From: Haloferula sp. BvORR071
GTDB lineage: Bacteria > Verrucomicrobiota > Verrucomicrobiia > Verrucomicrobiales > Akkermansiaceae
Assembly (NCBI RefSeq): GCF_000739615.1
Contig: NZ_BATP01000003.1
Span: forward strand, 496,001-560,000
Length of the DNA stretch: 64,000 bases
Reading direction: 5' to 3'
The notes beneath the pieces were generated by a model, which had not been told where the DNA came from, did no database searches, and saw nothing but the letters and a program-made list of their open reading frames with translations. A program made the translations under genes and the position numbers. Below, piece by piece: positions 1 through 64,000 of this stretch (position 1 is the stretch's first letter; each line of letters opens with the position of its first letter).

Positions 1-1215
1 CTGAATCGCAAGGATCGAGCCGGCAAAAACGCCTTCGAGGGTGGCTTCCTCGGACTCGACAACATCGGCGTCTTCGATCGCAGCGCACCGCTGCCGACGG
101 GCGGCTACCTGGAGCAGGCCGACGGCACCGCCTGGATGACCCTCTTCAGCCTGAACATGCTCGAAATCTCCGTCGAGCTCGCCATGCACAAGCCTGCCTA
201 CACGGACATGGTGTTCAAGTTCCTGCAGCACTTCGTCTCGATTGCTTCGGCCACGATTCGCGCGGGCGGCGACACCGGCATGTGGGACGAGGAAGACGGA
301 TTCTTCTACGACGTGCTGAAACTGCCCGACGGTCAGGCTCAGCGGCTCAAGGTGCGGTCCATGGTCGGCCTGCTGCCGCTCTGCGCTGTCGCCGTCTTCG
401 AAGACCGCTTTCGCGAGGCATTTCCCGGTGAGATGAAGCGGTTCGAAGGATTCATCCAGGCACGGCCGGAACTGAAGTCATTCATCCACGATCCGGACAA
501 GGTCGGCTGCAAGGGCAGGCGGCTGGGCGCGATCCTCGACGAAACGAAGCTCCGCCGTGTGCTGACCAAGATGCTCGATGAAAACGAGTTCCTGAGTGAC
601 TATGGCATCCGCGCGCTCTCGCGATTCCACGCGGCGCACCCCTATGTCTTGAATCTGGGCGGCCAGGATTTCCGCGTGTCATATCTGCCAGGCGAGTCGG
701 ACACCGGAATGTTTGGCGGCAACTCGAACTGGCGCGGCCCGATCTGGATGCCGGTCAATGGCCTCATCATCCGCGGCTTGCTCCTGTACTACACCTACTA
801 TGGCGACAGCTTCATGATCGAGTGCCCGACCGGCTCGGGCCGCATGATGAACCTCTACCAGGTTGCGGAGGAAATCGCTCGCCGGCTCGCCAGCATCTTT
901 CTGAAAGACAAGGACGGCCGCCGTCCAGTCAACGGTGGCGAACAAAAGTTCCAGGAAGATCCACACTGGCGCGATCACATTCCGTTTTACGAATTCTTCC
1001 ATGGCGACAATGGGGCCGGCCTCGGCGCGAGCCATCAGACCGGTTGGACCGGCATCGTCGCACGCATGATGCACCTCTTCGGCAGCACTTCGGCCGACCA
1101 GTTGCTCGAGCACGGCAAACAGGCTGCGTTCAAGAAACCGGAGCGCAAAAGCTCGCGCGATGACATGTCCGATGCGGAGCTTCTTCCCCAGCGCTCGGCT
1201 GCCAAGGCCCTTTAA
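1..1215 (+). CDS. GH63-type glycoside hydrolase, C-terminal part (cut by window edge)
   Basis: The reading frame is open from base 1 and ends at 1215, so only the C-terminal ~404 residues are present. The part before the first internal Met (136) is also coding and contains FEGGFLGLDNIGVFDRSAPL. The catalytic (alpha/alpha)6 barrel of glycoside hydrolase family 63/MGH1-like enzymes is recognisable from NSNWRGPIWMPVNGLIIRGL and, near the C-terminus, GAGLGASHQTGWTGIVARM. Family members hydrolyse alpha-glucosides or glucosyl/mannosyl-glycerate type substrates; the substrate cannot be told from this fragment. It converges on cysK with a shared hairpin between them. The family call is firm, the specificity open. 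Confidence 0.85.
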   Translation: MNRKDRAGKNAFEGGFLGLDNIGVFDRSAPLPTGGYLEQADGTAWMTLFSLNMLEISVELAMHKPAYTDMVFKFLQHFVSIASATIRAGGDTGMWDEEDGFFYDVLKLPDGQAQRLKVRSMVGLLPLCAVAVFEDRFREAFPGEMKRFEGFIQARPELKSFIHDPDKVGCKGRRLGAILDETKLRRVLTKMLDENEFLSDYGIRALSRFHAAHPYVLNLGGQDFRVSYLPGESDTGMFGGNSNWRGPIWMPVNGLIIRGLLLYYTYYGDSFMIECPTGSGRMMNLYQVAEEIARRLASIFLKDKDGRRPVNGGEQKFQEDPHWRDHIPFYEFFHGDNGAGLGASHQTGWTGIVARMMHLFGSTSADQLLEHGKQAAFKKPERKSSRDDMSDAELLPQRSAAKAL

Positions 1216-1221
1216 CAAAAA

Positions 1222-1250
1222 CGCCCCGTCCCTTGACCAAGGACGAGGCG
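1222..1250 (-). terminator. Hairpin terminator between the GH63 gene and cysK
   Basis: CGCCCCGTCC (1222-1231) pairs with GGACGAGGCG (1241-1250), ten base pairs with one mismatch and a 9-nt loop. Read on the minus strand the hairpin is followed by a T-rich run (GTTTTGTTAAA), fitting an intrinsic terminator for the cys operon. On the plus strand the T-run is poor, so it is at best a weak terminator for the hydrolase. Confidence 0.6.
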
Positions 1251-1275
1251 CTTGAAGTTCTCTGCGACCGATCTC

Positions 1276-2238
1276 TCAGATCTCCGCCACCGGCAGGCTC
1301 GAGACTTCCTCGCGGACCTTCTCGGCCAGCAGCGTGGACAGGTAACGCTCCGTGGAGGACGGACCAACGGTCACCACGCGCTTGCCCTTGAACTCGGGGC
1401 GCTTCGCAATCTGGATCGCGGCCCAGACGTTGGCACCCGTGGAGATACCGGCGGGCAGGCCTTCTTCCTGGTTGAGGTATTGGGCCGTCGCGAAGGCGTC
1501 CTCGTTGGTGACCAGCACCGGCTCGTCGATGATGGCGACATTGAGGTTCTTCGGGATGAAGCCGGCACCGAGGCCCTGGATCATGTGCGGGCCTGGAGGG
1601 CCACCGGAGATCACGGCGCTATTGGTCGGCTCGACCGCGAAGACCTTCAGGTTCGGGTTGCGGGATTTGATGACCTCACCGACGCCGGTGATCGTGCCAC
1701 CCGTGCCGACACCGGCCACGAAGGCATCGATATTGCCGTCGGTATCGCGCCAGATCTCCTCGGCCGTCGTCTTGCGGTGGATCTCCGGGTTGGCTGGATT
1801 GTCGAACTGGCCAGGGCCGAAGGAACCCGGATTCTCCTCGATCAGTTGCTTCGCCTTGGCGATGGCACCGCCCATGCCGCGGGCACGCGGGGTCAGCACG
1901 ATTTCAGCACCCAGCATGCGCAGCAGCACGCGGCGCTCGATCGACATGCTCTCCGGCATGGTCAGGATGCAGCGGTAGCCCTTGGCGCGGGCCACGAAGG
2001 CCAGCGCGATACCGGTATTGCCGGAGGTCGGCTCGATGATCAGGCCACCGGGCTTAAGCGTGCCGTCGCGCTCGGCGGCTTCAATCATGGCCTTGCCGAT
2101 CCGGTCCTTCACGCTGAAGAGCGGATTGAAGAACTCGGCCTTGAGCAGCACCTCGGCACCGGTTTCGGCGGAGATCTTGTTCAGGCGGATCAGCGGCGTG
2201 TTGCCGATGGTGTCGGCGATGGAGTTTGCGATTGGCAT
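1276..2238 (-). CDS. cysK: Cysteine synthase A (O-acetylserine sulfhydrylase)
   Basis: A PLP enzyme of 320 residues that makes L-cysteine from O-acetylserine and sulfide in the cytoplasm. The Schiff-base lysine is K44 in NPLFSVKDR. The substrate-binding loop TSGNTG is at 71-76, and the phosphate-binding GTGGT is at about 178-182. Near the C-terminus GPSSTERYLST holds the serine region that contacts the pyridine nitrogen. Length is normal for CysK, and the absence of an extra domain argues against cystathionine beta-synthase. It is the last gene of cysJIHK, so the product of CysJI (sulfide) is used by the same operon. The 113-bp gap to cysH contains a perfect inverted repeat (separate entry). 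Confidence 0.95.
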   Translation of the reverse strand: MPIANSIADTIGNTPLIRLNKISAETGAEVLLKAEFFNPLFSVKDRIGKAMIEAAERDGTLKPGGLIIEPTSGNTGIALAFVARAKGYRCILTMPESMSIERRVLLRMLGAEIVLTPRARGMGGAIAKAKQLIEENPGSFGPGQFDNPANPEIHRKTTAEEIWRDTDGNIDAFVAGVGTGGTITGVGEVIKSRNPNLKVFAVEPTNSAVISGGPPGPHMIQGLGAGFIPKNLNVAIIDEPVLVTNEDAFATAQYLNQEEGLPAGISTGANVWAAIQIAKRPEFKGKRVVTVGPSSTERYLSTLLAEKVREEVSSLPVAEI

Positions 2239-2286
2239 AGGAGAAGCAGTCTGGGGTTCTGGGAAAATTGCGGGAGCTGTCTAATA

Positions 2287-2344
2287 GGAAGGCATGAATC
2301 CCGCGGACATCCCAAGCGCAGGGTCTGTCACCTTCATGCCTTCC
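2287..2344 (-). promoter_or_regulatory. 12-bp perfect inverted repeat in the cysH-cysK gap
   Basis: GGAAGGCATGAA (2287-2298) and TTCATGCCTTCC (2333-2344) are exact reverse complements around 34 nt. On the minus strand the loop can fold further, with GACA/TGTC and CCC/GGG arms. It lies about 50 nt upstream of the cysK start. It could be a leader or attenuator RNA, or a processing signal. I could not match it to a known SAM or other riboswitch consensus. Confidence 0.5.
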
Positions 2345-2351
2345 GTCTTCC

Positions 2352-3095
2352 TTAGATTTGGAAGTCCGAGTTGCCGGAGTCAAGGTGCAAGCCGCACTCG
2401 TATTTCTCGCCGTTGAAACGGGTCGATTCTGCGTCCAGCCCACCGGTGGCCGGCTGGGTGCTGTGCCAGTCGCCCATGGTCACGTAGCCCTCCTCGGCCA
2501 GCGGGTGATTCGGGAGCTTGCGCTCGTTCATGTAGAAGGCGACCTGGGCGTCCGCCCAATCGAGGATCGGGTAGACCTTCAGGGTCTTCTTCTGCTGCTC
2601 GGCGTAGGGGCGCTCGACCCGGCTGGAGGACTGGCTGCGGCGCAGTCCGCTGATCCAGACATCGGCCTCCAACTCCCGCAGGGCGCGGTCCATCGGCTCG
2701 ATCTTGGTCAGCACGGCATACTTGGAGAGACCCTCAAGGCCCTGCTCCCAGAGCTTGCCCCAGAGCGCCTCCATGCGGGCAGCGGTATGGGTGGGCTGAT
2801 AGACCCGCAGGTCGGTGCCGAAGCGGTTCACCAGCTCCTCCCAGTAGCGGTAGGTCTCGGGGAAGTGGTAGCCGGTATCAATGAACACGACCGGGATCTC
2901 CGGCGCGTTGCGGGCGATCAGGTCGAGCATGACGGCCGATTGCAGACCGAAGCTGGTCGAGGCGACCAAGCGCTTGCCGTAGCGCTCGTGCAGCAGCTTG
3001 AGCCGGTCGCCAGCCTTCAGGCGGGCGAGCTCCGCCGAGAGCGCCTCGGCTTCGGTGAGGCTGGTTGCAGTGGCGATGGAAGTGACAGTGGACAT
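2352..3095 (-). CDS. cysH: Phosphoadenylyl-sulfate reductase (PAPS reductase)
   Basis: A 247-residue cytoplasmic enzyme that reduces PAPS to sulfite with thioredoxin or glutaredoxin. The PP-loop-type nucleotide site is STSFGLQSAV (46-55). VFIDTGYHFPETYRYWEEL and WISGLRRSQS are family blocks. The C-terminal ECGLH (about 233-237) carries the catalytic cysteine. The CC...CxxC cysteine pairs of iron-sulfur APS reductases are absent, so the PAPS-type enzyme is favoured. It lies between cysI (133-bp gap) and cysK in the same operon. No sulfate adenylyltransferase or APS kinase gene is in the window, so activation of sulfate must be encoded elsewhere. Confidence 0.93.
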   Translation of the reverse strand: MSTVTSIATATSLTEAEALSAELARLKAGDRLKLLHERYGKRLVASTSFGLQSAVMLDLIARNAPEIPVVFIDTGYHFPETYRYWEELVNRFGTDLRVYQPTHTAARMEALWGKLWEQGLEGLSKYAVLTKIEPMDRALRELEADVWISGLRRSQSSSRVERPYAEQQKKTLKVYPILDWADAQVAFYMNERKLPNHPLAEEGYVTMGDWHSTQPATGGLDAESTRFNGEKYECGLHLDSGNSDFQI

Positions 3096-3228
3096 GGTGG
3101 TAAACCGCGATGGACGCGAGGGAATGAATTTTAATCTTGGAAACAGGAAAACAGAGCTACTGCGGGGTACGGCCTAAGACCGACACCGCTGGTAATCCGT
3201 TTCGCATTCCCTGGTGTTCATCGCCGGT

Positions 3229-4950
3229 TCAGTTGTGATGGGCCTCTTCCTTGATGTTCTTGTGGAAGTCGGCGCCTTGGATCGTCGCGGCCACGTAGCC
3301 GGCGCGGATCACGAAGTCGCCGAAATGTTCGCCTTCGTTCCGTTCCTTCGCGTAGCGCTGGAAGATGGGTGAGAGCAGGCTCCGGATCTCATTCGAGTGG
3401 ATGTCCTGCCGGTAGAGCTTGCTCAGGCGCTGGCCGGCATGGCCGCCGCCGAGGTAGAGATTGTATTTGTCCGGGCCACGGCCCACGAAGCCGATCTCCG
3501 AGATGAAGGGGCGGCCGCAGCCGTTCGGGCAACCGGTCATGCGGATGGTGATCGAATCGTGGCGGAGGCCGGCATTCTCCAGCTCTTCCTCCAGATCCGT
3601 GACCACCTCCGGCAGGTAGCGCTCTGCTTCCGCCAGCGCCAGGGCGCAGGTCGGCAGCGCCACGCAGGCGATCGAGGCAAGGCGCAGGGCACTGCGCTCG
3701 TGGCTACGATGCATGCCGTATTTCTCCAGCAGCGCCTCGATCTCGGAACGCTTCTTGGCGGAAATGTTCGCGATGATCAGGTTCTGGTTGGCAGTCAGGC
3801 GGAAGTCGCCACCGTGGATCTTCGCGATCTCACGCAGGCCGGTGCGCATCGGGAATGCCGGGGTATCCAGCACCCGTCCGCCTTCGACGAAGAGGGTGTA
3901 GTGGAAATTCCCATTCTCATCCTCGACCCAGCCGAAGCGGTCGCCATTGTCCTTGAACTCGTAGGGACGCACCGGTCCCAGCTCGTAGCCGAGATACTCG
4001 TTGAGCTTGGCCAGGATCCAATCCGCGCCGCGGTCGTCCACGGTGTACTTGAAGCGCGAGTGCTTGCGGTCGGTGCGGTCGCCGTAGTCGCGCTGCACCA
4101 TGACCACCTTCTCCGACACATCCACGATCTGGTCCGGCGTGCAGAATCCGATCACATCCGCGAGGCGCGGATAGGTCGCTTCATTGCCATGGGTCGAGCC
4201 CATGCCGCCACCGACGGCCACATTGTAGCCGACCAGTTTGCCGTTCTCGACGATCGCGATGAACGACAAGCAGTTCGCGAAGATGTCCACGTCATTGCTC
4301 GGCGGCACGGCGATGGTGATCTTGAACTTCCGCGGCAGGTAGGTCTTGCCGTAGATCGGCTCTTGTTCCTCCTTCTCTGAAGTCTCGACCTTCTCACCGT
4401 CCAGCCAGATCTCGTGATAGGCACGGGTGGCGGGCGTGAGGTGCGCGGAGATGTCCTGCGCCGCCTTCAGCACCTCCTCGTGCACCGAGGACAGGTAGGG
4501 GTTCGGGTTGCACATCACGTTGCGGTTCACGTCGCCGCAGGCCGCCACGGTATCCATCGCGGTCTGGTTGATCTCCTTGATGGTGCGCTTGAGATTGCTC
4601 TTGATGATCCCGTGAAATTGGAAGGCCTGGCGGGTCGTCAGCTTGATCGTGCCGTTCGCGAATTGCTCGGCCATGCGGTCCACTTCCAGCCACTGGTGCG
4701 GCGTAGCCACACCACCGGGCACGCGGATTCGGATCATGAAGGAGTAGGCCTTCTCCAGGCGGTGCTTGCGGCGGTCCGGGCGCAGGTCGCGGTCGTCCTG
4801 CTGGTATGTTCCGTGGAACTTCAGCAACTGTTGGTCGTCCTCCGACATCGAGCCGGTGGACTGGTCAGCCAGCCCTTCCGCGATCGTGCCGCGCAGGTAG
4901 TTCGAACGGGTCTTGATGCCTTCGTTGGCAGAGAGTTTCTTATCGCTCAT
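3229..4950 (-). CDS. cysI: Sulfite reductase, hemoprotein beta subunit
   Basis: A 573-residue siroheme/[4Fe-4S] subunit that performs the six-electron reduction of sulfite to sulfide. The four cluster ligands are visible: C429 and C435 in [12 protein letters not shown]474 and C478 in [10 protein letters not shown]. The spacing matches the E. coli enzyme. The N-terminal [15 protein letters not shown] and the [20 protein letters not shown] block are CysI landmarks and distinguish it from ferredoxin-dependent Sir. The flavoprotein partner cysJ lies 54 bp upstream on the same strand, so an NADPH-dependent CysJI complex is expected. Length is normal and nothing is missing. Confidence 0.95.
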
Positions 4951-5004
4951 CGGAGTAGTCAGCGGTCAGTAGTCAATGGTGGGTCACTGGGGTTGACCTG
5001 CTGT

Positions 5005-6786
5005 TCAATACACGTCGCGCTGGTAGCGCTTGGACTTCTTCAAATCTTCAACATAGGCCTCCGCGGTATCGCGCGGCAGCTTACCTTCCTTCTCGACCAC
5101 GGCGATCAGGGCCTCGTGAACGTCGTGAGCCATGCGCGTGGCATCGCCGCAGACGTAGAAATGGGCACCCTCCTGGAGCCAGGCGTAGAGATCCTTGGCA
5201 CGCTCCAGCATGCGGTTCTGCACGTAGACCTTCTCCGGCTGGTCGCGGGAGAAAGCGACATCGAGCTTGGTGAGGTGGCCGTCCTTTAGATGCTCCTGCC
5301 ACTCCATCTGATAGAGGAAGTCGTAGGTATAGCGTTGGTCGCCGAAGAAGAGCCAGTTCTTGCCCCCCTGCCCCAGCGCGGCGCGGTGCTCGACGAAGGA
5401 GCGGAACGGCGCAACACCGGTGCCCGGACCGACCATGATCACCGGCACATTCGAGGACACCGGTAGGCGGAAGTTCTTGTTCTGGTGGGTGTAGACCGGC
5501 ACATGGCCGCCCTTCTCGATCAGATCGGCAAGGTAAGTCGAAGCCACCCCCTTCTTCGCGTGGCCATGCGCTTGATAGCGGACGGAAGCCACCGTCAGGT
5601 GAACCTCGCCGGGATGCGCCAGCGGGCTCGAAGCGATCGAATAGAGCCGCGGCGGCAGCTTGCGGAAGATCGTGGCGAGATCGGCGGCAGCAAGGCCATC
5701 TGGAGCGAAATCAGCAATCGCATCACTGATCCAGCGGCCCCACTGATAATCCTTGAGCTGGTCCTTCGCGTCCTCCGCCAAGAGCGCAGCCAGCTTATCC
5801 GAACCGGACAGCGCCTGCAGCTTGGTGAGCACGGCACGGGAGAGCGCTGTAACGTCGAAATCCTCCCGCAAGGCATCGGCCAAAACCTTCGGGCCCACAC
5901 CCTTCACTTCCACGGACTCGCTGCCGGAAAGTTTCGAGGCCTTCAGTATCCCTTCAACGATGTCCGGCGAGTTCACCGGAATCACCGCCAGCGCGTCGCC
6001 CGGCTCGTAGCTCAGGCCCGAGCCATCCAGCGAAAGCTCGTAGTGCCAGGTTTCCTTGGTGGTCCCCTTGCCGTTCAGCAGGACCTTTTCCAGCAGCTCC
6101 GAGGGGAAGGGATTCTTCTTGCCGAATTCCTCCGTCGCGGGAGCAGCGGCCGGCGCGGCTACTACGGATGCAGTAGCGGCAGGAGCAGACGCTGGAGCCA
6201 GCGCTTTGAGAGCAGCATCCAGCCAAGTGCCATACGGCTCTTCATACTCCACGTCGCAATCCTGGCGCGGCGAAACCCGCTTCGCGCCCAGCTTCTCCAG
6301 ACGCGAGTCGATGTCCTTGCCAGTCTGGCAGAACTTCTCGTAGGAGGTATCCCCCAGAGCGCAAACGGAGAAGCGGACCCGCGGCAGTTCCACAGCCGAG
6401 CCGTTCATGAATTCCTTGTAGAAAGTCGTGGCGCTTTCGGGTGGATCGCCGTCACCCCAGGTGCTCACGATCACTAGCAAGTTTTCCACCTTGGCCAGAT
6501 CCGCGGGCGAGACATCGGACATGTTTTTGACCGAGGTCTGGAAGCCGCGCTTCTTCGCTTCCTTCGCGGAGAGGTCAGCCAGCTTCTCGGCATTGCCGGA
6601 CTCGGTGCCATACAGAACCGTCAGTTTCGCGGAAGTCGCAGGCACGGCAACAGCCGCTGCGGCCACGGGCGCACCCGCGGAGAGAAATCCGGCCAGCCAG
6701 AAGCGCTGGGATGCGTCGAGACCCGCCAGCGCGATATCAACCGCGCGGCGTTGGTCGGGAGAGAAGGGAGCGTGCTCTGGAAGCAT
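5005..6786 (-). CDS. cysJ: Sulfite reductase [NADPH] flavoprotein alpha subunit
   Basis: A 593-residue diflavin reductase passing electrons from NADPH through FAD and FMN to CysI. The FMN flavodoxin domain begins at LYGTESGNAEKLA (about 58-70). The FAD site PRLYSIASSP lies near 376-385, the NADPH-binding GPGTGVAPFRSF near 453, and the C-terminus ends KRYQRDVY as in other CysJ proteins. The frame is open back to 6999, but I chose the ATG at 6786 because AAGG lies just upstream and the MLPEHAPFSPDQ start fits the family; the longer version adds 71 residues of unlike composition. It is the first gene of the operon. I saw no convincing promoter or operator in 6787-7022. Confidence 0.94.
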   Translation of the reverse strand: MLPEHAPFSPDQRRAVDIALAGLDASQRFWLAGFLSAGAPVAAAAVAVPATSAKLTVLYGTESGNAEKLADLSAKEAKKRGFQTSVKNMSDVSPADLAKVENLLVIVSTWGDGDPPESATTFYKEFMNGSAVELPRVRFSVCALGDTSYEKFCQTGKDIDSRLEKLGAKRVSPRQDCDVEYEEPYGTWLDAALKALAPASAPAATASVVAAPAAAPATEEFGKKNPFPSELLEKVLLNGKGTTKETWHYELSLDGSGLSYEPGDALAVIPVNSPDIVEGILKASKLSGSESVEVKGVGPKVLADALREDFDVTALSRAVLTKLQALSGSDKLAALLAEDAKDQLKDYQWGRWISDAIADFAPDGLAAADLATIFRKLPPRLYSIASSPLAHPGEVHLTVASVRYQAHGHAKKGVASTYLADLIEKGGHVPVYTHQNKNFRLPVSSNVPVIMVGPGTGVAPFRSFVEHRAALGQGGKNWLFFGDQRYTYDFLYQMEWQEHLKDGHLTKLDVAFSRDQPEKVYVQNRMLERAKDLYAWLQEGAHFYVCGDATRMAHDVHEALIAVVEKEGKLPRDTAEAYVEDLKKSKRYQRDVY

Positions 6787-7022
6787 TACCTTAGTTCTTT
6801 GCTCAGTTTTGTATGGTTTCGGGCGGGACAATTCACATCGAACCGGCGAAGCGCAAGGGAAAATCCCTCGATACGTGCATATCCGGCACTTTTGGTGAAG
6901 TGGCGCGCGAGTGTTTCCGGCGGAAAGTGCCCCTTCCGCCACTCCAAAATCCGCCATCGACACCTGCGCAGTTTTGAGGCAAAAGATATTATCCCCCAAA
7001 ACCTCTACCCCCTCTTGCCCCC

Positions 7023-7214
7023 ATGAAGCCTCCCACTACCCCCCTGCGTTTCCAGACCGCCCACCGGACCCACCCTCGCCAAACAAGCCGCGCCGGCGCT
7101 TGGGACAGCTGGGTCGGAGGCAGCGAAGTTCAATCGACGTCGCTCTTCTTCAAGATGTTCCTCGTCCTCGCAGCAGTCGCGATGATCGCGGGTGCCTTGT
7201 TCATGCTCCGCTAG
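7023..7214 (+). CDS. Small single-TM hypothetical protein (63 aa)
   Basis: The basic, Ser/Thr/Arg-rich N-terminal half is followed by GAWDSWVGGSEVQSTSLFF and a C-terminal hydrophobic helix (about residues 44-61) ending in LR, suggesting a tail-anchored inner-membrane protein. It stands alone on the plus strand between divergent cysJ and the epimerase gene. No clear ribosome-binding site precedes the ATG. The amphipathic-plus-TM build looks real, but at this length coding status is only moderately supported. I recognise no family. Confidence 0.45.
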   Translation: MKPPTTPLRFQTAHRTHPRQTSRAGAWDSWVGGSEVQSTSLFFKMFLVLAAVAMIAGALFMLR

Positions 7215-7283
7215 GCTCTCCGGCCCTTTGAAGAAGGCAGCACGGGCTTGCAGTCAGGCCCGCGGATTCTCCATGCTGCCAGA

Positions 7284-8417
7284 ATGAATCGGCGTGATTC
7301 GATCAAGCTCGCGGCCGCCACCGGAGCATCTGCCCTTGCGGCCCAGGCGCTTGGCCAGCAGCCCCCTCCCCCAGCCTCCAAGCCGCTGCGCATCCTGATC
7401 CTCGGTGGCACCGGTTTCACCGGCCCCCACCAAGTTCGCTACGCCCTCGCCCGCGGGCACAAACTCACCCTCTTCAACCGTGGGCGACGCCCCAAGGAAT
7501 GGCCGGGTGAAGTCGAAGAACTCACCGGTGACCGCGACAAGGGCGACCTCAAAGCCCTCGAAGGCCGCGAAGGCCGCGAGTGGGACGTCTGCATCGATAA
7601 CCCAACCAGTGTCCCCTTCTGGGTCCGCGACGCCGGCAAAGTCCTCGCCGGCAAAGTGAAGCACTATGTCTTCATCTCCACCGTCTCCGTCTACGCCGAT
7701 ACCTCCAAGCCCGGCATGGACGAATCCACGCCGCTTCACAAATACGAGGGCGCGGACGCCATGGCCGAGACCAACGAAAGCCTCCGCGCCGACATGGGGC
7801 TCTACGGACCGCTCAAGGCCGAGAGCGAACGCGAAGCGGAGAAGCAATTCCCCCGCATCACCACCATCATCCGCCCCACCCTAATCGTCGGCCCCGGCGA
7901 CGAAACCGACCGCTTTACCTACTGGCCGGCAAGGATCCAAAAAGGCGGTGAAGTGCTCGCGCCGCCCGCGGAGGACCCGGTGCAGATCATCGATGCCCGC
8001 GATCTCGCCGAGTGGACCATCCGCATGACCGAGCAAAGAGCCTTCGGCGCCTTCAATGCCTGCGGGCCGGACTACGAGCTCGGCATGGGCGCCATGCTCC
8101 ACGGCATCCGCGCCGTCACCACTGCGGGTGCCAAATTCACCTTCGTGACCGCGGATTTCCTCAAGGAGCAGAAGGTCGCCCCTTGGGCCCATCTGCCCGT
8201 CTGGCTCCCCGCTCAGGGAGACACAGCAGGCTTCGCCCGGACCAGCATCGTCAAGGCCTTGGCGGCAGGCCTCACTTTCCGCCCGCTGGCGACCACCACC
8301 AGCGATACCCTCACCTGGTTCAATGCTCAGCCCGAAGAGCGTCGGACAAAATTACGCGCGGGGATCAGCCCCGAACGCGAGGCCGCACTGCTCAAGGCCT
8401 GGCACGCCAAAACCTGA
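7284..8417 (+). CDS. Tat-exported NAD-dependent epimerase/dehydratase-like protein
   Basis: The 377-residue protein starts MNRRDSIKLAAATGASALAA, a twin-arginine signal, so it is probably exported folded. An extended-SDR Rossmann fold follows: GGTGFTG at 41-47 binds NAD(P), VFISTVSVYAD carries the active-site Ser/Thr region, and Y174-x3-K178 is the catalytic pair. The pattern resembles isoflavone-reductase/epimerase-like sugar or nucleotide-sugar oxidoreductases found in Tat-exported form in Verrucomicrobiota and Planctomycetota. The substrate is unknown. An upstream in-frame Met (7248) would bury the Tat motif, so 7284 is preferred. It is the last ordinary gene before the array. Confidence 0.85.
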   Translation: MNRRDSIKLAAATGASALAAQALGQQPPPPASKPLRILILGGTGFTGPHQVRYALARGHKLTLFNRGRRPKEWPGEVEELTGDRDKGDLKALEGREGREWDVCIDNPTSVPFWVRDAGKVLAGKVKHYVFISTVSVYADTSKPGMDESTPLHKYEGADAMAETNESLRADMGLYGPLKAESEREAEKQFPRITTIIRPTLIVGPGDETDRFTYWPARIQKGGEVLAPPAEDPVQIIDARDLAEWTIRMTEQRAFGAFNACGPDYELGMGAMLHGIRAVTTAGAKFTFVTADFLKEQKVAPWAHLPVWLPAQGDTAGFARTSIVKALAAGLTFRPLATTTSDTLTWFNAQPEERRTKLRAGISPEREAALLKAWHAKT

Positions 8418-8499
8418 TAGAATCCACGACACGCAAGCCCGCGCCTGTCGTGAAGCCCGATCCATGCCGACAAACCCGCCCGCTTCACGGAAGCTCAAA

Positions 8500-8549
8500 G
8501 GAGGGGTGGCAGAGTGGTTTATCGCGTCGGTCTTGAAAACCAAAGGCGC
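8500..8549 (+). tRNA. Truncated tRNA-Ser(UGA): 5' half only
   Basis: The acceptor 5' strand GGAGGGG, the D-arm GGCAGAGTGG and the anticodon arm with CTTGAAA (anticodon UGA) follow in correct order and spacing. After ACC the sequence departs: the anticodon stem has a C-A mismatch and no variable arm plus T-arm follows in register. A weak T-arm-like stretch (GGGCTTCAAGTCCCCCC, 8762-8778) lies 210 nt downstream, but it does not close an acceptor stem well. The gene is therefore probably non-functional, cut at a site typical of tyrosine-integrase recombination. An intron is less likely, because group I introns in bacterial tRNAs normally split the anticodon loop itself. Confidence 0.65.
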
Positions 8550-9025
8550 TCTTTTTCACCCCTTTGCAGGGTGCTGCAACCTGTTCGTTTATAACGGCAA
8601 AGCATCTCAGAATGCCCTTCACGAAGTCTTCAGTTTTCTCAAAACCGGTATACAAATCGGTATAACGAACACATGGGGAAGTTTGGAGACTCACCTTGCA
8701 GGCATGGTCCTCAGCGGTGGTCGCTTCCCGCGTAGTCTAGGGAGCTAGTGGAGCAATCCGTGGGCTTCAAGTCCCCCCTCTTAAGGTAAGAGAGCGCGAT
8801 CCATCAAAGGCTCCCTGTGTCCGAAGTGAGCCGGTGCAGCCACGGCGCCCCCGACACGTTCCCACCAAGGATGAAAGCATTCGACTACACCACGAACGAG
8901 AGTGAGCCGACAGCGAACCACCTTCTGGGCGAGCCCGATCTCCCCCACAACGGCGGCCAAGCCGTTTACGTCGATGCGCTTTTGTTCGCCGACGCTCTCA
9001 AAGCACCAACCCGAGCAACCACTAG
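8550..9025. other. Gene-poor junction sequence
   Basis: I see no convincing gene here. Overlapping frames on both strands (for example 8817-9179 plus and 8781-9278 minus) lack family motifs and conflict with each other. The stretch follows the cut tRNA-Ser and precedes the transposase remnant, and probably consists of degraded mobile-element DNA. Confidence 0.5.
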
Positions 9026-9205
9026 CAATCACAAGATCGCCGGCCGCTGCGGAGCTACAAGCGGCGGCGGAAAATGGACCGATTCGTCGGTTGGCTCCAC
9101 AGCTACTGGCGACCGTTCTGTGGATGGGAGCGCAAGGCCGGAAACTACCGAGCTCCTGTCGAGTTGGCGTACGCCATGATTCTCCTTCACACGGTTTTGA
9201 GATAG
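9026..9205 (+). pseudogene. C-terminal remnant of an IS5-type (DDE) transposase
   Basis: This frame opens just after a stop at 9023-9025 and reads RPLRSYKRRRKMDRFVGWL, then WRPFCGWERKAGNYRAPV and ELAYAMILLHTVLR before TAG. The block R-x-YKRR-x-K-x(2)-R-x(3)-WL followed by W-x(3)-R-WE and a final ILL helix is the C-terminal signature of IS5-family transposases (IS427/IS1031-like). The N-terminal two thirds, including the first catalytic aspartates, are absent or unrecognisable upstream, and I found no terminal inverted repeats. It marks past transposition at the left end of the array. Confidence 0.6.
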
Positions 9206-9302
9206 CTTCTAGACAGGACTGCCCTCTCCTTGGCATGAAGACAAATGGCCCTCTAGTCGGAGTTATTGATCTGAACAACCTAACTCTCCTCTCTCTAGCG
9301 GC

Positions 9303-10520
9303 ATGCCTTCATGGAAATATCGCCTCTTGCTTTGTGCGGGAACACTGGGCCTAGCGACTTGGCTCGGCTACCGGGCTGAGCGCCACGAGACGGATGCGGC
9401 GGGTAACAACCCGGTGACCTTCCGCTCGGTGGTCAGGAAGGTGATGGCACCGAAGTCGCGGACCAATGCGATCGACCAGCTGAACCAGATTCGCCACGGG
9501 GCGGGGCGCAGCCAGTTGGGAGACCGGGAGATCGCGGAGTGCTGGTCGATCATTCGCGGTTTCACCCTGGAGGATGTGCAGGCCGGCTTGGCGGAGATCC
9601 CGGCGATCACTGATAGAACCGTGAGAGGCAACAACGCCAATCACATCCTGATTGGCATGCTCTATTACCGGTGGACCCAACTCGATCCGGAAGCGGCGGT
9701 GCAAGCGGTGATCAAGCCTGAGAACAATTCCTTCCTCCCGCCGGTAGCCGCGGCATGGGCTGCCAAGGACCCCGAAGCAGCGTTACGGTGGGCAGCCACC
9801 ACCGACTCTGAATATGCACAGAACGTCTTTGGGCGCGCTGCGGGCCGAATGCTCTTCACCCAAGATCCGGAGCATGCCTTGATCAAAGCAACTACGGATT
9901 TCCCCAAGGCGCTGCCCGGCGTGATCGAGGCACTGGTCGAGCGAAGCGATACTGCCGACTCCCGGCGGGCGGTGATTGAGCAACTGAAGGCTCTGCAAGA
10001 TCCAGAGGCGCTCGATTACTACATGAGGCTCTTCTACAACCGGCTCCACTACTACCAGAGCCCTGAGAGCTTGCGGGCCCTGCTCAGCGAGATCGACGAA
10101 AGCGGCCTCCCTCCCGAGAAGTTGGCGGAGGCTAAAAGGAACATCGAGGGCTCCCTGAGGCTCGATGCCCCCGAGGAGGAACTCCCGGCCATTTTGAAGG
10201 CGGGCTCCACCAGTCCCGAGAAGGAGCAGAGTAGCGCCTACAAGACCTGGGCGACGGCGAAGCCTGAGCAGGCAGCAGCATGGGCGATCGCCAACAATCG
10301 CACCGACCTCGTGGCGGAGACTGTGAAGAGCCAAGCGATGATCCAGCTCCGCGCGGGCTGGCAGCCAGCGAAACGCGAAACCGGGAATCTCTGGGTGGAT
10401 GTCTTGAGCCCCCATGTGGAAGCTTGGCAGGCGCAAGACCCTGAAGCCGCCGCAGCCTGGCTCAAGACCATGCCGCTCGACGTCCGCAACCACTACTCGA
10501 AGGATCATGCCACGCGTTAA
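9303..10520 (+). CDS. Array family A protein, copy 1
   Basis: The 405-residue protein has a short basic N-terminus, one TM/signal segment (about 5-22) and a helical body. Repeat motifs include W124-x2-LDPEAA, W152-x2-KDPEAALRW and the C-terminal W375-x3-DPEAAAAW. The FRSVVR block (40-45) and CW at 80-81 sit at exactly the same residues in A2, showing recent common origin. Its stop lies 14 bp inside the B1 gene, so translation is probably coupled. The body is likely periplasmic or surface-exposed, tethered by the uncleaved helix. No catalytic motif is visible. Function unknown; protein-protein interaction is an inference from the repeat architecture. Confidence 0.88.
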   Translation: MPSWKYRLLLCAGTLGLATWLGYRAERHETDAAGNNPVTFRSVVRKVMAPKSRTNAIDQLNQIRHGAGRSQLGDREIAECWSIIRGFTLEDVQAGLAEIPAITDRTVRGNNANHILIGMLYYRWTQLDPEAAVQAVIKPENNSFLPPVAAAWAAKDPEAALRWAATTDSEYAQNVFGRAAGRMLFTQDPEHALIKATTDFPKALPGVIEALVERSDTADSRRAVIEQLKALQDPEALDYYMRLFYNRLHYYQSPESLRALLSEIDESGLPPEKLAEAKRNIEGSLRLDAPEEELPAILKAGSTSPEKEQSSAYKTWATAKPEQAAAWAIANNRTDLVAETVKSQAMIQLRAGWQPAKRETGNLWVDVLSPHVEAWQAQDPEAAAAWLKTMPLDVRNHYSKDHATR

Positions 10521-11802
10521 ATCCATCACTTCCGTCGGCTTGTTTCGGGGCTGTCTGGCGCTGATGGTATTCGTCGGCTCCAAGGTGGGCCGGCAGCTTG
10601 CCCGCTCGGGAATTGTCCATTCCTCTGTCACGGTGAAGAAGCCCGGGCAACGCGAGGCATCGCCCCGGAAGGCAGCCCGGGCCCAAGAGGTGCATGGCGA
10701 AGTGGTGGCAGCTTCGATTCGCAAGCTGAATGCTCTCGTCCTGGGTAGTCCCGACCTCTTTTCCGACTGGGAGACGCAGGCGGAAATGGATGGTGTGATC
10801 GCGAAGCTCTCCGCCGCGGAACTGGCCGAGGTTTTTGCAGCCGTTGGAACAGGCTTAGGCGATATCTATCAGATCCTGAACAGGAAGGTCGGGGCTGCCT
10901 GGATGGCGATGGATCCCGACGCCGCGCTCAAGGCGGCCGTGGCAAAGCAGCATTCGGGAAGAGAGCACTTGGCGGGCATGATCTTTTCAGCTTGGGCAAA
11001 TCAAGACCCCAAGGGAGCACTCGCTTGGTTGAACTCCGCCGAGATACCCGCGGGACTGCCCTTGCTGCGCGAGGATCTCCGCACACTGGCTCTCGATCAG
11101 TTGGTGGAGCGTGACTTCGAACTCGCCACCTCCGAGTTTTTCAAGGCCAGCGGTCCTTCGAATTTTCTCGGTCCCGATGGCCTCTTGGGGAGCTGGGGTG
11201 AAAGGTACGGGGACGATCCGGGGATGCGCGACCGCTTGGTGCAATTCGCGAAGAGCACCGGCCGACCTCAGGACTACGCCAATCTGAACCGCGCGCTGCT
11301 GCACGATTGGCCACAGGAGGACGCCATGGGGATGATGAACTACTTGCAGGAACTCCGATCCTATCTGGAGTCCGACGCAGTGCCAGCGGATGCACGGCCC
11401 GAGGTAGATGCCAAGGCGGTGGGCGCGGCCATCGCCCGCGAATATGACCGCCCGGCACTCGAATGGTGGATGGAACGCTATGGTCAGAGCAAGGAGACGC
11501 CTGCCACTCTCAAGCAGGCGATGCGCGGCTGGGTGGGGCAGTATCCGGATGCGATGATGAATTGGTTCCAAGAGCAGCCGCCTAGCCCGCAGCGGGATGC
11601 GCTCGCCTCCTCGGTGGTTCCCAGCCTGATCACCAAGAAGAGGTTCGCGGACGCGGTGAAGAGCATCGAGAGCATGCAGGATCCCTACTATCGCCAAGTG
11701 TCGGCAGAGCGGCTGAATCTACTGTGGAGCGAGCAGGATGCGACCGCCGCCGCCGCATGGCGTGGTCGTTTGCCGGAGGGGACGCTGCCCGCCTCCAAGT
11801 AG
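10507..11802 (+). CDS. Array family B protein, copy 1
   Basis: A 431-residue anchored helical protein. The ATG at 10507, within the end of A1, matches the homologous B2 start (both begin MPR-[VI]-K and continue with the same ARSGIVH block after the TM), so the longer frame from 10414 is rejected. The diagnostic block is DWETQAEMDGVIAKLSAAEL (87-106). W122-x3-DPDAA and W153-x3-DPKGALAW follow. The C-terminus has a QDPYYR motif, then W-SEQDA-TAAAAW. A1 and B1 form the first of four AB units. The gene converges on D1 with a 12-bp gap. Function unknown. Confidence 0.88.
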   Translation: MPRVKSITSVGLFRGCLALMVFVGSKVGRQLARSGIVHSSVTVKKPGQREASPRKAARAQEVHGEVVAASIRKLNALVLGSPDLFSDWETQAEMDGVIAKLSAAELAEVFAAVGTGLGDIYQILNRKVGAAWMAMDPDAALKAAVAKQHSGREHLAGMIFSAWANQDPKGALAWLNSAEIPAGLPLLREDLRTLALDQLVERDFELATSEFFKASGPSNFLGPDGLLGSWGERYGDDPGMRDRLVQFAKSTGRPQDYANLNRALLHDWPQEDAMGMMNYLQELRSYLESDAVPADARPEVDAKAVGAAIAREYDRPALEWWMERYGQSKETPATLKQAMRGWVGQYPDAMMNWFQEQPPSPQRDALASSVVPSLITKKRFADAVKSIESMQDPYYRQVSAERLNLLWSEQDATAAAAWRGRLPEGTLPASK

Positions 11803-11814
11803 GCAGTCGAATTT

Positions 11815-13149
11815 TCAGCGAATCGCTTTCGCGTTCGCCTCCCAGGCTACCAAACGACGGGCCGCTTCTTCCTTCAGCGGTCCGTCCTGCATTTTCCCCA
11901 GAGCCTGCCGCGCGACATCGGCCTTGCCGTGCTGGTCCAGCGCGGCATCGATGTAGCGAGCGTAGGCTCGTTCCCGCCACGTCTCTTGGCTGATGCTGGC
12001 GATCCATTCAACGGCCACGTCCGGGTAATCCTTCAGGTAGGATTCCACGCCACAGTCGAACAGGGCCTCCGTTTCCTGCCGCACGGGCAAGGAGGTCGCC
12101 CAAAAGGCCGTATTCGCCACTTCCTCACTTGTTGCCCCGCCTTTCAATTTTGATGTCACGTTGGGATCCGCCAAAGAAGCCCAGTCGCCGTGCTGGATCA
12201 TCAGGTCGATGATGCCAGTGGCCCTTGACGAGCCAGGCTTGGAACCAGCCATCGTGCTGAGCAGGGTCTGCACGCGGGCGACCTCGGGCAAGCCCTCGAT
12301 GACGTCCGCCACCTGTTCCGGCGACCTCGCATATAAAGGTCGAGCAAGGAGCATGGCCCAGTAGCGAAGCATGCGCGTGTCATTCAGATCGGTTCTCAAG
12401 AGCGCCTGCTTAACGGGAACATCATCCGTGGGGCGATAGCCTTGAAAGGTGCCATATTGGAAGAGCTGCTCGGCGGACACCTGATCCGGAGGGAGGGCCT
12501 TGAGCATTTGGAGGAAGCTTCCGTAGTTCAGATTGGAGTTCTGGTTCATAAGCGAGACTCCGCAGGAGAGAATCGCTTGATCCCGGTCACGGGCGGAGAA
12601 CTCACCCAGCTTGTCGGCCACGAGACCGGCGTTCTTGGCCGCCACCTCGACGATCCAAAGGCGGCGGAGGAGCCCAGCCTCAATGCCGAAGTTGCCGCGC
12701 TGGATGAGATCCCAACTCGCTTCCGGATTTTCCACCAGAGCGGGGCCCAGTGCGTCCAACAAGGGCCCCATGTCTTCATTCACATAGACCTCCTTGAACC
12801 ACTGTCCATCCGCCGCCAGGGATTCCGCCAAGGCCGCGCGGATCGCGGCTTCCAAGTCCACCTTCGCCCAAAGGGCGAGGAGTTCGCGCTGGGCGAGCAC
12901 CCGATCCTTCGACGCCAACTGCGCCGTGGGCATGGCTTTCCAAGCGCTTGCAAACTCATTGCTCCGCCACTGTGCCAAGGGCCGGTCTTCCTTCAGCTCC
13001 CGGGCCTCGGTCCGAGCCACGGGCGGAGCCAATTCCTCCGCCGGTGCAACGGTTGCAGACGGGGTGTCTGGCTGCCAACTGAGCAGCCCTGCCAAGCCGG
13101 CGACGATCAGATGACTGGCCACCAGAAGAAGACAGGTCCGGGCTTTCAT
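11815..13149 (-). CDS. Array family D protein, copy 1
   Basis: A 444-residue protein with TM/signal at about 5-23 (LLLVASHLIVAGLAGLL) and an acidic, Pro/Ala-rich linker. It shares with D2 and D3 the segment in which RELLALWAKVDLEAAIRAAL precedes a variable stretch, then P-x-A-SW-x-LI-x-RG-x-FG. It starts inside the ATGA overlap with C1, so C1-D1 is a coupled unit, as C-D is elsewhere. The C-terminal third repeats W-E-x-ANAKA-type helices. No enzyme motif is present. It is the most diverged of the three D copies. Confidence 0.87.
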   Translation of the reverse strand: MKARTCLLLVASHLIVAGLAGLLSWQPDTPSATVAPAEELAPPVARTEARELKEDRPLAQWRSNEFASAWKAMPTAQLASKDRVLAQRELLALWAKVDLEAAIRAALAESLAADGQWFKEVYVNEDMGPLLDALGPALVENPEASWDLIQRGNFGIEAGLLRRLWIVEVAAKNAGLVADKLGEFSARDRDQAILSCGVSLMNQNSNLNYGSFLQMLKALPPDQVSAEQLFQYGTFQGYRPTDDVPVKQALLRTDLNDTRMLRYWAMLLARPLYARSPEQVADVIEGLPEVARVQTLLSTMAGSKPGSSRATGIIDLMIQHGDWASLADPNVTSKLKGGATSEEVANTAFWATSLPVRQETEALFDCGVESYLKDYPDVAVEWIASISQETWRERAYARYIDAALDQHGKADVARQALGKMQDGPLKEEAARRLVAWEANAKAIR

Positions 13150-14717
13150 GGATCCTTGGGAGAAAGCTCCTGTTCCACCTTGGTGGCTTGGGCGGGGTTC
13201 TTTTTCTTGGCCTGTCGGACTATGCCTGAAACCGCGGCATCACGGTCTGCTCCTGCTGCCATCGATTTCACCGTTTGTTGGTAGTTGTCGCCGAAGCGCT
13301 CTGCATAAGCAGAGGCCTTGATCTGGAGTGCTTCGGCCCGCTGCTCCTTCTCTTGCGGAGTCGTCGCGGCTGGCAGTGCGGAGAGGTAGACCTTGAAGAG
13401 TTCAGGTGAGACTCTGGAGAATCCGCGCTGGAGCACATCGTATTGGAAGGCTCGCTTCTCCTCCGCTGGCAGGCCCTCGATCAGAGCTCGAGCTTGCACA
13501 GGATTTTCCTCCACGAGTTGACGAAACAGGGCCTTCCTGAAGGGCGCATCACCCGCTTTTGCCGTGGCGGGTAGGGCTGCCCGCATGGCCACCAACACCT
13601 CGTCTGAGGAGGCGGCCCCGTGGCGGAATTCGTAGCGCCAGTCCCGGCCTTCCTTCAGCACGCCAGAGATGTCCTCGGCTAATAATTCCGTCTCAAGGTC
13701 CCCACGAGTGGAGCTTGTGCGCCCTGGCGCTTCTGCCATCGCGCCTACCCTGAGCGCCAGATCAGCCCCAGAGCCCTTCTGGACAGCGGTGAGGGCTTCC
13801 TGTCTCGTCCGCTCGGCCACGGTCCCCTTCAAATCTCCGTTCCGGGTCCTCTCTAGCAGCCACACGGCGGCCTCTGGCGAGGATCTTGCGAAGCCGCGCA
13901 GAAGCTCGATTTGGTCGAGTTCCTTCTCCTGACGGTTCGCCATTTCCACCAACGATTCCCGTTCGCTAAACGGCAGGGCTTCCGCTGCTCGCAGAAAGGG
14001 AGTTCGGCCAATGCCAGTCCAGGGGTTGCGGGACTCGGCCGCTTGGGTGAAGTAGGACGCTTGCTCCGGTACGGCCATCATTGCCGAGTGCAACTTCTCC
14101 AAGGCCGCTACCCCTCCACCGGATTTCATCTCTGCCACTAAACCATCGCAAAAACTCCCGGCCGTCACCGGCGTCTTGATCAGCCAAGGCAGGCAGGCCG
14201 CAAGTCCGCGTTCCGCGATGAGATCCTTGCAAACATGCTGCCGAAGATCGAACACCACCGCGACGTTTTGACTACTTTCGTCTTTGAGCACGAAATCCAT
14301 CGCTCCACCTGGATCCTGCCTCATCCAATGCAGCATCCTCACCTCCAACCTCGCAAGCGCTTTGGCCTCCTGCTCTTTCGTCCGCATGACGGAGAAGGGC
14401 CGAGCTTCTTTCTGGATCTCTTCCACGGCCGCGGCTTTCACATCCTTGGCCACCGGCAGTGACGCTTTGAGTTCGAGGTATCTTGAATCAGCGTCCGGCT
14501 CGCTCTTCGTGCGGGAAGCGAGGAAGTCTTTCAAGAAACGCTGACCTTTCCCGCCATCCATGGTCTGGGTGCGGGAGTTGGTCTTGGCAGGGAGCGAGCC
14601 TGACTCCCATTCCCGATGCTGGGAGCTTGCCGGATCACTCTTGTATCTGGCTGCACCGTATACAACCGCGAACACGCAAGCATGCGAGAGCAGGAGCAGC
14701 GGAACTTTGCGGTTCAT
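13146..14717 (-). CDS. Array family C protein, copy 1
   Basis: A 523-residue protein; the ATG at 14717 is chosen because MNRKVPLLLLSHACVFAVV gives the usual array N-terminus, while the longer frame (to 14807) adds basic junk. The family C signature GRDWRYEFRHGAASSDEV is present, followed by the block FRQLVEENPVQARALIEGLP shared with C2 and C3. It overlaps D1 by the ATGA quartet. It lies downstream of a broken H gene (gap 120 bp), possibly sharing its promoter. Function unknown. The long helical body suggests a scaffold or binding role rather than catalysis. Confidence 0.87.
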   Translation of the reverse strand: MNRKVPLLLLSHACVFAVVYGAARYKSDPASSQHREWESGSLPAKTNSRTQTMDGGKGQRFLKDFLASRTKSEPDADSRYLELKASLPVAKDVKAAAVEEIQKEARPFSVMRTKEQEAKALARLEVRMLHWMRQDPGGAMDFVLKDESSQNVAVVFDLRQHVCKDLIAERGLAACLPWLIKTPVTAGSFCDGLVAEMKSGGGVAALEKLHSAMMAVPEQASYFTQAAESRNPWTGIGRTPFLRAAEALPFSERESLVEMANRQEKELDQIELLRGFARSSPEAAVWLLERTRNGDLKGTVAERTRQEALTAVQKGSGADLALRVGAMAEAPGRTSSTRGDLETELLAEDISGVLKEGRDWRYEFRHGAASSDEVLVAMRAALPATAKAGDAPFRKALFRQLVEENPVQARALIEGLPAEEKRAFQYDVLQRGFSRVSPELFKVYLSALPAATTPQEKEQRAEALQIKASAYAERFGDNYQQTVKSMAAGADRDAAVSGIVRQAKKKNPAQATKVEQELSPKDP

Positions 14718-14837
14718 GGCATCACGAAGGGGATGACATGCGGATCTTGCAGTTCTCCTGGAGATATTCAAGGGGGCTCTTGCATGGTTCGAGCTTCGCC
14801 CACTCATGGACGGGCTTTCTCCGGCGCGGCTGCTCTC

Positions 14838-15296
14838 TCATCGAGCAACTCCCCTGCCCTCACGCGAAGCTTCTCCGTTGGCAATCACCTCCCAGACCGA
14901 ATCCGGGTGAAGGGAGACCACCTGAAGCAGCGCAGTGCGCACCAAGGCGAAGCGACGCTCCTCCGGAATACCGGCGACCAGGTCATCAAGCGCACCCGGA
15001 TCGGCAATGAGAACGGGAGCCAGCCACTCGGCGACCTCCTCATCCTTGGCACCACTCGCGATGAGAGCTGCCACTTTGGCCCGGGCTTCCTTGGTCCGGC
15101 CAGCAAGGGCGGCGAGTCTGATCTTGGCCGGTTCGTCTCCGAGCGGGGCCTTCGCCTCCTCCTCTTTCACAGGCGCAGCCACGATCCTCTTCTCGGGGCT
15201 GGAAGTGCGGTGAGCCAAGGGACCCAAAAGCGAGCCGGCGCCAATGGGCAAGAGCCAACGCAAAGCGATGCAGAGCGGCAAAGGGTCTGACGCCAT
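14838..15296 (-). pseudogene. Truncated family H paralog
   Basis: Encodes about 152 residues matching the N-terminal third of the intact H gene (49768-51069). Shared blocks are RLAALAGRT-x-EAR-x(3)-L, then LAPVL-x-ADP-x-LD and VPEERR/IPEERR. After WEVIANGEA the similarity ends and a stop follows within a few residues, against 433 residues in the intact copy. Only 120 bp separate it from C1, so the C-terminal two thirds are deleted rather than frameshifted. AGAGGA lies eight bases before the ATG at 15296, so the fragment may still be translated as a short anchored peptide. Confidence 0.7.
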
Positions 15297-15467
15297 TAGA
15301 AAGATCCTCTGCAAAGCAGCCCGAAATCCGCAAGGCCAAGCTAAGTCTTCATCAAGTCTTCACATATCCTACCATGCATCTACAGGGTGGCCTCCACCTC
15401 TGGAATTCGCCTCTCCTGACTTCAAGGAGCTTTGACGGGATCGGGCTCGTCGGCTTCTACTTCCGCA

Positions 15468-16673
15468 ATGATAGCGTGGAAGTATCAGCTCCTCCTCGGG
15501 CTCGGAACCTTGGGCCTCGCGGTATGGTTCGGCTACAGCGCTGAGCACCACGTGATGGACTCCGCTGGGAACAAGCCAATGACCTTCCGCTCGGTGGTTA
15601 GAACGGCCATGGCGCCAAAGACCCGCAGAGATGCCTTGGCACGCCTGAACGAGCTCCGGCACTTGGCTGGGAGGACTCCTTCGACTACCAAGGAACTCGC
15701 TGAATGTTGGTCGATCGTCCGCGGCCTCTCAGTCGAGGACATCCAAGCCGCCTTGGCGGAGATCCCGGAGAAACCGCCGCGCGAGGTGAACGCCGAGCTG
15801 ATCAACATGCTCTATTTCCGCTGGGGGCAAGTTGATCCGCAGTCAGCCGCCCAACAGGCAAGTCAAGCGAACGCCGACATTGCCCCAATCATGGCGGTCG
15901 CAGTAGCCTGGGCATCCAAGGATCCAGAGGCAGCCCTGCGCTGGGCTGCAACAACCGACGACCGCCGGGCGAAGAGCTTGATCGGTCGGGCAGCAGGAAA
16001 GGCGTTGGCCCAGCAGAATCCGGATGATCCCTTCGCGAAGGCGACTTCGATTCTTCCCGAATCTGCCAGCGGAGTTGTAAGCGCGATGGCAGACCGGAGC
16101 ACTTCAGCGGAAGCACGAAGGAAGGATCTTGCCCGATTGAAGGAGATGCCGGACACGAAGCACTTGGAAAGCTACCTCAGGATGCTCGTCTCGAATCGCT
16201 ATGGCCAAGATCAGGAAAGCCTACAGGCGATGCTCGATGATGTGGGAAACGCGGGCATTCCGGCAGAAATGACAGCGAAGTTCCGGGGGGATATCAGAAG
16301 AGTCATCGCTTTTCGCGCCCCGTCGGAGAGTTTAGGAACGGCTCTCCAGGAAGGGGCTGAAACTCCAGAAAAGCAGCAGCAAACCTACCGCTCTTGGGCA
16401 GTCGCCAATGCCTCGGAATCCGCCAAGTGGGCCGTCGCCAATGGGCGCGCTGATCTCGTGGCGCACACCGTAAAGGAGGCATCCCTGGGACTTCTACGCG
16501 ATGGCTGGCAAGAGGGCGCGGGGAATCCCTACAGTCCATGGACCAAAGGGGTAGTCGCCCAGTTCCAAGCTTGGAACGAAGCCGACCCAAGTGGTGCCGG
16601 CGCATGGCTCAAGACGATGCCGGGAGACCTTCGCAGCTATCTAACCGAAAGCGACAGCCATGCCACGCATTAA
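15468..16673 (+). CDS. Array family A protein, copy 2
   Basis: A 401-residue near twin of A1, colinear through residue 120: WKY at 4-6, FRSVVR at 40-45 and CWSIVRGLSVEDIQAALAEI at 80-99. The ATG at 15468 is chosen over 15432 because it aligns with the A1 start. KDPEAALRWAATTDD (about 151-165) repeats the A1 motif. The C-terminus ends with W-x(3)-DPSGAGAWLKTMPGDL. It overlaps B2 by 14 bp, the same length as A1/B1, so the A-B unit was duplicated as a whole. It is divergent from the broken H gene across about 170 bp, which should contain both promoters. Confidence 0.88.
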   Translation: MIAWKYQLLLGLGTLGLAVWFGYSAEHHVMDSAGNKPMTFRSVVRTAMAPKTRRDALARLNELRHLAGRTPSTTKELAECWSIVRGLSVEDIQAALAEIPEKPPREVNAELINMLYFRWGQVDPQSAAQQASQANADIAPIMAVAVAWASKDPEAALRWAATTDDRRAKSLIGRAAGKALAQQNPDDPFAKATSILPESASGVVSAMADRSTSAEARRKDLARLKEMPDTKHLESYLRMLVSNRYGQDQESLQAMLDDVGNAGIPAEMTAKFRGDIRRVIAFRAPSESLGTALQEGAETPEKQQQTYRSWAVANASESAKWAVANGRADLVAHTVKEASLGLLRDGWQEGAGNPYSPWTKGVVAQFQAWNEADPSGAGAWLKTMPGDLRSYLTESDSHATH

Positions 16674-17967
16674 GCCCCTACTCTCCCTCGCGCTCCTGTC
16701 AGGTGCTCTGGCTCTGATCGCCTGTCTGGGTTCCCGCGGCGGACGTTTCCTCGCACGTTCGGGGATCGTGCATCCATCGGGGCCCTCATCTGCTCGCAAG
16801 CCGATCGATGAGAGCGGAGCGGCGAAGGACAAAGCCGCCGAACAAGAACTACTACGTGCGGATCTGGTCGAGACCTCGATCAAGAGGCTCAAGGCGCTCG
16901 CCGGGAATTGCCCGGACCTGCGCGAGGACTGGGAAACCCAGGCGCAGATGGATGGCGTCATTGCCAAGCTCTCCGCCCGCGAATTGGCAGAGGTCTTTGC
17001 GGCAACCAACTTTCAACTTGGGGACCGTACCGCTGTTTTGCCGATGAAGATTGGCACCGCGTGGATGGCTCAGGACCCGGACGCAGCGCTCAAGGGCCTT
17101 GTCGAATGGTCGGAGCGAAGTGGCTACGGAGGCTATCTGGTTGCTGCAGTCTTCGGGAATTGGGCCGGCGAAGCACCGGAGGCGGCGCTGGCATGGCTGA
17201 ACTCCGCGGAGTTTCCTGCGGATCCCCCCACCCTGCGCGAGCAACTCCGGGAATCGGCGCTCTATACCTTGGCCGAGCGCGACTTCGACCTCGCTACCGC
17301 GGAGTTTCTCAAGATCACCGGCCCTTCGTCATCCCGCTCGGATTCGCAAACGATCATGAGCAACTGGGCGGCGCTCCACTCCGATGATCCAGTGATACGG
17401 AGCCGCTTGATCGACTTCGCCAAGTCCACCAGCAATCCCAAGGACTACGCCGAGCTCAATGCCGGGCTGCTCCAGCGCTGGCCGCAGGAGGACGCCATGG
17501 GAATGATGAGCTATCTCCAGGAACTGCAATCCTACCTGGAATCGGATGCCGTGCCCGCCGCGGCCCGTCCTCAAGTGGATGCCAGCGCGGTAGGCGTGGC
17601 GATCTTCCGCGAGTATGACGGCCCGGCGCTGAAGTGGTGGATGGAGCGATACGGCGATAGCCGGGAAACCCCAGCGCCGATGAAATCCGCGATGGCAGAC
17701 TGGATGAAAAAGTATCCCGACAAGGCGATGCAATGGTTCCAAGAGCAGCCAGCCGGGCTACAACGCGACTCCTTGACGACCTCGGTGATTCCCTCGCTGA
17801 TCACCATGAAGCGCTTTGACGATGCGGCGAAAAGCATCGAGAACATTCAGGATCCGACTCTCCGGCAAAATAGTGCGCAGCGCCTGAACATTCTCTGGAG
17901 CGAGCAAGACGCCGCCGCAGCCAAGACTTGGCGGGAGAGTCTTCCCACCGGCACCCTCCCGGACTAG
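16660..17967 (+). CDS. Array family B protein, copy 2
   Basis: A 435-residue protein, close to B1 throughout: DWETQAQMDGVIAKLSARELA, W-x3-DPDAALKG, then LAWLNSAEFPADPPTLREQL and ERDFDLATAEFLKITGPS. It has a TM near residues 6-24 and a Ser/Ala/Lys linker. The C-terminal part keeps the IQDPTLR motif and a W-SEQDAAAAKTW repeat. Start and overlap geometry copy those of the first AB unit. Nothing is truncated. Divergence from B1 is spread evenly rather than concentrated in one domain, suggesting an old duplication that both copies survived. Confidence 0.88.
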   Translation: MPRIKPLLSLALLSGALALIACLGSRGGRFLARSGIVHPSGPSSARKPIDESGAAKDKAAEQELLRADLVETSIKRLKALAGNCPDLREDWETQAQMDGVIAKLSARELAEVFAATNFQLGDRTAVLPMKIGTAWMAQDPDAALKGLVEWSERSGYGGYLVAAVFGNWAGEAPEAALAWLNSAEFPADPPTLREQLRESALYTLAERDFDLATAEFLKITGPSSSRSDSQTIMSNWAALHSDDPVIRSRLIDFAKSTSNPKDYAELNAGLLQRWPQEDAMGMMSYLQELQSYLESDAVPAAARPQVDASAVGVAIFREYDGPALKWWMERYGDSRETPAPMKSAMADWMKKYPDKAMQWFQEQPAGLQRDSLTTSVIPSLITMKRFDDAAKSIENIQDPTLRQNSAQRLNILWSEQDAAAAKTWRESLPTGTLPD

Positions 17968-18153
17968 CCGCGGGGCTCACGAAGCCGGTGCAAGACAACT
18001 GCGCCGGGACTTCAGGGCCGATAACCTTTCTCCCGGAAGCGATCTAGCAGGACCTTCAGCACCTCATCAAACATCCGTCCGGATTCCCCTTGAGTTGACA
18101 CAAGCCCCCCGCCCGGCATCGGATAGGGAGCCCAATCTCTTGCCATTCACAGA

Positions 18154-19377
18154 ATGAAAATCCTCAGCTCCCTCCTCCTGGCCCTCGCCGCCGCGGGCGG
18201 CAGTTGGATCGGCTACCTGGCTGGAGCTGGACCGGACCTGGCGGAAACGATGTGGGCAGCCCGGGAAAAGCCAACCACAACCCGCGAAGCGCGCCGCGAC
18301 ACCGGCCATCAGGCCCTTTCACGGCCCAACGCGACCGACGTCCTCCTGAAGCTCAAGTCCGGGGATCCCGGCGGCTCAAACCGCCTCCTACAAGCGAAGG
18401 CGTGGGAGGACGTCCGCACCTTCACGGCGGAGCAGTGTCGGGAAGGGCTAAGGGTGACTGGAACCGGCACGATCGAGGAGATGAGCCCGCCCGGAGCCGA
18501 GATGCTCTTCTTCCGCTGGGCCGAGGTCGATCCGCAGGCCGCAATGGGAGCTGCGATGGACCTTTCCAAGCCATTCAACCTGCAATACGCGAGAAGCGTC
18601 CTGGCCGCATGGTTCAAGAACGATCCCGAAGCGGCCTACCGCTGGAGCAAATCGGATCCGCGCATGGCGAAGAACCTGAGGACGGAGGAGATGATGGGAT
18701 CGGTCCTGCTTGGCGAGCCAGCGGAATCAGCCATGGCCAAGGCGATGCTGATGGGTGAAGGCGTGCGCGAGCGGGTGTTCTGCGTAAATGGGGCAATCGC
18801 CGGTTCCAGTGGGAAGGAGGAGCGAGATGCCTTCATCAAGAAACTTTCGAAGTTTGGAGAAGATGAACGCTACGCCGGGACGAGGCTACTCCTACGCTCC
18901 TGGGGGGCTCAGGAGCCGCGTGAGGTGCTCGATCATTGGGATGAATTCAGCTATCAGGACAGGCCGGGGGGCCGGCCAGTCAGGGACGAGATCCTAGGCC
19001 GTTGGGGAGCACGGCAACCCGCGGAGGCCATGACATGGCTTGATGAGAACCCGCTGCCGGATCGTCAAGCACGGCAACTCGACATCTATTCTCGCTGGGT
19101 AGAGCGCGATTCGGAGGCAGCGGGACAATGGCTGGAGGGTCGCGAGAATGCGGGAGACTACGCGGAGCTCTTGGTCAAGCAGGCCCTCTCCCAGGCCCTC
19201 AACAACACGATGGATCACTTCTCGTCCAAGCAGGTGACCGAACGGCGTGATGAACTGCTGCGCCGCCACTATCAGCTCTGGGAGAGGAAGCAACCCGAGG
19301 CGGCCACGGTGTGGCTGAATCAGCTCGATGCCGCCTCAGCGGACAAAATCCGAGGAGATGCGGATGAAGGCCGCTAA
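18154..19377 (+). CDS. Array family A protein, copy 3
   Basis: A 407-residue member diverged from A1/A2 but with the same order: signal/TM (about 3-22), linker, VRTFTAEQCREGL in place of the A motif IRGFTLEDVQAGL, then RWAEVDPQAAMGAA and W-x2-NDPEAAYRW. Later repeats are SWGAQEPREVLDHW and RWGARQPAEAMTWLDENP, and the C-terminus has W-x3-QPEAATVWL. The 186-bp leader contains TTGACA (18095-18100) but no good -10 at 17 bp. It overlaps B3 by 14 bp. It is intact although its partner B3 is not. Confidence 0.86.
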   Translation: MKILSSLLLALAAAGGSWIGYLAGAGPDLAETMWAAREKPTTTREARRDTGHQALSRPNATDVLLKLKSGDPGGSNRLLQAKAWEDVRTFTAEQCREGLRVTGTGTIEEMSPPGAEMLFFRWAEVDPQAAMGAAMDLSKPFNLQYARSVLAAWFKNDPEAAYRWSKSDPRMAKNLRTEEMMGSVLLGEPAESAMAKAMLMGEGVRERVFCVNGAIAGSSGKEERDAFIKKLSKFGEDERYAGTRLLLRSWGAQEPREVLDHWDEFSYQDRPGGRPVRDEILGRWGARQPAEAMTWLDENPLPDRQARQLDIYSRWVERDSEAAGQWLEGRENAGDYAELLVKQALSQALNNTMDHFSSKQVTERRDELLRRHYQLWERKQPEAATVWLNQLDAASADKIRGDADEGR

Positions 19378-20566
19378 CAAAGGTTCGCCATCACCCGGCA
19401 TGCCATGGGGCTGGGCGCCGCTCGTCGCCATCCTCGCTGGCTTGATCTCCTATGGAATTGGTTACGCGAAGCGCAAGACGCCACTGCCCCAGGCCTTCCA
19501 ATGGAGCAAGGTCTCCGAACATGAAACCGACCTATCATCTACCGGCGGCTCGCCCCCGAAGGGCGACCGCGCCGAGCACTTGATGCGGGTGCGAAAGCGA
19601 CTCTTGCATCTGTGGAGAACGTCGCCGGAGCCTTTCGCGGACTGGGAGCTTAAGCGGGAGACCTCGCGCCTGTTGGAAACCCTGAGCGCCGCCGAGCTGG
19701 AAGCATGGTTCAAAGAAAGAGACTATGGAATTGTCTACGCCGATGGGCTGCTCAAGCGGGAACTCCTCCGGGCCTGGGCCAGGAAGGATGGGCCTGGTGC
19801 CGTAATCGGCTCCTCCACCGGGTCTCGCCTTGGCGATAATTGCATCCCCGCATTCATCGCTTGGGGCGAAAAGGACCATGAGGCAGCGCTCCTCTGGCTG
19901 CGGGACGTGGTGCTGCCGCCGCCGCTCGAAAACGAGAAGAGCTCGATCCGCGTGAACTTCTTGTTGCAACTGGTCAAAGCGGACCTCGCCCGGGTGGAGC
20001 AGGAACTTCCCTTCATGGATGCCAGTGAGCGCAACAGCACGCTCCGTGCGCTTGCCCTCAATGCCCCGAACGATCCCGAGGCTCAAAATCGTCTTCGTGA
20101 ACTGGCCGCCCAATCCGCGGAACCAAGCGATGCCCTCAGGATCGAAAGCGACTTGCTGACGCGCATGGCCCAGACAGATCCGGCCGCGGCGCGGGCGCGT
20201 GTGGATGCCATGGAGTTGGAGCCGGCCCGCCGCGCCGTGGTGGAATGCGGCATATTGGAGGGTGCCGCACGGGATCATCCTGAAACGGCTTTCCCAGAGT
20301 GGCTCTCTCGCCATCCAGTGGACCAAGCAATCCCCGAGGAATTCTGGCCAACGCTCAACCAGAGCTTCACTTTTCAGCGCAAGGAGATGACGGCATGGAT
20401 GGACTCGCTGGAAGCCGGGCCGCTGCGCGATCAAATCTAGGAGCGCGGAACCCGCCTGATCGCATCTACCGGCGACTATGCGAAAGCCGCCAACTATGCC
20501 TTCAATATCCAGGATCCCTCCCGCCGCCACTCCGCCATGGAAGTGCTCAAGGTGATGTGGAGCTAG
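19364..20566 (+). pseudogene. Family B paralog, copy 3, interrupted by an in-frame amber codon
   Basis: From the ATG at 19364 (14-bp overlap with A3) the frame reads a B-type protein: TM near 18-32, DWELKRETSRLLETLSAAEL, and RAWARKDGPGAV as in B4. TAG stands at 20438-20440 after MTAWMDSLEAGPLRDQI. The same frame then continues 41 codons with ERGTRLIASTGDYAKAANYA and IQDPSRR, matching the B4 segment after GQLRD, and stops at 20564-20566. The continuation shows that the amber is a recent mutation, or else is read through. The final W-x-DP-AA-W repeat of other B proteins is missing, so a 3' deletion may also have occurred. Confidence 0.75.
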
Positions 20567-20912
20567 CGGGATCCCAGCAGAGCCAGCCAGGGGCTGGGTA
20601 GCTTGAGCCAAGAGGACCGGGCACAATGCTCGTCAAATAGCGATGACCAGGACGAGGATCAGGGTCGAAGGTTTGGCAAAGGTTCGCATGGGCAGATGGC
20701 AAGATCCCAATTCAAAAGCGGCCGTTAACGACCTTCCCCTTGATGGCATGGCATCTTGTTCCATACTGCAAGCCGTGGGGGAGGAAAACCCGCAGTTGAA
20801 AGACTACGTGCCCCGAGTCATCGAGGCCATGCAGGAAAAGCAAGATTACGCGGGTGAGAAGGTCCCTCCTCGACAGCGATGCAGCAACTCCAGTCGGCTG
20901 AGGACCCTTGCC
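20567..20912. other. Gap with a coding-like remnant
   Basis: There is no intact gene. A plus-strand frame from 20643 has plausible protein-like sequence in about 20745-20880 (ILQAVGEENPQLKDYVPRVI), then runs antisense into family K and loses character. It may be the leftover of a deleted array gene. No terminator hairpin with a T-run was found between these converging units. Confidence 0.4.
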
Positions 20913-22277
20913 TCATGGCTTGACCTCCACACGCACTTCCACCTCGCCGCCGCGCATGCGTTCATGGTCGGCAAGCACGCTCTGCCGGAGCTCGGGATCG
21001 GCGATGCGTCCAATCCACTCACCTGCCCGCTCGGGGTCCTTGCGCTCCATGTAGAAGTCCGCGAAGCCGGCAGCCATCCGCGCCTGCTGCTCGGGCGTCA
21101 GGCTACCCGCATGGGAGTCATACCAGACCTGCGCGCTCGCGGAGTCGCTGTGAAGCCAGATCCGGGCGGCATTCCGCATCGCCCCGGCTTCCACCCAACT
21201 CTCCTGCACTGCCAAGTCGAGCAGTTTCTCCGGCTCCTGTACCGACATCGCTTTTAGCAGAGGTCGATAGATCTCGGGATCGCCCTGGATCAGCCCCGGC
21301 CTGGTCTCCTGCAAGAGATCCCACACTCTGGCCGAGTAATTCCGTCCGATGCCGGCAATGACGCTCGATAGGAACTCCGCGCCCTCACCCGCGCGATCTG
21401 AGCCGAACAATCCTTCCGCAAAGGCCAATGCCTCGAGGATCCTGGCATCCCGTTCCGCCTCATTCTGGAAGGAGCTGCGGGCCGCAGGATAGTCGCCCAC
21501 GCCACTCGCCAATACCTTCAACAAGTCCGGCGAACCGTTCACAAAGGCCTCTGGATCGATCAGCCCCAGGCTATTCAAATTTTTGAGCCTGGCGCTGATG
21601 CCTTGATAGGCGGCTACTTTCTCGGTCGGATCGCTGAATGTTTCCACCTTGGCCATGTGAGCAGCGAGATCTTCACCCGCGCCGGTGCCGCCACTGAAGA
21701 TCCAGGGGAGCAGGCTATTGCGACGAGCTCCCGGCGGAATGTCCCGGGTCACCAAAGCCAAGACCTCATCCAACTTGCCAAGACTGACGCCCCGCCTCAC
21801 CGCCAGTTGCATCTCTTGGGTGAGGAACTCGCTGTCGTGACATTGCAGCAAAAGGCTCCAAACCTCCTCAAACTCTCCTGCCCCGAACTTCTGGATGTTG
21901 TCGTGAAGCTCAAATCCGTTCTTCTCCGCGACCGCCTTGCGCAACGCTACCAGGCCGGGTGATGCCGTGGCAGGATGCTTGCCGGCTTTTACAAGGGGAG
22001 GAGTCGTATCCTGCCGGGCACCTGTCTTAGCCGGAGACGAGGCCAGTGGAGGAAGCCTCTCGGAAGATTCAGCACCGTCTTCTTGGCGAGCTTCCCACAT
22101 CACAAACGCCACAAGCGCGAGCAGGATGCCTGCGAACCCGAAGGGCCATTTTGCCGACTGCATCATATGATTCCGTGCGGGTGATATCTGATAAAAGACA
22201 CCTTGGGCGGAAAATCCTTGGAAAAATTTCATGCGAATCAATCCAGCCTTTGCCGGCCGCTGCCTGCTCCGGATCAT
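20913..22277 (-). CDS. Array family K protein
   Basis: A protein of 454 residues if it starts at 22277, where ATGA overlaps the D2 stop; 417 or 416 residues if it starts at the ATG pair 22166/22163, which puts the TM (KWPFGFAGILLALVAFVMW) right at the N-terminus as in its relatives. The 37 extra codons look unlike coding sequence, so the true start is open. The helical body ends with MERKDPERAGEWIGRIADPE, the C-terminal motif also seen in B and D. It is the third gene of the C2-D2-K operon and has no second copy in the window. Function unknown. Confidence 0.83.
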   Translation of the reverse strand: MIRSRQRPAKAGLIRMKFFQGFSAQGVFYQISPARNHMMQSAKWPFGFAGILLALVAFVMWEARQEDGAESSERLPPLASSPAKTGARQDTTPPLVKAGKHPATASPGLVALRKAVAEKNGFELHDNIQKFGAGEFEEVWSLLLQCHDSEFLTQEMQLAVRRGVSLGKLDEVLALVTRDIPPGARRNSLLPWIFSGGTGAGEDLAAHMAKVETFSDPTEKVAAYQGISARLKNLNSLGLIDPEAFVNGSPDLLKVLASGVGDYPAARSSFQNEAERDARILEALAFAEGLFGSDRAGEGAEFLSSVIAGIGRNYSARVWDLLQETRPGLIQGDPEIYRPLLKAMSVQEPEKLLDLAVQESWVEAGAMRNAARIWLHSDSASAQVWYDSHAGSLTPEQQARMAAGFADFYMERKDPERAGEWIGRIADPELRQSVLADHERMRGGEVEVRVEVKP

Positions 22278-23584
22278 TCATCAGGATCCGTCCATTCCAG
22301 CTCCCGCCCCCGGACCTGAAGCATACCTTCGGCCGACTTCTTCGTCGCAGGATCGGTGATCTGCCCGTAAGCCCACCGGAAGTTTTCCATGGAATGATGC
22401 GAGTCCAGAGCCAGCCTGGAAAACTGGAGCAGAGCGCGTTTCTTCCGCCAATCATCCGAATCCATGCCGGAGATCCACTCCTTGGCCGCCTCTGGATCGT
22501 CACGGAGGAGCCCAGCCACAGCTCCGTCAAAAATGCGCTGCGTCTCGGACCGCTCCGGTAGCTTCATCGCCCACTCGGCCTTCTCCTTGGGGTCCATCTC
22601 GTATTCGTCGAGCTTCCCAGCCCCGAGGGTCGCGACCACACCCCATTCTCCTTTCTCCATCGCAAGATCAAGCGCTGGAATCAAAGCAGGCGAATCGGGA
22701 TACAACTGGGCAAATAGAGAGTTCAAAGCCTGCTGCCTGGCATTTTCCGGCAAAGCAGACCACTGAGCCTCCATGGTAGCTCGATCCGCTTCCCGGAGAC
22801 TCGCTGCCCACGCAAACTGCGCTGCTATCTTCTCGCGCCCTGAGGACATCGCGGTCCACTTCTCACGCAGTGCATTGCTATCGCCGCCTGTCGGCATCGC
22901 ATTGCAGGCCATCATCAGCCATTGGAAATTCTCCTGGCTTGGCGGGAGACTCGTGAGCTTTTCGACGATCTGGTCGAGGCTTCCCGGTTTCTGCCCAGCC
23001 CCGACCAGCGCGGAGGACACGGCCTCGCGCAGCAGTCCACGCGGCATTTCACCGAGCATCGAGACCACCAGCACCGGATCCGAATACGCGACCGAATTGA
23101 TCCACTCCCGCAGGATGATCTGTGCGCCCGGATCATAGCGGCCGCTCTGAATGAGCTTCCAGGCGCCGAGCGGATCTTTCCAGAAGGCTTTTTGGAATGC
23201 ACCTAGCAGAGGATGCTCATTGGTTCCTTTCAGATCGTCGTCCCAGGCTTCTGCCATCACGGCATCAAGAGCCGCGGCGAGATCCACTTGGGCCCATTCT
23301 TCAAGAAGCTCCCTCTGCTTCTTCAGGCGTTCCTCCACGGTTTGATCGCCTGCGCGGAGCTGACGCCAGGCTTCGCGGAACTGCTCTGATCGGCTTCCGC
23401 CAGTTGCCCGCTTGGCCACCGACTCCGGGTGAAGTTGGGTCTGAAGATGGGAGTCGAGCTGCGTTGTTCCGGGAGAGTTCGGGGCTTGGTTTCCATCCGC
23501 ATTCGGACCAACCGCTATCACCGCGAAAGCAATGCCGGCCGCCAAGGCCGCGAGGTGGCTCAGGATGAGGGTGCTCCGTTTCAT
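22274..23584 (-). CDS. Array family D protein, copy 2
   Basis: A 436-residue protein with the start MKRSTLILSHLAALAAGIAF giving a clean basic-plus-hydrophobic signal anchor. D-family blocks are RELLEEWAQVDLAAALDAVM, AEAWDDD, then PLGAWKLIQSGRY and VVSMLGEMPRGLLREAV. The last corresponds to VISMLGELPPSLREYAI in D3. The C-terminal ITDPATKKSAEGML is the D form of the shared C-terminal motif. The ATG is 1 bp after the C2 stop and its own stop overlaps the K frame, so three proteins are likely made from one mRNA. Confidence 0.87.
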   Translation of the reverse strand: MKRSTLILSHLAALAAGIAFAVIAVGPNADGNQAPNSPGTTQLDSHLQTQLHPESVAKRATGGSRSEQFREAWRQLRAGDQTVEERLKKQRELLEEWAQVDLAAALDAVMAEAWDDDLKGTNEHPLLGAFQKAFWKDPLGAWKLIQSGRYDPGAQIILREWINSVAYSDPVLVVSMLGEMPRGLLREAVSSALVGAGQKPGSLDQIVEKLTSLPPSQENFQWLMMACNAMPTGGDSNALREKWTAMSSGREKIAAQFAWAASLREADRATMEAQWSALPENARQQALNSLFAQLYPDSPALIPALDLAMEKGEWGVVATLGAGKLDEYEMDPKEKAEWAMKLPERSETQRIFDGAVAGLLRDDPEAAKEWISGMDSDDWRKKRALLQFSRLALDSHHSMENFRWAYGQITDPATKKSAEGMLQVRGRELEWTDPDE

Positions 23585-23585
23585 C

Positions 23586-25076
23586 TCATTTCCCGCCTTG
23601 AGTTGCCGATGCCCACAGCTCGCGGAGCTTGGGGTCCTTCACTTCGTCGATGAGTTCCTTCGCTGAGTCGTCTTGGCCTTCCTCGGAGAAGGACGTGGCC
23701 AAACCATACAGCCCCATGTCGCGGTCAGGGCCCGCCGGCAAGCCCCGGATCCATGCCGTGTAGCCGTCGCCCATACGCTCGTAGTTCAGCGACGAATTGC
23801 TGAGCCACGCATCCAAGCGTCCCTGCCAAAGCTCGGGCGAATCGGCCGGCACCAAGGACATCGCCTTCAGGAAAATGTCCGGGTCGATATTCTTGAGCGA
23901 ATGGCTCCCCGCTTCGAGCATCAGCTTGTAGCGATCCTCTTCGCCAAGGCCCTTGAGCAGCTCTTGGGCTTTCACCGGATCTTCCTCCACCAACTGGAAA
24001 TAGACATGCTTCCTCAGTTCCGCCGGATCCTCCGCAGCGAAAGCGGGCAATCTCTTGCTCACCACAGCGAGGATCTCCTCCACGCCTGCTTCGCCACGGC
24101 GGAAGGCATAGCGCCAGTCCCTTCCTTCGTTCAGAACATCGTTCACATCGTGACCCGCGATGAATTCCGGAGCCGAGTCTCCCATGCGCTCTTTCAAGAA
24201 GTTCGCCCGCTCTTCAATGCTGAGATCGCGCTGCTGGAGGATCTTCGTCATGAAATCCTGATTGGAACGCAGGGCGGCTCGCAAGTCCTCCGGGACCGTG
24301 TCATCTCCCATGACCCGCCACACCCAACGCGCCAAGTCCGCCGAGGGCATGGTTCCACCCAGTCCCGTCAGCAAGCCAGGACGCTTCTCCTCCGTGGCGA
24401 GTTTCAGCAATTCATTCAGGCGGGCGACCGGCCAACTGCTTCCTATCGCGGCATCGAAGTACTGCCGATTCCCGCCATCGACCAGCTTCGCCAATTCGGC
24501 GTAGGCAGTTGGATCCGGATTCGCGCCAAAAGCCCGTGCCACTTGCAGCTTCGCATAGAAGCCATCGAATACCGATTGTCCCATGACCTGCAATCCGGCG
24601 CGCCAGCCCTTGCTCTCCAGAAAGCGCGCAAATGCCAACATCCCGTGGCGTGTGAAAGCCTCCTCATTGAGCTTGGACTTGCCCGAGCCCGCCCAGCGGA
24701 AGGCAGCGAGGAGATCCTGCTCCATCCACAGATAAAGGAGCTTCGTCACCTCAGGCGATGGCGGGCCCGCCCCGAACTCACCGGTCGCCCACTCTCGCAT
24801 CGCATCCTCCAAGGCGGCGGGAATGTCGGCGGGAGCTGCAAGAGCGGAGAATCGCCGCTCGAATTCCTTGGCTGCGAGTTGGGGGTTGCCATCCGGTGTC
24901 TCCTTCTGGGTGGCAGCGGGAGTTCCCATGCGTTCACTGGCTTTCGCTGGCGCTTCCGCAGCTTGAAGCTCGTTGGCGTCCCGGCGATCCAATGCCAGCC
25001 GGCCACCCCACCATCCCAGAGCCAAAACCCCTAGGTGGCTTGCAAGCACCACCAGCCGGGCCCGCATCTTTGTCAT
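23586..25076 (-). CDS. Array family C protein, copy 2
   Basis: A 496-residue protein starting at ATG 25076, with AGGT eight bases upstream; a second Met three codons in is possible. The TM is LVVLASHLGVLALGWWGG. The family signature is GRDWRYAFRRGEAGVEEI, followed by FQLVEEDPVKAQELLKGL. KNIDPDIFLKAMSLVPADSP matches GNIDPNQFLTALGKIPTDTP of C3. The middle W-x3-DLLAAFRW is a degenerate form of the array repeat. It is first in the C2-D2-K operon and divergent from M1 across 163 bp. Confidence 0.87.
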   Translation of the reverse strand: MTKMRARLVVLASHLGVLALGWWGGRLALDRRDANELQAAEAPAKASERMGTPAATQKETPDGNPQLAAKEFERRFSALAAPADIPAALEDAMREWATGEFGAGPPSPEVTKLLYLWMEQDLLAAFRWAGSGKSKLNEEAFTRHGMLAFARFLESKGWRAGLQVMGQSVFDGFYAKLQVARAFGANPDPTAYAELAKLVDGGNRQYFDAAIGSSWPVARLNELLKLATEEKRPGLLTGLGGTMPSADLARWVWRVMGDDTVPEDLRAALRSNQDFMTKILQQRDLSIEERANFLKERMGDSAPEFIAGHDVNDVLNEGRDWRYAFRRGEAGVEEILAVVSKRLPAFAAEDPAELRKHVYFQLVEEDPVKAQELLKGLGEEDRYKLMLEAGSHSLKNIDPDIFLKAMSLVPADSPELWQGRLDAWLSNSSLNYERMGDGYTAWIRGLPAGPDRDMGLYGLATSFSEEGQDDSAKELIDEVKDPKLRELWASATQGGK

Positions 25077-25239
25077 GGCTACCTAATGGAGAGTTAGGTC
25101 GCCTCCAGCAAGCAGAGGCTGGCTCTTTCTCCATTTTTCTCAGGGCCTCCTGTCCTAACTGAAGCATCCCAACACCACGGAAAAAAAAGCGGGCCGCCCG
25201 CAGAGGATTTATCTAGAAGCGGGACACTCCTGGACCTGC

Positions 25240-25917
25240 ATGAGCAAGCGAACACGCCCACCTCTATTTCCGCGCCTCTTGTCCTTGTGGCTCGGCCTGC
25301 CGGTGCTGATCTTCTTCCTCTGGGCCTGGCGCGATTCCATGGTTCACTCGTTCGCGTTCAATCTGAAGCACGGCAAGACCTTCGTCATGGCCTGGCCGCC
25401 TCTTGAGCGCATGCCAAGCCCGGCGACGCCCTCCGTACCGCTCGCCTACGAACCGAACCTTGATCTTCCCTCCCTCGACGTCCCGGCATGGGAGGAGTTC
25501 GGGAAGGAGGTGGCCTACTTTAATTCGAGCATTCCCGAGGACAAACGCATGCCGCTCGCTCCCCACCGGCCTCTTGAGCTGCGGCCCGACGATCTCTACC
25601 GCAATTCCAATCGCACCGCGATGCAGCCCTATCTCGGGCTTGGCAGTGCTGAAGGAGTCGTTTGGTTCTCTTCTTGGATCGCCCCGGACTTCCCGAAGAC
25701 ACCGGAATGGACCTACCTCCACAAGTTCTCGGGTGCTCCTTGGTTCGCCGCCTTGGAGTGGACGCACAACGAGCAATTCCAAATCCACAGCCTGCGCATT
25801 CCCTACTGGGCAATCGTTTCCGCCTATACCTTGGGCTGGTTTGCCTTCTTGGCTTGGAGGCGGCGGCGGCTCAGGAAGCAACTGTCGCTCATGTCGCAGG
25901 ACGCCCCGTCATCCTGA
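25240..25917 (+). CDS. Family M two-TM protein, copy 1
   Basis: A 225-residue protein with TM1 at about 13-31 (WLGLPVLIFFLWAWRDSM) and TM2 near 190-208 (IPYWAIVSAYTLGWFAFLAW), followed by a very basic tail. Between them lies a ~150-residue, Pro/Trp-rich, probably periplasmic domain. The two ends match M2 (38318-38734), whose middle is much shorter, so the membrane helices are conserved and the loop varies. It precedes the A4-B4 unit by 85 bp on the same strand. Build suggests a membrane partner; no enzyme motif is visible. Confidence 0.82.
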   Translation: MSKRTRPPLFPRLLSLWLGLPVLIFFLWAWRDSMVHSFAFNLKHGKTFVMAWPPLERMPSPATPSVPLAYEPNLDLPSLDVPAWEEFGKEVAYFNSSIPEDKRMPLAPHRPLELRPDDLYRNSNRTAMQPYLGLGSAEGVVWFSSWIAPDFPKTPEWTYLHKFSGAPWFAALEWTHNEQFQIHSLRIPYWAIVSAYTLGWFAFLAWRRRRLRKQLSLMSQDAPSS

Positions 25918-26002
25918 GATGGCTCGGGGGAAGATAATGATACCTGTCCCGATGACTTGACCACCGGGGCCGGACTTTCCATAAAGGTTATGGACTTGTC
26001 CC

Positions 26003-27208
26003 GTGTTGTTCTCCCGGCCGTATCTTCTTTTTCTTCTCGGCGGAGTCCTCCTTTGCGGGTGGGCGGGCAGCCGTCTGCACCCGACTCAGCCCGCCCCCTC
26101 CGTTCCGGCCGGAAAGGACAAGCGAATGCCCGACTCCACCCCGGCACGGCAGGACATTGGCACCCGCAGCGCTGAGAAGGACATCCCCACGCTCGTGCGG
26201 GACCTTATCGCGAGCTTCCCGAAAGACCCGGGGAACACCCCGCACTTCGAAGCATGGGACCACATCCGCGGCTTCTCTCTGAAGCAAGTCCAAGAGGCGC
26301 TGCAGATTGCCGGCGAACCGCTGGGAAATAATCCCGAAAACCTCGTCGCTTCCATGCTGCTCAACCGATGGGGTGAGTTGGAGCCCGAGGCTGCGCTCGG
26401 CTCCCTTGCGGGGCGGAGGCACGACAACAAGGAGGGCCTTGTCATGAATCTCGTCGGGGCTTGGATTCAAAGGGATCCGGACGCCGCCATCCGCTGGGCG
26501 CAGGCGCATCCGGAGGAAATCGAGATGGCAAGGATTCACCGCATGCGCGCGGCCACGATCTTGGGACAGCCTCCCGCCGCCGCGCTCGCCGAAGCCCGCC
26601 AACTGCCCCCTGAGGTCCGGCAACATGTGGTTGGCATGCTTGCCCAAACCATGATGGAGAGCGAGCAGGACCGGACGCGCTGCTTTGAGCTGTTAGCCGG
26701 CATGGCTGAGAGCGATCGCCTCCACGCCGCGGAAACCATGGTGAAAACCATGACCCGGCGGTCTGCCCGCGAGGCGCTTGATCTGCTGGAGACGCTGCCG
26801 ATGAGCGAGGAAGCACGGCAAAGGGCCATGACCTCGACTGTCACGAGCTACGCCCGGCAGATGCCGGGCGAGGCAATTGAATGGCTGGCAAGCCAGTCCG
26901 GTATCGGAGGCAAGGAGCTACGAGGCTCTACCTTCAACGATTGGGGCAGCCAGAATGCAGCCGCCGCGGACGCGTGGCTAGAGAAGCAAGCGGAGCCGGC
27001 CTCGATCCTCGCGGCGGCATTGGAAGCGGCTAATCTCAAGATGCTCTCCAGCAATGTCGAAACGACGTCGCGGACGCTTCAAGGGGAGCGCATGCGGTCC
27101 TACTACCTCCGCTGGCAGGCACTCGAACCGGAGCCCGCGGCACGCTGGTTGGAAAAACTGCCGTCCGACGTTTCGGAATTCATCATCCCGGAGCTGCACG
27201 ATGAATAG
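26003..27208 (+). CDS. Array family A protein, copy 4
   Basis: A 401-residue protein with a probable GTG start at 26003, since the hydrophobic segment LLFLLGGVLLCGWAG follows directly and no in-frame ATG fits. The A-type block is IRGFSLKQVQEALQIAG, followed by RWGELEPEAALGSLAG and W-x2-RDPDAAIRWAQ. Further motifs are SAREALDLLETLP, AIEWLASQS and W-x3-EPEPAARWLEKLPSDV at the C-terminus. The stop overlaps the B4 start by 8 bp, shorter than the 14 bp in the other three units. It may be cotranscribed with M1. Confidence 0.85.
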   Translation: MLFSRPYLLFLLGGVLLCGWAGSRLHPTQPAPSVPAGKDKRMPDSTPARQDIGTRSAEKDIPTLVRDLIASFPKDPGNTPHFEAWDHIRGFSLKQVQEALQIAGEPLGNNPENLVASMLLNRWGELEPEAALGSLAGRRHDNKEGLVMNLVGAWIQRDPDAAIRWAQAHPEEIEMARIHRMRAATILGQPPAAALAEARQLPPEVRQHVVGMLAQTMMESEQDRTRCFELLAGMAESDRLHAAETMVKTMTRRSAREALDLLETLPMSEEARQRAMTSTVTSYARQMPGEAIEWLASQSGIGGKELRGSTFNDWGSQNAAAADAWLEKQAEPASILAAALEAANLKMLSSNVETTSRTLQGERMRSYYLRWQALEPEPAARWLEKLPSDVSEFIIPELHDE

Positions 27209-28517
27209 TAGAACCCGCCAGATGATGCAGCGCGGAGGTATCGCCATTGCTGCCTTCGCGCTCGCCGGGTGGCTGGGCTACCGGCGGCCTCAGACAGCAA
27301 GCGAAGGACTCTCCCCAAACGGCAAGGAAGACACAACAGCTTCACTCCGGCACCGCGGATTGACGGCAACCGGCGGGAAAGGCCCGGGCGGCTCAACGTT
27401 GGGGAATGGATCCACCTTATCCTCCGAATCGCCTGCGGAACGAGCCGAGCGGGTGAAGACGCTGAAGCAGCGGCTCAAGAATCTCTGGCTGAGCACTCCC
27501 GAGAATGCGATCAACTTTGAGCTTCACAACGAGACCCACCGTTTGCTCGCCGGCCTGGAAGCCAGTGAGCTTTCCGACTTCTTCGGGGAGCTCCCGCCAC
27601 CCGGCGGGCTTCCTGCGCATGTGTTTTTCCGCTTGGAGGTGCTGAAAGCCTGGGCACGGAAGGATGGCCCGGCGGCTGTCTTGAACTGCGCGAGCGGTCT
27701 GAACAGTGACACCTACTGCAGGGCGCGAGCCATTGGCGCATGGTGTGACGCGGACCCGGATGCTGCGCTGGCCTGGCTGCACAGCGCCGATCTGCCGTCG
27801 GAGCCTAACCTCGGGCGGATACTGCGTGCCAATCTATTGGGCACTCTTGCGAGAACCGACTTGGCGCGCGTCATCGACGAGCTGCCGCGTCTGGATCAGA
27901 GAGAACGTCTATCGATTGCCAGGGATCTCGTGGTGATGGCATCCGACCAGAAAGAGCAACTGGAGAAGCTTCTCGCGGTTGCCCGGGAGTCCACACCCCA
28001 GGGAAAGATGAGCGCCGCGGAGGAAAACCTCCTCCTGAAAACCACGAAAGCCGATCCACAGGCCGCGCTGGATCAGCTCGATTCCGCAACTCATCTCGAT
28101 GCCTCCGAGCGCAAGCGCCTCGATATCTCCGTGCTCGATGCCCATGCCTATGAAGCTCCGGTTCCCGCCTTTGCCCAATGGCTCGAACGCAATCCTGGAA
28201 TGGACTCATTCCCGCAGGAAGCGCACTCCACGCTCAGCTTGGCCTTGGCCAACCACACCGAAGCAATGAGCGCTTGGCTTGAGCACATGCCTACCGGACA
28301 GCTCCGGGATTCCTTCTACGAACACGGCGTCTGCGCCTTTGCCGAGAGCGGCCGCTTCGAGGAAGCCCTCCGCTTCAGCTCAAGCATTGCGGATCCAGTG
28401 ATGCGGGACGATTCCCTTCGGGCGATGCACGCTTTCTGGAAAACCATCGATGCCGCAGGTGCCCGGGAATGGATTCAATCCCTTCCCTCTACAGACCGTG
28501 CCTTGTTTGAAGATTGA
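27201..28517 (+). CDS. Array family B protein, copy 4
   Basis: A 438-residue protein starting at ATG 27201 inside the end of A4. The TM is IAIAAFALAGWLGY after a basic start. The B-type block NFELHNETHRLLAGLEASEL aligns with DWELKRETSRLLETLSAAEL of B3, and KAWARKDGPAAVLNCASG is shared almost exactly. W-x3-DPDAALAWLHSADLPSEP follows. The C-terminus has SIADPVMRDDSLRAMHAFW and then DAAGAREWIQSLP, the part missing from B3. This intact copy makes the amber in B3 recognisable. It is followed after 59 bp by C3. Confidence 0.87.
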   Translation: MNSRTRQMMQRGGIAIAAFALAGWLGYRRPQTASEGLSPNGKEDTTASLRHRGLTATGGKGPGGSTLGNGSTLSSESPAERAERVKTLKQRLKNLWLSTPENAINFELHNETHRLLAGLEASELSDFFGELPPPGGLPAHVFFRLEVLKAWARKDGPAAVLNCASGLNSDTYCRARAIGAWCDADPDAALAWLHSADLPSEPNLGRILRANLLGTLARTDLARVIDELPRLDQRERLSIARDLVVMASDQKEQLEKLLAVARESTPQGKMSAAEENLLLKTTKADPQAALDQLDSATHLDASERKRLDISVLDAHAYEAPVPAFAQWLERNPGMDSFPQEAHSTLSLALANHTEAMSAWLEHMPTGQLRDSFYEHGVCAFAESGRFEEALRFSSSIADPVMRDDSLRAMHAFWKTIDAAGAREWIQSLPSTDRALFED

Positions 28518-28576
28518 GAGCCGCCGTCAATTCCATGGACGAAAAGCGCGCGAACCGGGTTTGTTAGCATATCCTC

Positions 28577-30082
28577 ATGCCACATCGACGCAGTCTTTCT
28601 ATCACCTGTCTGACCCACGGTATCGCACTGACGGCGGGATGGTTGGCGTGGAGCCACTGGCAGGCACCAGCCGAGCGCGGGACGGGGCTTGAGGCTACGG
28701 GGACATCGCCCCAGACGCCAAGCAAGGGCACCGGGATTTCGACAGAGGATCTGTTGGCGAGCCTCAGCCCGGTATCGGCCAACAACTCAGCCCTCAAGGC
28801 CGAGGCGAAGCAGAACGAGGAACTTGACCGGCTGTTGGCGACGATGGAAGTACCCGAGGATCTAGCCGGGGCGCTCAACAAGGAGATCGCGGAATGGATC
28901 AAGGATGACAGGGACCGGCGCAAGCCCTCGCCCATGATCATGGCGCTGCTCTATCATTGGGCGAGCCGTGATGCCGCCGGGATGATGAAATGGGTGGAGA
29001 CCGATGCGACGACCCGAGAGGCGATGATGTGGCATTCCTTGTGGGCGCTCCCCAAGGCGGTAAGAGACAAGGGGCCCGGCGTGCTCGCCGGCGGGGTGGG
29101 CAATTCATGGGGGAGCTTGTTTGCGGCCCATGCCATCGCAATAGGTCTGGCAGAGAGCGAAGACCCTGCACAGGCGCTCGCGCTGAAGTCCACCCTCACG
29201 GATGACCAATGGCAGCAAGTCCGCAGGCAATTTCAACAGAGCTGGCCCTTCACCCAAAAGGACACGCTGGCGAAGGTCGCCATCGCCGACAAGCAGCCGG
29301 AAATCCTCATGGAATTTGCCAAGCGCCACGGTGCAGAGGGCATGAAATGGCTGGGCGGCCAGCTTGCGGATGACTCGCTCGACCCAGCCTTCAAGGAGCA
29401 GCTGAGCAATAGCGCCGCCTGGAAGGACTACGTGAGGGACGATAGCACCATGCCGCTGGACCAGCGGGTGAAGCTACTCGCCGGCGAGAACCAGACGCCA
29501 TCATCCGAGCTCTACGACCAGATCGCCACGAAGGACCTCGGCGCGATCCTCAAAAATGGCCGCGACTGGCGGAATGCCATTCGCCACGGCGAGGCGGATG
29601 CCGCCGAGGTCTTGGCCGCGATGGCCAAGGAATTGCCGGAACTTGCCGCCCGCGCCCCGGACGCCCTGCGGAACCGCCTCTTCACCGAACTGGTGGAAGA
29701 AGACCCGGAGCGCGCGATGTCCTTGTTGGACGGCCTGCCCGAGGCGGAGAAGGCGCAGATCGCGATGGATGCAGCAGGCCGCGCCTTCGGGAACATCGAT
29801 CCGAATCAATTCCTCACCGCGCTCGGCAAGATCCCCACAGACACGCCGGAACTTTGGGATGCGCGTCTGGGGGCGTGGACGAAGAAGACGGTTCGCGATC
29901 ATTTGCGCCTCGCTGAGGACTATACCGCGTGGGTTCGCGAGTTGCCGCCGGGCTTGGACCGCGAAATGGCTCTGTTCTCACTGGCGAAGAGCGTGCGGAC
30001 AAAGGACGCCGCGCTCGCTGCCGAACTGAGCGGCGAGCTGACGGATGTCACCCTGAAGCAACGCCTGGAGGAAGGGCGATGA
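28577..30082 (+). CDS. Array family C protein, copy 3
   Basis: A 501-residue protein. The signal/TM is near residues 9-24 (ITCLTHGIALTAGWLAW). C-family features are GRDWRNAIRHGEADAAEVLA and TELVEEDPERAMSLLDGLPE, and W-x-KDDRDRRKPSPMIMALLYHW corresponds to the matching region of C2. Its TGA overlaps the D3 ATG (ATGA, 30079-30082). With M1, A4, B4 and D3 it forms the longest same-strand run of the array, about 6 kb, possibly a single transcript, although the 59-bp gap before it could hold a promoter. Confidence 0.87.
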   Translation: MPHRRSLSITCLTHGIALTAGWLAWSHWQAPAERGTGLEATGTSPQTPSKGTGISTEDLLASLSPVSANNSALKAEAKQNEELDRLLATMEVPEDLAGALNKEIAEWIKDDRDRRKPSPMIMALLYHWASRDAAGMMKWVETDATTREAMMWHSLWALPKAVRDKGPGVLAGGVGNSWGSLFAAHAIAIGLAESEDPAQALALKSTLTDDQWQQVRRQFQQSWPFTQKDTLAKVAIADKQPEILMEFAKRHGAEGMKWLGGQLADDSLDPAFKEQLSNSAAWKDYVRDDSTMPLDQRVKLLAGENQTPSSELYDQIATKDLGAILKNGRDWRNAIRHGEADAAEVLAAMAKELPELAARAPDALRNRLFTELVEEDPERAMSLLDGLPEAEKAQIAMDAAGRAFGNIDPNQFLTALGKIPTDTPELWDARLGAWTKKTVRDHLRLAEDYTAWVRELPPGLDREMALFSLAKSVRTKDAALAAELSGELTDVTLKQRLEEGR

Positions 30083-31380
30083 AATCACTCACACGCATTT
30101 TCAGTCACACCGCCGCAGCTGCCGTGGGTATCGCGCTCGCTGCGGCACTCGCCAAGCGCCCGGCCGAAGCATCCGCCGCAACGCCGGACTCCGGCAAAAG
30201 CGCAGCAGTCTCCCAAGAATCGCAGCCCGGCCGGACACCTGCAGCCCGCAAGCCGAAGGCAGAAGATTACCGCCGCGCCTGGCAAGCGCTGGCGGCGAAG
30301 GAGCACAACATCCTCGACCGCCGCTCAACCCAAATGAGCTTGTTGGAACGCTGGGCCGAAGTGGATCTGCAGGGCGCGCTGGAAGCCGCGATGGCCGAGG
30401 CTTGGGACAATGACTACAACCCGGGCTTCAATTCCTTCGACCACGTGCTGATCGGAGCTTTTGACACGGCATTCTCTGAGCGGCCGCTGGAGTCGTGGAA
30501 ACTGATCGCGAGCGGAAGATTCGGGGTTGGCTCCCAGTTCTTACGCCGGGAGTGGATCAGCACAATGGCCAAGACGGATGGCGGGCTGGTGATCTCGATG
30601 CTCGGGGAGCTGCCGCCAAGCCTCCGGGAGTACGCCATCAATGTTACGATGAACGAACTCGAGACCAATCCCGCGCGGATGAAAGAAATGCTCGCGAAGC
30701 TGGCTGCAAACGGTGTCGGCACGGAAGCAGAAGATTGGATAAAGATTGCCGCGGCGCACCTGCCGGATGGTGGGGATCCGGCGGCGTTGCGTGAGGAATG
30801 GGCGGCACTGCCGGATGGAGCGCCACGAACCCTGGCGCTGATGAGCTGGGGCGCTAGCCTGAAGCGTGCGAATGCGGCAACGCTGCGGAGCGAGTGGGAG
30901 AAGATCCCGGCCGAGCAACGGGGGGAGGCGGCGAAAGCGATATTCCTGCCGATGAATGCCACTTCGCAGGAGGTGCTGACGGCGATCGGCCTGGCAATGG
31001 AGGCGGGCGAATGGTCCTTCGTTAAGGACAAGGCGACGGAGGACTTCCGCTATTATGCGATGCAGGCAGATCCGCTGAAGATGGCCAAGTGGGCGCTTGA
31101 TCTGCCAGAGCGGCCGGAAACGGTCGAGTTCTTCCACCGCTCGGTGGACCGCTACATCGGCGATGACATGCCGCGGGCCAAGGAATGGCTGGAGTCCATG
31201 GAGCCGGGCGATTGGCACCGCGAACGCGGCCTGGCAGAGTATTCCCAGCAAGCATTGCGCCGGCACAACGACCCGGAGGCATCGCGCTGGGCGCTGGATC
31301 AGATCACCGATCCGGCCTTAAAGAAGACTGCCGAGGGCTGGCGGCAGGATTGGGAGAAAGAGAGTGGCCGAAACCGCTGA
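30079..31380 (+). CDS. Array family D protein, copy 3
   Basis: A 433-residue protein; the start at 30079 is supported by the ATGA overlap and by the D2-like N-terminus (MKSLTRIFSHTAAAAVGIAL). The linker is Ala/Pro/Lys-rich. ERWAEVDLQGALEAAMAEAW, PLESWKLIASGRFG and VISMLGELPPSLREYAI define the D family. The C-terminus is W-x4-ITDPALKKTAEGW. The last gene before the SIR2 gene, it is separated from it by 182 bp that hold no recognisable gene. Confidence 0.87.
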   Translation: MKSLTRIFSHTAAAAVGIALAAALAKRPAEASAATPDSGKSAAVSQESQPGRTPAARKPKAEDYRRAWQALAAKEHNILDRRSTQMSLLERWAEVDLQGALEAAMAEAWDNDYNPGFNSFDHVLIGAFDTAFSERPLESWKLIASGRFGVGSQFLRREWISTMAKTDGGLVISMLGELPPSLREYAINVTMNELETNPARMKEMLAKLAANGVGTEAEDWIKIAAAHLPDGGDPAALREEWAALPDGAPRTLALMSWGASLKRANAATLRSEWEKIPAEQRGEAAKAIFLPMNATSQEVLTAIGLAMEAGEWSFVKDKATEDFRYYAMQADPLKMAKWALDLPERPETVEFFHRSVDRYIGDDMPRAKEWLESMEPGDWHRERGLAEYSQQALRRHNDPEASRWALDQITDPALKKTAEGWRQDWEKESGRNR

Positions 31381-31562
31381 GGCTCCTGACGATAAAATAG
31401 GCCAGCTAGAACGATGCCTGGCAGCGGGCACCCGTGAGGCGAGCTTGGCCCCATTATTGCCTCTCGTTTCAAGTCAAACTTGTCGGCGGCATCAACTGCG
31501 CTTTCGAACAGTTACCCTTGGATATCTGCGGGCATTGTGCAACATCTCCTGCGCGGCAGGAA

Positions 31563-34500
31563 ATGGATACCGAAACCCTCATCAACAAACTCAGGGACGC
31601 TCTTCTTAGGCGTCTGGTGGTCACAGTCACCGGCACAGGAGTTTCAGTCACGGCCTGCCAAGACCAAGCGGTCGAAGGGCTTCAGGTATCGAGGTGGACA
31701 GGACTCATTCTCCACGGGATCAAGCATTGCAGGGAAATTGGGGCCGCTAGCGAAGAGGTGGCAAAACAACTCCAATCCCGATTAGCAGTAGGCGACGTCA
31801 CCTCGCTGATCACAGTTGCCGAACAGATTACGCAGATTCTAAAAGGACGTAGCCCTGGGGTCTTCAGGGGCTGGTTGAAAGACACTATTGGCGCCCTTCG
31901 CTCGTCGAACGGAGAAATCATCGAGATCCTCGATCGCATCCCCGGGATATTGGCCACGTTGAACTACGATAGCCTAATCGAACAAGCTACTGGACGACGA
32001 TCCATCACTTGGAGAAATGCTGAAGGTACTGCAAACCTTCTGCGAGGCGACCTTCCTCCAAGCGTCCTGCACCTGCATGGCTTGTGGGAAGAGCCTGATT
32101 CAGTCGTTTTGGGCATTAGCTCCTACGAGGCCGTGAAGGGGGATGCCCACATACAAGCAGTCCTCCGACATTTCGCGGTAAGCAAAACTCTCCTCTTCGT
32201 AGGTTGTGGGGCCACATTTTCGGATCCCAACTTCTCAAGCCTGCTAGAGTGGGCGGGCGCCGCTTTACATGATGTTACCCCTCGACACTTTTTGCTCTGC
32301 CGGTCCAGCGAACTGGAAAAGTTGCAACAGGATCTGAAGATCGCCCCCTGGCTTCAGCTTCTTCCTTATGGAGAACAACATTCCGATCTTGTTCCGTTCC
32401 TCAAGAAGCTGATCGAGGGCACCACCATTGTGGGTGCCAGTTCGGACGGCGGGTTTGAGGGGCCCATCCAAAGGCCCCGCTCCTCAAGCCTGCATCTCAC
32501 CGCGGATTTTCTGGATGAATTTGGCGCGGCCCAAAGCGACAAGCTCGACACCATCCGGAAACGGATGCGTGAGGGTCATGAAGCATCGGCCGAGGAGGAA
32601 CTAAGGGCGATGAAAGCTTCCAGCGCCTGGAGCTTTCTACCCGCCGCAGTTCAAAGCCGAGCGCTCCGCACGCTTGCCATTCTCATTCTCAATCGAAGGG
32701 AAGACAAAGAGGAGGCCGCATTGCTGATAAAAGAGGCGAAGCAAGTCGATCCATCAGGGCGATTCGTTGTTGCGGAAGCCTTGCTTGTCCAAGCTGCGGA
32801 GGGTGCCGAGAAGGCGCTTCCTCTGATGGCAGAGCCCGCGAATCGGGAGGAATGGCATACCCGTGCAGTGCTCTTCCTCAACGCCAACAAAATCGAGGAA
32901 GCGCGATTGTTACTGGAATCTCCGTCATTTGAGCCTGACGCGGAGACCTACCGGTTGCTCACCCATGTTTACCTGCTCAAAGACGAAATATTAAATGCCC
33001 GGAAGTCCTCAGACTCCGCCCTGTCTTTGGGCTCTGAACAACACCAAGTCCGTATGGTAGCGGGAATAGTCGACTACCGAAGTGCGCTTTCTCCCAGCTT
33101 TAGGAATTGGACGAACTGGCTTTGGCCCTTTCCTCCCGCCTGGCGTTATGTGAAATGCGATCTAGGGAGCCGCGAAATGCTCCAGAGAGCCGCCGACCGG
33201 TTCGAGGAGATCGCGAAGAGCGAAATTCAACATTCCACACACTGGCTCTGGGCCAAGACTTGGCAGCTAGCCGCCACGGCCAACATTCCCGACGCACACT
33301 CTGCGGCGCAAGCCATCGCAAACGAACTGCTTTCGAGCGATCCTGCGTGGGTTCCAGCGATTGCGTGGGCAGCGGAAAGAGGCCTCGATTTCCCGCATGG
33401 CCCCTCCTTGTCAAAGCTTGAAGGAATTTGCCAAGGCACTCCCGATTTGGAGCATGTGCAAGCTCTCTACAGCCTGCTGACAACCACCGGCAATCACGAA
33501 GCCGCGCTCACCCTGATCGAGCAGCAGAAATCTGTCTTTGACCGGGACGAGCTGCACGACGTGTATCTCGCCTTTCAAGCCCAAGCTTTCCTTTTGAAGG
33601 GAGATGTGGAAAGGGCGGAGGAAGTGGTCAGCGGGATCTCCGGTGAAGCCATCACCGAAGCCAAGGGGGCAATCGTTCGCTACCGGGGAGATCACGACGG
33701 ATGGACACCCGAGCTAGCTGCCCAACTAGCCGACGAGTTTGAACGAACGGGGTCCGACGTAAGCCTATTCGATGCTTGTATCGCTCACCATCGCGCGGGC
33801 GTTTCCGCTTTCGTCGTAAAGCACGCGGACGAACTGATGCGAAGATTCGGAACTGAACCCGCGCTCCGCCTAGCGATTGAAGCCACCTCAGCTGCCGCCG
33901 ACTACAGCCTGTGCGAAAGACTGATGGAGCAATACCGAGCCGTCTTCCAAAATGGGGATTTCCCTCTGGAGGTGAAACGTCTGCACGCCATCTGCCTCAG
34001 GAAGCAGGGCCGGCTTCTGGAAGCGGAACAAGAACTTCAGCTGCTGGTAAAAAGCGACCCCACCTTGGAAGACCAACTCCTCCTGTTTGGACTTCAACTC
34101 GATATTGGTCAAGTTGCCAAGGCCACGGTCACGGCTACCACCATTCTTCAAGACCCGGAGGCCACTAGCGGAATGCTATTGCATGTTGCCGGGAAACTCA
34201 GTTCTGAAAACCCGAACTTCGCAAAAGCGGCTTTCGACCAAGTGATGCGGCGCGGCCTTCAATCTCCTCAGGAGGCCGCCTTCGCAATGAATCTCGGATT
34301 CACCTTGGGGCTGGATGACCAAGTGACCGGCGTCCTGAAGGAAGCGATCGCCTCAGCGGGAACGCCGGGCTCCCCGATGATCGGATTGACGATGGAGGAA
34401 CTTCTGGAGCACCAACGCGAATGGCAGAACAATAGGTCCACGATTGAGCAGGACTATCGGAATGGAAGGATTGCTGTCCACGCCTATTCACAAAGCCTGA

Positions 34501-37500
34501 GAGAACCGCTCGCCCTGTTCTTCCACATCGCTCCTAGCGAAATCGAGACCAGCGAGGCCGTTCCGGCCAGAAGATGGAGCTTGCGAGCGAGACACGGATC
34601 GAAGCGGAGACCCAAGTCGCTTGGGGCTACCAAAAACTTCAGCATCTTTCTCGACATCACATCCATCCTTCTCGCCGCTCATCTCAACCTGTTGGAGAAA
34701 ATCATCGGCGAATTCAGTTCGGTAGAGGTCTCCCCATCGGTTGTCGCGTCGTTGGGGAATCAACTTGAGAAGCTTACCTCAGCCCAGCCTTCGCGGATAC
34801 CACCAAAGGAAGAAGTCCTGAGGTTGTGCGATGACAGAAAAATTAGCCTTCTGGAAAGTGCCGAGCTGTCGCCCGCAGCCAATTCGCGAATCGCGGAGCT
34901 TCTAGGGGAAGAGTGGGCGAAGCTTTTCGAATTTGCAGAAAGAACCGGAGCCATTCTCGTCGATTTCTTCCCACTGACGTCTAACGACGCCAAGATGATA
35001 CCTGTGACCCTCGACTCCGACGCATTGATCCGCGTTAGAAGTTCCGGAGACATACTCGAAGCCGTTGAAGCGACTGGGGACCTCACCGCCACCCAGATCG
35101 AACTCGCAAAGGAACGCCTGGGCGAAGTCGGGAAGATCCAAACAACTACGCTGGATTTCAGCAAGTGTTCCTCGATCATCTTGGAAACCGGGATTGCCGA
35201 GCAATTGGCGTCAGCAGGTCTGCTGACGCGTGTTGCGTCGAAGGTTCGGGTTCTCCTGCGCTCGGACGAAGTCAACCAGATGCGTCTTGAACTGGCCGGA
35301 GCACGGGAAAGGGAAGGCCACACAGAGTGGATTCGGACTCTTAAGGACCAAGTCGCGGGCTATCTGGCCACGGGTAAGCTTAGGTTGGCACCCAATCCAG
35401 AGGCCGCGGGAAAAGCAGCAGAGGAACTCGATTCACCGATCATCAAGTGCCTCCACGACCTGTTGAACGAAGGTCGGGCCAAGGATACTCTGAGCTGCTG
35501 CGACGACCGTCTGATCGGCAGGTTCGAAACGATCGGGAAATCGCCGATCGTCGGCATGTTCGACATTCTGTGGCTGCTCCACCGCCGAAAGCGACTTCCC
35601 GAAGATGAACTCTTTCAAATACTTCATCGGCTGAGAGCCGGGAATGTCCGCTACATTCCGTTGTCAGCCCGCGAGATCGTATTTCATCTCACAAGAGCGC
35701 GAGTCGCTGGAGGTGAACTCATCGAAAATGCTGAACTCGCCACAATCCGTCGCTATGTGGCCGCATGCCTTCTCGACTCCGATTCTTTCCAGAGCTTTCC
35801 GCCAGGCACCCCGGAAATAGAAAAACTAACAGAAAACCTTTTCTTGAGCGGCCTTTATCTCGCCGCAAGCGAGGCCATTGGCATCCTTTGGAAGGACAAG
35901 TCCCTCAAAGAAGAATCCCGGCGTGCGGGAAGCGATTGGATTCTAGACGCTCTTTGGATCGACGTTGCGTCAATATTTGCACTCTCCACTCAAAACAAGC
36001 TACCATCCAACCCTGAGCTGCATGGCATGAGCGAGAGCCACCTGCTATTCCTCAGTGGGGACTTCGGCAAGGAATCGAAGTCTTTTATAGAATGGGTCTT
36101 TTCCAGATGGGGTCTTGACGGTGCCCGCACAGTTGGCTTCGCCTCTCGTTTCAAGAAAGATCTGATCGAGTTCGCCACAAAGGGAAAGCCCGGCGAAGAA
36201 GCGGCTCGACAAAGCATTGCCGCACGCCTGCTCCAAAATCTTCCCCGCTCGATAAGCGAAGCCCTAGAATTCACTCCCGCCGAGCTGAAACTCGTAAATC
36301 TCAAAAGGTTCGATCCCGTTTGTCTCGGGGAGATCAGTTTCGACGGCAAAACCCTTTGGCCAGCTGCCCGACTGGCTCAGAAGGGTAAACCTCAGACGAT
36401 CAAATCCGAGCAACCCTCTGGCTCCCAATTCTCACTTTCGTTTCTTAATGATGGAAATAAGTCATTGGCATTTGCCCCGCTGGGCGGTGGAAAGGGTTTC
36501 AAGACTTCCATTCCCGGGATTCACGGCCTGCTAAGTGACGACAGCGAGACGCGGTACAAATCGATGATGATGCTACGGCGAAGATTCGATCAATCTTCGA
36601 AGCAGGCTGACCTGCACTTCCGCAGAATTTCAAAAGCAAGGCGCGTCGACCTGAGGGTGAGAGAGGCGCTATCGTTGCTAGATCGCTCGGAAACTAACCA
36701 AATTCAGGGCCTCCTTACCCAGATCCGAGAAGAGAATCAAATCGACCTCGCCGCTGCTGAACCCCACGGTATCGCATCCATCCTTAACCATCTTCGTCTC
36801 CCTCCGACCATCGGCACCAACGAGCTTCCTGGACTCTTCAATGATGGCATCTCCTTGCTCGTTCAAGACGAGGGCTTCGAGGAAGCATTCGCGCGGGCAG
36901 CAACTCTCCCCATTTCAATGCCGCAGGCAATCTACTCCTCCTTTGAGGAGCTTGGGCCGGAGGCACAACAGAAGTTCACGAGCCACTTGGACCTCAATGA
37001 GACCTCTCTTCTTTTGAAGTTCCAGGGCGCCCTTCTGCTACTCAGAGGCGGTGATGCAGACCAGAACCAAGGACTGGCGCTTCTCTCGAAGCTTTTCCAA
37101 CCGGAGCTCGCGGACAGGTGGCTGCTTCTTCAGGCCATTCTTGCGTGGACGATCCAGAAACTTCGGCTGCGTGAGAAAAGAGAACTGATTCGCAGCACGT
37201 CGCTGATCGCCGCGACCTGGATTCATTCGGCCCGCCTATTCCAACTGCTGTCGGTTGGCGACAACCCGGCCCAGCTAATCAAACTTTTCCGCGGTAACAC
37301 TCCGACACTTGGGGCACGCATGTTTGACATGGATGAGGAAGGCTCCGCGGATGTGTCCCATCCTCGAGCCTTCAATTTCCTGCGCTTTCTGGTTTCAGGG
37401 ATTTCAGCTAGCCTAGTTGGCGCGCAACTAGGAGAAGCAGCTCGTTTGGAGCTTCTTGCCCTTTTGGAGAAGTCGTGTTTTTCGACCGACTCCCTCATCT

Positions 37501-38195
37501 TTCTTATCAAGCAGCGACTGGGTGCAAAGAACAGCCTAGGCTCTTTTCTCGGAGACATCAGCTTTGAAGCCAATTTTGCCGGCAACCCTGCGGCAAGTCT
37601 GGATCAAATTTCCAAGACGGCGGTGGAATCTCAAGTATCGGAATACCTCGACCTCATTCATGAGAATCCTTCGAGAGCGGAGGCTTGGATCGGCCTCGCT
37701 GCATACCTTTCTGCCGACGCCGCGCCGGGAGTCCATTTTGAACGGCTTTCGGACGCCCTTCTGAAGCTCGACTTCGGCAGCTTCACAGACCCGACTTTCG
37801 AGCAGCTTCGAATGATAGCGTCATTCTCGTTTCGACAGATGGGCTGCTCAGCCAAAGGAACATTCGAGGATTGGCTCCTCAAGCTGCACCAACTGGCGAA
37901 AATTCTCCAAGACCCCGCGAGGGATTACCCAAAGAGGGAGAGCAGCCATCTGCTGGCGAATTGCGCACTCTGGTCCTGCGACTCAGCAGGGGCCGGAGTT
38001 GCTTCCGCACGGGCATTTGCGGATGCGATCGCTCAGATCTCCCGCAACCATCCTGCCCACGCTGATATTCTATTAAAATCCCTGTCCTGGGTCGCAATGC
38101 AACAGCCCACTCAATATCACGCTGCAATGTGGCCCAGCATCGTTGAGATTCGTGCTCTGGCCAGGCGCATGGAAAATTTCCGTCTCAATGACTAG
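31563..38195 (+). CDS. Giant SIR2-domain protein with TPR-like repeats (probable defence protein)
   Basis: The protein has 2210 residues. The N-terminal SIR2-like domain (about 15-280) has the nucleotide loop TGTGVS (23-28), the catalytic asparagine N134 in TLNYDSLIE, histidine H172 in LHLHG, and LLFVGCGATFSDPNF, as in bacterial SIR2 NADases. TPR-like helix pairs run from about 340 to 960. A segment near 1027-1260 (FSIFLDITSILLAAHLNLLE) resembles a PIN-like nuclease fold, which is tentative. The rest is helical. I saw no P-loop, so it is not a STAND ATPase. Known SIR2 defence proteins deplete NAD on phage infection, and the large repeat region would be the sensor. Lower GC than its neighbours suggests horizontal gain. 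ATG 31563 is preferred over GTG 31434. Confidence 0.85.
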   Translation: MDTETLINKLRDALLRRLVVTVTGTGVSVTACQDQAVEGLQVSRWTGLILHGIKHCREIGAASEEVAKQLQSRLAVGDVTSLITVAEQITQILKGRSPGVFRGWLKDTIGALRSSNGEIIEILDRIPGILATLNYDSLIEQATGRRSITWRNAEGTANLLRGDLPPSVLHLHGLWEEPDSVVLGISSYEAVKGDAHIQAVLRHFAVSKTLLFVGCGATFSDPNFSSLLEWAGAALHDVTPRHFLLCRSSELEKLQQDLKIAPWLQLLPYGEQHSDLVPFLKKLIEGTTIVGASSDGGFEGPIQRPRSSSLHLTADFLDEFGAAQSDKLDTIRKRMREGHEASAEEELRAMKASSAWSFLPAAVQSRALRTLAILILNRREDKEEAALLIKEAKQVDPSGRFVVAEALLVQAAEGAEKALPLMAEPANREEWHTRAVLFLNANKIEEARLLLESPSFEPDAETYRLLTHVYLLKDEILNARKSSDSALSLGSEQHQVRMVAGIVDYRSALSPSFRNWTNWLWPFPPAWRYVKCDLGSREMLQRAADRFEEIAKSEIQHSTHWLWAKTWQLAATANIPDAHSAAQAIANELLSSDPAWVPAIAWAAERGLDFPHGPSLSKLEGICQGTPDLEHVQALYSLLTTTGNHEAALTLIEQQKSVFDRDELHDVYLAFQAQAFLLKGDVERAEEVVSGISGEAITEAKGAIVRYRGDHDGWTPELAAQLADEFERTGSDVSLFDACIAHHRAGVSAFVVKHADELMRRFGTEPALRLAIEATSAAADYSLCERLMEQYRAVFQNGDFPLEVKRLHAICLRKQGRLLEAEQELQLLVKSDPTLEDQLLLFGLQLDIGQVAKATVTATTILQDPEATSGMLLHVAGKLSSENPNFAKAAFDQVMRRGLQSPQEAAFAMNLGFTLGLDDQVTGVLKEAIASAGTPGSPMIGLTMEELLEHQREWQNNRSTIEQDYRNGRIAVHAYSQSLREPLALFFHIAPSEIETSEAVPARRWSLRARHGSKRRPKSLGATKNFSIFLDITSILLAAHLNLLEKIIGEFSSVEVSPSVVASLGNQLEKLTSAQPSRIPPKEEVLRLCDDRKISLLESAELSPAANSRIAELLGEEWAKLFEFAERTGAILVDFFPLTSNDAKMIPVTLDSDALIRVRSSGDILEAVEATGDLTATQIELAKERLGEVGKIQTTTLDFSKCSSIILETGIAEQLASAGLLTRVASKVRVLLRSDEVNQMRLELAGAREREGHTEWIRTLKDQVAGYLATGKLRLAPNPEAAGKAAEELDSPIIKCLHDLLNEGRAKDTLSCCDDRLIGRFETIGKSPIVGMFDILWLLHRRKRLPEDELFQILHRLRAGNVRYIPLSAREIVFHLTRARVAGGELIENAELATIRRYVAACLLDSDSFQSFPPGTPEIEKLTENLFLSGLYLAASEAIGILWKDKSLKEESRRAGSDWILDALWIDVASIFALSTQNKLPSNPELHGMSESHLLFLSGDFGKESKSFIEWVFSRWGLDGARTVGFASRFKKDLIEFATKGKPGEEAARQSIAARLLQNLPRSISEALEFTPAELKLVNLKRFDPVCLGEISFDGKTLWPAARLAQKGKPQTIKSEQPSGSQFSLSFLNDGNKSLAFAPLGGGKGFKTSIPGIHGLLSDDSETRYKSMMMLRRRFDQSSKQADLHFRRISKARRVDLRVREALSLLDRSETNQIQGLLTQIREENQIDLAAAEPHGIASILNHLRLPPTIGTNELPGLFNDGISLLVQDEGFEEAFARAATLPISMPQAIYSSFEELGPEAQQKFTSHLDLNETSLLLKFQGALLLLRGGDADQNQGLALLSKLFQPELADRWLLLQAILAWTIQKLRLREKRELIRSTSLIAATWIHSARLFQLLSVGDNPAQLIKLFRGNTPTLGARMFDMDEEGSADVSHPRAFNFLRFLVSGISASLVGAQLGEAARLELLALLEKSCFSTDSLIFLIKQRLGAKNSLGSFLGDISFEANFAGNPAASLDQISKTAVESQVSEYLDLIHENPSRAEAWIGLAAYLSADAAPGVHFERLSDALLKLDFGSFTDPTFEQLRMIASFSFRQMGCSAKGTFEDWLLKLHQLAKILQDPARDYPKRESSHLLANCALWSCDSAGAGVASARAFADAIAQISRNHPAHADILLKSLSWVAMQQPTQYHAAMWPSIVEIRALARRMENFRLND

Positions 38196-38317
38196 GCTAT
38201 CGCGGGTCGTAAAACACCACCTCTCATGGCCTCTCCACGCTTCGGATCCTCAACAAGAAGCCAGGCCCGGATCGCTTCTCACCGCTGATTTTTTGGGAAC
38301 TTAACTTCACTTGGCTC

Positions 38318-38734
38318 ATGCGCACCGCTTGGTATCGTTCCCTCGTCTTCTGGTTCGGCTTGCCAGTCATTGTCTTCCTCGTCTGGGCCTGGATAGATTC
38401 CATGTATCGGACCACCCTCTTTGAGATGTCGATCGCGGGTAAGCCCGTGCATCTTTCCCATTGGGGAGGCCATGTTTCGGTAAGCTGGGCCAAGCCCTAC
38501 CTCCGATCCTCCGCTTCATGGGAGCTATTGATGCGGACACAGGCTCCACGCCCCGGAGCCCAGTGGTTCCCGCTCCCCAGCCATGCATCGCCCCACAATC
38601 TGGCCAATGCCTATGGGCATGATGTCTCCATACCGCACTGGCTCATCCTCTTGGCTTACGCCGGACTCTGGCAACTCCCCTGGCTGGTGAGGTACTTCAG
38701 GCGGAAGGGCATCGCCCGCCCACTGGAGGCTTAA
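38318..38734 (+). CDS. Family M two-TM protein, copy 2
   Basis: A 138-residue protein. TM1 (FGLPVIVFLVWAWIDSM, about 12-28) and TM2 (IPHWLILLAYAGLWQLPW) match M1 closely, but the loop between them is about 85 residues shorter. The C-terminus is basic (RYFRRKG), so both ends should be cytoplasmic. It is convergent with E1 (8-bp gap) and lies 122 bp after the SIR2 gene. Possible roles are as a membrane partner of the array proteins or as an independent small membrane protein. It is not obviously part of the SIR2 system, because M1 occurs without SIR2. Confidence 0.78.
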   Translation: MRTAWYRSLVFWFGLPVIVFLVWAWIDSMYRTTLFEMSIAGKPVHLSHWGGHVSVSWAKPYLRSSASWELLMRTQAPRPGAQWFPLPSHASPHNLANAYGHDVSIPHWLILLAYAGLWQLPWLVRYFRRKGIARPLEA

Positions 38735-38742
38735 TGACCAGC

Positions 38743-40017
38743 TCAGGGAACCTTGATCGGTTCAAGCCTGGCATTCGCCTCTTTGAACTTTGCGGGTGCC
38801 GATAAGGTCCGCGTTGCCGGATCCCACACGAATGGGTCACCCGTCAGGGGCTCCACCGAAGGATCCTCGCCCGCCACGATGGCCAAGGCCGCGGTACGCA
38901 TCGCCTGCTGCGAGCGACCGATCAGAAAGCCCTTGAAACAGCTATTGAAGCTATCACCCAAGCTCATCGAGAGAAGGGAACGCTCGTCTTCCGTGAGGCT
39001 TGTTGCGGAAGCTTCTGTCAGGATTGGCGCTGCCACTTGTGCCCAACCGGCCTCCTGCCCAGCCTTCGCGACCAACTTCATCTGTTCCGAATAAAAAGAG
39101 ATGATCTCTTCCGGATGCGGGAATTTTTGAGTCCCCAAAGGGTCTGCACCGAGAAACTGCGGCAGGAAGTACTCCAGCATCCCGACATTCCATTCGCCGA
39201 GGGCGATGCGATTGAGATCTGCGTCCTCCTTCAATGCGCGGCCCATTAGCTCGCGGGCCCTGGCGAGCCCTTCTGCGTCTCCGGCAAGCCCGGGTAGTCC
39301 GAACTCCACCAGATCGCGAGCAACGCGGTGCCGGATTCCCGCAGCAGTCACCGCCACACTCAAAGACGGAGCTTCAATCGCATCGTAGTGGTTCGCCAAC
39401 CCCAAGGCCGCAGCCTGACTGCGAGCGGCTGCGCCAGCATCGCCTGCGCCCGCGGCGTAGCGGGCGTGCAAGAGCAGCAGCAATTCCTGGTCTCCCCTGC
39501 CCGCACGCATCGCACTGTCAAAGCGATCGCGCGAGATGCCCTTGCACGATTGGGAGGGAAGCTCCCCGATTCGCAGGAGTTGTTCGAGGATGTCCTTGTG
39601 CTCGGCGAACCATCGGGTTGCAGCGGCTTGGTCAAACTCTTTGCCCTCCATAGCGGCATCCCGGAAGGCATCGAAGCCGGGAAAACCTCCTCCAGCCAGT
39701 TTCTCCAGGAACAAGATCAGTTGCAGATGGCCGTTCTGTTCATCGGGAACGTCGCGATAGGTGATCGCGAATTCCGGGTACTTCTCCAGCAACTCGGCGT
39801 GCCAACGCTTCGCGGCCTCGCGGATCGCATCGTGATCAAGCTTGGCGTATGGGCGGTCAGTGGTCTTGCCGGAGCCAGCGGATGACGAATGCTCTACAGT
39901 CATTCCTGCATCCCGTGTTCTTGCGCTACCTGCCTTTTGCCACAGGAACAGACCAACCAAGGCGGCGCTCACCACCAGAATTCCGAACGCAACGATACCC
40001 CTTCGTGATGATGCCAT
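38743..40017 (-). CDS. Array family E protein, copy 1
   Basis: A 424-residue protein from the ATG at 40017 (the frame extends to 40206 without coding character). The TM is GIVAFGILVVSAALVGLFLW. Near residues 80-100 YPEFAITYRDVPDEQNGHL matches HPELAVSFKDVPDAQNGFL of E2. The C-terminus EPLTGDPFVWDPATRTLSAP matches EPYTGKPFVIDREAGTVSVP. This TG-x-PF ending is common in anchored hypothetical proteins of Planctomycetota and Verrucomicrobiota. It lacks the W-DPEAA-W repeat, so it may be a different superfamily that travels with the array. Function unknown. Confidence 0.85.
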   Translation of the reverse strand: MASSRRGIVAFGILVVSAALVGLFLWQKAGSARTRDAGMTVEHSSSAGSGKTTDRPYAKLDHDAIREAAKRWHAELLEKYPEFAITYRDVPDEQNGHLQLILFLEKLAGGGFPGFDAFRDAAMEGKEFDQAAATRWFAEHKDILEQLLRIGELPSQSCKGISRDRFDSAMRAGRGDQELLLLLHARYAAGAGDAGAAARSQAAALGLANHYDAIEAPSLSVAVTAAGIRHRVARDLVEFGLPGLAGDAEGLARARELMGRALKEDADLNRIALGEWNVGMLEYFLPQFLGADPLGTQKFPHPEEIISFYSEQMKLVAKAGQEAGWAQVAAPILTEASATSLTEDERSLLSMSLGDSFNSCFKGFLIGRSQQAMRTAALAIVAGEDPSVEPLTGDPFVWDPATRTLSAPAKFKEANARLEPIKVP

Positions 40018-40466
40018 AATGCTGTCGTGTGATTCATCCTTCCTAAAACCACCGGCCTTAGAATATGTCTGCGAAGCAGTAGACCCAAGGCGCCTCGTGT
40101 TAACCTCATCCTTCGCCCTCTGTGGCGCGTGGCCACGGGACCCATCAGAGAGGGCTGATGAGGCCAAGCCACAGCTTCCCAATAACGGCAAATTCTTAGA
40201 AGCCAAGCGTGCTTAGCGACCTTTCCTGGATCGCAGGTTCGTCTATAATCTCAATCCACTTCCGCTCCGACTCACGGCTTAAAGCCAAACAAGTGACTTG
40301 AGTGAGCAACAAGATTGTTCCGGACCTTGGTCATTCCCGCTAGCCACATACCGATCCCTCAACTCGGAAATATTAAATCGCCTCCCTGATTGGGGATGAC
40401 CGGAAGCGGTCGGGCAGCGATGGTGGCAGGAGAGGCTTCCCTTTCGTCTCGGCCTGCTACAATTCC
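40018..40466. other. Intergenic stretch without a gene
   Basis: This 449-bp gap separates E1 from the end of F1. Frames on both strands are antisense or N-terminal extensions without motifs. I found no repeat, tRNA or strong terminator. It should contain the E1 promoter. Confidence 0.4.
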
Positions 40467-41702
40467 CTATCGAGCTTCGGGCAGAAGCGCCCTCACCTGC
40501 TGACGCCCGGAATCCGACATCTGCAGATTCTCCATCAAGGCTTCGAACTTCCCGCCCACCTCAGAGCGCTTGGCCGGGTCGGCAAGCTCTGCAGGATCAT
40601 ATGACCGCAGCCGACGCTCGAGCGCACGGACGCGCAAAGATTCACTGTCCATGGCGCGCAAAGCGGTAAGAGCCTTGCCCTCGGATTCCAACTTCAACAT
40701 GAAGTATTGCGCCAGATCCAAGCGGTCCTGATCCTCCGGCAGGTTTTTTATCAGTGCCCCGATGCGCTCGTCGCTCGCCGCGCGGACTCCCAGGCTGAGA
40801 GTGAAGGCCCCGCGACGGCCTTCATCGATCATTCCTGCAAGTTCGCCGATCCAACGGGTCGCCTCCTCCTCGGAAGTCATGGAGGCGCGTCCGTCCAGTG
40901 CCGCCGCACCTACAACCAACCAATCCACCTTTCCTTTCTCCGCGAAACCATCTTTAAGAAACTGTGCCGCAGCCTCTGGATCAGCGGCCGCCAGATAGCG
41001 GAGCGTGCTGCGGCACGAGAACTCATCCGCAGAATTCCGCATGTAACCCGTGAAGTCGAAGCCATCGGCGAATTCGGGAACCTTGCCGAACATCTTGGAA
41101 TTGTAGAGTTGCTCGATTTCCAACAGATCTGAACTGCCGCGCATGCGGGCCGCCTGCCGGGCCGCTACCGAAACGTAGTCACCATGGACCCTACCGTGAG
41201 CTGCCGCCAGACGATCGACCCATTCTCGCGCCACCTTCGGCTCCCGGCACGCGGCGGCCTCCACCATGGCAGAAAACATCTCTCGCCTGCCACTTTGCTC
41301 CGCCCATTCCAAAGCTGGAATCCCTTGGCGCTTGAACAACTCGGCGGCAGCAAGCTTCACCGCAATGTTCATCCGCTTGCGCAGCTGCACGTCGAGCCAT
41401 GATTTGTCCTCCCATCCTTCCAGAAGAGCCCGCAATTCCGTATCCTTCATCCGCTCGATGACACCGATCAATTCCCCACCTTCCAGTTGTTCTTTCACGT
41501 CGGCCCGCAGAGTCCGGTAGTCATGCGCCTTGCTTTGGGCGCTTGAATTCACCGGCCCGCGACGGACTTTTGCCGCGGCATCGGGCATCACCGCTTCCCC
41601 ACGGCGTGATGCGGGCACCATTGCTCCAAGTCCCCAACCCAGTAGGAAACCAACGCCGCAGGCCACCACCAGCAATCCTCCCTGACGCCAAACTTTTTTC
41701 AC
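40467..41702 (-). CDS. Array family F protein, copy 1
   Basis: A 411-residue protein starting with GTG inside the GTGA overlap with G1. N-terminal hydrophobic segment LLVVACGVGFLLGWGLG. F-family landmarks are ERMKDTELRALLEGW, AAAELFKRQGIPALEWAEQ, the central ADGFDFTGYM near residue 215, and YLAAADPEAAAQFL. The end, EALMENLQMSDSGRQQVRAL, is the same length and pattern as in F2 and F3. A VVAC tetrad looks like a lipobox but lies mid-helix, so an uncleaved anchor is more likely. It always follows a G gene. Confidence 0.87.
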   Translation of the reverse strand: MKKVWRQGGLLVVACGVGFLLGWGLGAMVPASRRGEAVMPDAAAKVRRGPVNSSAQSKAHDYRTLRADVKEQLEGGELIGVIERMKDTELRALLEGWEDKSWLDVQLRKRMNIAVKLAAAELFKRQGIPALEWAEQSGRREMFSAMVEAAACREPKVAREWVDRLAAAHGRVHGDYVSVAARQAARMRGSSDLLEIEQLYNSKMFGKVPEFADGFDFTGYMRNSADEFSCRSTLRYLAAADPEAAAQFLKDGFAEKGKVDWLVVGAAALDGRASMTSEEEATRWIGELAGMIDEGRRGAFTLSLGVRAASDERIGALIKNLPEDQDRLDLAQYFMLKLESEGKALTALRAMDSESLRVRALERRLRSYDPAELADPAKRSEVGGKFEALMENLQMSDSGRQQVRALLPEAR

Positions 41703-42964
41703 TGGTGCCCGCCTTTCTTCTTCGCCAATGCGGCCAATTCGTCGATGCGCTCAGGTGCTACAGCCCATCCCGCCAAAGCGTTCCGCAGAGCCTGCTCGTC
41801 CGCCGCGGAGATCGGTCTGCCGACATCATCTCGGCGATATTCAAGAGCTGCCTGAACCAGCTCCAAGCGCTGCTCTGAATCGCCCTCTGCAGCGAACAGG
41901 CGCATGGCCGTTCCCACGTCTTCGCCCATCGCATGCTTCGCGGAGGCCACCGAAGCGCGAGCCTTGGCGAGTGGGTCGGTCAGGGATTCGACGAAGGCCT
42001 CCACGGCGGCGGGCTCGCAGCCCATGATCTCGGCTCCCTTCATTGCCATGTCGAGCTGCTCGTCGGAATCCAGGGTGGCGATCAATTTCCCGAGTCTTCC
42101 GGCATTCTCTGGCAAGTCAGGCTTATCGGTGCGAAGCCCGGGATAAAAGCCGGCAAAGATCGATTCTTTAGGATCCACGCCGGTACTGCGATGAAGCTCG
42201 ATCATGGCGGCAAAGGCGGTCTCCGGATCCTGCTTCAGCCATGCCTGATTGAAAAAGCGCGCCCGGTTCTCGGCAATCAATCGCGACATCTCCGGTGCCC
42301 GGGAGAACGCAGGGAAGTCGAAGCCCGGGGGAAATCCAGTATTGCCCGACATCAAGGGCAGCTTCTCCTCCCTCAGGCGGGCCAAAAACTCGTCGGCCAT
42401 CTCCGGCCCTTTTCCCAACGCGTCGGTCATGGCATTGCCGATGATATCGCCGCATTTGCTCCCATCCGGCCCGAGGAATGCGTCGCGATGCTGCGCCACG
42501 AAATCCAATCCTTCCGCGGCTCGTTCCCTTGGCCAGCCGGAGGAAATCGCCGTAGCCATGCGGGCACGGGTCATCTGGGAAGGAATCGACTGCCACCATT
42601 CCGCGGCTGCTTCCGGATCCCGGGAGGTCCATTCCTCCAGTAGCATCTGGAGTGTTGCGATCGCTGGACCATTCAGGGTAAGCTCAGGATCCTTCATGCC
42701 TGCTTCCAAAGCAGACCTCAGCTCTTTCTCATCCCAAGCCGCCATCCTCTCCTTCCGGCCCGGCCCCTCTGCCAGTTGACGATCCACCCATTCCCTGAAC
42801 TCCCCGGCAGTAAGGTGGGCGCGCTCACCGGTCTGCGATGATCTGACCGCCAGCGGCTCACCGCCTTCACTGGTCGCGGCGGATAGCTGAGACTTCCGGG
42901 CCACCGCCCAGCCCAGCAGCCCGGAAAGGATAGCAGCGACGACAAGCCACCCCACACCCCTCAT
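41699..42964 (-). CDS. Array family G protein, copy 1
   Basis: A 421-residue protein with ATG 42964 chosen to place the TM (WLVVAAILSGLLGWAVA) at the N-terminus; the frame is open to 43126. G-family blocks are WDEKELRSALEAGMKDPEL, LLEEWTSRDPEAAAEWWQSI, SGWPRERAAEGLDFVAQH and PPGFDFPAF near residue 214. The C-terminus AGWAVAPERIDELAAL is the G form (compare LTAWNADAARIQSIVDQL in G2). The unit G1-F1 lies 292 bp downstream of G2-F2 on the same strand, a tandem duplication. Confidence 0.87.
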   Translation of the reverse strand: MRGVGWLVVAAILSGLLGWAVARKSQLSAATSEGGEPLAVRSSQTGERAHLTAGEFREWVDRQLAEGPGRKERMAAWDEKELRSALEAGMKDPELTLNGPAIATLQMLLEEWTSRDPEAAAEWWQSIPSQMTRARMATAISSGWPRERAAEGLDFVAQHRDAFLGPDGSKCGDIIGNAMTDALGKGPEMADEFLARLREEKLPLMSGNTGFPPGFDFPAFSRAPEMSRLIAENRARFFNQAWLKQDPETAFAAMIELHRSTGVDPKESIFAGFYPGLRTDKPDLPENAGRLGKLIATLDSDEQLDMAMKGAEIMGCEPAAVEAFVESLTDPLAKARASVASAKHAMGEDVGTAMRLFAAEGDSEQRLELVQAALEYRRDDVGRPISAADEQALRNALAGWAVAPERIDELAALAKKKGGHQ

Positions 42965-43256
42965 TCCGTGGAACGACAACATCAGCCACATGTCTAGCCG
43001 CGCTGACAGAAGCTGGTCAAGCATGGGAGAAATTCGCCGCCGCGCCGTTGATCGAGGAGGTCGGAGTCCCACCTTCCGCCCCAACGAGAGACGGAGTTCC
43101 GATCCTGCCTCTTTTCTGACCGACACGACCAGCCTGCCTCAAACCGCTGCGGACAATGCCCCACCCCTAGGATCCGGCCGGTCCGGCACGGCGTATGCCA
43201 AAGATCGCGACGACATCCGATCGAGGCCCGCACCTTTCCTCAACCCCAACTGCAAC

Positions 43257-44528
43257 CTATTTGCCTCCTCCACTGCGGCTCTCGATCTCCGCCGTCACCT
43301 GATTGCGCATGGCTTCGGGGAGCTTCACGGTCTGCATCATGGTTTCGAGCACCCCTCGGAGCCGGTCGCGGGAGCTCGGCGGCATCTTCTCGAATCCGAA
43401 GGTCCGGACGTGATTGAGCAAGACTTCGGTCCGCCGCTGATCAGAATCCAAGGCAGCCAGCGCCGCAGCACCTGCCGGCGAGCCGCTGCTGCTGGCGGCC
43501 ACGGCTCGTTGGGCGAGCTTCATGCGGTCCGCATCGTTACCCAACAAGGGGATCAGCGTTCTCACGGTCTCGACTTCCAAAGTGCCATTCAGTCCGAAAT
43601 AGCCGAGCGCCTTGTTGCGTTGCTCTGAGGTCAATTCAGCAAGCTTGGGCGCCAACCATTCCGCCGCCTTGGCGGGACCAGCTACAGCTGCCACTCCATC
43701 GAAGAGACAGGGAAAATATCCGCCCGCTCCCGCGGCACCACTATTGGTCAGTTCCTTGAAGCCGGACCACGCGGCCTCCCTATCCTTCGCCGACCAATAC
43801 TGGAAGGTATTGCGCATCCCTTCCTTGAATGCGGGAGGCATGCCAGTGAAGAAGCGGTGAAAGTCGAAGTCCTCCGGCAAAGTGCCCGTGGGCAGCATGA
43901 ATTGATTCAGCAGGTCGCCGTAAGTCTCCCGTAGCTTGATCAAATCCTCCGCACCACGATCCGTTGCTCCGCCGATCATCGGATAGATGAATGACTTCGC
44001 GGCACCCTCGCCGAACTCCTTTGCGTAGTCGTCGAACTTCGCCTTGTAGGCGATCGGATCCGCTTCGAGTGCCGCCTGCAGAATCCGGGGATAGAGGGCC
44101 TTGCGGACTCCATCGCCCAATCCCGCCACCCAGTCGAAGGCCGCCGCACCCTCCCGCTTGAACAGCTCCTTCGCTGCGGCCTGAGCAGAGATCCCAGAGG
44201 TCTGCGGATCCGCGTGTTCATCCCTCGCCAAGTCCACCAAGAGCGCGCGGAGCTCGCCCTTGTCGAGACGCTCCATCTCCCGGGCGACCGGATTACCGGA
44301 GGACTCGTGCTGCCGGCTCCACTTCAGGAGCGAGACAAGGTCGTGCTTGGCCGGTCCTTCGTCTGGATCAGCGGCCGTCTTCGAGGCCGGTGCATTGCCC
44401 GCTACCTTCGACTGCGTGGTGGGCGATACAGGCGGATTCCCGCCAGTAGGACTCTTCGCACGCATCACCAGGAAGCCCACCAAGGCTCCTGCCACCGCGA
44501 CACCCGTGAATGAGATCGCCTGCTTCAT
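43257..44528 (-). CDS. Array family F protein, copy 2
   Basis: A 423-residue protein starting in the ATGA overlap with G2. TM near residues 5-22, then a Pro/Thr/Ser linker. It contains ERLDKGELRALLVDLARD, AAKELFKREGAAAFDWVAG, the FDF motif in LPEDFDFHRFFTGMPPAFKE, and a closing LETMMQTVKLPEAMRNQVTA. It aligns along its whole length with F1 and F3. Charged residues are arranged as amphipathic helices and no catalytic motif is seen. Confidence 0.87.
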   Translation of the reverse strand: MKQAISFTGVAVAGALVGFLVMRAKSPTGGNPPVSPTTQSKVAGNAPASKTAADPDEGPAKHDLVSLLKWSRQHESSGNPVAREMERLDKGELRALLVDLARDEHADPQTSGISAQAAAKELFKREGAAAFDWVAGLGDGVRKALYPRILQAALEADPIAYKAKFDDYAKEFGEGAAKSFIYPMIGGATDRGAEDLIKLRETYGDLLNQFMLPTGTLPEDFDFHRFFTGMPPAFKEGMRNTFQYWSAKDREAAWSGFKELTNSGAAGAGGYFPCLFDGVAAVAGPAKAAEWLAPKLAELTSEQRNKALGYFGLNGTLEVETVRTLIPLLGNDADRMKLAQRAVAASSSGSPAGAAALAALDSDQRRTEVLLNHVRTFGFEKMPPSSRDRLRGVLETMMQTVKLPEAMRNQVTAEIESRSGGGK

Positions 44529-45754
44529 TTCTTGAGTTGATCCACGATTGATTGAATGCGCGCCGCATCTGCATTCCATGCGGTGAGCTTGCTGCGGATG
44601 AATGCTTCATCTGCCGGGCTCATCGGCCGGTGTCCGCTGGCAAAGAGCTCACCGGGAGTGGCTTCCTCCAGCGCGCGAAGGCGCTCCGCTGGTTCGCCCA
44701 AGGCCTCAAGCGCGGCCAGGGAGCCGCGGGTATTCCCAGCGTAGATCTGTTGCACCACGGCCTTGCGGAGAAGCTCCTGCATGGCCGGCGAGCGGACTTC
44801 CTTGGCGAAACTCGTGACAGCGGCATCGGGCATCCGGACCCACTCTGCCTGCGTCTTCTCGAAGTACTCGGACTGTTGTGTCGCATCCAGCGCTTCAATC
44901 CTTTTGCCCAGCCAAGCCAAACGCTCGGACCCGGGATCCTCATAACCATACCACTCGGACAAGCCGAGTCCGGCCACGCCTTGCTTCTCCAGCAGCCAGG
45001 CAAAGGCCCCTTCCGGATCCTGCTGGCGGAATGCGCGGACGGCCGACTCGCGCACGCCACCTTCGTCCAGCCCCTGCCACACCTGTCCCTCAAACAAGCC
45101 CTTGAAGTCGAAACCCTCGGGAAAGCGGAGGGAGTTCTCGAAGTCCAAGCTGAACCCCTCCTGCTTGAGCCTCGTCAGCATCCCCTCGACCCCTGCGGGC
45201 CCTTGGGTGGCTGAGGCCTGGATGTTCTTGGCCAGGATCGACCATCCGACGCTGCCCGGGAACAGGGATCGGTGACCGAGCAGAAAGTCGAGACCGGCCG
45301 CTGCCCGTTCCTCCGGCCAGGCGGAGGGAATGGTGTAGACAAACCGCTTCTTCGCCCCTTCGAAAGCGATACTGTCAAACCAAGCCACCGCGGCATCAGT
45401 ATCCCGCTTCAACAGCTCCTTCAGAAGCGAATTCACCACGCCCATGCCACTTCCGGTGGTCGTCAGGCACTCCGGATGGACAAGGCTCTGGTCCAGCGCA
45501 GCCCGGATTTCGGCATTCGTCCAAGTGGCCCACAAATCCTTGTAGGGATCATAGGTCCGCGCCTTGAGCGCCGCCATCATCTCGGCGGACGCCTTCTGGA
45601 AATCCGCCTTCCCCCATTTGGCGGGTGCCTCACGTCGCGGCTGGGCGGGCTCCGGCGCTATGGGAGGATCTACCGAAGTTTTTGCTCCCGTCCCACGTCC
45701 TACAATCCCACCGCCGAAGGCGCTGAGAGCGAACACCAAGAGATATCTCCACAT
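44525..45754 (-). CDS. Array family G protein, copy 2
   Basis: A 409-residue protein with signal/TM MWRYLLVFALSAFGGGIVG at the N-terminus. WTNAEIRAALDQSLVHPEC, then ELLKRDTDAAVAWFDSIAF and SAWPEERAAAGLDFLLGH are G-family blocks. The FDF motif is FPEGFDFKGLF, followed by FRQQDPEGAFAWLLEKQG. The gene is divergent from the sigma-fusion gene across 170 bp, which makes it a candidate target of that sigma factor. First gene of G2-F2. Confidence 0.87.
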   Translation of the reverse strand: MWRYLLVFALSAFGGGIVGRGTGAKTSVDPPIAPEPAQPRREAPAKWGKADFQKASAEMMAALKARTYDPYKDLWATWTNAEIRAALDQSLVHPECLTTTGSGMGVVNSLLKELLKRDTDAAVAWFDSIAFEGAKKRFVYTIPSAWPEERAAAGLDFLLGHRSLFPGSVGWSILAKNIQASATQGPAGVEGMLTRLKQEGFSLDFENSLRFPEGFDFKGLFEGQVWQGLDEGGVRESAVRAFRQQDPEGAFAWLLEKQGVAGLGLSEWYGYEDPGSERLAWLGKRIEALDATQQSEYFEKTQAEWVRMPDAAVTSFAKEVRSPAMQELLRKAVVQQIYAGNTRGSLAALEALGEPAERLRALEEATPGELFASGHRPMSPADEAFIRSKLTAWNADAARIQSIVDQLKK

Positions 45755-45924
45755 CGCATCTTCTTCAACCGGGCGAGGGCGGCAGCGTCAATGCCATTCC
45801 AACGGATTGGCCGCAGCACCGGTGGCCACCGAAAATTTGGCGATTTTTTCCGTTCGGTTTTCGCCAGTGTCTCCGCGTAGCTGTTGAAGATTCAGGGTGC
45901 CGCCACCTGCTGCCTCCCTTCCCT

Positions 45925-47841
45925 ATGAGCCAACACACGACCATCGACGACGGCGACCTTCTCCGGGAGTTCTTCCGGACGCGGGACGAGCGGCCGCTGC
46001 GGACCCTGATGGATCGCCATTTGCCCCTGGTCTACTCCGTGGCTTTGCGAGTTTCCGGCAGTCCCGAACTCGCCGCCGAAGCGGCCCAAGACGTGTTTCT
46101 CGAACTGATTCGCACACCCGCCGTCATGAAGAAAGAGGTTGCCCTCCTGGCATGGCTTCATCGTGGCGCCCGCCATCGTGCGATCGATATGATCCGCTCG
46201 GAGATCGCCCGGAAGCGGCGCGAGCGTTCGGCGATGGCAGATGCCAGTCACGATAGCGAAGCCTTGTCCGGCGAGGCCTTGGCGATGCTGGATGAGGTGA
46301 TCGAAGGTCTTCCGGCCCGCGACCGGCAACTGGTCTTGGCGCGCTATTTCGCAGGCCATTCGCTGGCGTCCATCGGATTGACCGCCGGCCTATCCGAAGA
46401 TGCGGTCCGCATGCGCCTGGCGCGGGCGTTGGAGAAAATGAGAGCGGCATTTGGTGCGCGCGGCATTGCGGCGAGCGCCGCAATGCTTGCCAGCAGCCTG
46501 CCGCTTCAGGCGGTCACTTCTGTGCCTCCCATGCTTTCTAGCGGCATTCGCGCAACGGTCACCGCTGCTGCCAGCACCGCCTCGTCAGCCTCCTTCTTTT
46601 CCTATTTCACTGCCATGAACTCCACTCAAAAGGTCCTTGCAGCGGTGATTCTGCTTCTGGCTGCTGGAGCGGCAGGCAAAGCCTATTTCCAATCCACTAC
46701 TCCGTCCGCGCTACCTAGTGCTCCTCCGGCCAGCTCGGCGGCCACTCACCATCCCGGCAACACCTCGGTCACCACCCCAATCAGCATGGCCTTCGCCACT
46801 GACGAGGCGGCCCGCATTGACCGCGTGCTGCAGTGGCTGAAGGACACCAGCCCTGAAGGACAGAATGAAACGATGCGCCAGCGGGCGATGGTCAGTCAGC
46901 TTGGTTTGGGCGCGGTCAGGCTGCTGCTATCGGATCCAGCCCTCATCAAGGACATTCAAGGCCCGGAGCGGGACGATGGATTTCCAAATCCTGTCTATCC
47001 TCGTCGGGACGCGCTTGGGAGTTTCCTTTGGGAACAGTTCGGCAAGCTCTCGCCACAGGAGGCGCTTGATCGGCTGGCAACCATAGGAGCGCAACCGGAA
47101 GCGAGTTTCGAGCACACGGGATCAGCCTTGATAGGAGTGGCCAAAGCCGACCCGGCTCTGGCACTTCACTTCCTAGGCGATCTACCTGAAAGGGTCACTG
47201 AATCCTCGATCATCTACAGCTTGGAGAGCCTCATGCCCTCGCTCGTCAAGTATTCCAAGCAAGAGACTTTCAGGGCAATTCTTTCCATGCCCGAACTGTC
47301 ACAACGCGAGGCCTACCTCGCATATGTCGGCGCACTTCCGCAGGGGACCGACTGGCCTACGGAGATTGACCAACTCAAAAGTGGGCTTCCCGGCTTCGAA
47401 GAGGGGGCTTCCGGCTCACTGGCGGGAAGATGGGCCTGTTCCGATCCGGATGCTGCCTTCGGATGGTTGGCCGCAGCATCCAAGGATTCGAGCTTCGGCT
47501 ATCTCGATGCCATCCGGTGCTGGATGTGGCGCGAACCATCCCAAGCCATCAAGTGGCTCGGAAGCTGGAATCCGGATGGGTTGGACCGTGACCGCCTCTT
47601 CGCCAATGTTCTCGTCTATGGCGGCGCTGGTGACATTCGCATGGTGGACGGTCTTCTCGAGCTAATCTCCGCCCCCGACGCGAGGACGGCCGCCGCGCAG
47701 CAAACCATGAAGAACATGGGCGACGGGATGGAGACCGAAGAACTCAGGCATCTCCAAAACTCGCCCCTGCTCTCCGTGGAGGCGAAGAGGAGCATCGAAG
47801 AAACCATACTGGCGAACCAAAACTCTGGCCTCCGCGAGTAG
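45925..47841 (+). CDS. ECF-type sigma factor fused to a transmembrane array-type domain
   Basis: The 638-residue protein begins with sigma-70 region 2 (about 12-90, VYSVALRVSGSPELAAEAAQ then VFLEL), followed by region 4 (about 120-178) with a helix-turn-helix in GLTAGLSEDAVRMRL. A hydrophobic Ala/Ser-rich linker follows, then a TM at about 237-253. The C-terminal ~370 residues carry array-type repeats: KADPALALHFLGDLP, ACSDPDAAFGWLAAAS and W-REPSQAIKWLGSW. ATG 46615 (residue 231) looks like the start of an ordinary array protein, so the gene probably arose by fusion; no internal ribosome site precedes it. The sigma part should be cytoplasmic and the C-terminus periplasmic, a likely signal-gated or membrane-sequestered sigma factor. 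Confidence 0.88.
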   Translation: MSQHTTIDDGDLLREFFRTRDERPLRTLMDRHLPLVYSVALRVSGSPELAAEAAQDVFLELIRTPAVMKKEVALLAWLHRGARHRAIDMIRSEIARKRRERSAMADASHDSEALSGEALAMLDEVIEGLPARDRQLVLARYFAGHSLASIGLTAGLSEDAVRMRLARALEKMRAAFGARGIAASAAMLASSLPLQAVTSVPPMLSSGIRATVTAAASTASSASFFSYFTAMNSTQKVLAAVILLLAAGAAGKAYFQSTTPSALPSAPPASSAATHHPGNTSVTTPISMAFATDEAARIDRVLQWLKDTSPEGQNETMRQRAMVSQLGLGAVRLLLSDPALIKDIQGPERDDGFPNPVYPRRDALGSFLWEQFGKLSPQEALDRLATIGAQPEASFEHTGSALIGVAKADPALALHFLGDLPERVTESSIIYSLESLMPSLVKYSKQETFRAILSMPELSQREAYLAYVGALPQGTDWPTEIDQLKSGLPGFEEGASGSLAGRWACSDPDAAFGWLAAASKDSSFGYLDAIRCWMWREPSQAIKWLGSWNPDGLDRDRLFANVLVYGGAGDIRMVDGLLELISAPDARTAAAQQTMKNMGDGMETEELRHLQNSPLLSVEAKRSIEETILANQNSGLRE

Positions 47842-47851
47842 TCCACCCAAT

Positions 47852-48505
47852 TCAGGGTTCCTCCTTCATCAAGCCCCCGATCGGAAATCCACCGCCAATC
47901 ACAATCAGCAGGGACTCACCAGAAGGGTAGCGTACCAAAGCGCAGGTCCCGGTAGCTATTGTCACGGATTGCTTGGTTACCTCCCCGCATTCCGGAGAAG
48001 ACTCCACCAGAAGATCCGGAAAGCCCTCCCCCTCCCGATCCCCGCCCAAGCTTGCCTTCACCCCGAATTCCGCGACCTTCCAGTCCACACCTTGTTTTCC
48101 CTCGCCGATCTTCACCTGCACGGAGTTGCCTTGCTTGAGAGCCTTCTCAAGAAGCTCTTTGGCCACTTGCTTGTGGATCAAGCCCCGGAGAAGTGGCACA
48201 TCCTTCGGTCCAGTATTCCCCCCGAACACATCATCCACCAAGTCCGCCTTGATGGGCAGGACTCCCAACTCGCCGGCCTTCAGTTCCAGCATGGACGCAG
48301 CCTTGGCCGAGTAGTCGACCGGGCCGCGGTCTCCGCTGCGCGAGTCCTTCCCCGCATCATTTGCCGCGGAGGGTGACTGGCCACCGGGGCTGCCCTCACC
48401 TGATCGCGCCGCAGCAGAGTCACCGTCGCCACGGGAAAGCCGCCCCACCAGCGGGATTGCGAGCAGAAGAAAGAAAACGCAGAGGAGAATCGAGCGGCGT
48501 TTCAT
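47852..48505 (-). CDS. Anchored hypothetical protein (217 aa)
   Basis: The N-terminus MKRRSILLCVFFLLLAIPLV is a strong signal/anchor, followed by a Gly/Ser/Asp-rich linker (about 25-62). The C-terminal domain of ~150 residues is mixed alpha/beta (VQVKIGEGKQGVDWKVAEFG; ALVRYPSGESLLIVIGGGFP) rather than all-helical, unlike the other array proteins. It contains two cysteines in the mature part. It is convergent with the sigma-fusion gene (10-bp gap). I recognise no family. Confidence 0.78.
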   Translation of the reverse strand: MKRRSILLCVFFLLLAIPLVGRLSRGDGDSAAARSGEGSPGGQSPSAANDAGKDSRSGDRGPVDYSAKAASMLELKAGELGVLPIKADLVDDVFGGNTGPKDVPLLRGLIHKQVAKELLEKALKQGNSVQVKIGEGKQGVDWKVAEFGVKASLGGDREGEGFPDLLVESSPECGEVTKQSVTIATGTCALVRYPSGESLLIVIGGGFPIGGLMKEEP

Positions 48506-48584
48506 TGCTACCAGTCAGCCTGCATGCTCCTCACCTGACACTTCAAGAATAGAGATGCGGGCGCTCTGTGTGGGCAGGAGATCG

Positions 48585-48606
48585 AGCCTTCCGGGGGGGG
48601 AAGGCT
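48585..48606. other. Perfect 8-bp hairpin with a G6 loop
   Basis: AGCCTTCC (48585-48592) and GGAAGGCT (48599-48606) pair exactly around GGGGGG. It lies in the 141-bp gap after the I gene. No T-run follows on either strand, so classification as an intrinsic terminator is uncertain. Confidence 0.4.
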
Positions 48607-48646
48607 ATCAGGGAGCAAGCGCAGCTCCGAGAGCACAATTCATCCA

Positions 48647-49771
48647 TTACTTTGCCTTCGCCGCTGCGGCACGCTCGTCGAGCATCTGGGCTGCCTTCAG
48701 CTTGAGCTTCTCGGTGGGTAGCTGCTCGATCCAGTCGCGATCGGTGGGCTCGAGTTCCTTGTGGGAGCCAAGCCATCCACCAAGCGCCTCGGCCTGGAGG
48801 TAGCCAGAATCGTAGAGACCCACGAGACGGGTGAACTCCTCCACGGGCATCGGCTTCTTCTCATCAAAATCGAGCATGCCGCTGAGGAGCCGGTTCTTTG
48901 CCAAGGAAGGCTGGGTAGAGATGAAGTTGGTGATCTTGCCGCGCTCCTCAGGCGAAGCACCCCGGCAAGCCTGCATGACGAAGAGGAACGCAAAATCGCT
49001 TGAGTAGGTTCCCCGTTCACCAATGTCATCCAACACATCGCGCAGGTTATCCGCGGTGGGCAGAAGCCTGGACCTTACCTGGAGCACATAGGCACGGTCG
49101 TAGTTGCATCCCCGGCTGCCATCGGGAATCGAAGCGTAAAGCTCCCCTGCCAGCTCCGGATGCTGCTTCATTACCAGCTCGATAAACTCCTCACGGAAGG
49201 AGGTCCCGCCCTTGCGATTGAGCATATCGAAGAATTCCCGCGGGCGCTTCGCCGCGGCGTCTTCAAGCAAGAACCGGATATTGCTAAAGGAAGTTGCGAC
49301 CCGGGCTCGCCCGGCTACATCGAAGACCTCTTCATCCGGCACCACGCCAACGCGGGCACCGGTGTAGGCCCCCCACGCAAGATCGCACCACTCTGCCGAG
49401 GCAATGCGGTTGAGAAGTCCTGCCGCAGCAATGTCCTTCCACGGTAGCCCGGCCGCCGCTTCCTTGATGCAGTCCTCGAGCCCCGGCATCCCGGGCAGTT
49501 TCTCCAGAAGCTCGAAGAAGACCTGCGGGTCACGCTTGGCGAGCTGGGCAAGCTCCCCGCGGGCCTTGTCTAAGTTCCCGGACCGCAGCAGTTCGAGGAT
49601 GATGGCATAGGAAGAGGCCTCGCGATGACTGGACTTGGCGGGAGCATCGGCGACGGTCTCCGCCGGCATCCGCGGATTCTCCTTCTGGCCCAGCAAAAGA
49701 GCCACTCCCAAGGTCGCCGTCAGAGAGACCACGAATAGAACGAGAGTGCCCATGATAGCAGAGCTTCTCAT
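48647..49771 (-). CDS. Array family I protein, partner of H
   Basis: A 374-residue protein starting in the ATGA overlap with the H gene. TM MGTLVLFVVSLTATLGVALL, then LLRSGNLDKARGELAQLAKR, a TPR-like pair, and KRDPQVFFELLEKLPGMPGL. Further blocks are AAAKRPREFFDMLNRKGG and MKQHPELAGELYASIPDGSR. Repeats here have the form P-x(2)-FF-x-LL rather than DPEAA-x2-W. One copy in the window. The C-terminus is an acidic/basic helix ending AAAAKAK. Confidence 0.85.
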   Translation of the reverse strand: MRSSAIMGTLVLFVVSLTATLGVALLLGQKENPRMPAETVADAPAKSSHREASSYAIILELLRSGNLDKARGELAQLAKRDPQVFFELLEKLPGMPGLEDCIKEAAAGLPWKDIAAAGLLNRIASAEWCDLAWGAYTGARVGVVPDEEVFDVAGRARVATSFSNIRFLLEDAAAKRPREFFDMLNRKGGTSFREEFIELVMKQHPELAGELYASIPDGSRGCNYDRAYVLQVRSRLLPTADNLRDVLDDIGERGTYSSDFAFLFVMQACRGASPEERGKITNFISTQPSLAKNRLLSGMLDFDEKKPMPVEEFTRLVGLYDSGYLQAEALGGWLGSHKELEPTDRDWIEQLPTEKLKLKAAQMLDERAAAAKAK

Positions 49772-51069
49772 GGCAGTGCCTCCGTGGCGAGTTTCTCCAC
49801 GTTCTCCCGCAGCTCACCGGGCGGCAGGGTCCCCGCCCAGTTCAGCGCATCCCGGGGATCATACTGCGCGAACTCTTCGATCATCTCGTTCTCCAACTTC
49901 GAACGACCTGGGCCTGCCACCATCTTCTCAGCCAAAGCGAAAGCACGACGGAAATCCCCTTGGGAACTCCATTCATGGCTGGCCGCATTGGCGAGCAAGG
50001 CGCTCTTCTCACCAGCACTCAGATTGAGATCGTCAATGCTCTCAAGCGCGGCATGGGCCTGGTCCACCGAAAATGGATAGAGCCAGTCGAAGTAGTCCTC
50101 GAAGGCTCCAGAGCGTTTATCCGATGGCAGCTTGGCGAGTGTCGCAAGGGACAATGGCGCACCTGCCATGGCTCGGTCCTCGATGAGTTCGGCCAGTTCT
50201 CCGCCATTCAGGATGGCAAGGTCTTCCAGAGCTGGCTCGCCTCTGACCGGCTTCAGGACCTCGCGGATCCGTCCGAAAGTCTCGAATGCATCCGCGGCCG
50301 ACTTCAGCTCGAAGGGCACCTTGGCCGCCATCTCGCGAAGTGCCGACTCGTCCTCCCATCGCAAGGAGAGCCACGCTGTGCGAACGAAGTCGGGGGCGGC
50401 TCCCGGCCACCTGCCCTTGAACCATTCTTCAAGCACCCGCTTGCAAGTGGTCACATCCCGCGAACCGCGTCTCAGACACTCGGCGATCTGTTCGTTGCTG
50501 AAACCCACGGCAGGATCGAAGAGAACTTCGGCCACCAAGGGCGAATTCATATGAGAGGCGAGCATGAGCATCCCGGGGGGAACCTTCAGCTTTTCCTGCG
50601 TCCATGGTGCCCGCACCGCCATGGAAGCAAAGGTCGACTTCCGGATGAGCTCCCACAAGGCATCCGAATGAAGACTACCCACCCGACTGATCGCCAGCCG
50701 CGCAAGCTCGATCCGGCGTTCCTCCGGCACCGTTAGGATGAACTCATCGAGCCATGTCGGATCGGCGAAGAGCACGGGCGCGAGCAACTCGACGATCTGC
50801 TCATCATCCGCTCCCGCCCGGACGAGTTCCGCCAGCTGCAAGCGGGCCTCCGCGGTGCGTCCCGCAAGGGCCGCGAGTCTCTGTACGGCCGGATCATCGG
50901 GTAGAGCTGGCCGGACCAAGACGGGCTCCGGTTCAGCCTTCGCAGTGTCGGGAGAAGCGGTCTTCCCCTTTTGGCTGGCGATCCCCAGACCCGTAGCGAC
51001 TCCCGCCATCGCGGCCAGAGCCCAGCACATTACCAGCTTGTTAGAAGGTGGGTTCACCGTGATCCGCAC
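49768..51069 (-). CDS. Array family H protein (intact copy)
   Basis: A protein of 433 residues with GTG at 51069, or 420 with ATG at 51030, which places the TM (MCWALAAMAGVATGLGIA) first; the choice is open. RLAALAGRTAEARLQLAELV, LAPVLFADPTWLDEFILTVP and EERRIELARLAISRVGSLH define the H N-terminal domain, which the broken copy at 14838-15296 shares. The C-terminal part includes PLSLATLAKLPSDKRSGAFE and FAQYDPRDALNWAGTLPPGE, an array repeat. The first gene of the H-I pair, divergent from E2 across about 119 bp. Confidence 0.86.
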   Translation of the reverse strand: MRITVNPPSNKLVMCWALAAMAGVATGLGIASQKGKTASPDTAKAEPEPVLVRPALPDDPAVQRLAALAGRTAEARLQLAELVRAGADDEQIVELLAPVLFADPTWLDEFILTVPEERRIELARLAISRVGSLHSDALWELIRKSTFASMAVRAPWTQEKLKVPPGMLMLASHMNSPLVAEVLFDPAVGFSNEQIAECLRRGSRDVTTCKRVLEEWFKGRWPGAAPDFVRTAWLSLRWEDESALREMAAKVPFELKSAADAFETFGRIREVLKPVRGEPALEDLAILNGGELAELIEDRAMAGAPLSLATLAKLPSDKRSGAFEDYFDWLYPFSVDQAHAALESIDDLNLSAGEKSALLANAASHEWSSQGDFRRAFALAEKMVAGPGRSKLENEMIEEFAQYDPRDALNWAGTLPPGELRENVEKLATEALP

Positions 51070-51188
51070 TGGAGCAAGCAGCTGGATGCGGTCAAGTTAA
51101 GGCGCTCTCTTCACGAGTTCTTCATTCATCTCAATGCGGCATCCTTCTGTCTTGAGTTGCCGCCTCGGCTGGAGATACTTCGGGCGGA

Positions 51189-52502
51189 GTGGTAATCAGG
51201 CCCACCAAACGAGCGATCCTGCCAGGAGTCGGCCTGCTGTTGCTGCTGGCGACCGGCACATTCGTCCTTTTGAACGAAAGCGACGGTTCACCGGAAGTAT
51301 CCCGGCACCAAGGCAAGCTAGCGACCACAGGTCTGCTGCCCGGAAAACTTGATGAAAGGCGGAACAAACCGGCACGATCTGAAAGGGAGATCAACCGCCT
51401 GGCAGAGCAGTGGTACCAGCAGATCCTCGCCAAGCATCCGGAACTGGCTGTTAGCTTCAAGGATGTACCGGACGCGCAGAATGGCTTCTTGAAGTTTCTC
51501 GAATTCACCGAGCGCCACGGCAAATATGGTTCGGACGGGCTCCCGATGCCTGAAGAGATCAGTGCCATGGTCAGCGGCAAAAGTCCATGGGACGCTGCCA
51601 TCATGGCGAAGTGGCTTGAGGAAAACCGCGGCCTGATCGATGAGATCATGGCGATCGGCCTCCTTCCCCTGCAATCGGCGAAGGGCATCGAGATGGAGCG
51701 GATCAAATTCTTCAGCGCCCGGCTCCCGAATGAATGCTCCAAGCTGCTTCTCGCCCAAGCCCACTTGGCGATGGAACGCGGCGACGAGGCAGGTGCCTTG
51801 CAGAGCACACGTGCGGCGCTGGGGCTTGCCGATCACATGGACCGGATGGAACTTCCCTCCCTCCTATCGGAAACGGTTTCCATCCTGATCCGCCAAAACA
51901 CGCGGAAAGCCATCCTCGACCACTTGCTCGCTTCGGAGGGAGGGCCTGCATCCGACCTTCAGGCATGGCAGGATCTCCTCGCCGGGAATCCGGAGACACC
52001 GGCGGATCTCGCTAGGGTCTTCCTCGGCGAATGGAACCACACTGCTCGCAGCTTCTTACTACCGGCCCTCCTCGGTGACCCAACCAATCTTCCCGGCGTG
52101 AAGACCGGAATCAGCGATCCGGACGCCGTGGTGGAAGCCCACATCCGCTACTTCACCGGTCTGATGTCTCAGATGAGATCCTCCGACCTCGGTGGACTGG
52201 CGGCGCTTTCCGCAGTTCCGCCCGACAAGACTGGCATCTCCGAAGATGGCGCTTCGCTCTTGGATATACTCTTCGTTGGCTCCAGCGCCTGGTCCAAGGG
52301 CTGGACCAGAGCCCAGACCGATGCGGCGATTGCTCAAGCAGCGTTCCTAGCAGCGGCTGGCGGCGAAATCCCAAACGAGCCCTACACCGGCAAGCCGTTT
52401 GTCATCGACCGCGAGGCGGGCACCGTCAGTGTGCCGCGCGATCCTTGGTTCGAGAGCATGAACTACCCGCCGATGAAAATTCCGGCGCTCAAGCAGCGTT
52501 GA
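51189..52502 (+). CDS. Array family E protein, copy 2
   Basis: A 437-residue protein with probable GTG start at 51189, since no suitable ATG exists; GGGCGGA lies just upstream. The TM is ILPGVGLLLLLATGTFVLL. The E-family block FKDVPDAQNGFLKFLEFTER and the C-terminal EPYTGKPFVID tail match E1. Between them, EEISAMVSGKSPWDAAIMAKW and LPLQSAKGIEMERIKFFSAR also correspond to E1. W-x2-NRG-type repeats are absent. Convergent with J1; the gap contains the 83-bp repeat. Confidence 0.85.
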   Translation: MVIRPTKRAILPGVGLLLLLATGTFVLLNESDGSPEVSRHQGKLATTGLLPGKLDERRNKPARSEREINRLAEQWYQQILAKHPELAVSFKDVPDAQNGFLKFLEFTERHGKYGSDGLPMPEEISAMVSGKSPWDAAIMAKWLEENRGLIDEIMAIGLLPLQSAKGIEMERIKFFSARLPNECSKLLLAQAHLAMERGDEAGALQSTRAALGLADHMDRMELPSLLSETVSILIRQNTRKAILDHLLASEGGPASDLQAWQDLLAGNPETPADLARVFLGEWNHTARSFLLPALLGDPTNLPGVKTGISDPDAVVEAHIRYFTGLMSQMRSSDLGGLAALSAVPPDKTGISEDGASLLDILFVGSSAWSKGWTRAQTDAAIAQAAFLAAAGGEIPNEPYTGKPFVIDREAGTVSVPRDPWFESMNYPPMKIPALKQR

Positions 52503-52519
52503 GTGGTAGCATCTTCCCC

Positions 52520-52602
52520 CAGGGCTATCTCATTCTGGCTCCAACCCGGGCTTATATTACACATCGGCTCGGATTAAGTGGGCCAGACGGCTGGCAAGAA
52601 GG
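52520..52602 (+). repeat. 83-bp degenerate direct repeat, copy 1
   Basis: Aligned by hand without gaps to 54944-55026, about 15 of 83 positions differ. Identical runs include CTCATTCTGGC, CCGGGCTT and GATTAAGTGG. The two copies flank the J2-J1 pair in the same orientation, suggesting a remnant mobile element or a duplicated intergenic module. Confidence 0.65.
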
Positions 52603-52664
52603 TCTGAACTGCAGCATGGCACCCCGAGTGACGAGACCTTCCGCCGATTGGACGAGAATTGTAG

Positions 52665-53753
52665 TCAATCCCTAGCCAAGGATCTGACCACGTCATCGGG
52701 GGCACCCAGCACATTCTTCGCGGCGGAGGAGAGACCGTTCCGATTCACCTCCTCGGCGAATTCCTCCACGAGCTTGGAGTCCGATTGGATCAGGGTCGAG
52801 GAGATGAACTGATGCGCGATATCCAGACCAGCCCGCCGGTGATTCAGTTCCTTCAGCCGGTCGCCGATGGTCATGTTCTCCCCATACTTCATCTCCGGCG
52901 GCAAGTTTTCCAGCGACAGGATCTCGGATTCCACCAAGCGCTTCTCGACGGGGATCGACTTCGGCTTGCCGAATTCTTCCCGGAGGCCGGCGATCAAATC
53001 CAAGCTCTTGGTCGCGACCGCGGCGCTGTGCCCGGAATCGGCATCTCCGCCCTCCGCGGAAAAGCGGGCGACCAGGGTCGAGATGTTATTGAGCAAACGC
53101 AGCCCGTAGCCGCTCTCCGCCGCCAAGATACCCGCATCCGCATCGGACTCACCCGCTTCCTTCCACCGCGTCTGCTGCATCTGCAGCAAGGCCGGGTCCG
53201 CGAGCTTTAGCTTTTCATCGCTACTCATGCTCAAGATGAGCTCCGTCCCCTCCTGAGTGCGCCCGGCGTCAAACAGGGCGGAGGCTTGGAAGACAAGGCC
53301 CGATGGATCCTCCGGAGCCACACTCCGCAATTGCTCCGCCCACTTCAGCCGGTCTTCCGGCGTCTCACCCGCCAGGGCAAGCACCCGGCACACCGTCGGA
53401 TCTTCGGGATGCTCTTTCAGGAGCTGCCGGGTGGCAGTGTCCCCGCTCAGCAGGAACAAGGAGGCCAGGCCTACGACATCCTGCTTTTTCGACAGTTCCT
53501 CACGCATCTTCCCCACGATCTCTGGGGGTAAGGCCACCCGGTCCCCCATCATCGACATGGCGATCCGCCGACCGCCGAAATCGCTCTGGCGGCTTGGCGG
53601 TGGCGAGGTCACCGATTCAGGCCTCCTCTGCGGACTTGCGGCATCGGTCCGGTCCGGCCCGCTCTTTCCCCAATCCTTGGCGAGCACGACGAGAAGCGAC
53701 ACGGCAAGGATCGTGAAAGCCGCCAGCATCCATCTTGTAGGAATCGGTTTCAT
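52665..53753 (-). CDS. Array family J protein, copy 1 (TPR-like)
   Basis: A 362-residue protein with TM at about 8-25 and a Pro/Ser/Arg-rich linker. DPTVCRVLALAGETPEDRLK then WAEQLRSVAPEDPSGLVFQA read as TPR-like helix pairs aligned with J2 and J3. The C-terminal half has long charged helices (SIPVEKRLVESEILSLENLP). It follows J2 with a 12-bp gap and is probably cotranscribed. It lacks the W-DPEAA-W repeat, so its kinship to families A-G is unproven. Confidence 0.82.
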   Translation of the reverse strand: MKPIPTRWMLAAFTILAVSLLVVLAKDWGKSGPDRTDAASPQRRPESVTSPPPSRQSDFGGRRIAMSMMGDRVALPPEIVGKMREELSKKQDVVGLASLFLLSGDTATRQLLKEHPEDPTVCRVLALAGETPEDRLKWAEQLRSVAPEDPSGLVFQASALFDAGRTQEGTELILSMSSDEKLKLADPALLQMQQTRWKEAGESDADAGILAAESGYGLRLLNNISTLVARFSAEGGDADSGHSAAVATKSLDLIAGLREEFGKPKSIPVEKRLVESEILSLENLPPEMKYGENMTIGDRLKELNHRRAGLDIAHQFISSTLIQSDSKLVEEFAEEVNRNGLSSAAKNVLGAPDDVVRSLARD

Positions 53754-53765
53754 TCCCGTTCCTTG

Positions 53766-54812
53766 CTAGTAATTCTTGAGATCTTCGGCCTTCGGCCAGC
53801 CTTGAGTCCTTACGACTCCGCCGATCCGGGCCATCCGCTTCTTGTCCGACCAGTTCTCCATCATGAAGTCCTGGCGCTTGACCTCTTCCGGATTCTCGTG
53901 GTTCGCCTCGGAGATCAAACGCTCCAGCTCTTTTCCGTCCGGGCTTTCCAAAAGCGCCTTGTCCGCACGTTTGAGAATCCTGCTGCCGATTGCCTGCAAG
54001 CTAACCGTTGCACCCGCGTAGGCAGGATTTGACTCCTTCAGGGATTTACTGAGCTCAAACGCCTTGCGAAACCCTGCGATATCTTCCACCGAGGAAAACC
54101 GGCGGTCCGAGAACTGTGCCGCTGCGGCAGACGAAATCTCACCGGCCACCGAATTCCCGGAAGCGAGATACTGCATATTCACTGCATCCACCCCCACATC
54201 TGACGAAATCCCGTCGTAGTGGGTGGCGATTTCCGCATCGTGGAAATCCAGCTTGCCGACTTCAAGAGCGGCCTTGAGCGCGAGTTTTGATTCATCCTCG
54301 CGCCCGAGTTCGGCAAGTGCCGACGCCTTCAGGAATCCGCCCAAGGAGTTCCCTGGCTCGAGCATGGAGAGTTTCTCAGCCCAGATCAGACGCTCCGAGA
54401 GATCGCGCGATTTCGATGCGACGTAGGCGACCGCCAGAGGATCATCCGAGTGCTTTTTCAATTCCGCCATCAACTCCGGGCTCCAGTGGATCGACGTTGC
54501 GAAGACCAAGGCGGAGGGAGTCCTGCCAACCTTATCGAGATAGCGATTGACCTGCTCGAGCGAAAGTTTCGGCTTCCAGAGATCCATAATCCACTTGTTG
54601 TACTTCGATTGGTCCCACTTTATCGCTCGTTGGTCCTTTGAGCCCTTCCCCCCGGAGGCTGACTCCAGATCTCCGCTGGCTCCACCTGGAGCTCCTTCCT
54701 GCTGCCCGGTACCGGCGGCCGAAGCCAACACCCCGTCTCCATAGAATTTAAAAAGTGCGCAACTGATGAGAAGGATCAGCGCAGCCACAATGACCTTCCA
54801 TTTTCTATTCAT
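53766..54812 (-). CDS. Array family J protein, copy 2 (TPR-like)
   Basis: A 348-residue protein starting at ATG 54812; a TTG three codons upstream is possible. TM WKVIVAALILLISCALFKFY, Gly/Ser linker, then RYLDKVGRTPSALVFATSIH, which pairs with KFLQARGRTASSLYFVLLCI of J3. RLIWAEKLSMLEPGNSLGGF then ALAELGREDESKLAL is a TPR-like motif with the usual small and aromatic positions. First gene of the J2-J1 unit, divergent from the lipoprotein gene at 55242. Confidence 0.83.
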   Translation of the reverse strand: MNRKWKVIVAALILLISCALFKFYGDGVLASAAGTGQQEGAPGGASGDLESASGGKGSKDQRAIKWDQSKYNKWIMDLWKPKLSLEQVNRYLDKVGRTPSALVFATSIHWSPELMAELKKHSDDPLAVAYVASKSRDLSERLIWAEKLSMLEPGNSLGGFLKASALAELGREDESKLALKAALEVGKLDFHDAEIATHYDGISSDVGVDAVNMQYLASGNSVAGEISSAAAAQFSDRRFSSVEDIAGFRKAFELSKSLKESNPAYAGATVSLQAIGSRILKRADKALLESPDGKELERLISEANHENPEEVKRQDFMMENWSDKKRMARIGGVVRTQGWPKAEDLKNY

Positions 54813-54821
54813 GGTTTTCAA

Positions 54822-55241
54822 AAGCCATCCGGATCCACCGGGCGGTTCGCTTGAGCTTCATACAACTGCTGATCAGGGCTGCTTGCAAGTTAGATACATA
54901 AATTCATTTACCTCGAAATAGCAATGAGCCTCGTATGCGGTCTCAGGGCGACCTCATTCTGGCATCAATCCGGGCTTCTACTAAACATCCGCTCAGATTA
55001 AGTGGACCGGATGGCTCGCAAGAAGACTTCCAGAAGAACGCGCGATGAAGAATGTACCGGAGAATTCCCTCCCCGAGCAAACCATCAAAAACACCATGCG
55101 CGGCAACCGCATCCGCGCCGCCCTTTGCGAGCAAACCCTTGAAATCCTCATGAAACTGACTTCCCACAATGAGGTGGCCCTGGCCCCTCCCCTGTAAGAT
55201 CTTTATCCCATCTATGATCCGGCTAGGGTGACAGCTATTAT
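54822..55241. other. Divergent intergenic region with repeat copy 2 and a small frame
   Basis: Contains the second 83-bp repeat and, just after it, a 50-codon plus-strand frame (55045-55197) with IRAALCEQTLEILMKLTSHN. The frame lacks a ribosome-binding site and a known relative. AT-rich DNA at 54885-54925 may include promoters for the divergent genes. Confidence 0.4.
54944..55026 (+). repeat. 83-bp degenerate direct repeat, copy 2
   Basis: Partner of 52520-52602, same strand and length. In this copy the end reads ATGGCTCGCAAGAAG, a possible start codon that is ACG in copy 1. The codons that follow run 44 in frame before TGA, so no intact transposase is present. Confidence 0.65.
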
Positions 55242-56552
55242 ATGATCGCGCCGATCATGCGTTCCCGGTTATTCCAAGCCGGTTTGGGCCTGCTGCTTTT
55301 GACGGGATGCCTTCTCGTCAAGTCGCGCTATCTTGCCGGTGGAGCGGTCGCTTCCGGGCCATCCAAAAGTCCAACCAGCAGAGGGCAGACGGCGAAGTCC
55401 TCCGGTCGCAGCCGGGGAAATCTTGCGATCTTGGAGCTTTCTCCAGAGGCGGCAGCCGCGGATATCCGGCGGGTATGCCGGGAAACCGCGGGCAAGTCTT
55501 CCGTGGAGGACCTGCAATCGATCTACGACGTCCAGCGCCTCAAGCAACTCGTCGGTCAACTCGACTTGGAGCACATTCACCTGCTGCGAGATGACTCCGA
55601 ACTGCTCCAACAAGGCGAGGGCTTGGCTGCAATCGCCCTCTCGTTCCTCCGCGAGCGCTGTGGCGAACTGGCCCCCGGAGAGGTGCTGAACCTGGAAACC
55701 TACAAGCCGGCCAACAATTCTGGGTTCAAGGTCTTCGATTTCGTCGACCTACTGCGCGGCGCAGCGAAGGGCGATCCGGAGGCCGCTTTCGCCTTCTGGA
55801 AGGATCACCTGCAAGACTTCTCCGTGGATACGGAGCAGGAGTTCGGCTTCAATGCTCTCAAGCCTTTGTTCGCAATCCTCGAAGGAGCTGCGCAGAAGAG
55901 CCCTGCCAAGGCTTGGGAAATCATCAGCCGGCTCGACTCCGCGCAGAGAACCGATCAGGTGCTCGGTACCTATTTCCGGTCTCTTCCACCGGGCAGCGAT
56001 TGGGAGGAAGCCATCGGCCAGCTCAGATCTTGCGAGATCGAGGAAAGCCCGGGCCACCTTTCATCCCCTGCCCTTGCGCTGGCCCAAGCCTGGATGAAGG
56101 CCAATCCGGCTGCCACGATGCAATGGCTCGACAGCATCAACGACAACTTGGCAGAAGCGCGCACCGGCAGCTTGGCCATTCCCAGAAAGGGCGACGATGC
56201 CCTGGGCGCGCGAGCCGCGGTCTACTCACAAGCGCTTCAACCCTGGCTCTACACGGATCCCATTGAAGCGATCCATTGGCTGCGGAATTGGGAGCCTGCG
56301 GATGTCTCAAAACTGGAGATCATTCGCGAGGCCATGAATGGCACGACTCCGGCCATCGAACGCGAACTGCTGGCCACGGTGGAGTCACCGGAAGAGCGCT
56401 CGCAACTGGTCCTCGCGCTCGCCCGCGATGCCCGCGACAAAGACGATTTCGATATCCTGCTGGCGGCGGATAACCTGCCGGAAAACACGGTGAAGGAGCT
56501 GGAGAGGATGAAAGCACTTCTCGGCCCGGGTGGGCTTTTCGAGAGGGAGTGA
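55242..56552 (+). CDS. Array-type lipoprotein (436 aa)
   Basis: The signal peptide ends with LLLTGC, a good lipobox (Cys23 from the first ATG; a second ATG at 55257 is equally possible). The protein is therefore probably a lipidated outer- or inner-membrane protein rather than an uncleaved anchor. The body contains AAKGDPEAAFAFWKDHLQDF, KSPAKAWEIISRLDSAQR, KANPAATMQWLDSIND and YTDPIEAIHWLRNWEPADV, all array-type repeats. The arrangement resembles the C-terminal half of the sigma fusion (IKWLGSWNPDG). One copy in the window, converging with L2 across 11 bp. Confidence 0.86.
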   Translation: MIAPIMRSRLFQAGLGLLLLTGCLLVKSRYLAGGAVASGPSKSPTSRGQTAKSSGRSRGNLAILELSPEAAAADIRRVCRETAGKSSVEDLQSIYDVQRLKQLVGQLDLEHIHLLRDDSELLQQGEGLAAIALSFLRERCGELAPGEVLNLETYKPANNSGFKVFDFVDLLRGAAKGDPEAAFAFWKDHLQDFSVDTEQEFGFNALKPLFAILEGAAQKSPAKAWEIISRLDSAQRTDQVLGTYFRSLPPGSDWEEAIGQLRSCEIEESPGHLSSPALALAQAWMKANPAATMQWLDSINDNLAEARTGSLAIPRKGDDALGARAAVYSQALQPWLYTDPIEAIHWLRNWEPADVSKLEIIREAMNGTTPAIERELLATVESPEERSQLVLALARDARDKDDFDILLAADNLPENTVKELERMKALLGPGGLFERE

Positions 56553-56563
56553 CGAAAGGTACC

Positions 56564-57742
56564 TCACGGTGAGATTCCCCACGCGGCCCTCACCATCTTG
56601 CTCCAGCGTGCCTGGATTTTTGCGTTAAGCGGAGATGGATTCTGCTCCGCCCAATCATGCTCCACTGCGGCCAGCACTTGCTGCCGTTCCGGCAAGGACA
56701 CCTGCTCCCATGAGGCATCGAGCTTATTATCAAGGCGCGTTTCCTCTAGCACTTGGAACAGGTACTCCCCGCGTCGGCCCGCAAGGTCCACCGTTTGAAG
56801 GGCTGGCGCGGAGATTTTCCCTTCCGAGCTTCCCGCCACCGCGAGCCATGCTTGATCCACAAGTTCCGGCCTCACGCGCGAAATGGCATCAAGCGCTTGG
56901 CGCCGCGAAGCATCATCCATCTCGGCGCTGGCAATGGCCCGCAAGGTTCCGCTCACCTCCGATTCGTGATACTCCTTCTCCAGATACCTTGGATTGGCCG
57001 CCAGCCACTCCGCTGCTTCCAGCGGTGAGCGCTTCGCCCATGCCGTCAGCGTGTCGTCGGTTTCGGTATATGGGAGTTTTTCGGTGTTCGCCAGATAGTC
57101 CAGCAGCTTGCGGAAGTCGAAATCTTTGGCGAACTCAACCATCATCATCTCGTTGGAGTCATCCTGCGGGATTTGCTGGAAAGTCTCGATGAGCTTGTCC
57201 GCAGACACGCTGGCGGCAGCCAAAGAGCACTCGCTGATCACCCCTGAGGCCCAGGCAGGGCTTGGGAATTCCGCGCGATGAGCCTTCCACTCCTCGTAGG
57301 CCTTCCAAGGATCACGGAGAGAGAATTCGTAGAGTATCCGGTACGAGACACGTTCCCGCACCTTCGGGTCCGCGACCTCCAGCGCTTGGCTCCAAGCCTG
57401 CCAACCGAGCCGGTCAATGAGCGTCTTGACCACCTCACTGCAAATCTCCGGCTTTCCCTCTGGATTCTGCTCCAGCCATTGCCACAGAGCTTGGGTCTCG
57501 CAAGCCGCCAGGGTACGGCGCAGCAACACCAAACGCCGGGTTGTCGTATTGACCTTCTCCTGTGTTGAGTCTCCGGGGGTGTTTTGTTCGGTCTCATGCC
57601 GCAAGGAAGACAGCGTCGAAGGGACCTCCCCTACGGTCACAGGGGGAACCGTCGAGAACCGTCGCGCTCCCAGCCAGCAGCCGAGAAGCAGCGACGCGCC
57701 GCAGGAGGCCACAAAGATCACTCGCTGCATCGACCTCCTCAT
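56564..57742 (-). CDS. Array protein L2 (392 aa), partner of L1
   Basis: It starts in the ATGA overlap with L1. N-terminal segment VIFVASCGASLLLGCWLGAR; VASC and LLGC resemble lipoboxes but lie inside the hydrophobic stretch. The body has SLRDPWKAYEEWKAHRAEFP, AKDFDFRKLLDYLANTEKLP (the FDF motif of families F and G), and WAKRSPLEAAEWLAANPRYL. The FDF motif suggests descent from the G/F line, though overall similarity is low. Function unknown. Confidence 0.85.
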   Translation of the reverse strand: MRRSMQRVIFVASCGASLLLGCWLGARRFSTVPPVTVGEVPSTLSSLRHETEQNTPGDSTQEKVNTTTRRLVLLRRTLAACETQALWQWLEQNPEGKPEICSEVVKTLIDRLGWQAWSQALEVADPKVRERVSYRILYEFSLRDPWKAYEEWKAHRAEFPSPAWASGVISECSLAAASVSADKLIETFQQIPQDDSNEMMMVEFAKDFDFRKLLDYLANTEKLPYTETDDTLTAWAKRSPLEAAEWLAANPRYLEKEYHESEVSGTLRAIASAEMDDASRRQALDAISRVRPELVDQAWLAVAGSSEGKISAPALQTVDLAGRRGEYLFQVLEETRLDNKLDASWEQVSLPERQQVLAAVEHDWAEQNPSPLNAKIQARWSKMVRAAWGISP

Positions 57743-58737
57743 TCAGCCTCCTTCCCGCTATCTTCTGATATAAGCATGGGGTAGTTACTCGCGAGGCGCT
57801 CGCCAAAGGTCGAAGGCCGCTTGCAATACTTGGTGACTGCAACAGCCACTTGGCGGAATTGCTCGGGCGGTAGTGTATCGAGCAAACTGCGGATTTCGTC
57901 GCCCTTCACCTGGTCGTTGATCGCAACTCCGAGAACGCCCAAAATCTCCGAATCGGAACTTCGCGGCCACGCCAAAGCCGCTTGAAAGGCTTCGGAGGCA
58001 TCTATCTTGGCCCAACGATCGAAGAGATTGCGAATTCTCACCCCTTGCTCCGAGAGTTCCAGTGCAGCACCACTCCTGAGCCACGGTTCGATGTCCTGTT
58101 TCTCGTCGAGATAAAGCGCAGCATCATCAAAAGGGTCTCGCTGCGCTCCCAAAATGAGCTCCCAAGGAACCTGTCGACATGCCGCAAGGAATGCAGCATT
58201 CCCGGAGGCTGCCTTTCCTTGCAGCATCCGCAGCATGGCATCCTTTTCACAGAACACTGGCCTCTGGCTCGAAACCACTGCCTCGAAAGCAGCATCAGGC
58301 TCAGCGTCCGCCCATCCATCCATCGCGGTAAAGCAGAGCTGTGGATCGATCGTCTCGAGCCACCGGATGGCTTCCTCTCCTTCACGCCGGCCCAATTCTT
58401 TCGCCGCCGCGGCCAGCCGCTGCTCGAAGTCTTCACTGGTGCTCCATTCGGTATCTCCCGGTAGCGCCGCGAGTGCCTTTTTCAACGCCGCGATCTTTTC
58501 GCGCAACCCGGAGGCGGGGAGGCTGCCGTTTTCAGTTCCCGCTTCCTTCCGGAGTGCATCCCACTCCTTTTCGAACTCGCCGAGCGCCGCCGCAACATCG
58601 CTCCGCGCAGCCACTTCGCCGCGCTCCGCCGTCCGGATCTCCAAGGGCGCCGAGGGTGAAATGCCAGCTTCGCCAGCCGCCACGAAGTAGCCAATGACAC
58701 CAAGAAGCGGAGGAATGGCCCAAAGGAGGGGTCTCAT
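57739..58737 (-). CDS. Array protein L1 (332 aa)
   Basis: The N-terminal TM (LLWAIPPLLGVIGYFVAAG) has almost no linker. Charged helices follow (LGEFEKEWDALRKEAGTENG), then GREGEEAIRWLETIDPQ-type and ADAEPDAAFEAVVSSQ array repeats and RWAKIDASEAFQAALAWPR. It is shorter than most array proteins. First gene of the L1-L2 pair, divergent from G3 across 223 bp. One copy in the window. Confidence 0.84.
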   Translation of the reverse strand: MRPLLWAIPPLLGVIGYFVAAGEAGISPSAPLEIRTAERGEVAARSDVAAALGEFEKEWDALRKEAGTENGSLPASGLREKIAALKKALAALPGDTEWSTSEDFEQRLAAAAKELGRREGEEAIRWLETIDPQLCFTAMDGWADAEPDAAFEAVVSSQRPVFCEKDAMLRMLQGKAASGNAAFLAACRQVPWELILGAQRDPFDDAALYLDEKQDIEPWLRSGAALELSEQGVRIRNLFDRWAKIDASEAFQAALAWPRSSDSEILGVLGVAINDQVKGDEIRSLLDTLPPEQFRQVAVAVTKYCKRPSTFGERLASNYPMLISEDSGKEAE

Positions 58738-58960
58738 ATCAGGTCAGGCTGGAGTCCTGCAGGCGGAGTTCATCAGCTACTCCGACGCAAGACCTCCGGC
58801 GAAATTCATACCTGTTTGCTGAGCAAAAAATGGATGAACGTCAATCGATCAAAAGTTTAACCGGAGTTACGGCACATCCCCCGTCAAGTTGCCTCTTCGA
58901 GCAATTCATCGCCGATACGATTGACGAAAGGAAATAAACTTTCTACCACAAAGTTAATCC

Positions 58961-60205
58961 ATGAAAGCCCTGCTGCCTCTCTTCGCATCCGGTCTCATCA
59001 CGGGCGGAGCCGTGGCTTGGCAAAAGAATCGCCCCCCGGCAGTGGTCCCCGGGGTCGCTAGCGCCCCGCAGTCCCCCGTTTCGAAGGCACCGCCCAAGAA
59101 ATGGGAGGTCCGCAACTTTATCGATCTGATCAACGACGCACCCGAGCTCGACGAGTCTTCCAATTTTTTGGCACCACAACTTACGGACTGGAGCGACGCC
59201 GAGCTGCAGAAGGCGCTCAACGAGGCCTTGGCCAGTCCCGACTGCGTGCTCGACGGCAGCTCCTCCAAGATCCTGGCCCGTATGCTCGTCGCGGAGTGGA
59301 TGCGGCGCGATCTGACATCGGCCTTGGCGTGGTTCGAGGCCATTCCTTCCGAGACCATGAGGAGCGAGTTGGCTTCCGCGGTCAGCTTCTACTGGCCCTT
59401 GGACAAGGCGGAGGAAGGCTTGGCTTATGCTGTGACTCATCCGGAGTTCTTCGCCGGGAACGGTGGCACACACGCTTGGAAGATCGTGCACCGCGCCTTG
59501 GAGTCCGCCGCCAAACGCGGCCCGGAAGCCGTCGTAGCCTGTCTAGCGACGGTCCGTGAAAGCAAGCTACCGATCAGCGGCGGAGATCTCCAGTTCCCCG
59601 CGAATTTCGATTTTCAAACCTTGGCCAATAGTCAGGAGGTCGAGGAGCTCTGGAAGAAGGGCCGAGGTATTTTCTTCGCCGAGGCCTGGCTAAAGCAGGA
59701 CCGCAACGCCGCATTCGACTGCATCGCGGCCGCCAGCAAGAATCCCGCCGCACAGCTCTTGACGCTCAACTCCGTCCTGCCGGCGGCGGAGGTCACTGAA
59801 CGGACCACCCTGCTGGCCGGCTGGATCGACGGCGCGGACGAAGCCCAGCGTGAGGAACGAATCGAGGATATCCTCAAATCCTGCTTGGTTCGCCCTGATG
59901 CGCTGGAGACCCTTGGAAAGACCTTGAAGGATCCCGCTGATCGCGACCAAATCCACAGCGGTGCCCTGCGAGGAATTCGCACGATCGGAGCGAAAACTGC
60001 ATTCGCCCACCTCGAAGCCTATGGAGATGGGGCGCAGCGTTTGGATCTCTTGGAAACCTTCGAACCCCTGCCCCCCTTGCTGATGCCAAGGGGCAGAATG
60101 ACAGCAGAAGAGGTGAGTTCCCTGCGCGAGAAGCTGGGCTCATGGGGTGCCTCGCCGGAAAGGACCGAGAACATCATCACCAGGCTTCAAGGGATCCTCA
60201 AATGA
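58961..60205 (+). CDS. Array family G protein, copy 3
   Basis: A 414-residue protein with signal/anchor MKALLPLFASGLITGGAVAW. WSDAELQKALNEALASPDC, VAEWMRRDLTSALAWFEAIP and YWPLDKAEEGLAYAVTHPEF align with G1 and G2. The FDF motif is FPANFDFQTLAN near residue 210, then AWLKQDRNAAFDCIAAASK. The C-terminus LGSWGASPERTENIITRL is typical of G. It overlaps F3 by ATGA. Located about 13 kb from the other G-F units and on the opposite strand. Confidence 0.87.
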   Translation: MKALLPLFASGLITGGAVAWQKNRPPAVVPGVASAPQSPVSKAPPKKWEVRNFIDLINDAPELDESSNFLAPQLTDWSDAELQKALNEALASPDCVLDGSSSKILARMLVAEWMRRDLTSALAWFEAIPSETMRSELASAVSFYWPLDKAEEGLAYAVTHPEFFAGNGGTHAWKIVHRALESAAKRGPEAVVACLATVRESKLPISGGDLQFPANFDFQTLANSQEVEELWKKGRGIFFAEAWLKQDRNAAFDCIAAASKNPAAQLLTLNSVLPAAEVTERTTLLAGWIDGADEAQREERIEDILKSCLVRPDALETLGKTLKDPADRDQIHSGALRGIRTIGAKTAFAHLEAYGDGAQRLDLLETFEPLPPLLMPRGRMTAEEVSSLREKLGSWGASPERTENIITRLQGILK

Positions 60206-61488
60206 CCGCGCCTCCAATCAAACAATCCCTGCTAGCCGCGGCCGCCCTGATCTCTGGTCTAGGACTGGGCTGGGCCGCGGTTGCGGCAATGCGAGAGCCC
60301 ACTAACCCGCCCATCACCGGCCCCGCCTTGACTGGTCGCCAAGTTTCCGCCCTCCCTCCAAAAGATGTGGCAGTAGGCGCAGCCCGCGATTTTCAGTCCC
60401 TGAAGCGCCACTGGGACCGGGCAAAGACCCTGTCAGGTGAAGTGCCTCAAGCGATTGAGCGCATGGATGCGCCCGAATTGAAAGAATTGCTGCTCGCCCT
60501 CAGGAATGAATCCCAAGCCACCAGCTCGACCGAGCCCTCCAAGCGCATGGGCGAAGAGATGATGCGGGAGCCGCTCCGCGACGCAGCGGTAGGCGAACTC
60601 TATCATCGGGATGCAGAAGGCAGCCTCAAGTGGGCGGAAGCATTGGGGGCCGAGGGCAGCATCCTTTTAGAGCAACTGCTGCGGACCGCGGCTAAGGAAG
60701 AACCAACTTTTGCGAAAACCTGGATTGACCGGCTGCGCCCGTCCAAGGGCGAGCAGTGGGCGAAGCAGTTCTGCGCCACCGCATGGCAGGGATCCACAGC
60801 CCGGAGTGCCGCTGACATGCTTGAGGTCGAGAAGCTATACGAAGGGCAACTCGGCAGCTTCAGCTTCCGGCCGGAAGAGATCGCGGACAACTTTGATTTC
60901 AGGCGTTACCTCAAAGAAACGGCCAGCCCTATCTCCCTGTCCGAGATTGCAAAATTCTGGGCAGCACGTGACCCCGATGCAGCTTTCCAAGGTGTGGGCG
61001 AACGCGCGACCGCTCAGGACGGTTCCGGGACCCTCTTCGGCGCGATCCTCCAAGGCATGGCGGCGATGAAGGGCGACGCTGCCGCAGCCCAATGGATCGC
61101 CGGCAAAGTGGACACCTTGCCCGGGGACCGCCGCGCCGAGGCGATCGGCTGGCTGCTGCCCAGCGGCAACGGAACCGGCGAACGGGTGGCAACCCTAATG
61201 GAGGCCCTGCGGCGGGATCAAGACCGCATCGCTCTAGCCAAGAGCGCCATCGATCCTTTCGGGATGAATCCGATGTCAGAACAGGTCAGCATCCAGGCAC
61301 TAGGTTATCTAAAGGTCGACCAGCAGGTAGCCACGCTCCAATCCGCCGCGGGAAACTATCGGCAGCTCATGGCCAGCGATCCAAGATCAGGGCAGCGCAT
61401 CCAAGACGGTTTTGAGAGGATCATGGCAAAGCTGGAGCTGACGGAAGATGCCAAGGCACAGGTTAGAGCGGGATATGCACCGGAATGA
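60202..61488 (+). CDS. Array family F protein, copy 3
   Basis: A 428-residue protein with TM SLLAAAALISGLGLGWAAVA. ERMDAPELKELLLALRNE, AVGELYHRDAEGSLKWAEAL, DNFDFRRYLKETASPISL and WAARDPDAAFQGVGERA mark it as F. The closing FERIMAKLELTEDAKAQVRA matches the F1 and F2 ends. The LEVEKLYEGQLGSF segment equals LEIEQLYNSKMFGK of F1, so F1 and F3 are closer to each other there than to F2. Confidence 0.87.
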   Translation: MTAPPIKQSLLAAAALISGLGLGWAAVAAMREPTNPPITGPALTGRQVSALPPKDVAVGAARDFQSLKRHWDRAKTLSGEVPQAIERMDAPELKELLLALRNESQATSSTEPSKRMGEEMMREPLRDAAVGELYHRDAEGSLKWAEALGAEGSILLEQLLRTAAKEEPTFAKTWIDRLRPSKGEQWAKQFCATAWQGSTARSAADMLEVEKLYEGQLGSFSFRPEEIADNFDFRRYLKETASPISLSEIAKFWAARDPDAAFQGVGERATAQDGSGTLFGAILQGMAAMKGDAAAAQWIAGKVDTLPGDRRAEAIGWLLPSGNGTGERVATLMEALRRDQDRIALAKSAIDPFGMNPMSEQVSIQALGYLKVDQQVATLQSAAGNYRQLMASDPRSGQRIQDGFERIMAKLELTEDAKAQVRAGYAPE

Positions 61489-61607
61489 TCACAAACAGTA
61501 AAGTTACGGCGGCAGTTCCGTCTACGACGCCACGTGGAGGAACACCCCGCCGAACACGAATGGCGGAGCAATTGAGCAGTTCCGAATCCTATTGAACCCC
61601 GGAAACC

Positions 61608-62633
61608 TCAAAAACCGCTGAAATAACTCTCCGCCAAGCGCTGGTTCCGCTGCGCGGGAGTGAGTTTGTCAAAGGCCGTCGCACGCTTGAAGCCGGCGAT
61701 GAATTCGGCGTCCAGCTCGTGGTTCAAGCGGTCGAACTCGAAGGAGGCGTTCGTGATCCCGTTGTTTTCCCCCATCCTCACGACGGATGAGCGGACCGCC
61801 ATCATCACCTCGTTACCGCGCCTGTCCTCGGCGAAGCCGACGTCGCGGAAAAAGTCGTCCATCTTCTCGATCATTAGCGCCACATCGGCCTTGCCACTGT
61901 GAATAAATGACGCGGGATCCAAAGATGCCCGATACTCGCGCGCGGTCCGATGCGCGACATTGACCGCATAGTCGTACCAGTGGAGTTCCAGCATCTGGTA
62001 GCCGCGATCGTCGCCGAGGATCCCGCAGGCGGCCTTGAATTCGGCGGCGATATCATCCCGGCTTGAGCGGATGTCCGGAGCAGAAGAGGACCTCTGGAGA
62101 GCTGCCGCTGCTTCGTCGGTGAGGCCGAGTTCCGAGAGCGCGTGGCTGAGCATGAGGTGGGCGATCTTGTTGTCCGGATCGATCTCCACGTACTTGCGTG
62201 CCATTGCCAGGCGCTCCCTGTTATCGGCGGCATAGGTCGTCAGGATCTGGAACTTGAGCGGGGAATCGGGCAGCGCGGCAATATCGTCCAGCTTGCGGCC
62301 TTCGATGCACAGCAGGACGAAATACAAGGACGAGGCCGTCCGGCCCCTCGCTTGAAGGAATTTCTCCACCTCGGCGGCACTGAGGTGATAGGGCGCGGCA
62401 TCGGAATATTTCGGGCGCTCCGATTTCTTGTATTCCGCAATGGCCTCCTTGACCCGCGACTCCATGTCGTTCTTCGAGTGTGAATCCCGGGAAGCCGTGC
62501 TTACTCCCACTCCATGAGCGCCGACGTCCTCTTTCTCCTGCGGACCAGCCCCAAAGCGGATCACCAGGAAGAAAACCAGCCCGACGAGACAAAGAAGCAA
62601 AGTTAGCTTGGGCTTGGCGGTCACGACGGGCAC
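61608..62633 (-). CDS. Array family J protein, copy 3 (TPR-like)
   Basis: A 341-residue protein with a GTG start. TM LTLLLCLVGLVFFLVIRFG. KFLQARGRTASSLYFVLLCI and RERLAMARKYVEIDPDNKIA then HLMLSHALSELGLTDEAAAAL are TPR-like and match J2. The C-terminus is RLAESYFSGF. It stands alone, converging with F3 (119-bp gap) and divergent from the last gene. Function unknown; TPR-type proteins usually mediate protein contacts. Confidence 0.83.
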   Translation of the reverse strand: MPVVTAKPKLTLLLCLVGLVFFLVIRFGAGPQEKEDVGAHGVGVSTASRDSHSKNDMESRVKEAIAEYKKSERPKYSDAAPYHLSAAEVEKFLQARGRTASSLYFVLLCIEGRKLDDIAALPDSPLKFQILTTYAADNRERLAMARKYVEIDPDNKIAHLMLSHALSELGLTDEAAAALQRSSSAPDIRSSRDDIAAEFKAACGILGDDRGYQMLELHWYDYAVNVAHRTAREYRASLDPASFIHSGKADVALMIEKMDDFFRDVGFAEDRRGNEVMMAVRSSVVRMGENNGITNASFEFDRLNHELDAEFIAGFKRATAFDKLTPAQRNQRLAESYFSGF

Positions 62634-62889
62634 AGCCTAACAGAGCGCCCCCACCGGGAGAAGGCTTTTCAAAACGGCAGGAAATCCCTGCGATAGCCAA
62701 GCCAAGACGACGCGCAGATGCCGGAGCTTCAGCAAGCCTAGGCCTGTCCCGGACGAAGGAATTCACCAGACCGACATCAGAGCTTCACACTGCGACGCCA
62801 GAGAACTACCCCCCTCTTCATCGCCACGGCGGCGGAGTGGCTGGTCGACTCCACTTCACTCCACAAGACAAGGTATCCTGATACGGGTC

Positions 62890-64000
62890 ATGAAATCGCC
62901 AACCCTCCTCTCTGCCGGAGCCGCAGGAATGATCGCGATGCTCTCTCTGGGTTCCTGCAAGAAGTCGGACTCCGAGCCTAGTGACAGCGGCAGTGGTAGG
63001 GAGAAGTCTTCGCTGAGACTAGGGAATGCTTCCAAGCAACAGGCCACAAGTTTGCCGGCACAGGGTGGCGCCAACGGCTTCCGGCAACAAGTGAGCCGCC
63101 TGCAGACGTCGGACTTGGTGGCCCTTTGGCAGTCGCTGGATTCCGCCGGACTGAGCAAGGACGAGAAGATCGAGCGCCAGCGAGAAATCATCGAACGGCT
63201 GACTCAGCTCGGAGAGTTTGACGCGGCAATGAAGCTTGCCACCAGCTATGGCCAGGGCGAGTTGCGCTATGCCTTGGTATCCTCATTGACCGCCGGGTCG
63301 CCTGAAGCACTTGCCAGCCTGCTGGAGCGCACACGAGACTCCTCCCTTTCGCAGGCCGACCGCAACGCCCTGTTATGGGGGATCCAGGAAAACATCGGCA
63401 GGTCTGGCGGCTTGTCGAAGATCACAACGTTCCTCGCCGCGAGGCCAAACCTCTCCGGGGATGAAGCCAACGCGATCGGGGCCGGAATCTCTTCCAGCAT
63501 CGATCTGCGGAAGACACCCACTCAAGAACTCTCCCCCGCGGACCTGAAGGCCAACCACGGCATCGCGGAGGCCCTGTTGAAGGACGCTTGCGCCGCCTAC
63601 CCCCAGTTGGAGGAGAGGCTGGTCCAATCTTTCCTGATGCAGGCTGCCGATGTCACCCCTTTCGAGTGCTGGAAGACCTTGTCGGAACACTACGAGCGAC
63701 TGCTGGATGGAGATGGGCGGCTCCTGCGCCTGAAGGAGCTGAGCGAATACATGTTCGCCGAAGACCCCAAGCGCGCACTTACCGCCATCACGGAAATGCG
63801 CGGCAAAAGCGAGTATGCGGCGCTGCTGCGGGAGGGCGGAGCCACTTGGGCCAACTCCGACATTAGCGCGGTGGAGGCCTGGTTCGCCGACACCGGCAAA
63901 GACCTGCCGAAAAGCGAGGCCGACCAAGTGGCTCACGGCGTCGCCCGCTTCCTGGGAGAAGACGGCCGACCCGCCGAAGGCTGGAAATGGGTCGGCAAGA
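62890..64000 (+). CDS. Array-type lipoprotein, cut by the right window edge
   Basis: The frame from ATG 62890 is open to the end of the window (370 codons). The signal peptide ends MLSLGSC-KKS, a plausible lipobox followed by a Ser/Asp-rich stretch, so a lipoprotein. The body has RQREIIERLTQLGEFDAAMK and MFAEDPKRALTAITEMRGKS, then NSDISAVEAWFADTGKDLP, all close to the array repeat. Its C-terminus is not in view. Divergent from J3 across 256 bp. Confidence 0.82.
   Translation, partial: MKSPTLLSAGAAGMIAMLSLGSCKKSDSEPSDSGSGREKSSLRLGNASKQQATSLPAQGGANGFRQQVSRLQTSDLVALWQSLDSAGLSKDEKIERQREIIERLTQLGEFDAAMKLATSYGQGELRYALVSSLTAGSPEALASLLERTRDSSLSQADRNALLWGIQENIGRSGGLSKITTFLAARPNLSGDEANAIGAGISSSIDLRKTPTQELSPADLKANHGIAEALLKDACAAYPQLEERLVQSFLMQAADVTPFECWKTLSEHYERLLDGDGRLLRLKELSEYMFAEDPKRALTAITEMRGKSEYAALLREGGATWANSDISAVEAWFADTGKDLPKSEADQVAHGVARFLGEDGRPAEGWKWVGK

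Follow-up and report, generated by a model that had tools for sequence, protein, structure and literature searches.

What are the genes that fill most of the window, the whole 64,000-nucleotide stretch of verrucomicrobial DNA analysed here? An earlier note had described them as an array of more than 30 anchored helical paralogs. We called 38 genes over positions 9303 to 64386 (Table 1), the last of which starts at 62929 and stops 386 bases beyond the window. The calls were made with a home-made hexamer model trained on the 64-kb window; starts are approximate, and five were placed by hand. Thirty-three genes encode large proteins of 332–638 residues. The range of 330–520 residues claimed nearly throughout holds for 31 of the 38. 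One further protein has 523 residues, the 638-residue one is a sigma factor fusion, and the remaining five are a truncated copy (152 residues), two small membrane proteins (225 and 138), a 217-residue protein and a 2210-residue SIR2/TPR protein. More than eight sub-families recur inside the array, in agreement with the "at least eight" of the earlier note, and a block of families A and B repeats at a spacing of about 6.17 kb. The tRNA-Ser fragment said to border the array was not recovered: ARAGORN found no tRNA, and positions 8500–8566 give only a sub-threshold match (21.2 bits, gathering threshold 29).

Table 1. Features of the array, with positions in the window and the basis of each assignment.
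Feature	Position	Strand	Basis
Family A anchored solenoid, first of pair 1	9303..10520	+	Profile comparison, anchor; 14-nt overlap with next gene
Family B anchored solenoid, second of pair 1	10507..11802	+	Profile comparison, pairing
Family C anchored solenoid, second of pair 2	11815..13149	-	Profile comparison, pairing
Family D anchored solenoid, first of pair 2	13146..14717	-	Profile comparison, pairing, anchor
Truncated family J copy, 152 aa	14838..15296	-	Matches N-terminal part alone of 49768
Family A, first of pair 3, AlphaFold2 model	15468..16673	+	Family grouping, pairing
Family B, second of pair 3	16660..17967	+	Profile comparison, pairing
Family A, first of pair 4	18154..19377	+	Family grouping, pairing
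Family B, second of pair 4	19364..20440	+	Family grouping, pairing
q20913, probable superfamily member	20913..22166	-	81% to B, E 1.1e-5
Family C, second of pair 5	22274..23584	-	Family grouping, pairing
Family D, first of pair 5	23586..25076	-	Family grouping, pairing
Family K small membrane protein	25240..25917	+	Recurs in arrays
Family A, first of pair 6	26003..27208	+	Family grouping, pairing
Family B, second of pair 6	27201..28517	+	Family grouping, pairing
Family D, first of pair 7	28577..30082	+	Family grouping, pairing
Family C, second of pair 7	30079..31380	+	Family grouping, pairing
Family K small membrane protein	38318..38734	+	Family grouping
Family H anchored protein, superfamily homology to others not supported by profiles	38743..40011	-	Profile comparison, anchor
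Family F, second of pair 8	40467..41702	-	Family grouping, pairing
Family E, first of pair 8	41699..42991	-	Family grouping, pairing, anchor
Family F, second of pair 9	43257..44528	-	69% identical to G064 orthologue
Family E, first of pair 9	44525..45754	-	69% identical to G064 orthologue
Family G: ECF sigma (regions 2 and 4)–TM–solenoid ectodomain fusion	45925..47841	+	Pfam, NCBIfam; TM at residue 236; ectodomain vs B 7e-8
48647, anchored, second gene of the J>48647 pair, borderline superfamily member	48647..49771	-	Profile comparison
Family J, probable superfamily member	49768..51057	-	Profile comparison
Family H	51189..52502	+	Identity 61% G019 array, 66% G064 array, 31% G061 array
Family I anchored protein, superfamily homology not supported by profiles	52665..53753	-	Profile comparison
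Family I	53766..54821	-	Profile comparison
Family G without sigma head	55242..56552	+	Tethered-sigma motif score 9.7 at -42 upstream
q56564, superfamily member	56564..57730	-	96% to F, E 2.2e-9
q57739, superfamily member	57739..58737	-	95% to F, E 6.3e-8
Family E, first of pair 10, AlphaFold2 model	58961..60205	+	Pairing
Family F, second of pair 10	60202..61488	+	Family grouping, pairing
Family I, sub-threshold TPR match	61608..62624	-	Profile comparison, TPR_19 score
Probable member related to 20913	62929..64000, continues to 64386	+	Anchor scan, profile comparison

A known domain was rejected as the identity of these proteins. Pfam and NCBIfam scans of all 33 large proteins (for 62929, NCBIfam covered the part inside the window) were passed at cut-off only by the sigma part of 45925. 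The highest score below cut-off belongs to the family I protein 61608, which leans to TPR (TPR_19, 21.4 of 25 bits). Sequence searches against solved structures gave no significant match, and with PHROGs, to which seven proteins were compared, an A protein matched one family of unknown function (E 0.0016). A mobile-element or phage origin was also rejected: searches of viral contigs with the A alignment and one repeat protein returned 26 and 7 pattern hits, none of which was confirmed, and one A protein had no match in phages and plasmids. Neither this kind of array nor the fusions described below turned up in the openly accessible literature searched, a scope that includes PMC8103513 and PMC7406223 and ends short of the 2021 ECF reclassification.

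The large proteins share a layout. As the earlier note had it, nearly all 33 have a basic N-terminus, an anchor and a low-complexity linker: a hydrophobic stretch, usually preceded by one to four K/R and no acidic residue, and a region rich in P/A/G/S/T/K/E/Q/D. The stretch begins at offset 1–15, except in 62929, which has only a short lipoprotein-like start, and 45925, whose TM is internal. The few residues ahead of the TM leave no room for an anti-sigma domain, and no cytoplasmic domain of this kind precedes the TM in the array pair proteins. Matches to W-x(2-5)-DP-x-AA-x(2)-W are far more frequent than chance predicts (eight occurrences, 0.0 per shuffled set and none in 34 control genes); they are confined to 7 of the 38 genes, rather than marking nearly every protein as had been proposed. 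AlphaFold2 models of families A and E, the two predicted, are both all-helical alpha-solenoids. This agrees with the helical structure proposed earlier, and for these two families the models do not show the unrelated folds that would have spoken against a single module.

Profile comparison linked 24 of the 33 large proteins in one superfamily and three more as probable members, and left six unlinked (both H proteins, three I proteins and 48647). Between families, E-values were 7.5e-38 for A-B, 2.5e-16 for E-F, 2.4e-13 for B-C, 1.8e-9 for B-D and 2.8e-9 for B-E; sigma-operon partners are represented in the enriched B profile by at least L068 9117. The best scores of H, I and 48647 were 6.3%, 17.7% (to J only) and 18.4%, and reversed controls reach 3.1%. 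The array is real, and both its paralogy and the idea of one extracytoplasmic module in many variants hold for those 24 proteins (27 with the probable ones), while H, I and 48647 are at most borderline candidates by profile comparison.

The core of the array consists of ten overlapping or abutting gene pairs, arranged as A>B, D>C and E>F. Among 67 adjacent same-strand superfamily pairs less than 120 nt apart, these orders occur 20, 8 and 6 times. C>D and F>E do not occur among them, and B>A is found in six cases, at spacings of 6–101 nt. A-B pairs diverge as units (r = 0.93 over 22 hand-picked pairs, two of which, L071 and L095, lie more than 120 nt apart). Linkage alone can produce such co-divergence of neighbours.

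A possible role of the units is suggested by the fusion gene 45925. Its product passes the cut-offs for Pfam Sigma70_r2 (48.5 bits) and r4_2 (37.4 bits), with no region 3 listed, and scores 76.7 bits with NCBIfam TIGR02937. Behind region 4, the TM is followed by an ectodomain of about 380 residues. The first reading of the sequence had drawn no sigma link, although this fusion sits inside the array. Across the genome, 68 ECF-like matches exceed the cut-off, and 17 lie in open frames of at least 499 residues. One of these is a primary sigma factor, with regions 1.1–4; all the other 16 have a hydrophobic TM-like stretch at residues 226–253. Of these 16, eleven have an ectodomain that is matched by the profile of A, of B or of the repeat protein, and five have no independent superfamily match. 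A superfamily gene follows directly on the same strand in ten, with a 4-nt overlap in seven; the six that lack one include 45925. Because the first G-ectodomain score had one protein on both sides, the comparison was made excluding the window protein and another whose ectodomain is short; the sigma ectodomains then score 9.3e-21 against B, 4.3e-14 against A, 8.4e-9 against G and 4e-7 against E, compared with 0.014 for the best of 240 reversed controls. Eighteen sigma genes were examined, from loci with a solenoid match or a long frame, and the complete set is the 16 of at least 499 residues; L133, L142 and L143 (frames of 434–462 residues), without a sigma match to a one-sequence model, were left out. 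A one-to-one scheme in which A equals the sigma ectodomain and B the partner was not supported, as most ectodomains and partners resemble B most. Further superfamily copies exist outside the array in this genome, and at L053 J- and 48647-like genes stand in a one-strand run with a sigma-TM gene.

Since most array proteins are related to the outer domains of sigma fusions, the array could be part of an envelope-sensing mechanism of an undescribed kind. Its units are likely paired periplasmic sensor or scaffold units related to tethered-sigma receptors. The single TM would force the ectodomains of the fusions to the periplasmic side, and homology extends this placement to the rest. Our tentative explanation is that the array is an expansion of two-gene solenoid units, paralogous to the ectodomains and partners of tethered ECF sigma factors, that bind and sense the envelope, with sigma-less units acting as co-receptors, decoys or scaffolds. 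Each unit would yield two membrane-anchored proteins with alpha-solenoid domains in the periplasm. Within a unit, we infer, one solenoid binds the other, and both bind a ligand or protein of the envelope. For sigma-headed units, this event would decide whether the tethered sigma reaches RNA polymerase, the sigma being freed by proteolysis or altered by a change at the membrane. The sigma would then turn on its own operon through a shared upstream motif. Most array units, with neither sigma head nor motif, would be separately expressed beside the few sigma-headed members and might influence sigma in this way. A wider proposal, which we consider unlikely, is a many-input, few-sigma receptor system in Verrucomicrobiota, where tethered ECF sigmas with their own promoter class read paired periplasmic solenoids and the array supplies interchangeable sigma-less pairs.

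The upstream motif exists. Gibbs sampling upstream of tethered-sigma genes scored 233, with 213 in the lowest of ten runs, against 160–176 in 12 control sets; the controls had three restarts each, and even the weakest real run scores above all of them. Thirteen of the 16 sites lie at -34 to -51. At a threshold set to the 95th percentile of controls, the motif was passed by five of seven untrained tethered-sigma genes, versus one of 17 plain ECF genes (from the best 30 of 68 ECF loci, 28 with a usable sigma gene). In the two untrained genes below threshold (L049 and L145), a shifted copy is visible by eye. The best site of 45925, whose own sequence is in the training set, scores 13.4 at -78. 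Within the array, the motif precedes 3 of 22 operon heads, and outside it 2 of 27 superfamily genes, where about one each is expected at this threshold. We also examined words in 33 upstream stretches (22 from the array, 45925 included, 10 from other tethered-sigma genes and one other). For dyads the result looked null. GATCCG and GATCCGG exceeded shuffles (10, shuffle maximum 9; 7, maximum 5). GATCCG occurs in 10 of the 33 stretches versus 8 of 231 other upstream stretches, equalled by 1 of 60 label permutations, and divides into 5 of the 22 array stretches and 5 of the 11 others.

The remaining 19 array heads lack the motif; taken as a whole, the array thus seems not to belong to the tethered-sigma regulon. 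This takes weight from our explanation and from the wider proposal and adds it to another explanation, about as likely as ours. In this one the proteins serve periplasmic scaffolding or assembly, for example of complexes in the envelope or at the surface, and play no role in sigma signalling, and the fusions merely borrowed a binding domain. A solenoid is a general binding scaffold, and in 27 of the 30 best loci (one per genome) no sigma gene was found near the relative. However, the sigma link repeats within one genome, in 11 ectodomains and 10 downstream genes, and it returns in another genus. In genus g8, a survey of 20 loci picked for long frames or matches found four sigma-solenoid fusions, with a putative TM; the downstream partner is adjacent at L176, L177 and L192, and one gene intervenes at L175. 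A sigma gene also stands in three of the four larger arrays. That of G064 has a sigma-solenoid operon in it or at its edge (L083); in the examined stretches of the G061 array none was found.

Relatives also carry clustered arrays, an outcome that leaves the earlier note's interpretation unrefuted on this point. The locus adjoins the same arsR-aquaporin operon in one genome of the same genus and in another genus, and copy number varies, so that presence at the locus and copy-number variation are both seen. The four flanking genes common to the loci are 58–85% identical (ArsR was read by eye; the aquaporin and phosphatase are Pfam matches). Superfamily members also stand singly, in this genome and in many related ones.

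Arrays differ widely in how many copies they hold and in which families these belong to. Together with the A-B block repeat, the truncated copy and the SIR2/TPR defence-like gene inside, this might suggest a variable recognition array, in which paralogues diversify to recognise a range of partners, whether phages, neighbouring cells, prey or polymers, and turn over by duplication. We find this unlikely. Gene-wide dN/dS was 0.13–0.35 in nine comparisons, which indicates purifying selection and does not support the earlier view of strong selection for many variants; the values are only rough, as dS is 1 or more in seven of the nine. The searches of phages, plasmids and viral contigs above also argue against it, and PADLOC matched none of the four solenoid proteins submitted to an anti-phage defence model; its match to ThsA-type SIR2 models is to gene 31563, within the array and separate from the solenoids. 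A neutral pile-up of extra copies of little function at a duplication-prone locus would fit the truncated copy and the very unequal copy numbers, but is improbable given purifying selection in all nine comparisons, an E-F unit kept across species (69%/69% with G064) and several families kept in the second genus.

Our preferred reading, of solenoid units related to tethered-sigma receptors, has partial parallels among known systems. ECF sigmas with C-terminal regulatory extensions include ECF41 (SnoaL_2), ECF42 (TPR) and the CorE type, according to PMC8103513; there, a regulatory domain behind region 4 replaces an anti-sigma factor, and that of ECF42 is a helical repeat. Unlike in those proteins, a TM here lies between sigma and the helical domain, so that the latter must be extracytoplasmic; the next gene often encodes an anchored solenoid partner, and sigma-less copies form a large array. 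As with membrane-anchored anti-sigma factors of the RseA type, a periplasmic event would control sigma through a single-pass protein with a same-operon partner; in contrast, the tethered protein here is sigma itself, and the array proteins lack room for an anti-sigma domain. The predicted fold class is that of HEAT/ARM alpha-solenoids, but structure matches of the two models are weak and generic, and no Pfam HEAT or ARM model exceeds its cut-off in the 33 large proteins (best HEAT_2, 15.1 of 27.7, and HEAT_Nup120, 17 of 29).

How ECF sigmas without a nearby anti-sigma factor are controlled is raised as an open question in PMC8103513, and fused, paired genes with a common upstream motif make it directly testable. 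The domain reaches no Pfam or NCBIfam cut-off in the 33 large proteins, yet forms the outer part of 11 of the 16 long sigma factors in this genome. A family name would cover 24–27 unannotated proteins in one 55-kb stretch. Family H may resemble a family of planctomycetes whose proteins end in a DPxTGKP-type motif.

The window spans bases 496001-560000 of its contig, which is 580 kb long; the genome measures 7.8 Mb. A coding-score gene caller placed 38 genes between 9303 and 64386. Thirty-one of them encode proteins of 330-520 residues; one protein of 523 residues and a 638-residue sigma factor fusion bring the number of large proteins to 33. Nearly all of these start with a few basic residues, followed by a hydrophobic segment and then a linker of low complexity, which bears out the dense array of more than 30 anchored, paralog-like genes described in the earlier note. 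The Trp/Asp-Pro motif also described there occurs in its strict form far above chance, but in only 7 of the 38 genes and not throughout the array. In nine gene comparisons, gene-wide dN/dS was 0.13-0.35, which indicates purifying selection overall; saturation makes these values rough.

Within-window BLAST sorted the array proteins into families A-J, with some genes left on their own. After relatives had been added, profile-profile comparison joined families A, B, C, D, E, F and G and the single genes 56564 and 57739 into one superfamily of 24 proteins. Reversed-profile controls reached at best 3.1% among 240 comparisons, and three unrelated control proteins at most 0.7%. Family J (73%) and gene 20913 (81%) are probable members, and 62929 is related to 20913 (4e-8). 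The idea of one module in many variants is thus upheld for most of the array, but H, I and 48647 were unlinked or borderline, with family I leaning to TPR. A Pfam and NCBIfam scan of all 33 large proteins gave no match over cut-off except for the sigma part of 45925. Multi-repeat proteins of the DPEAAxxWA type (567-724 residues) also belong to the superfamily and are encoded by single genes (L041 8450-10549, L080, L082, L094 and L062).

AlphaFold2 models of one A protein (15468; mean pLDDT 78.3, seven input sequences) and one E protein (58961; mean pLDDT 71.2, three input sequences) are both all-helical solenoids. Structure prediction had been proposed as a check for unrelated folds among the families, and none appeared in these two. 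The nearest structures are engineered repeat proteins, beta-catenin, importins, transportins, CAND1 and SF3B, and for the E model also Pumilio, with scores indicating a common arrangement only. The predicted fold points to a role in binding, not catalysis.

Many superfamily genes are arranged as two-gene units. The window holds ten pairs in the order A>B, D>C or E>F. In nine of them the two genes overlap by 4-14 nt, and in one they are separated by 1 nt. Across all loci read, 67 neighboring superfamily pairs lie on the same strand less than 120 nt apart, and their commonest fixed orders are A>B (20), D>C (8) and E>F (6). Six B>A neighbors, 6-101 nt apart, look like junctions between units. Distances among A and among B proteins correlate (r = 0.929; 22 pairs, picked by hand), a value that no permutation matched, whether free (2000) or within genomes (5000). 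This argues that A-B units are inherited whole. It does not prove binding between A and B, because linkage alone could produce the same correlation. An A-B block repeats at about 6.17-kb spacing at 9312-17682, and two A-B pairs form a second small cluster elsewhere on this contig, at a distance of about 180 kb (L040 8551-13615, minus strand).

Related arrays are found in two genomes of the same genus (G019 and G064), in G006, where the array is smaller, and in another genus (G061). Clustering and copy-number variation in relatives, a second check proposed earlier, were both observed: A/B copies number 4/4 in the window, 7/7 in G019, 1/1 in G064 and 1/2 in G061. Orthologous units are traceable, for example E-F against G064 (69%/69%). 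The window array and the G061 array both end next to the same four genes, which encode an ArsR-like regulator, a small protein, an aquaporin and a low-molecular-weight phosphatase. In G019 the four are located within the array, and H and an E-like gene lie on the far side of them. The four genes are 58-85% identical. Of the 97 genomes sampled in the family, 76 gave a match to the A profile, whereas the 10 genomes of genus g3 gave none. In a phylum-wide sample the profile matched 25 of 194 genomes at E 1e-6. Family A relatives occur in five named records: Luteolibacter marinus, L. pohnpeiensis and three verrucomicrobial MAGs.

Our analysis also revealed a link to membrane-tethered ECF sigma factors. 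The whole genome has 68 ECF-like matches above cut-off, 17 of them in frames of at least 499 residues. One is the primary sigma factor; the other 16 include 45925, and all 16 have a TM-like stretch behind region 4. Eleven of the 16 have an ectodomain that matches the profile of A, of B or of the repeat proteins. For 10 of the 16 genes the next same-strand gene is a superfamily gene, seven with a 4-nt overlap. A sigma-ectodomain profile built without any window protein matched B (9.3e-21) and A (4.3e-14). Since sigma works in the cytoplasm and a single TM follows, the ectodomain must be outside. This topology makes the strongest case for placing the array solenoids outside as well. A second genus also has sigma-solenoid fusions with a partner gene. 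A sigma gene lies within the window, G019 and G064 arrays; none was seen in the G061 array. A family-wide search found no sigma gene at 27 of 30 loci; genes without sigma are therefore more common than genes with it.

A Gibbs search of the stretches upstream of the 16 long sigma genes found a TTnnTGTCCnnTT-like motif; it scored 233 against 160-176 in 12 control sets, and 13 of the 16 sites lie at -34 to -51. Of the tethered-sigma genes outside the training set, 5 of 7 passed the 95% control threshold, but among plain ECF genes in this genome only 1 of 17 did. The motif looks like a promoter class of this group, which suggests autoregulation. It is not an array feature. Only 3 of 22 array operon heads pass (14717-, 22166-, 55242+), which argues against common control of the array by tethered sigmas. 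The best of them, with the motif at -42, is 55242, which belongs to the same family as the fusion within the array but has no sigma part. Ahead of several sigma genes, a second element of the CGGAT type can be seen by eye about 16-19 nt after TTnnTGTCCnnTT. The word GATCCG is enriched upstream of array and sigma operon heads (10/33, against 8/231 other upstream stretches).

We read the array as a stock of periplasmic solenoid units, each consisting of two proteins and related to tethered-sigma receptors. The units probably serve in envelope sensing or scaffolding. The analysis shows the array itself, the homology, the pairing, the sigma link and the tethered-sigma motif; binding, sensing and any transcriptional effect of the array proteins are what we infer here, and a scaffold role free of sigma is just as likely.

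Coordinates of individual features in the window and at other loci
Feature	Position	Strand	Remarks
ECF sigma factor fusion (family G)	45925-47841	+	Sigma70 regions 2 and 4 over cut-off; TM at residue 236; solenoid ectodomain
Upstream motif of tethered sigmas, examples	L138 7340-7384; L043; L140		
Seven-gene one-strand run, J- and 48647-like genes	L053 992-9308	-	gene seven is a sigma-TM gene without large ectodomain
Truncated family J copy	14838-15296	-	within array
2210-aa protein	31563-38195	+	SIR2_2, TPR-like and HTH_upstream_double_PIN regions; between array blocks
217-aa anchored protein	47852-48505	-	directly beyond sigma fusion, opposite strand
Family K small proteins	25240-25917; 38318-38734		hydrophobic stretches near both ends, judged by eye
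tRNA-like match	8500-8566	+	21.2 bits, below gathering threshold of 29; left of array

The 2210-residue protein matches ThsA-type SIR2 models (PADLOC), and its large gene is defence-like. A PHROGs search with the 217-residue protein gave no match. Family K recurs in arrays (window, L083 and L084), with 11 copies in G064. Another same-strand gene lies 169 nt beyond the seven-gene run. The tRNA-like match is apparently a decayed tRNA; another tRNA-like stretch was noticed by eye near 8735-8785.
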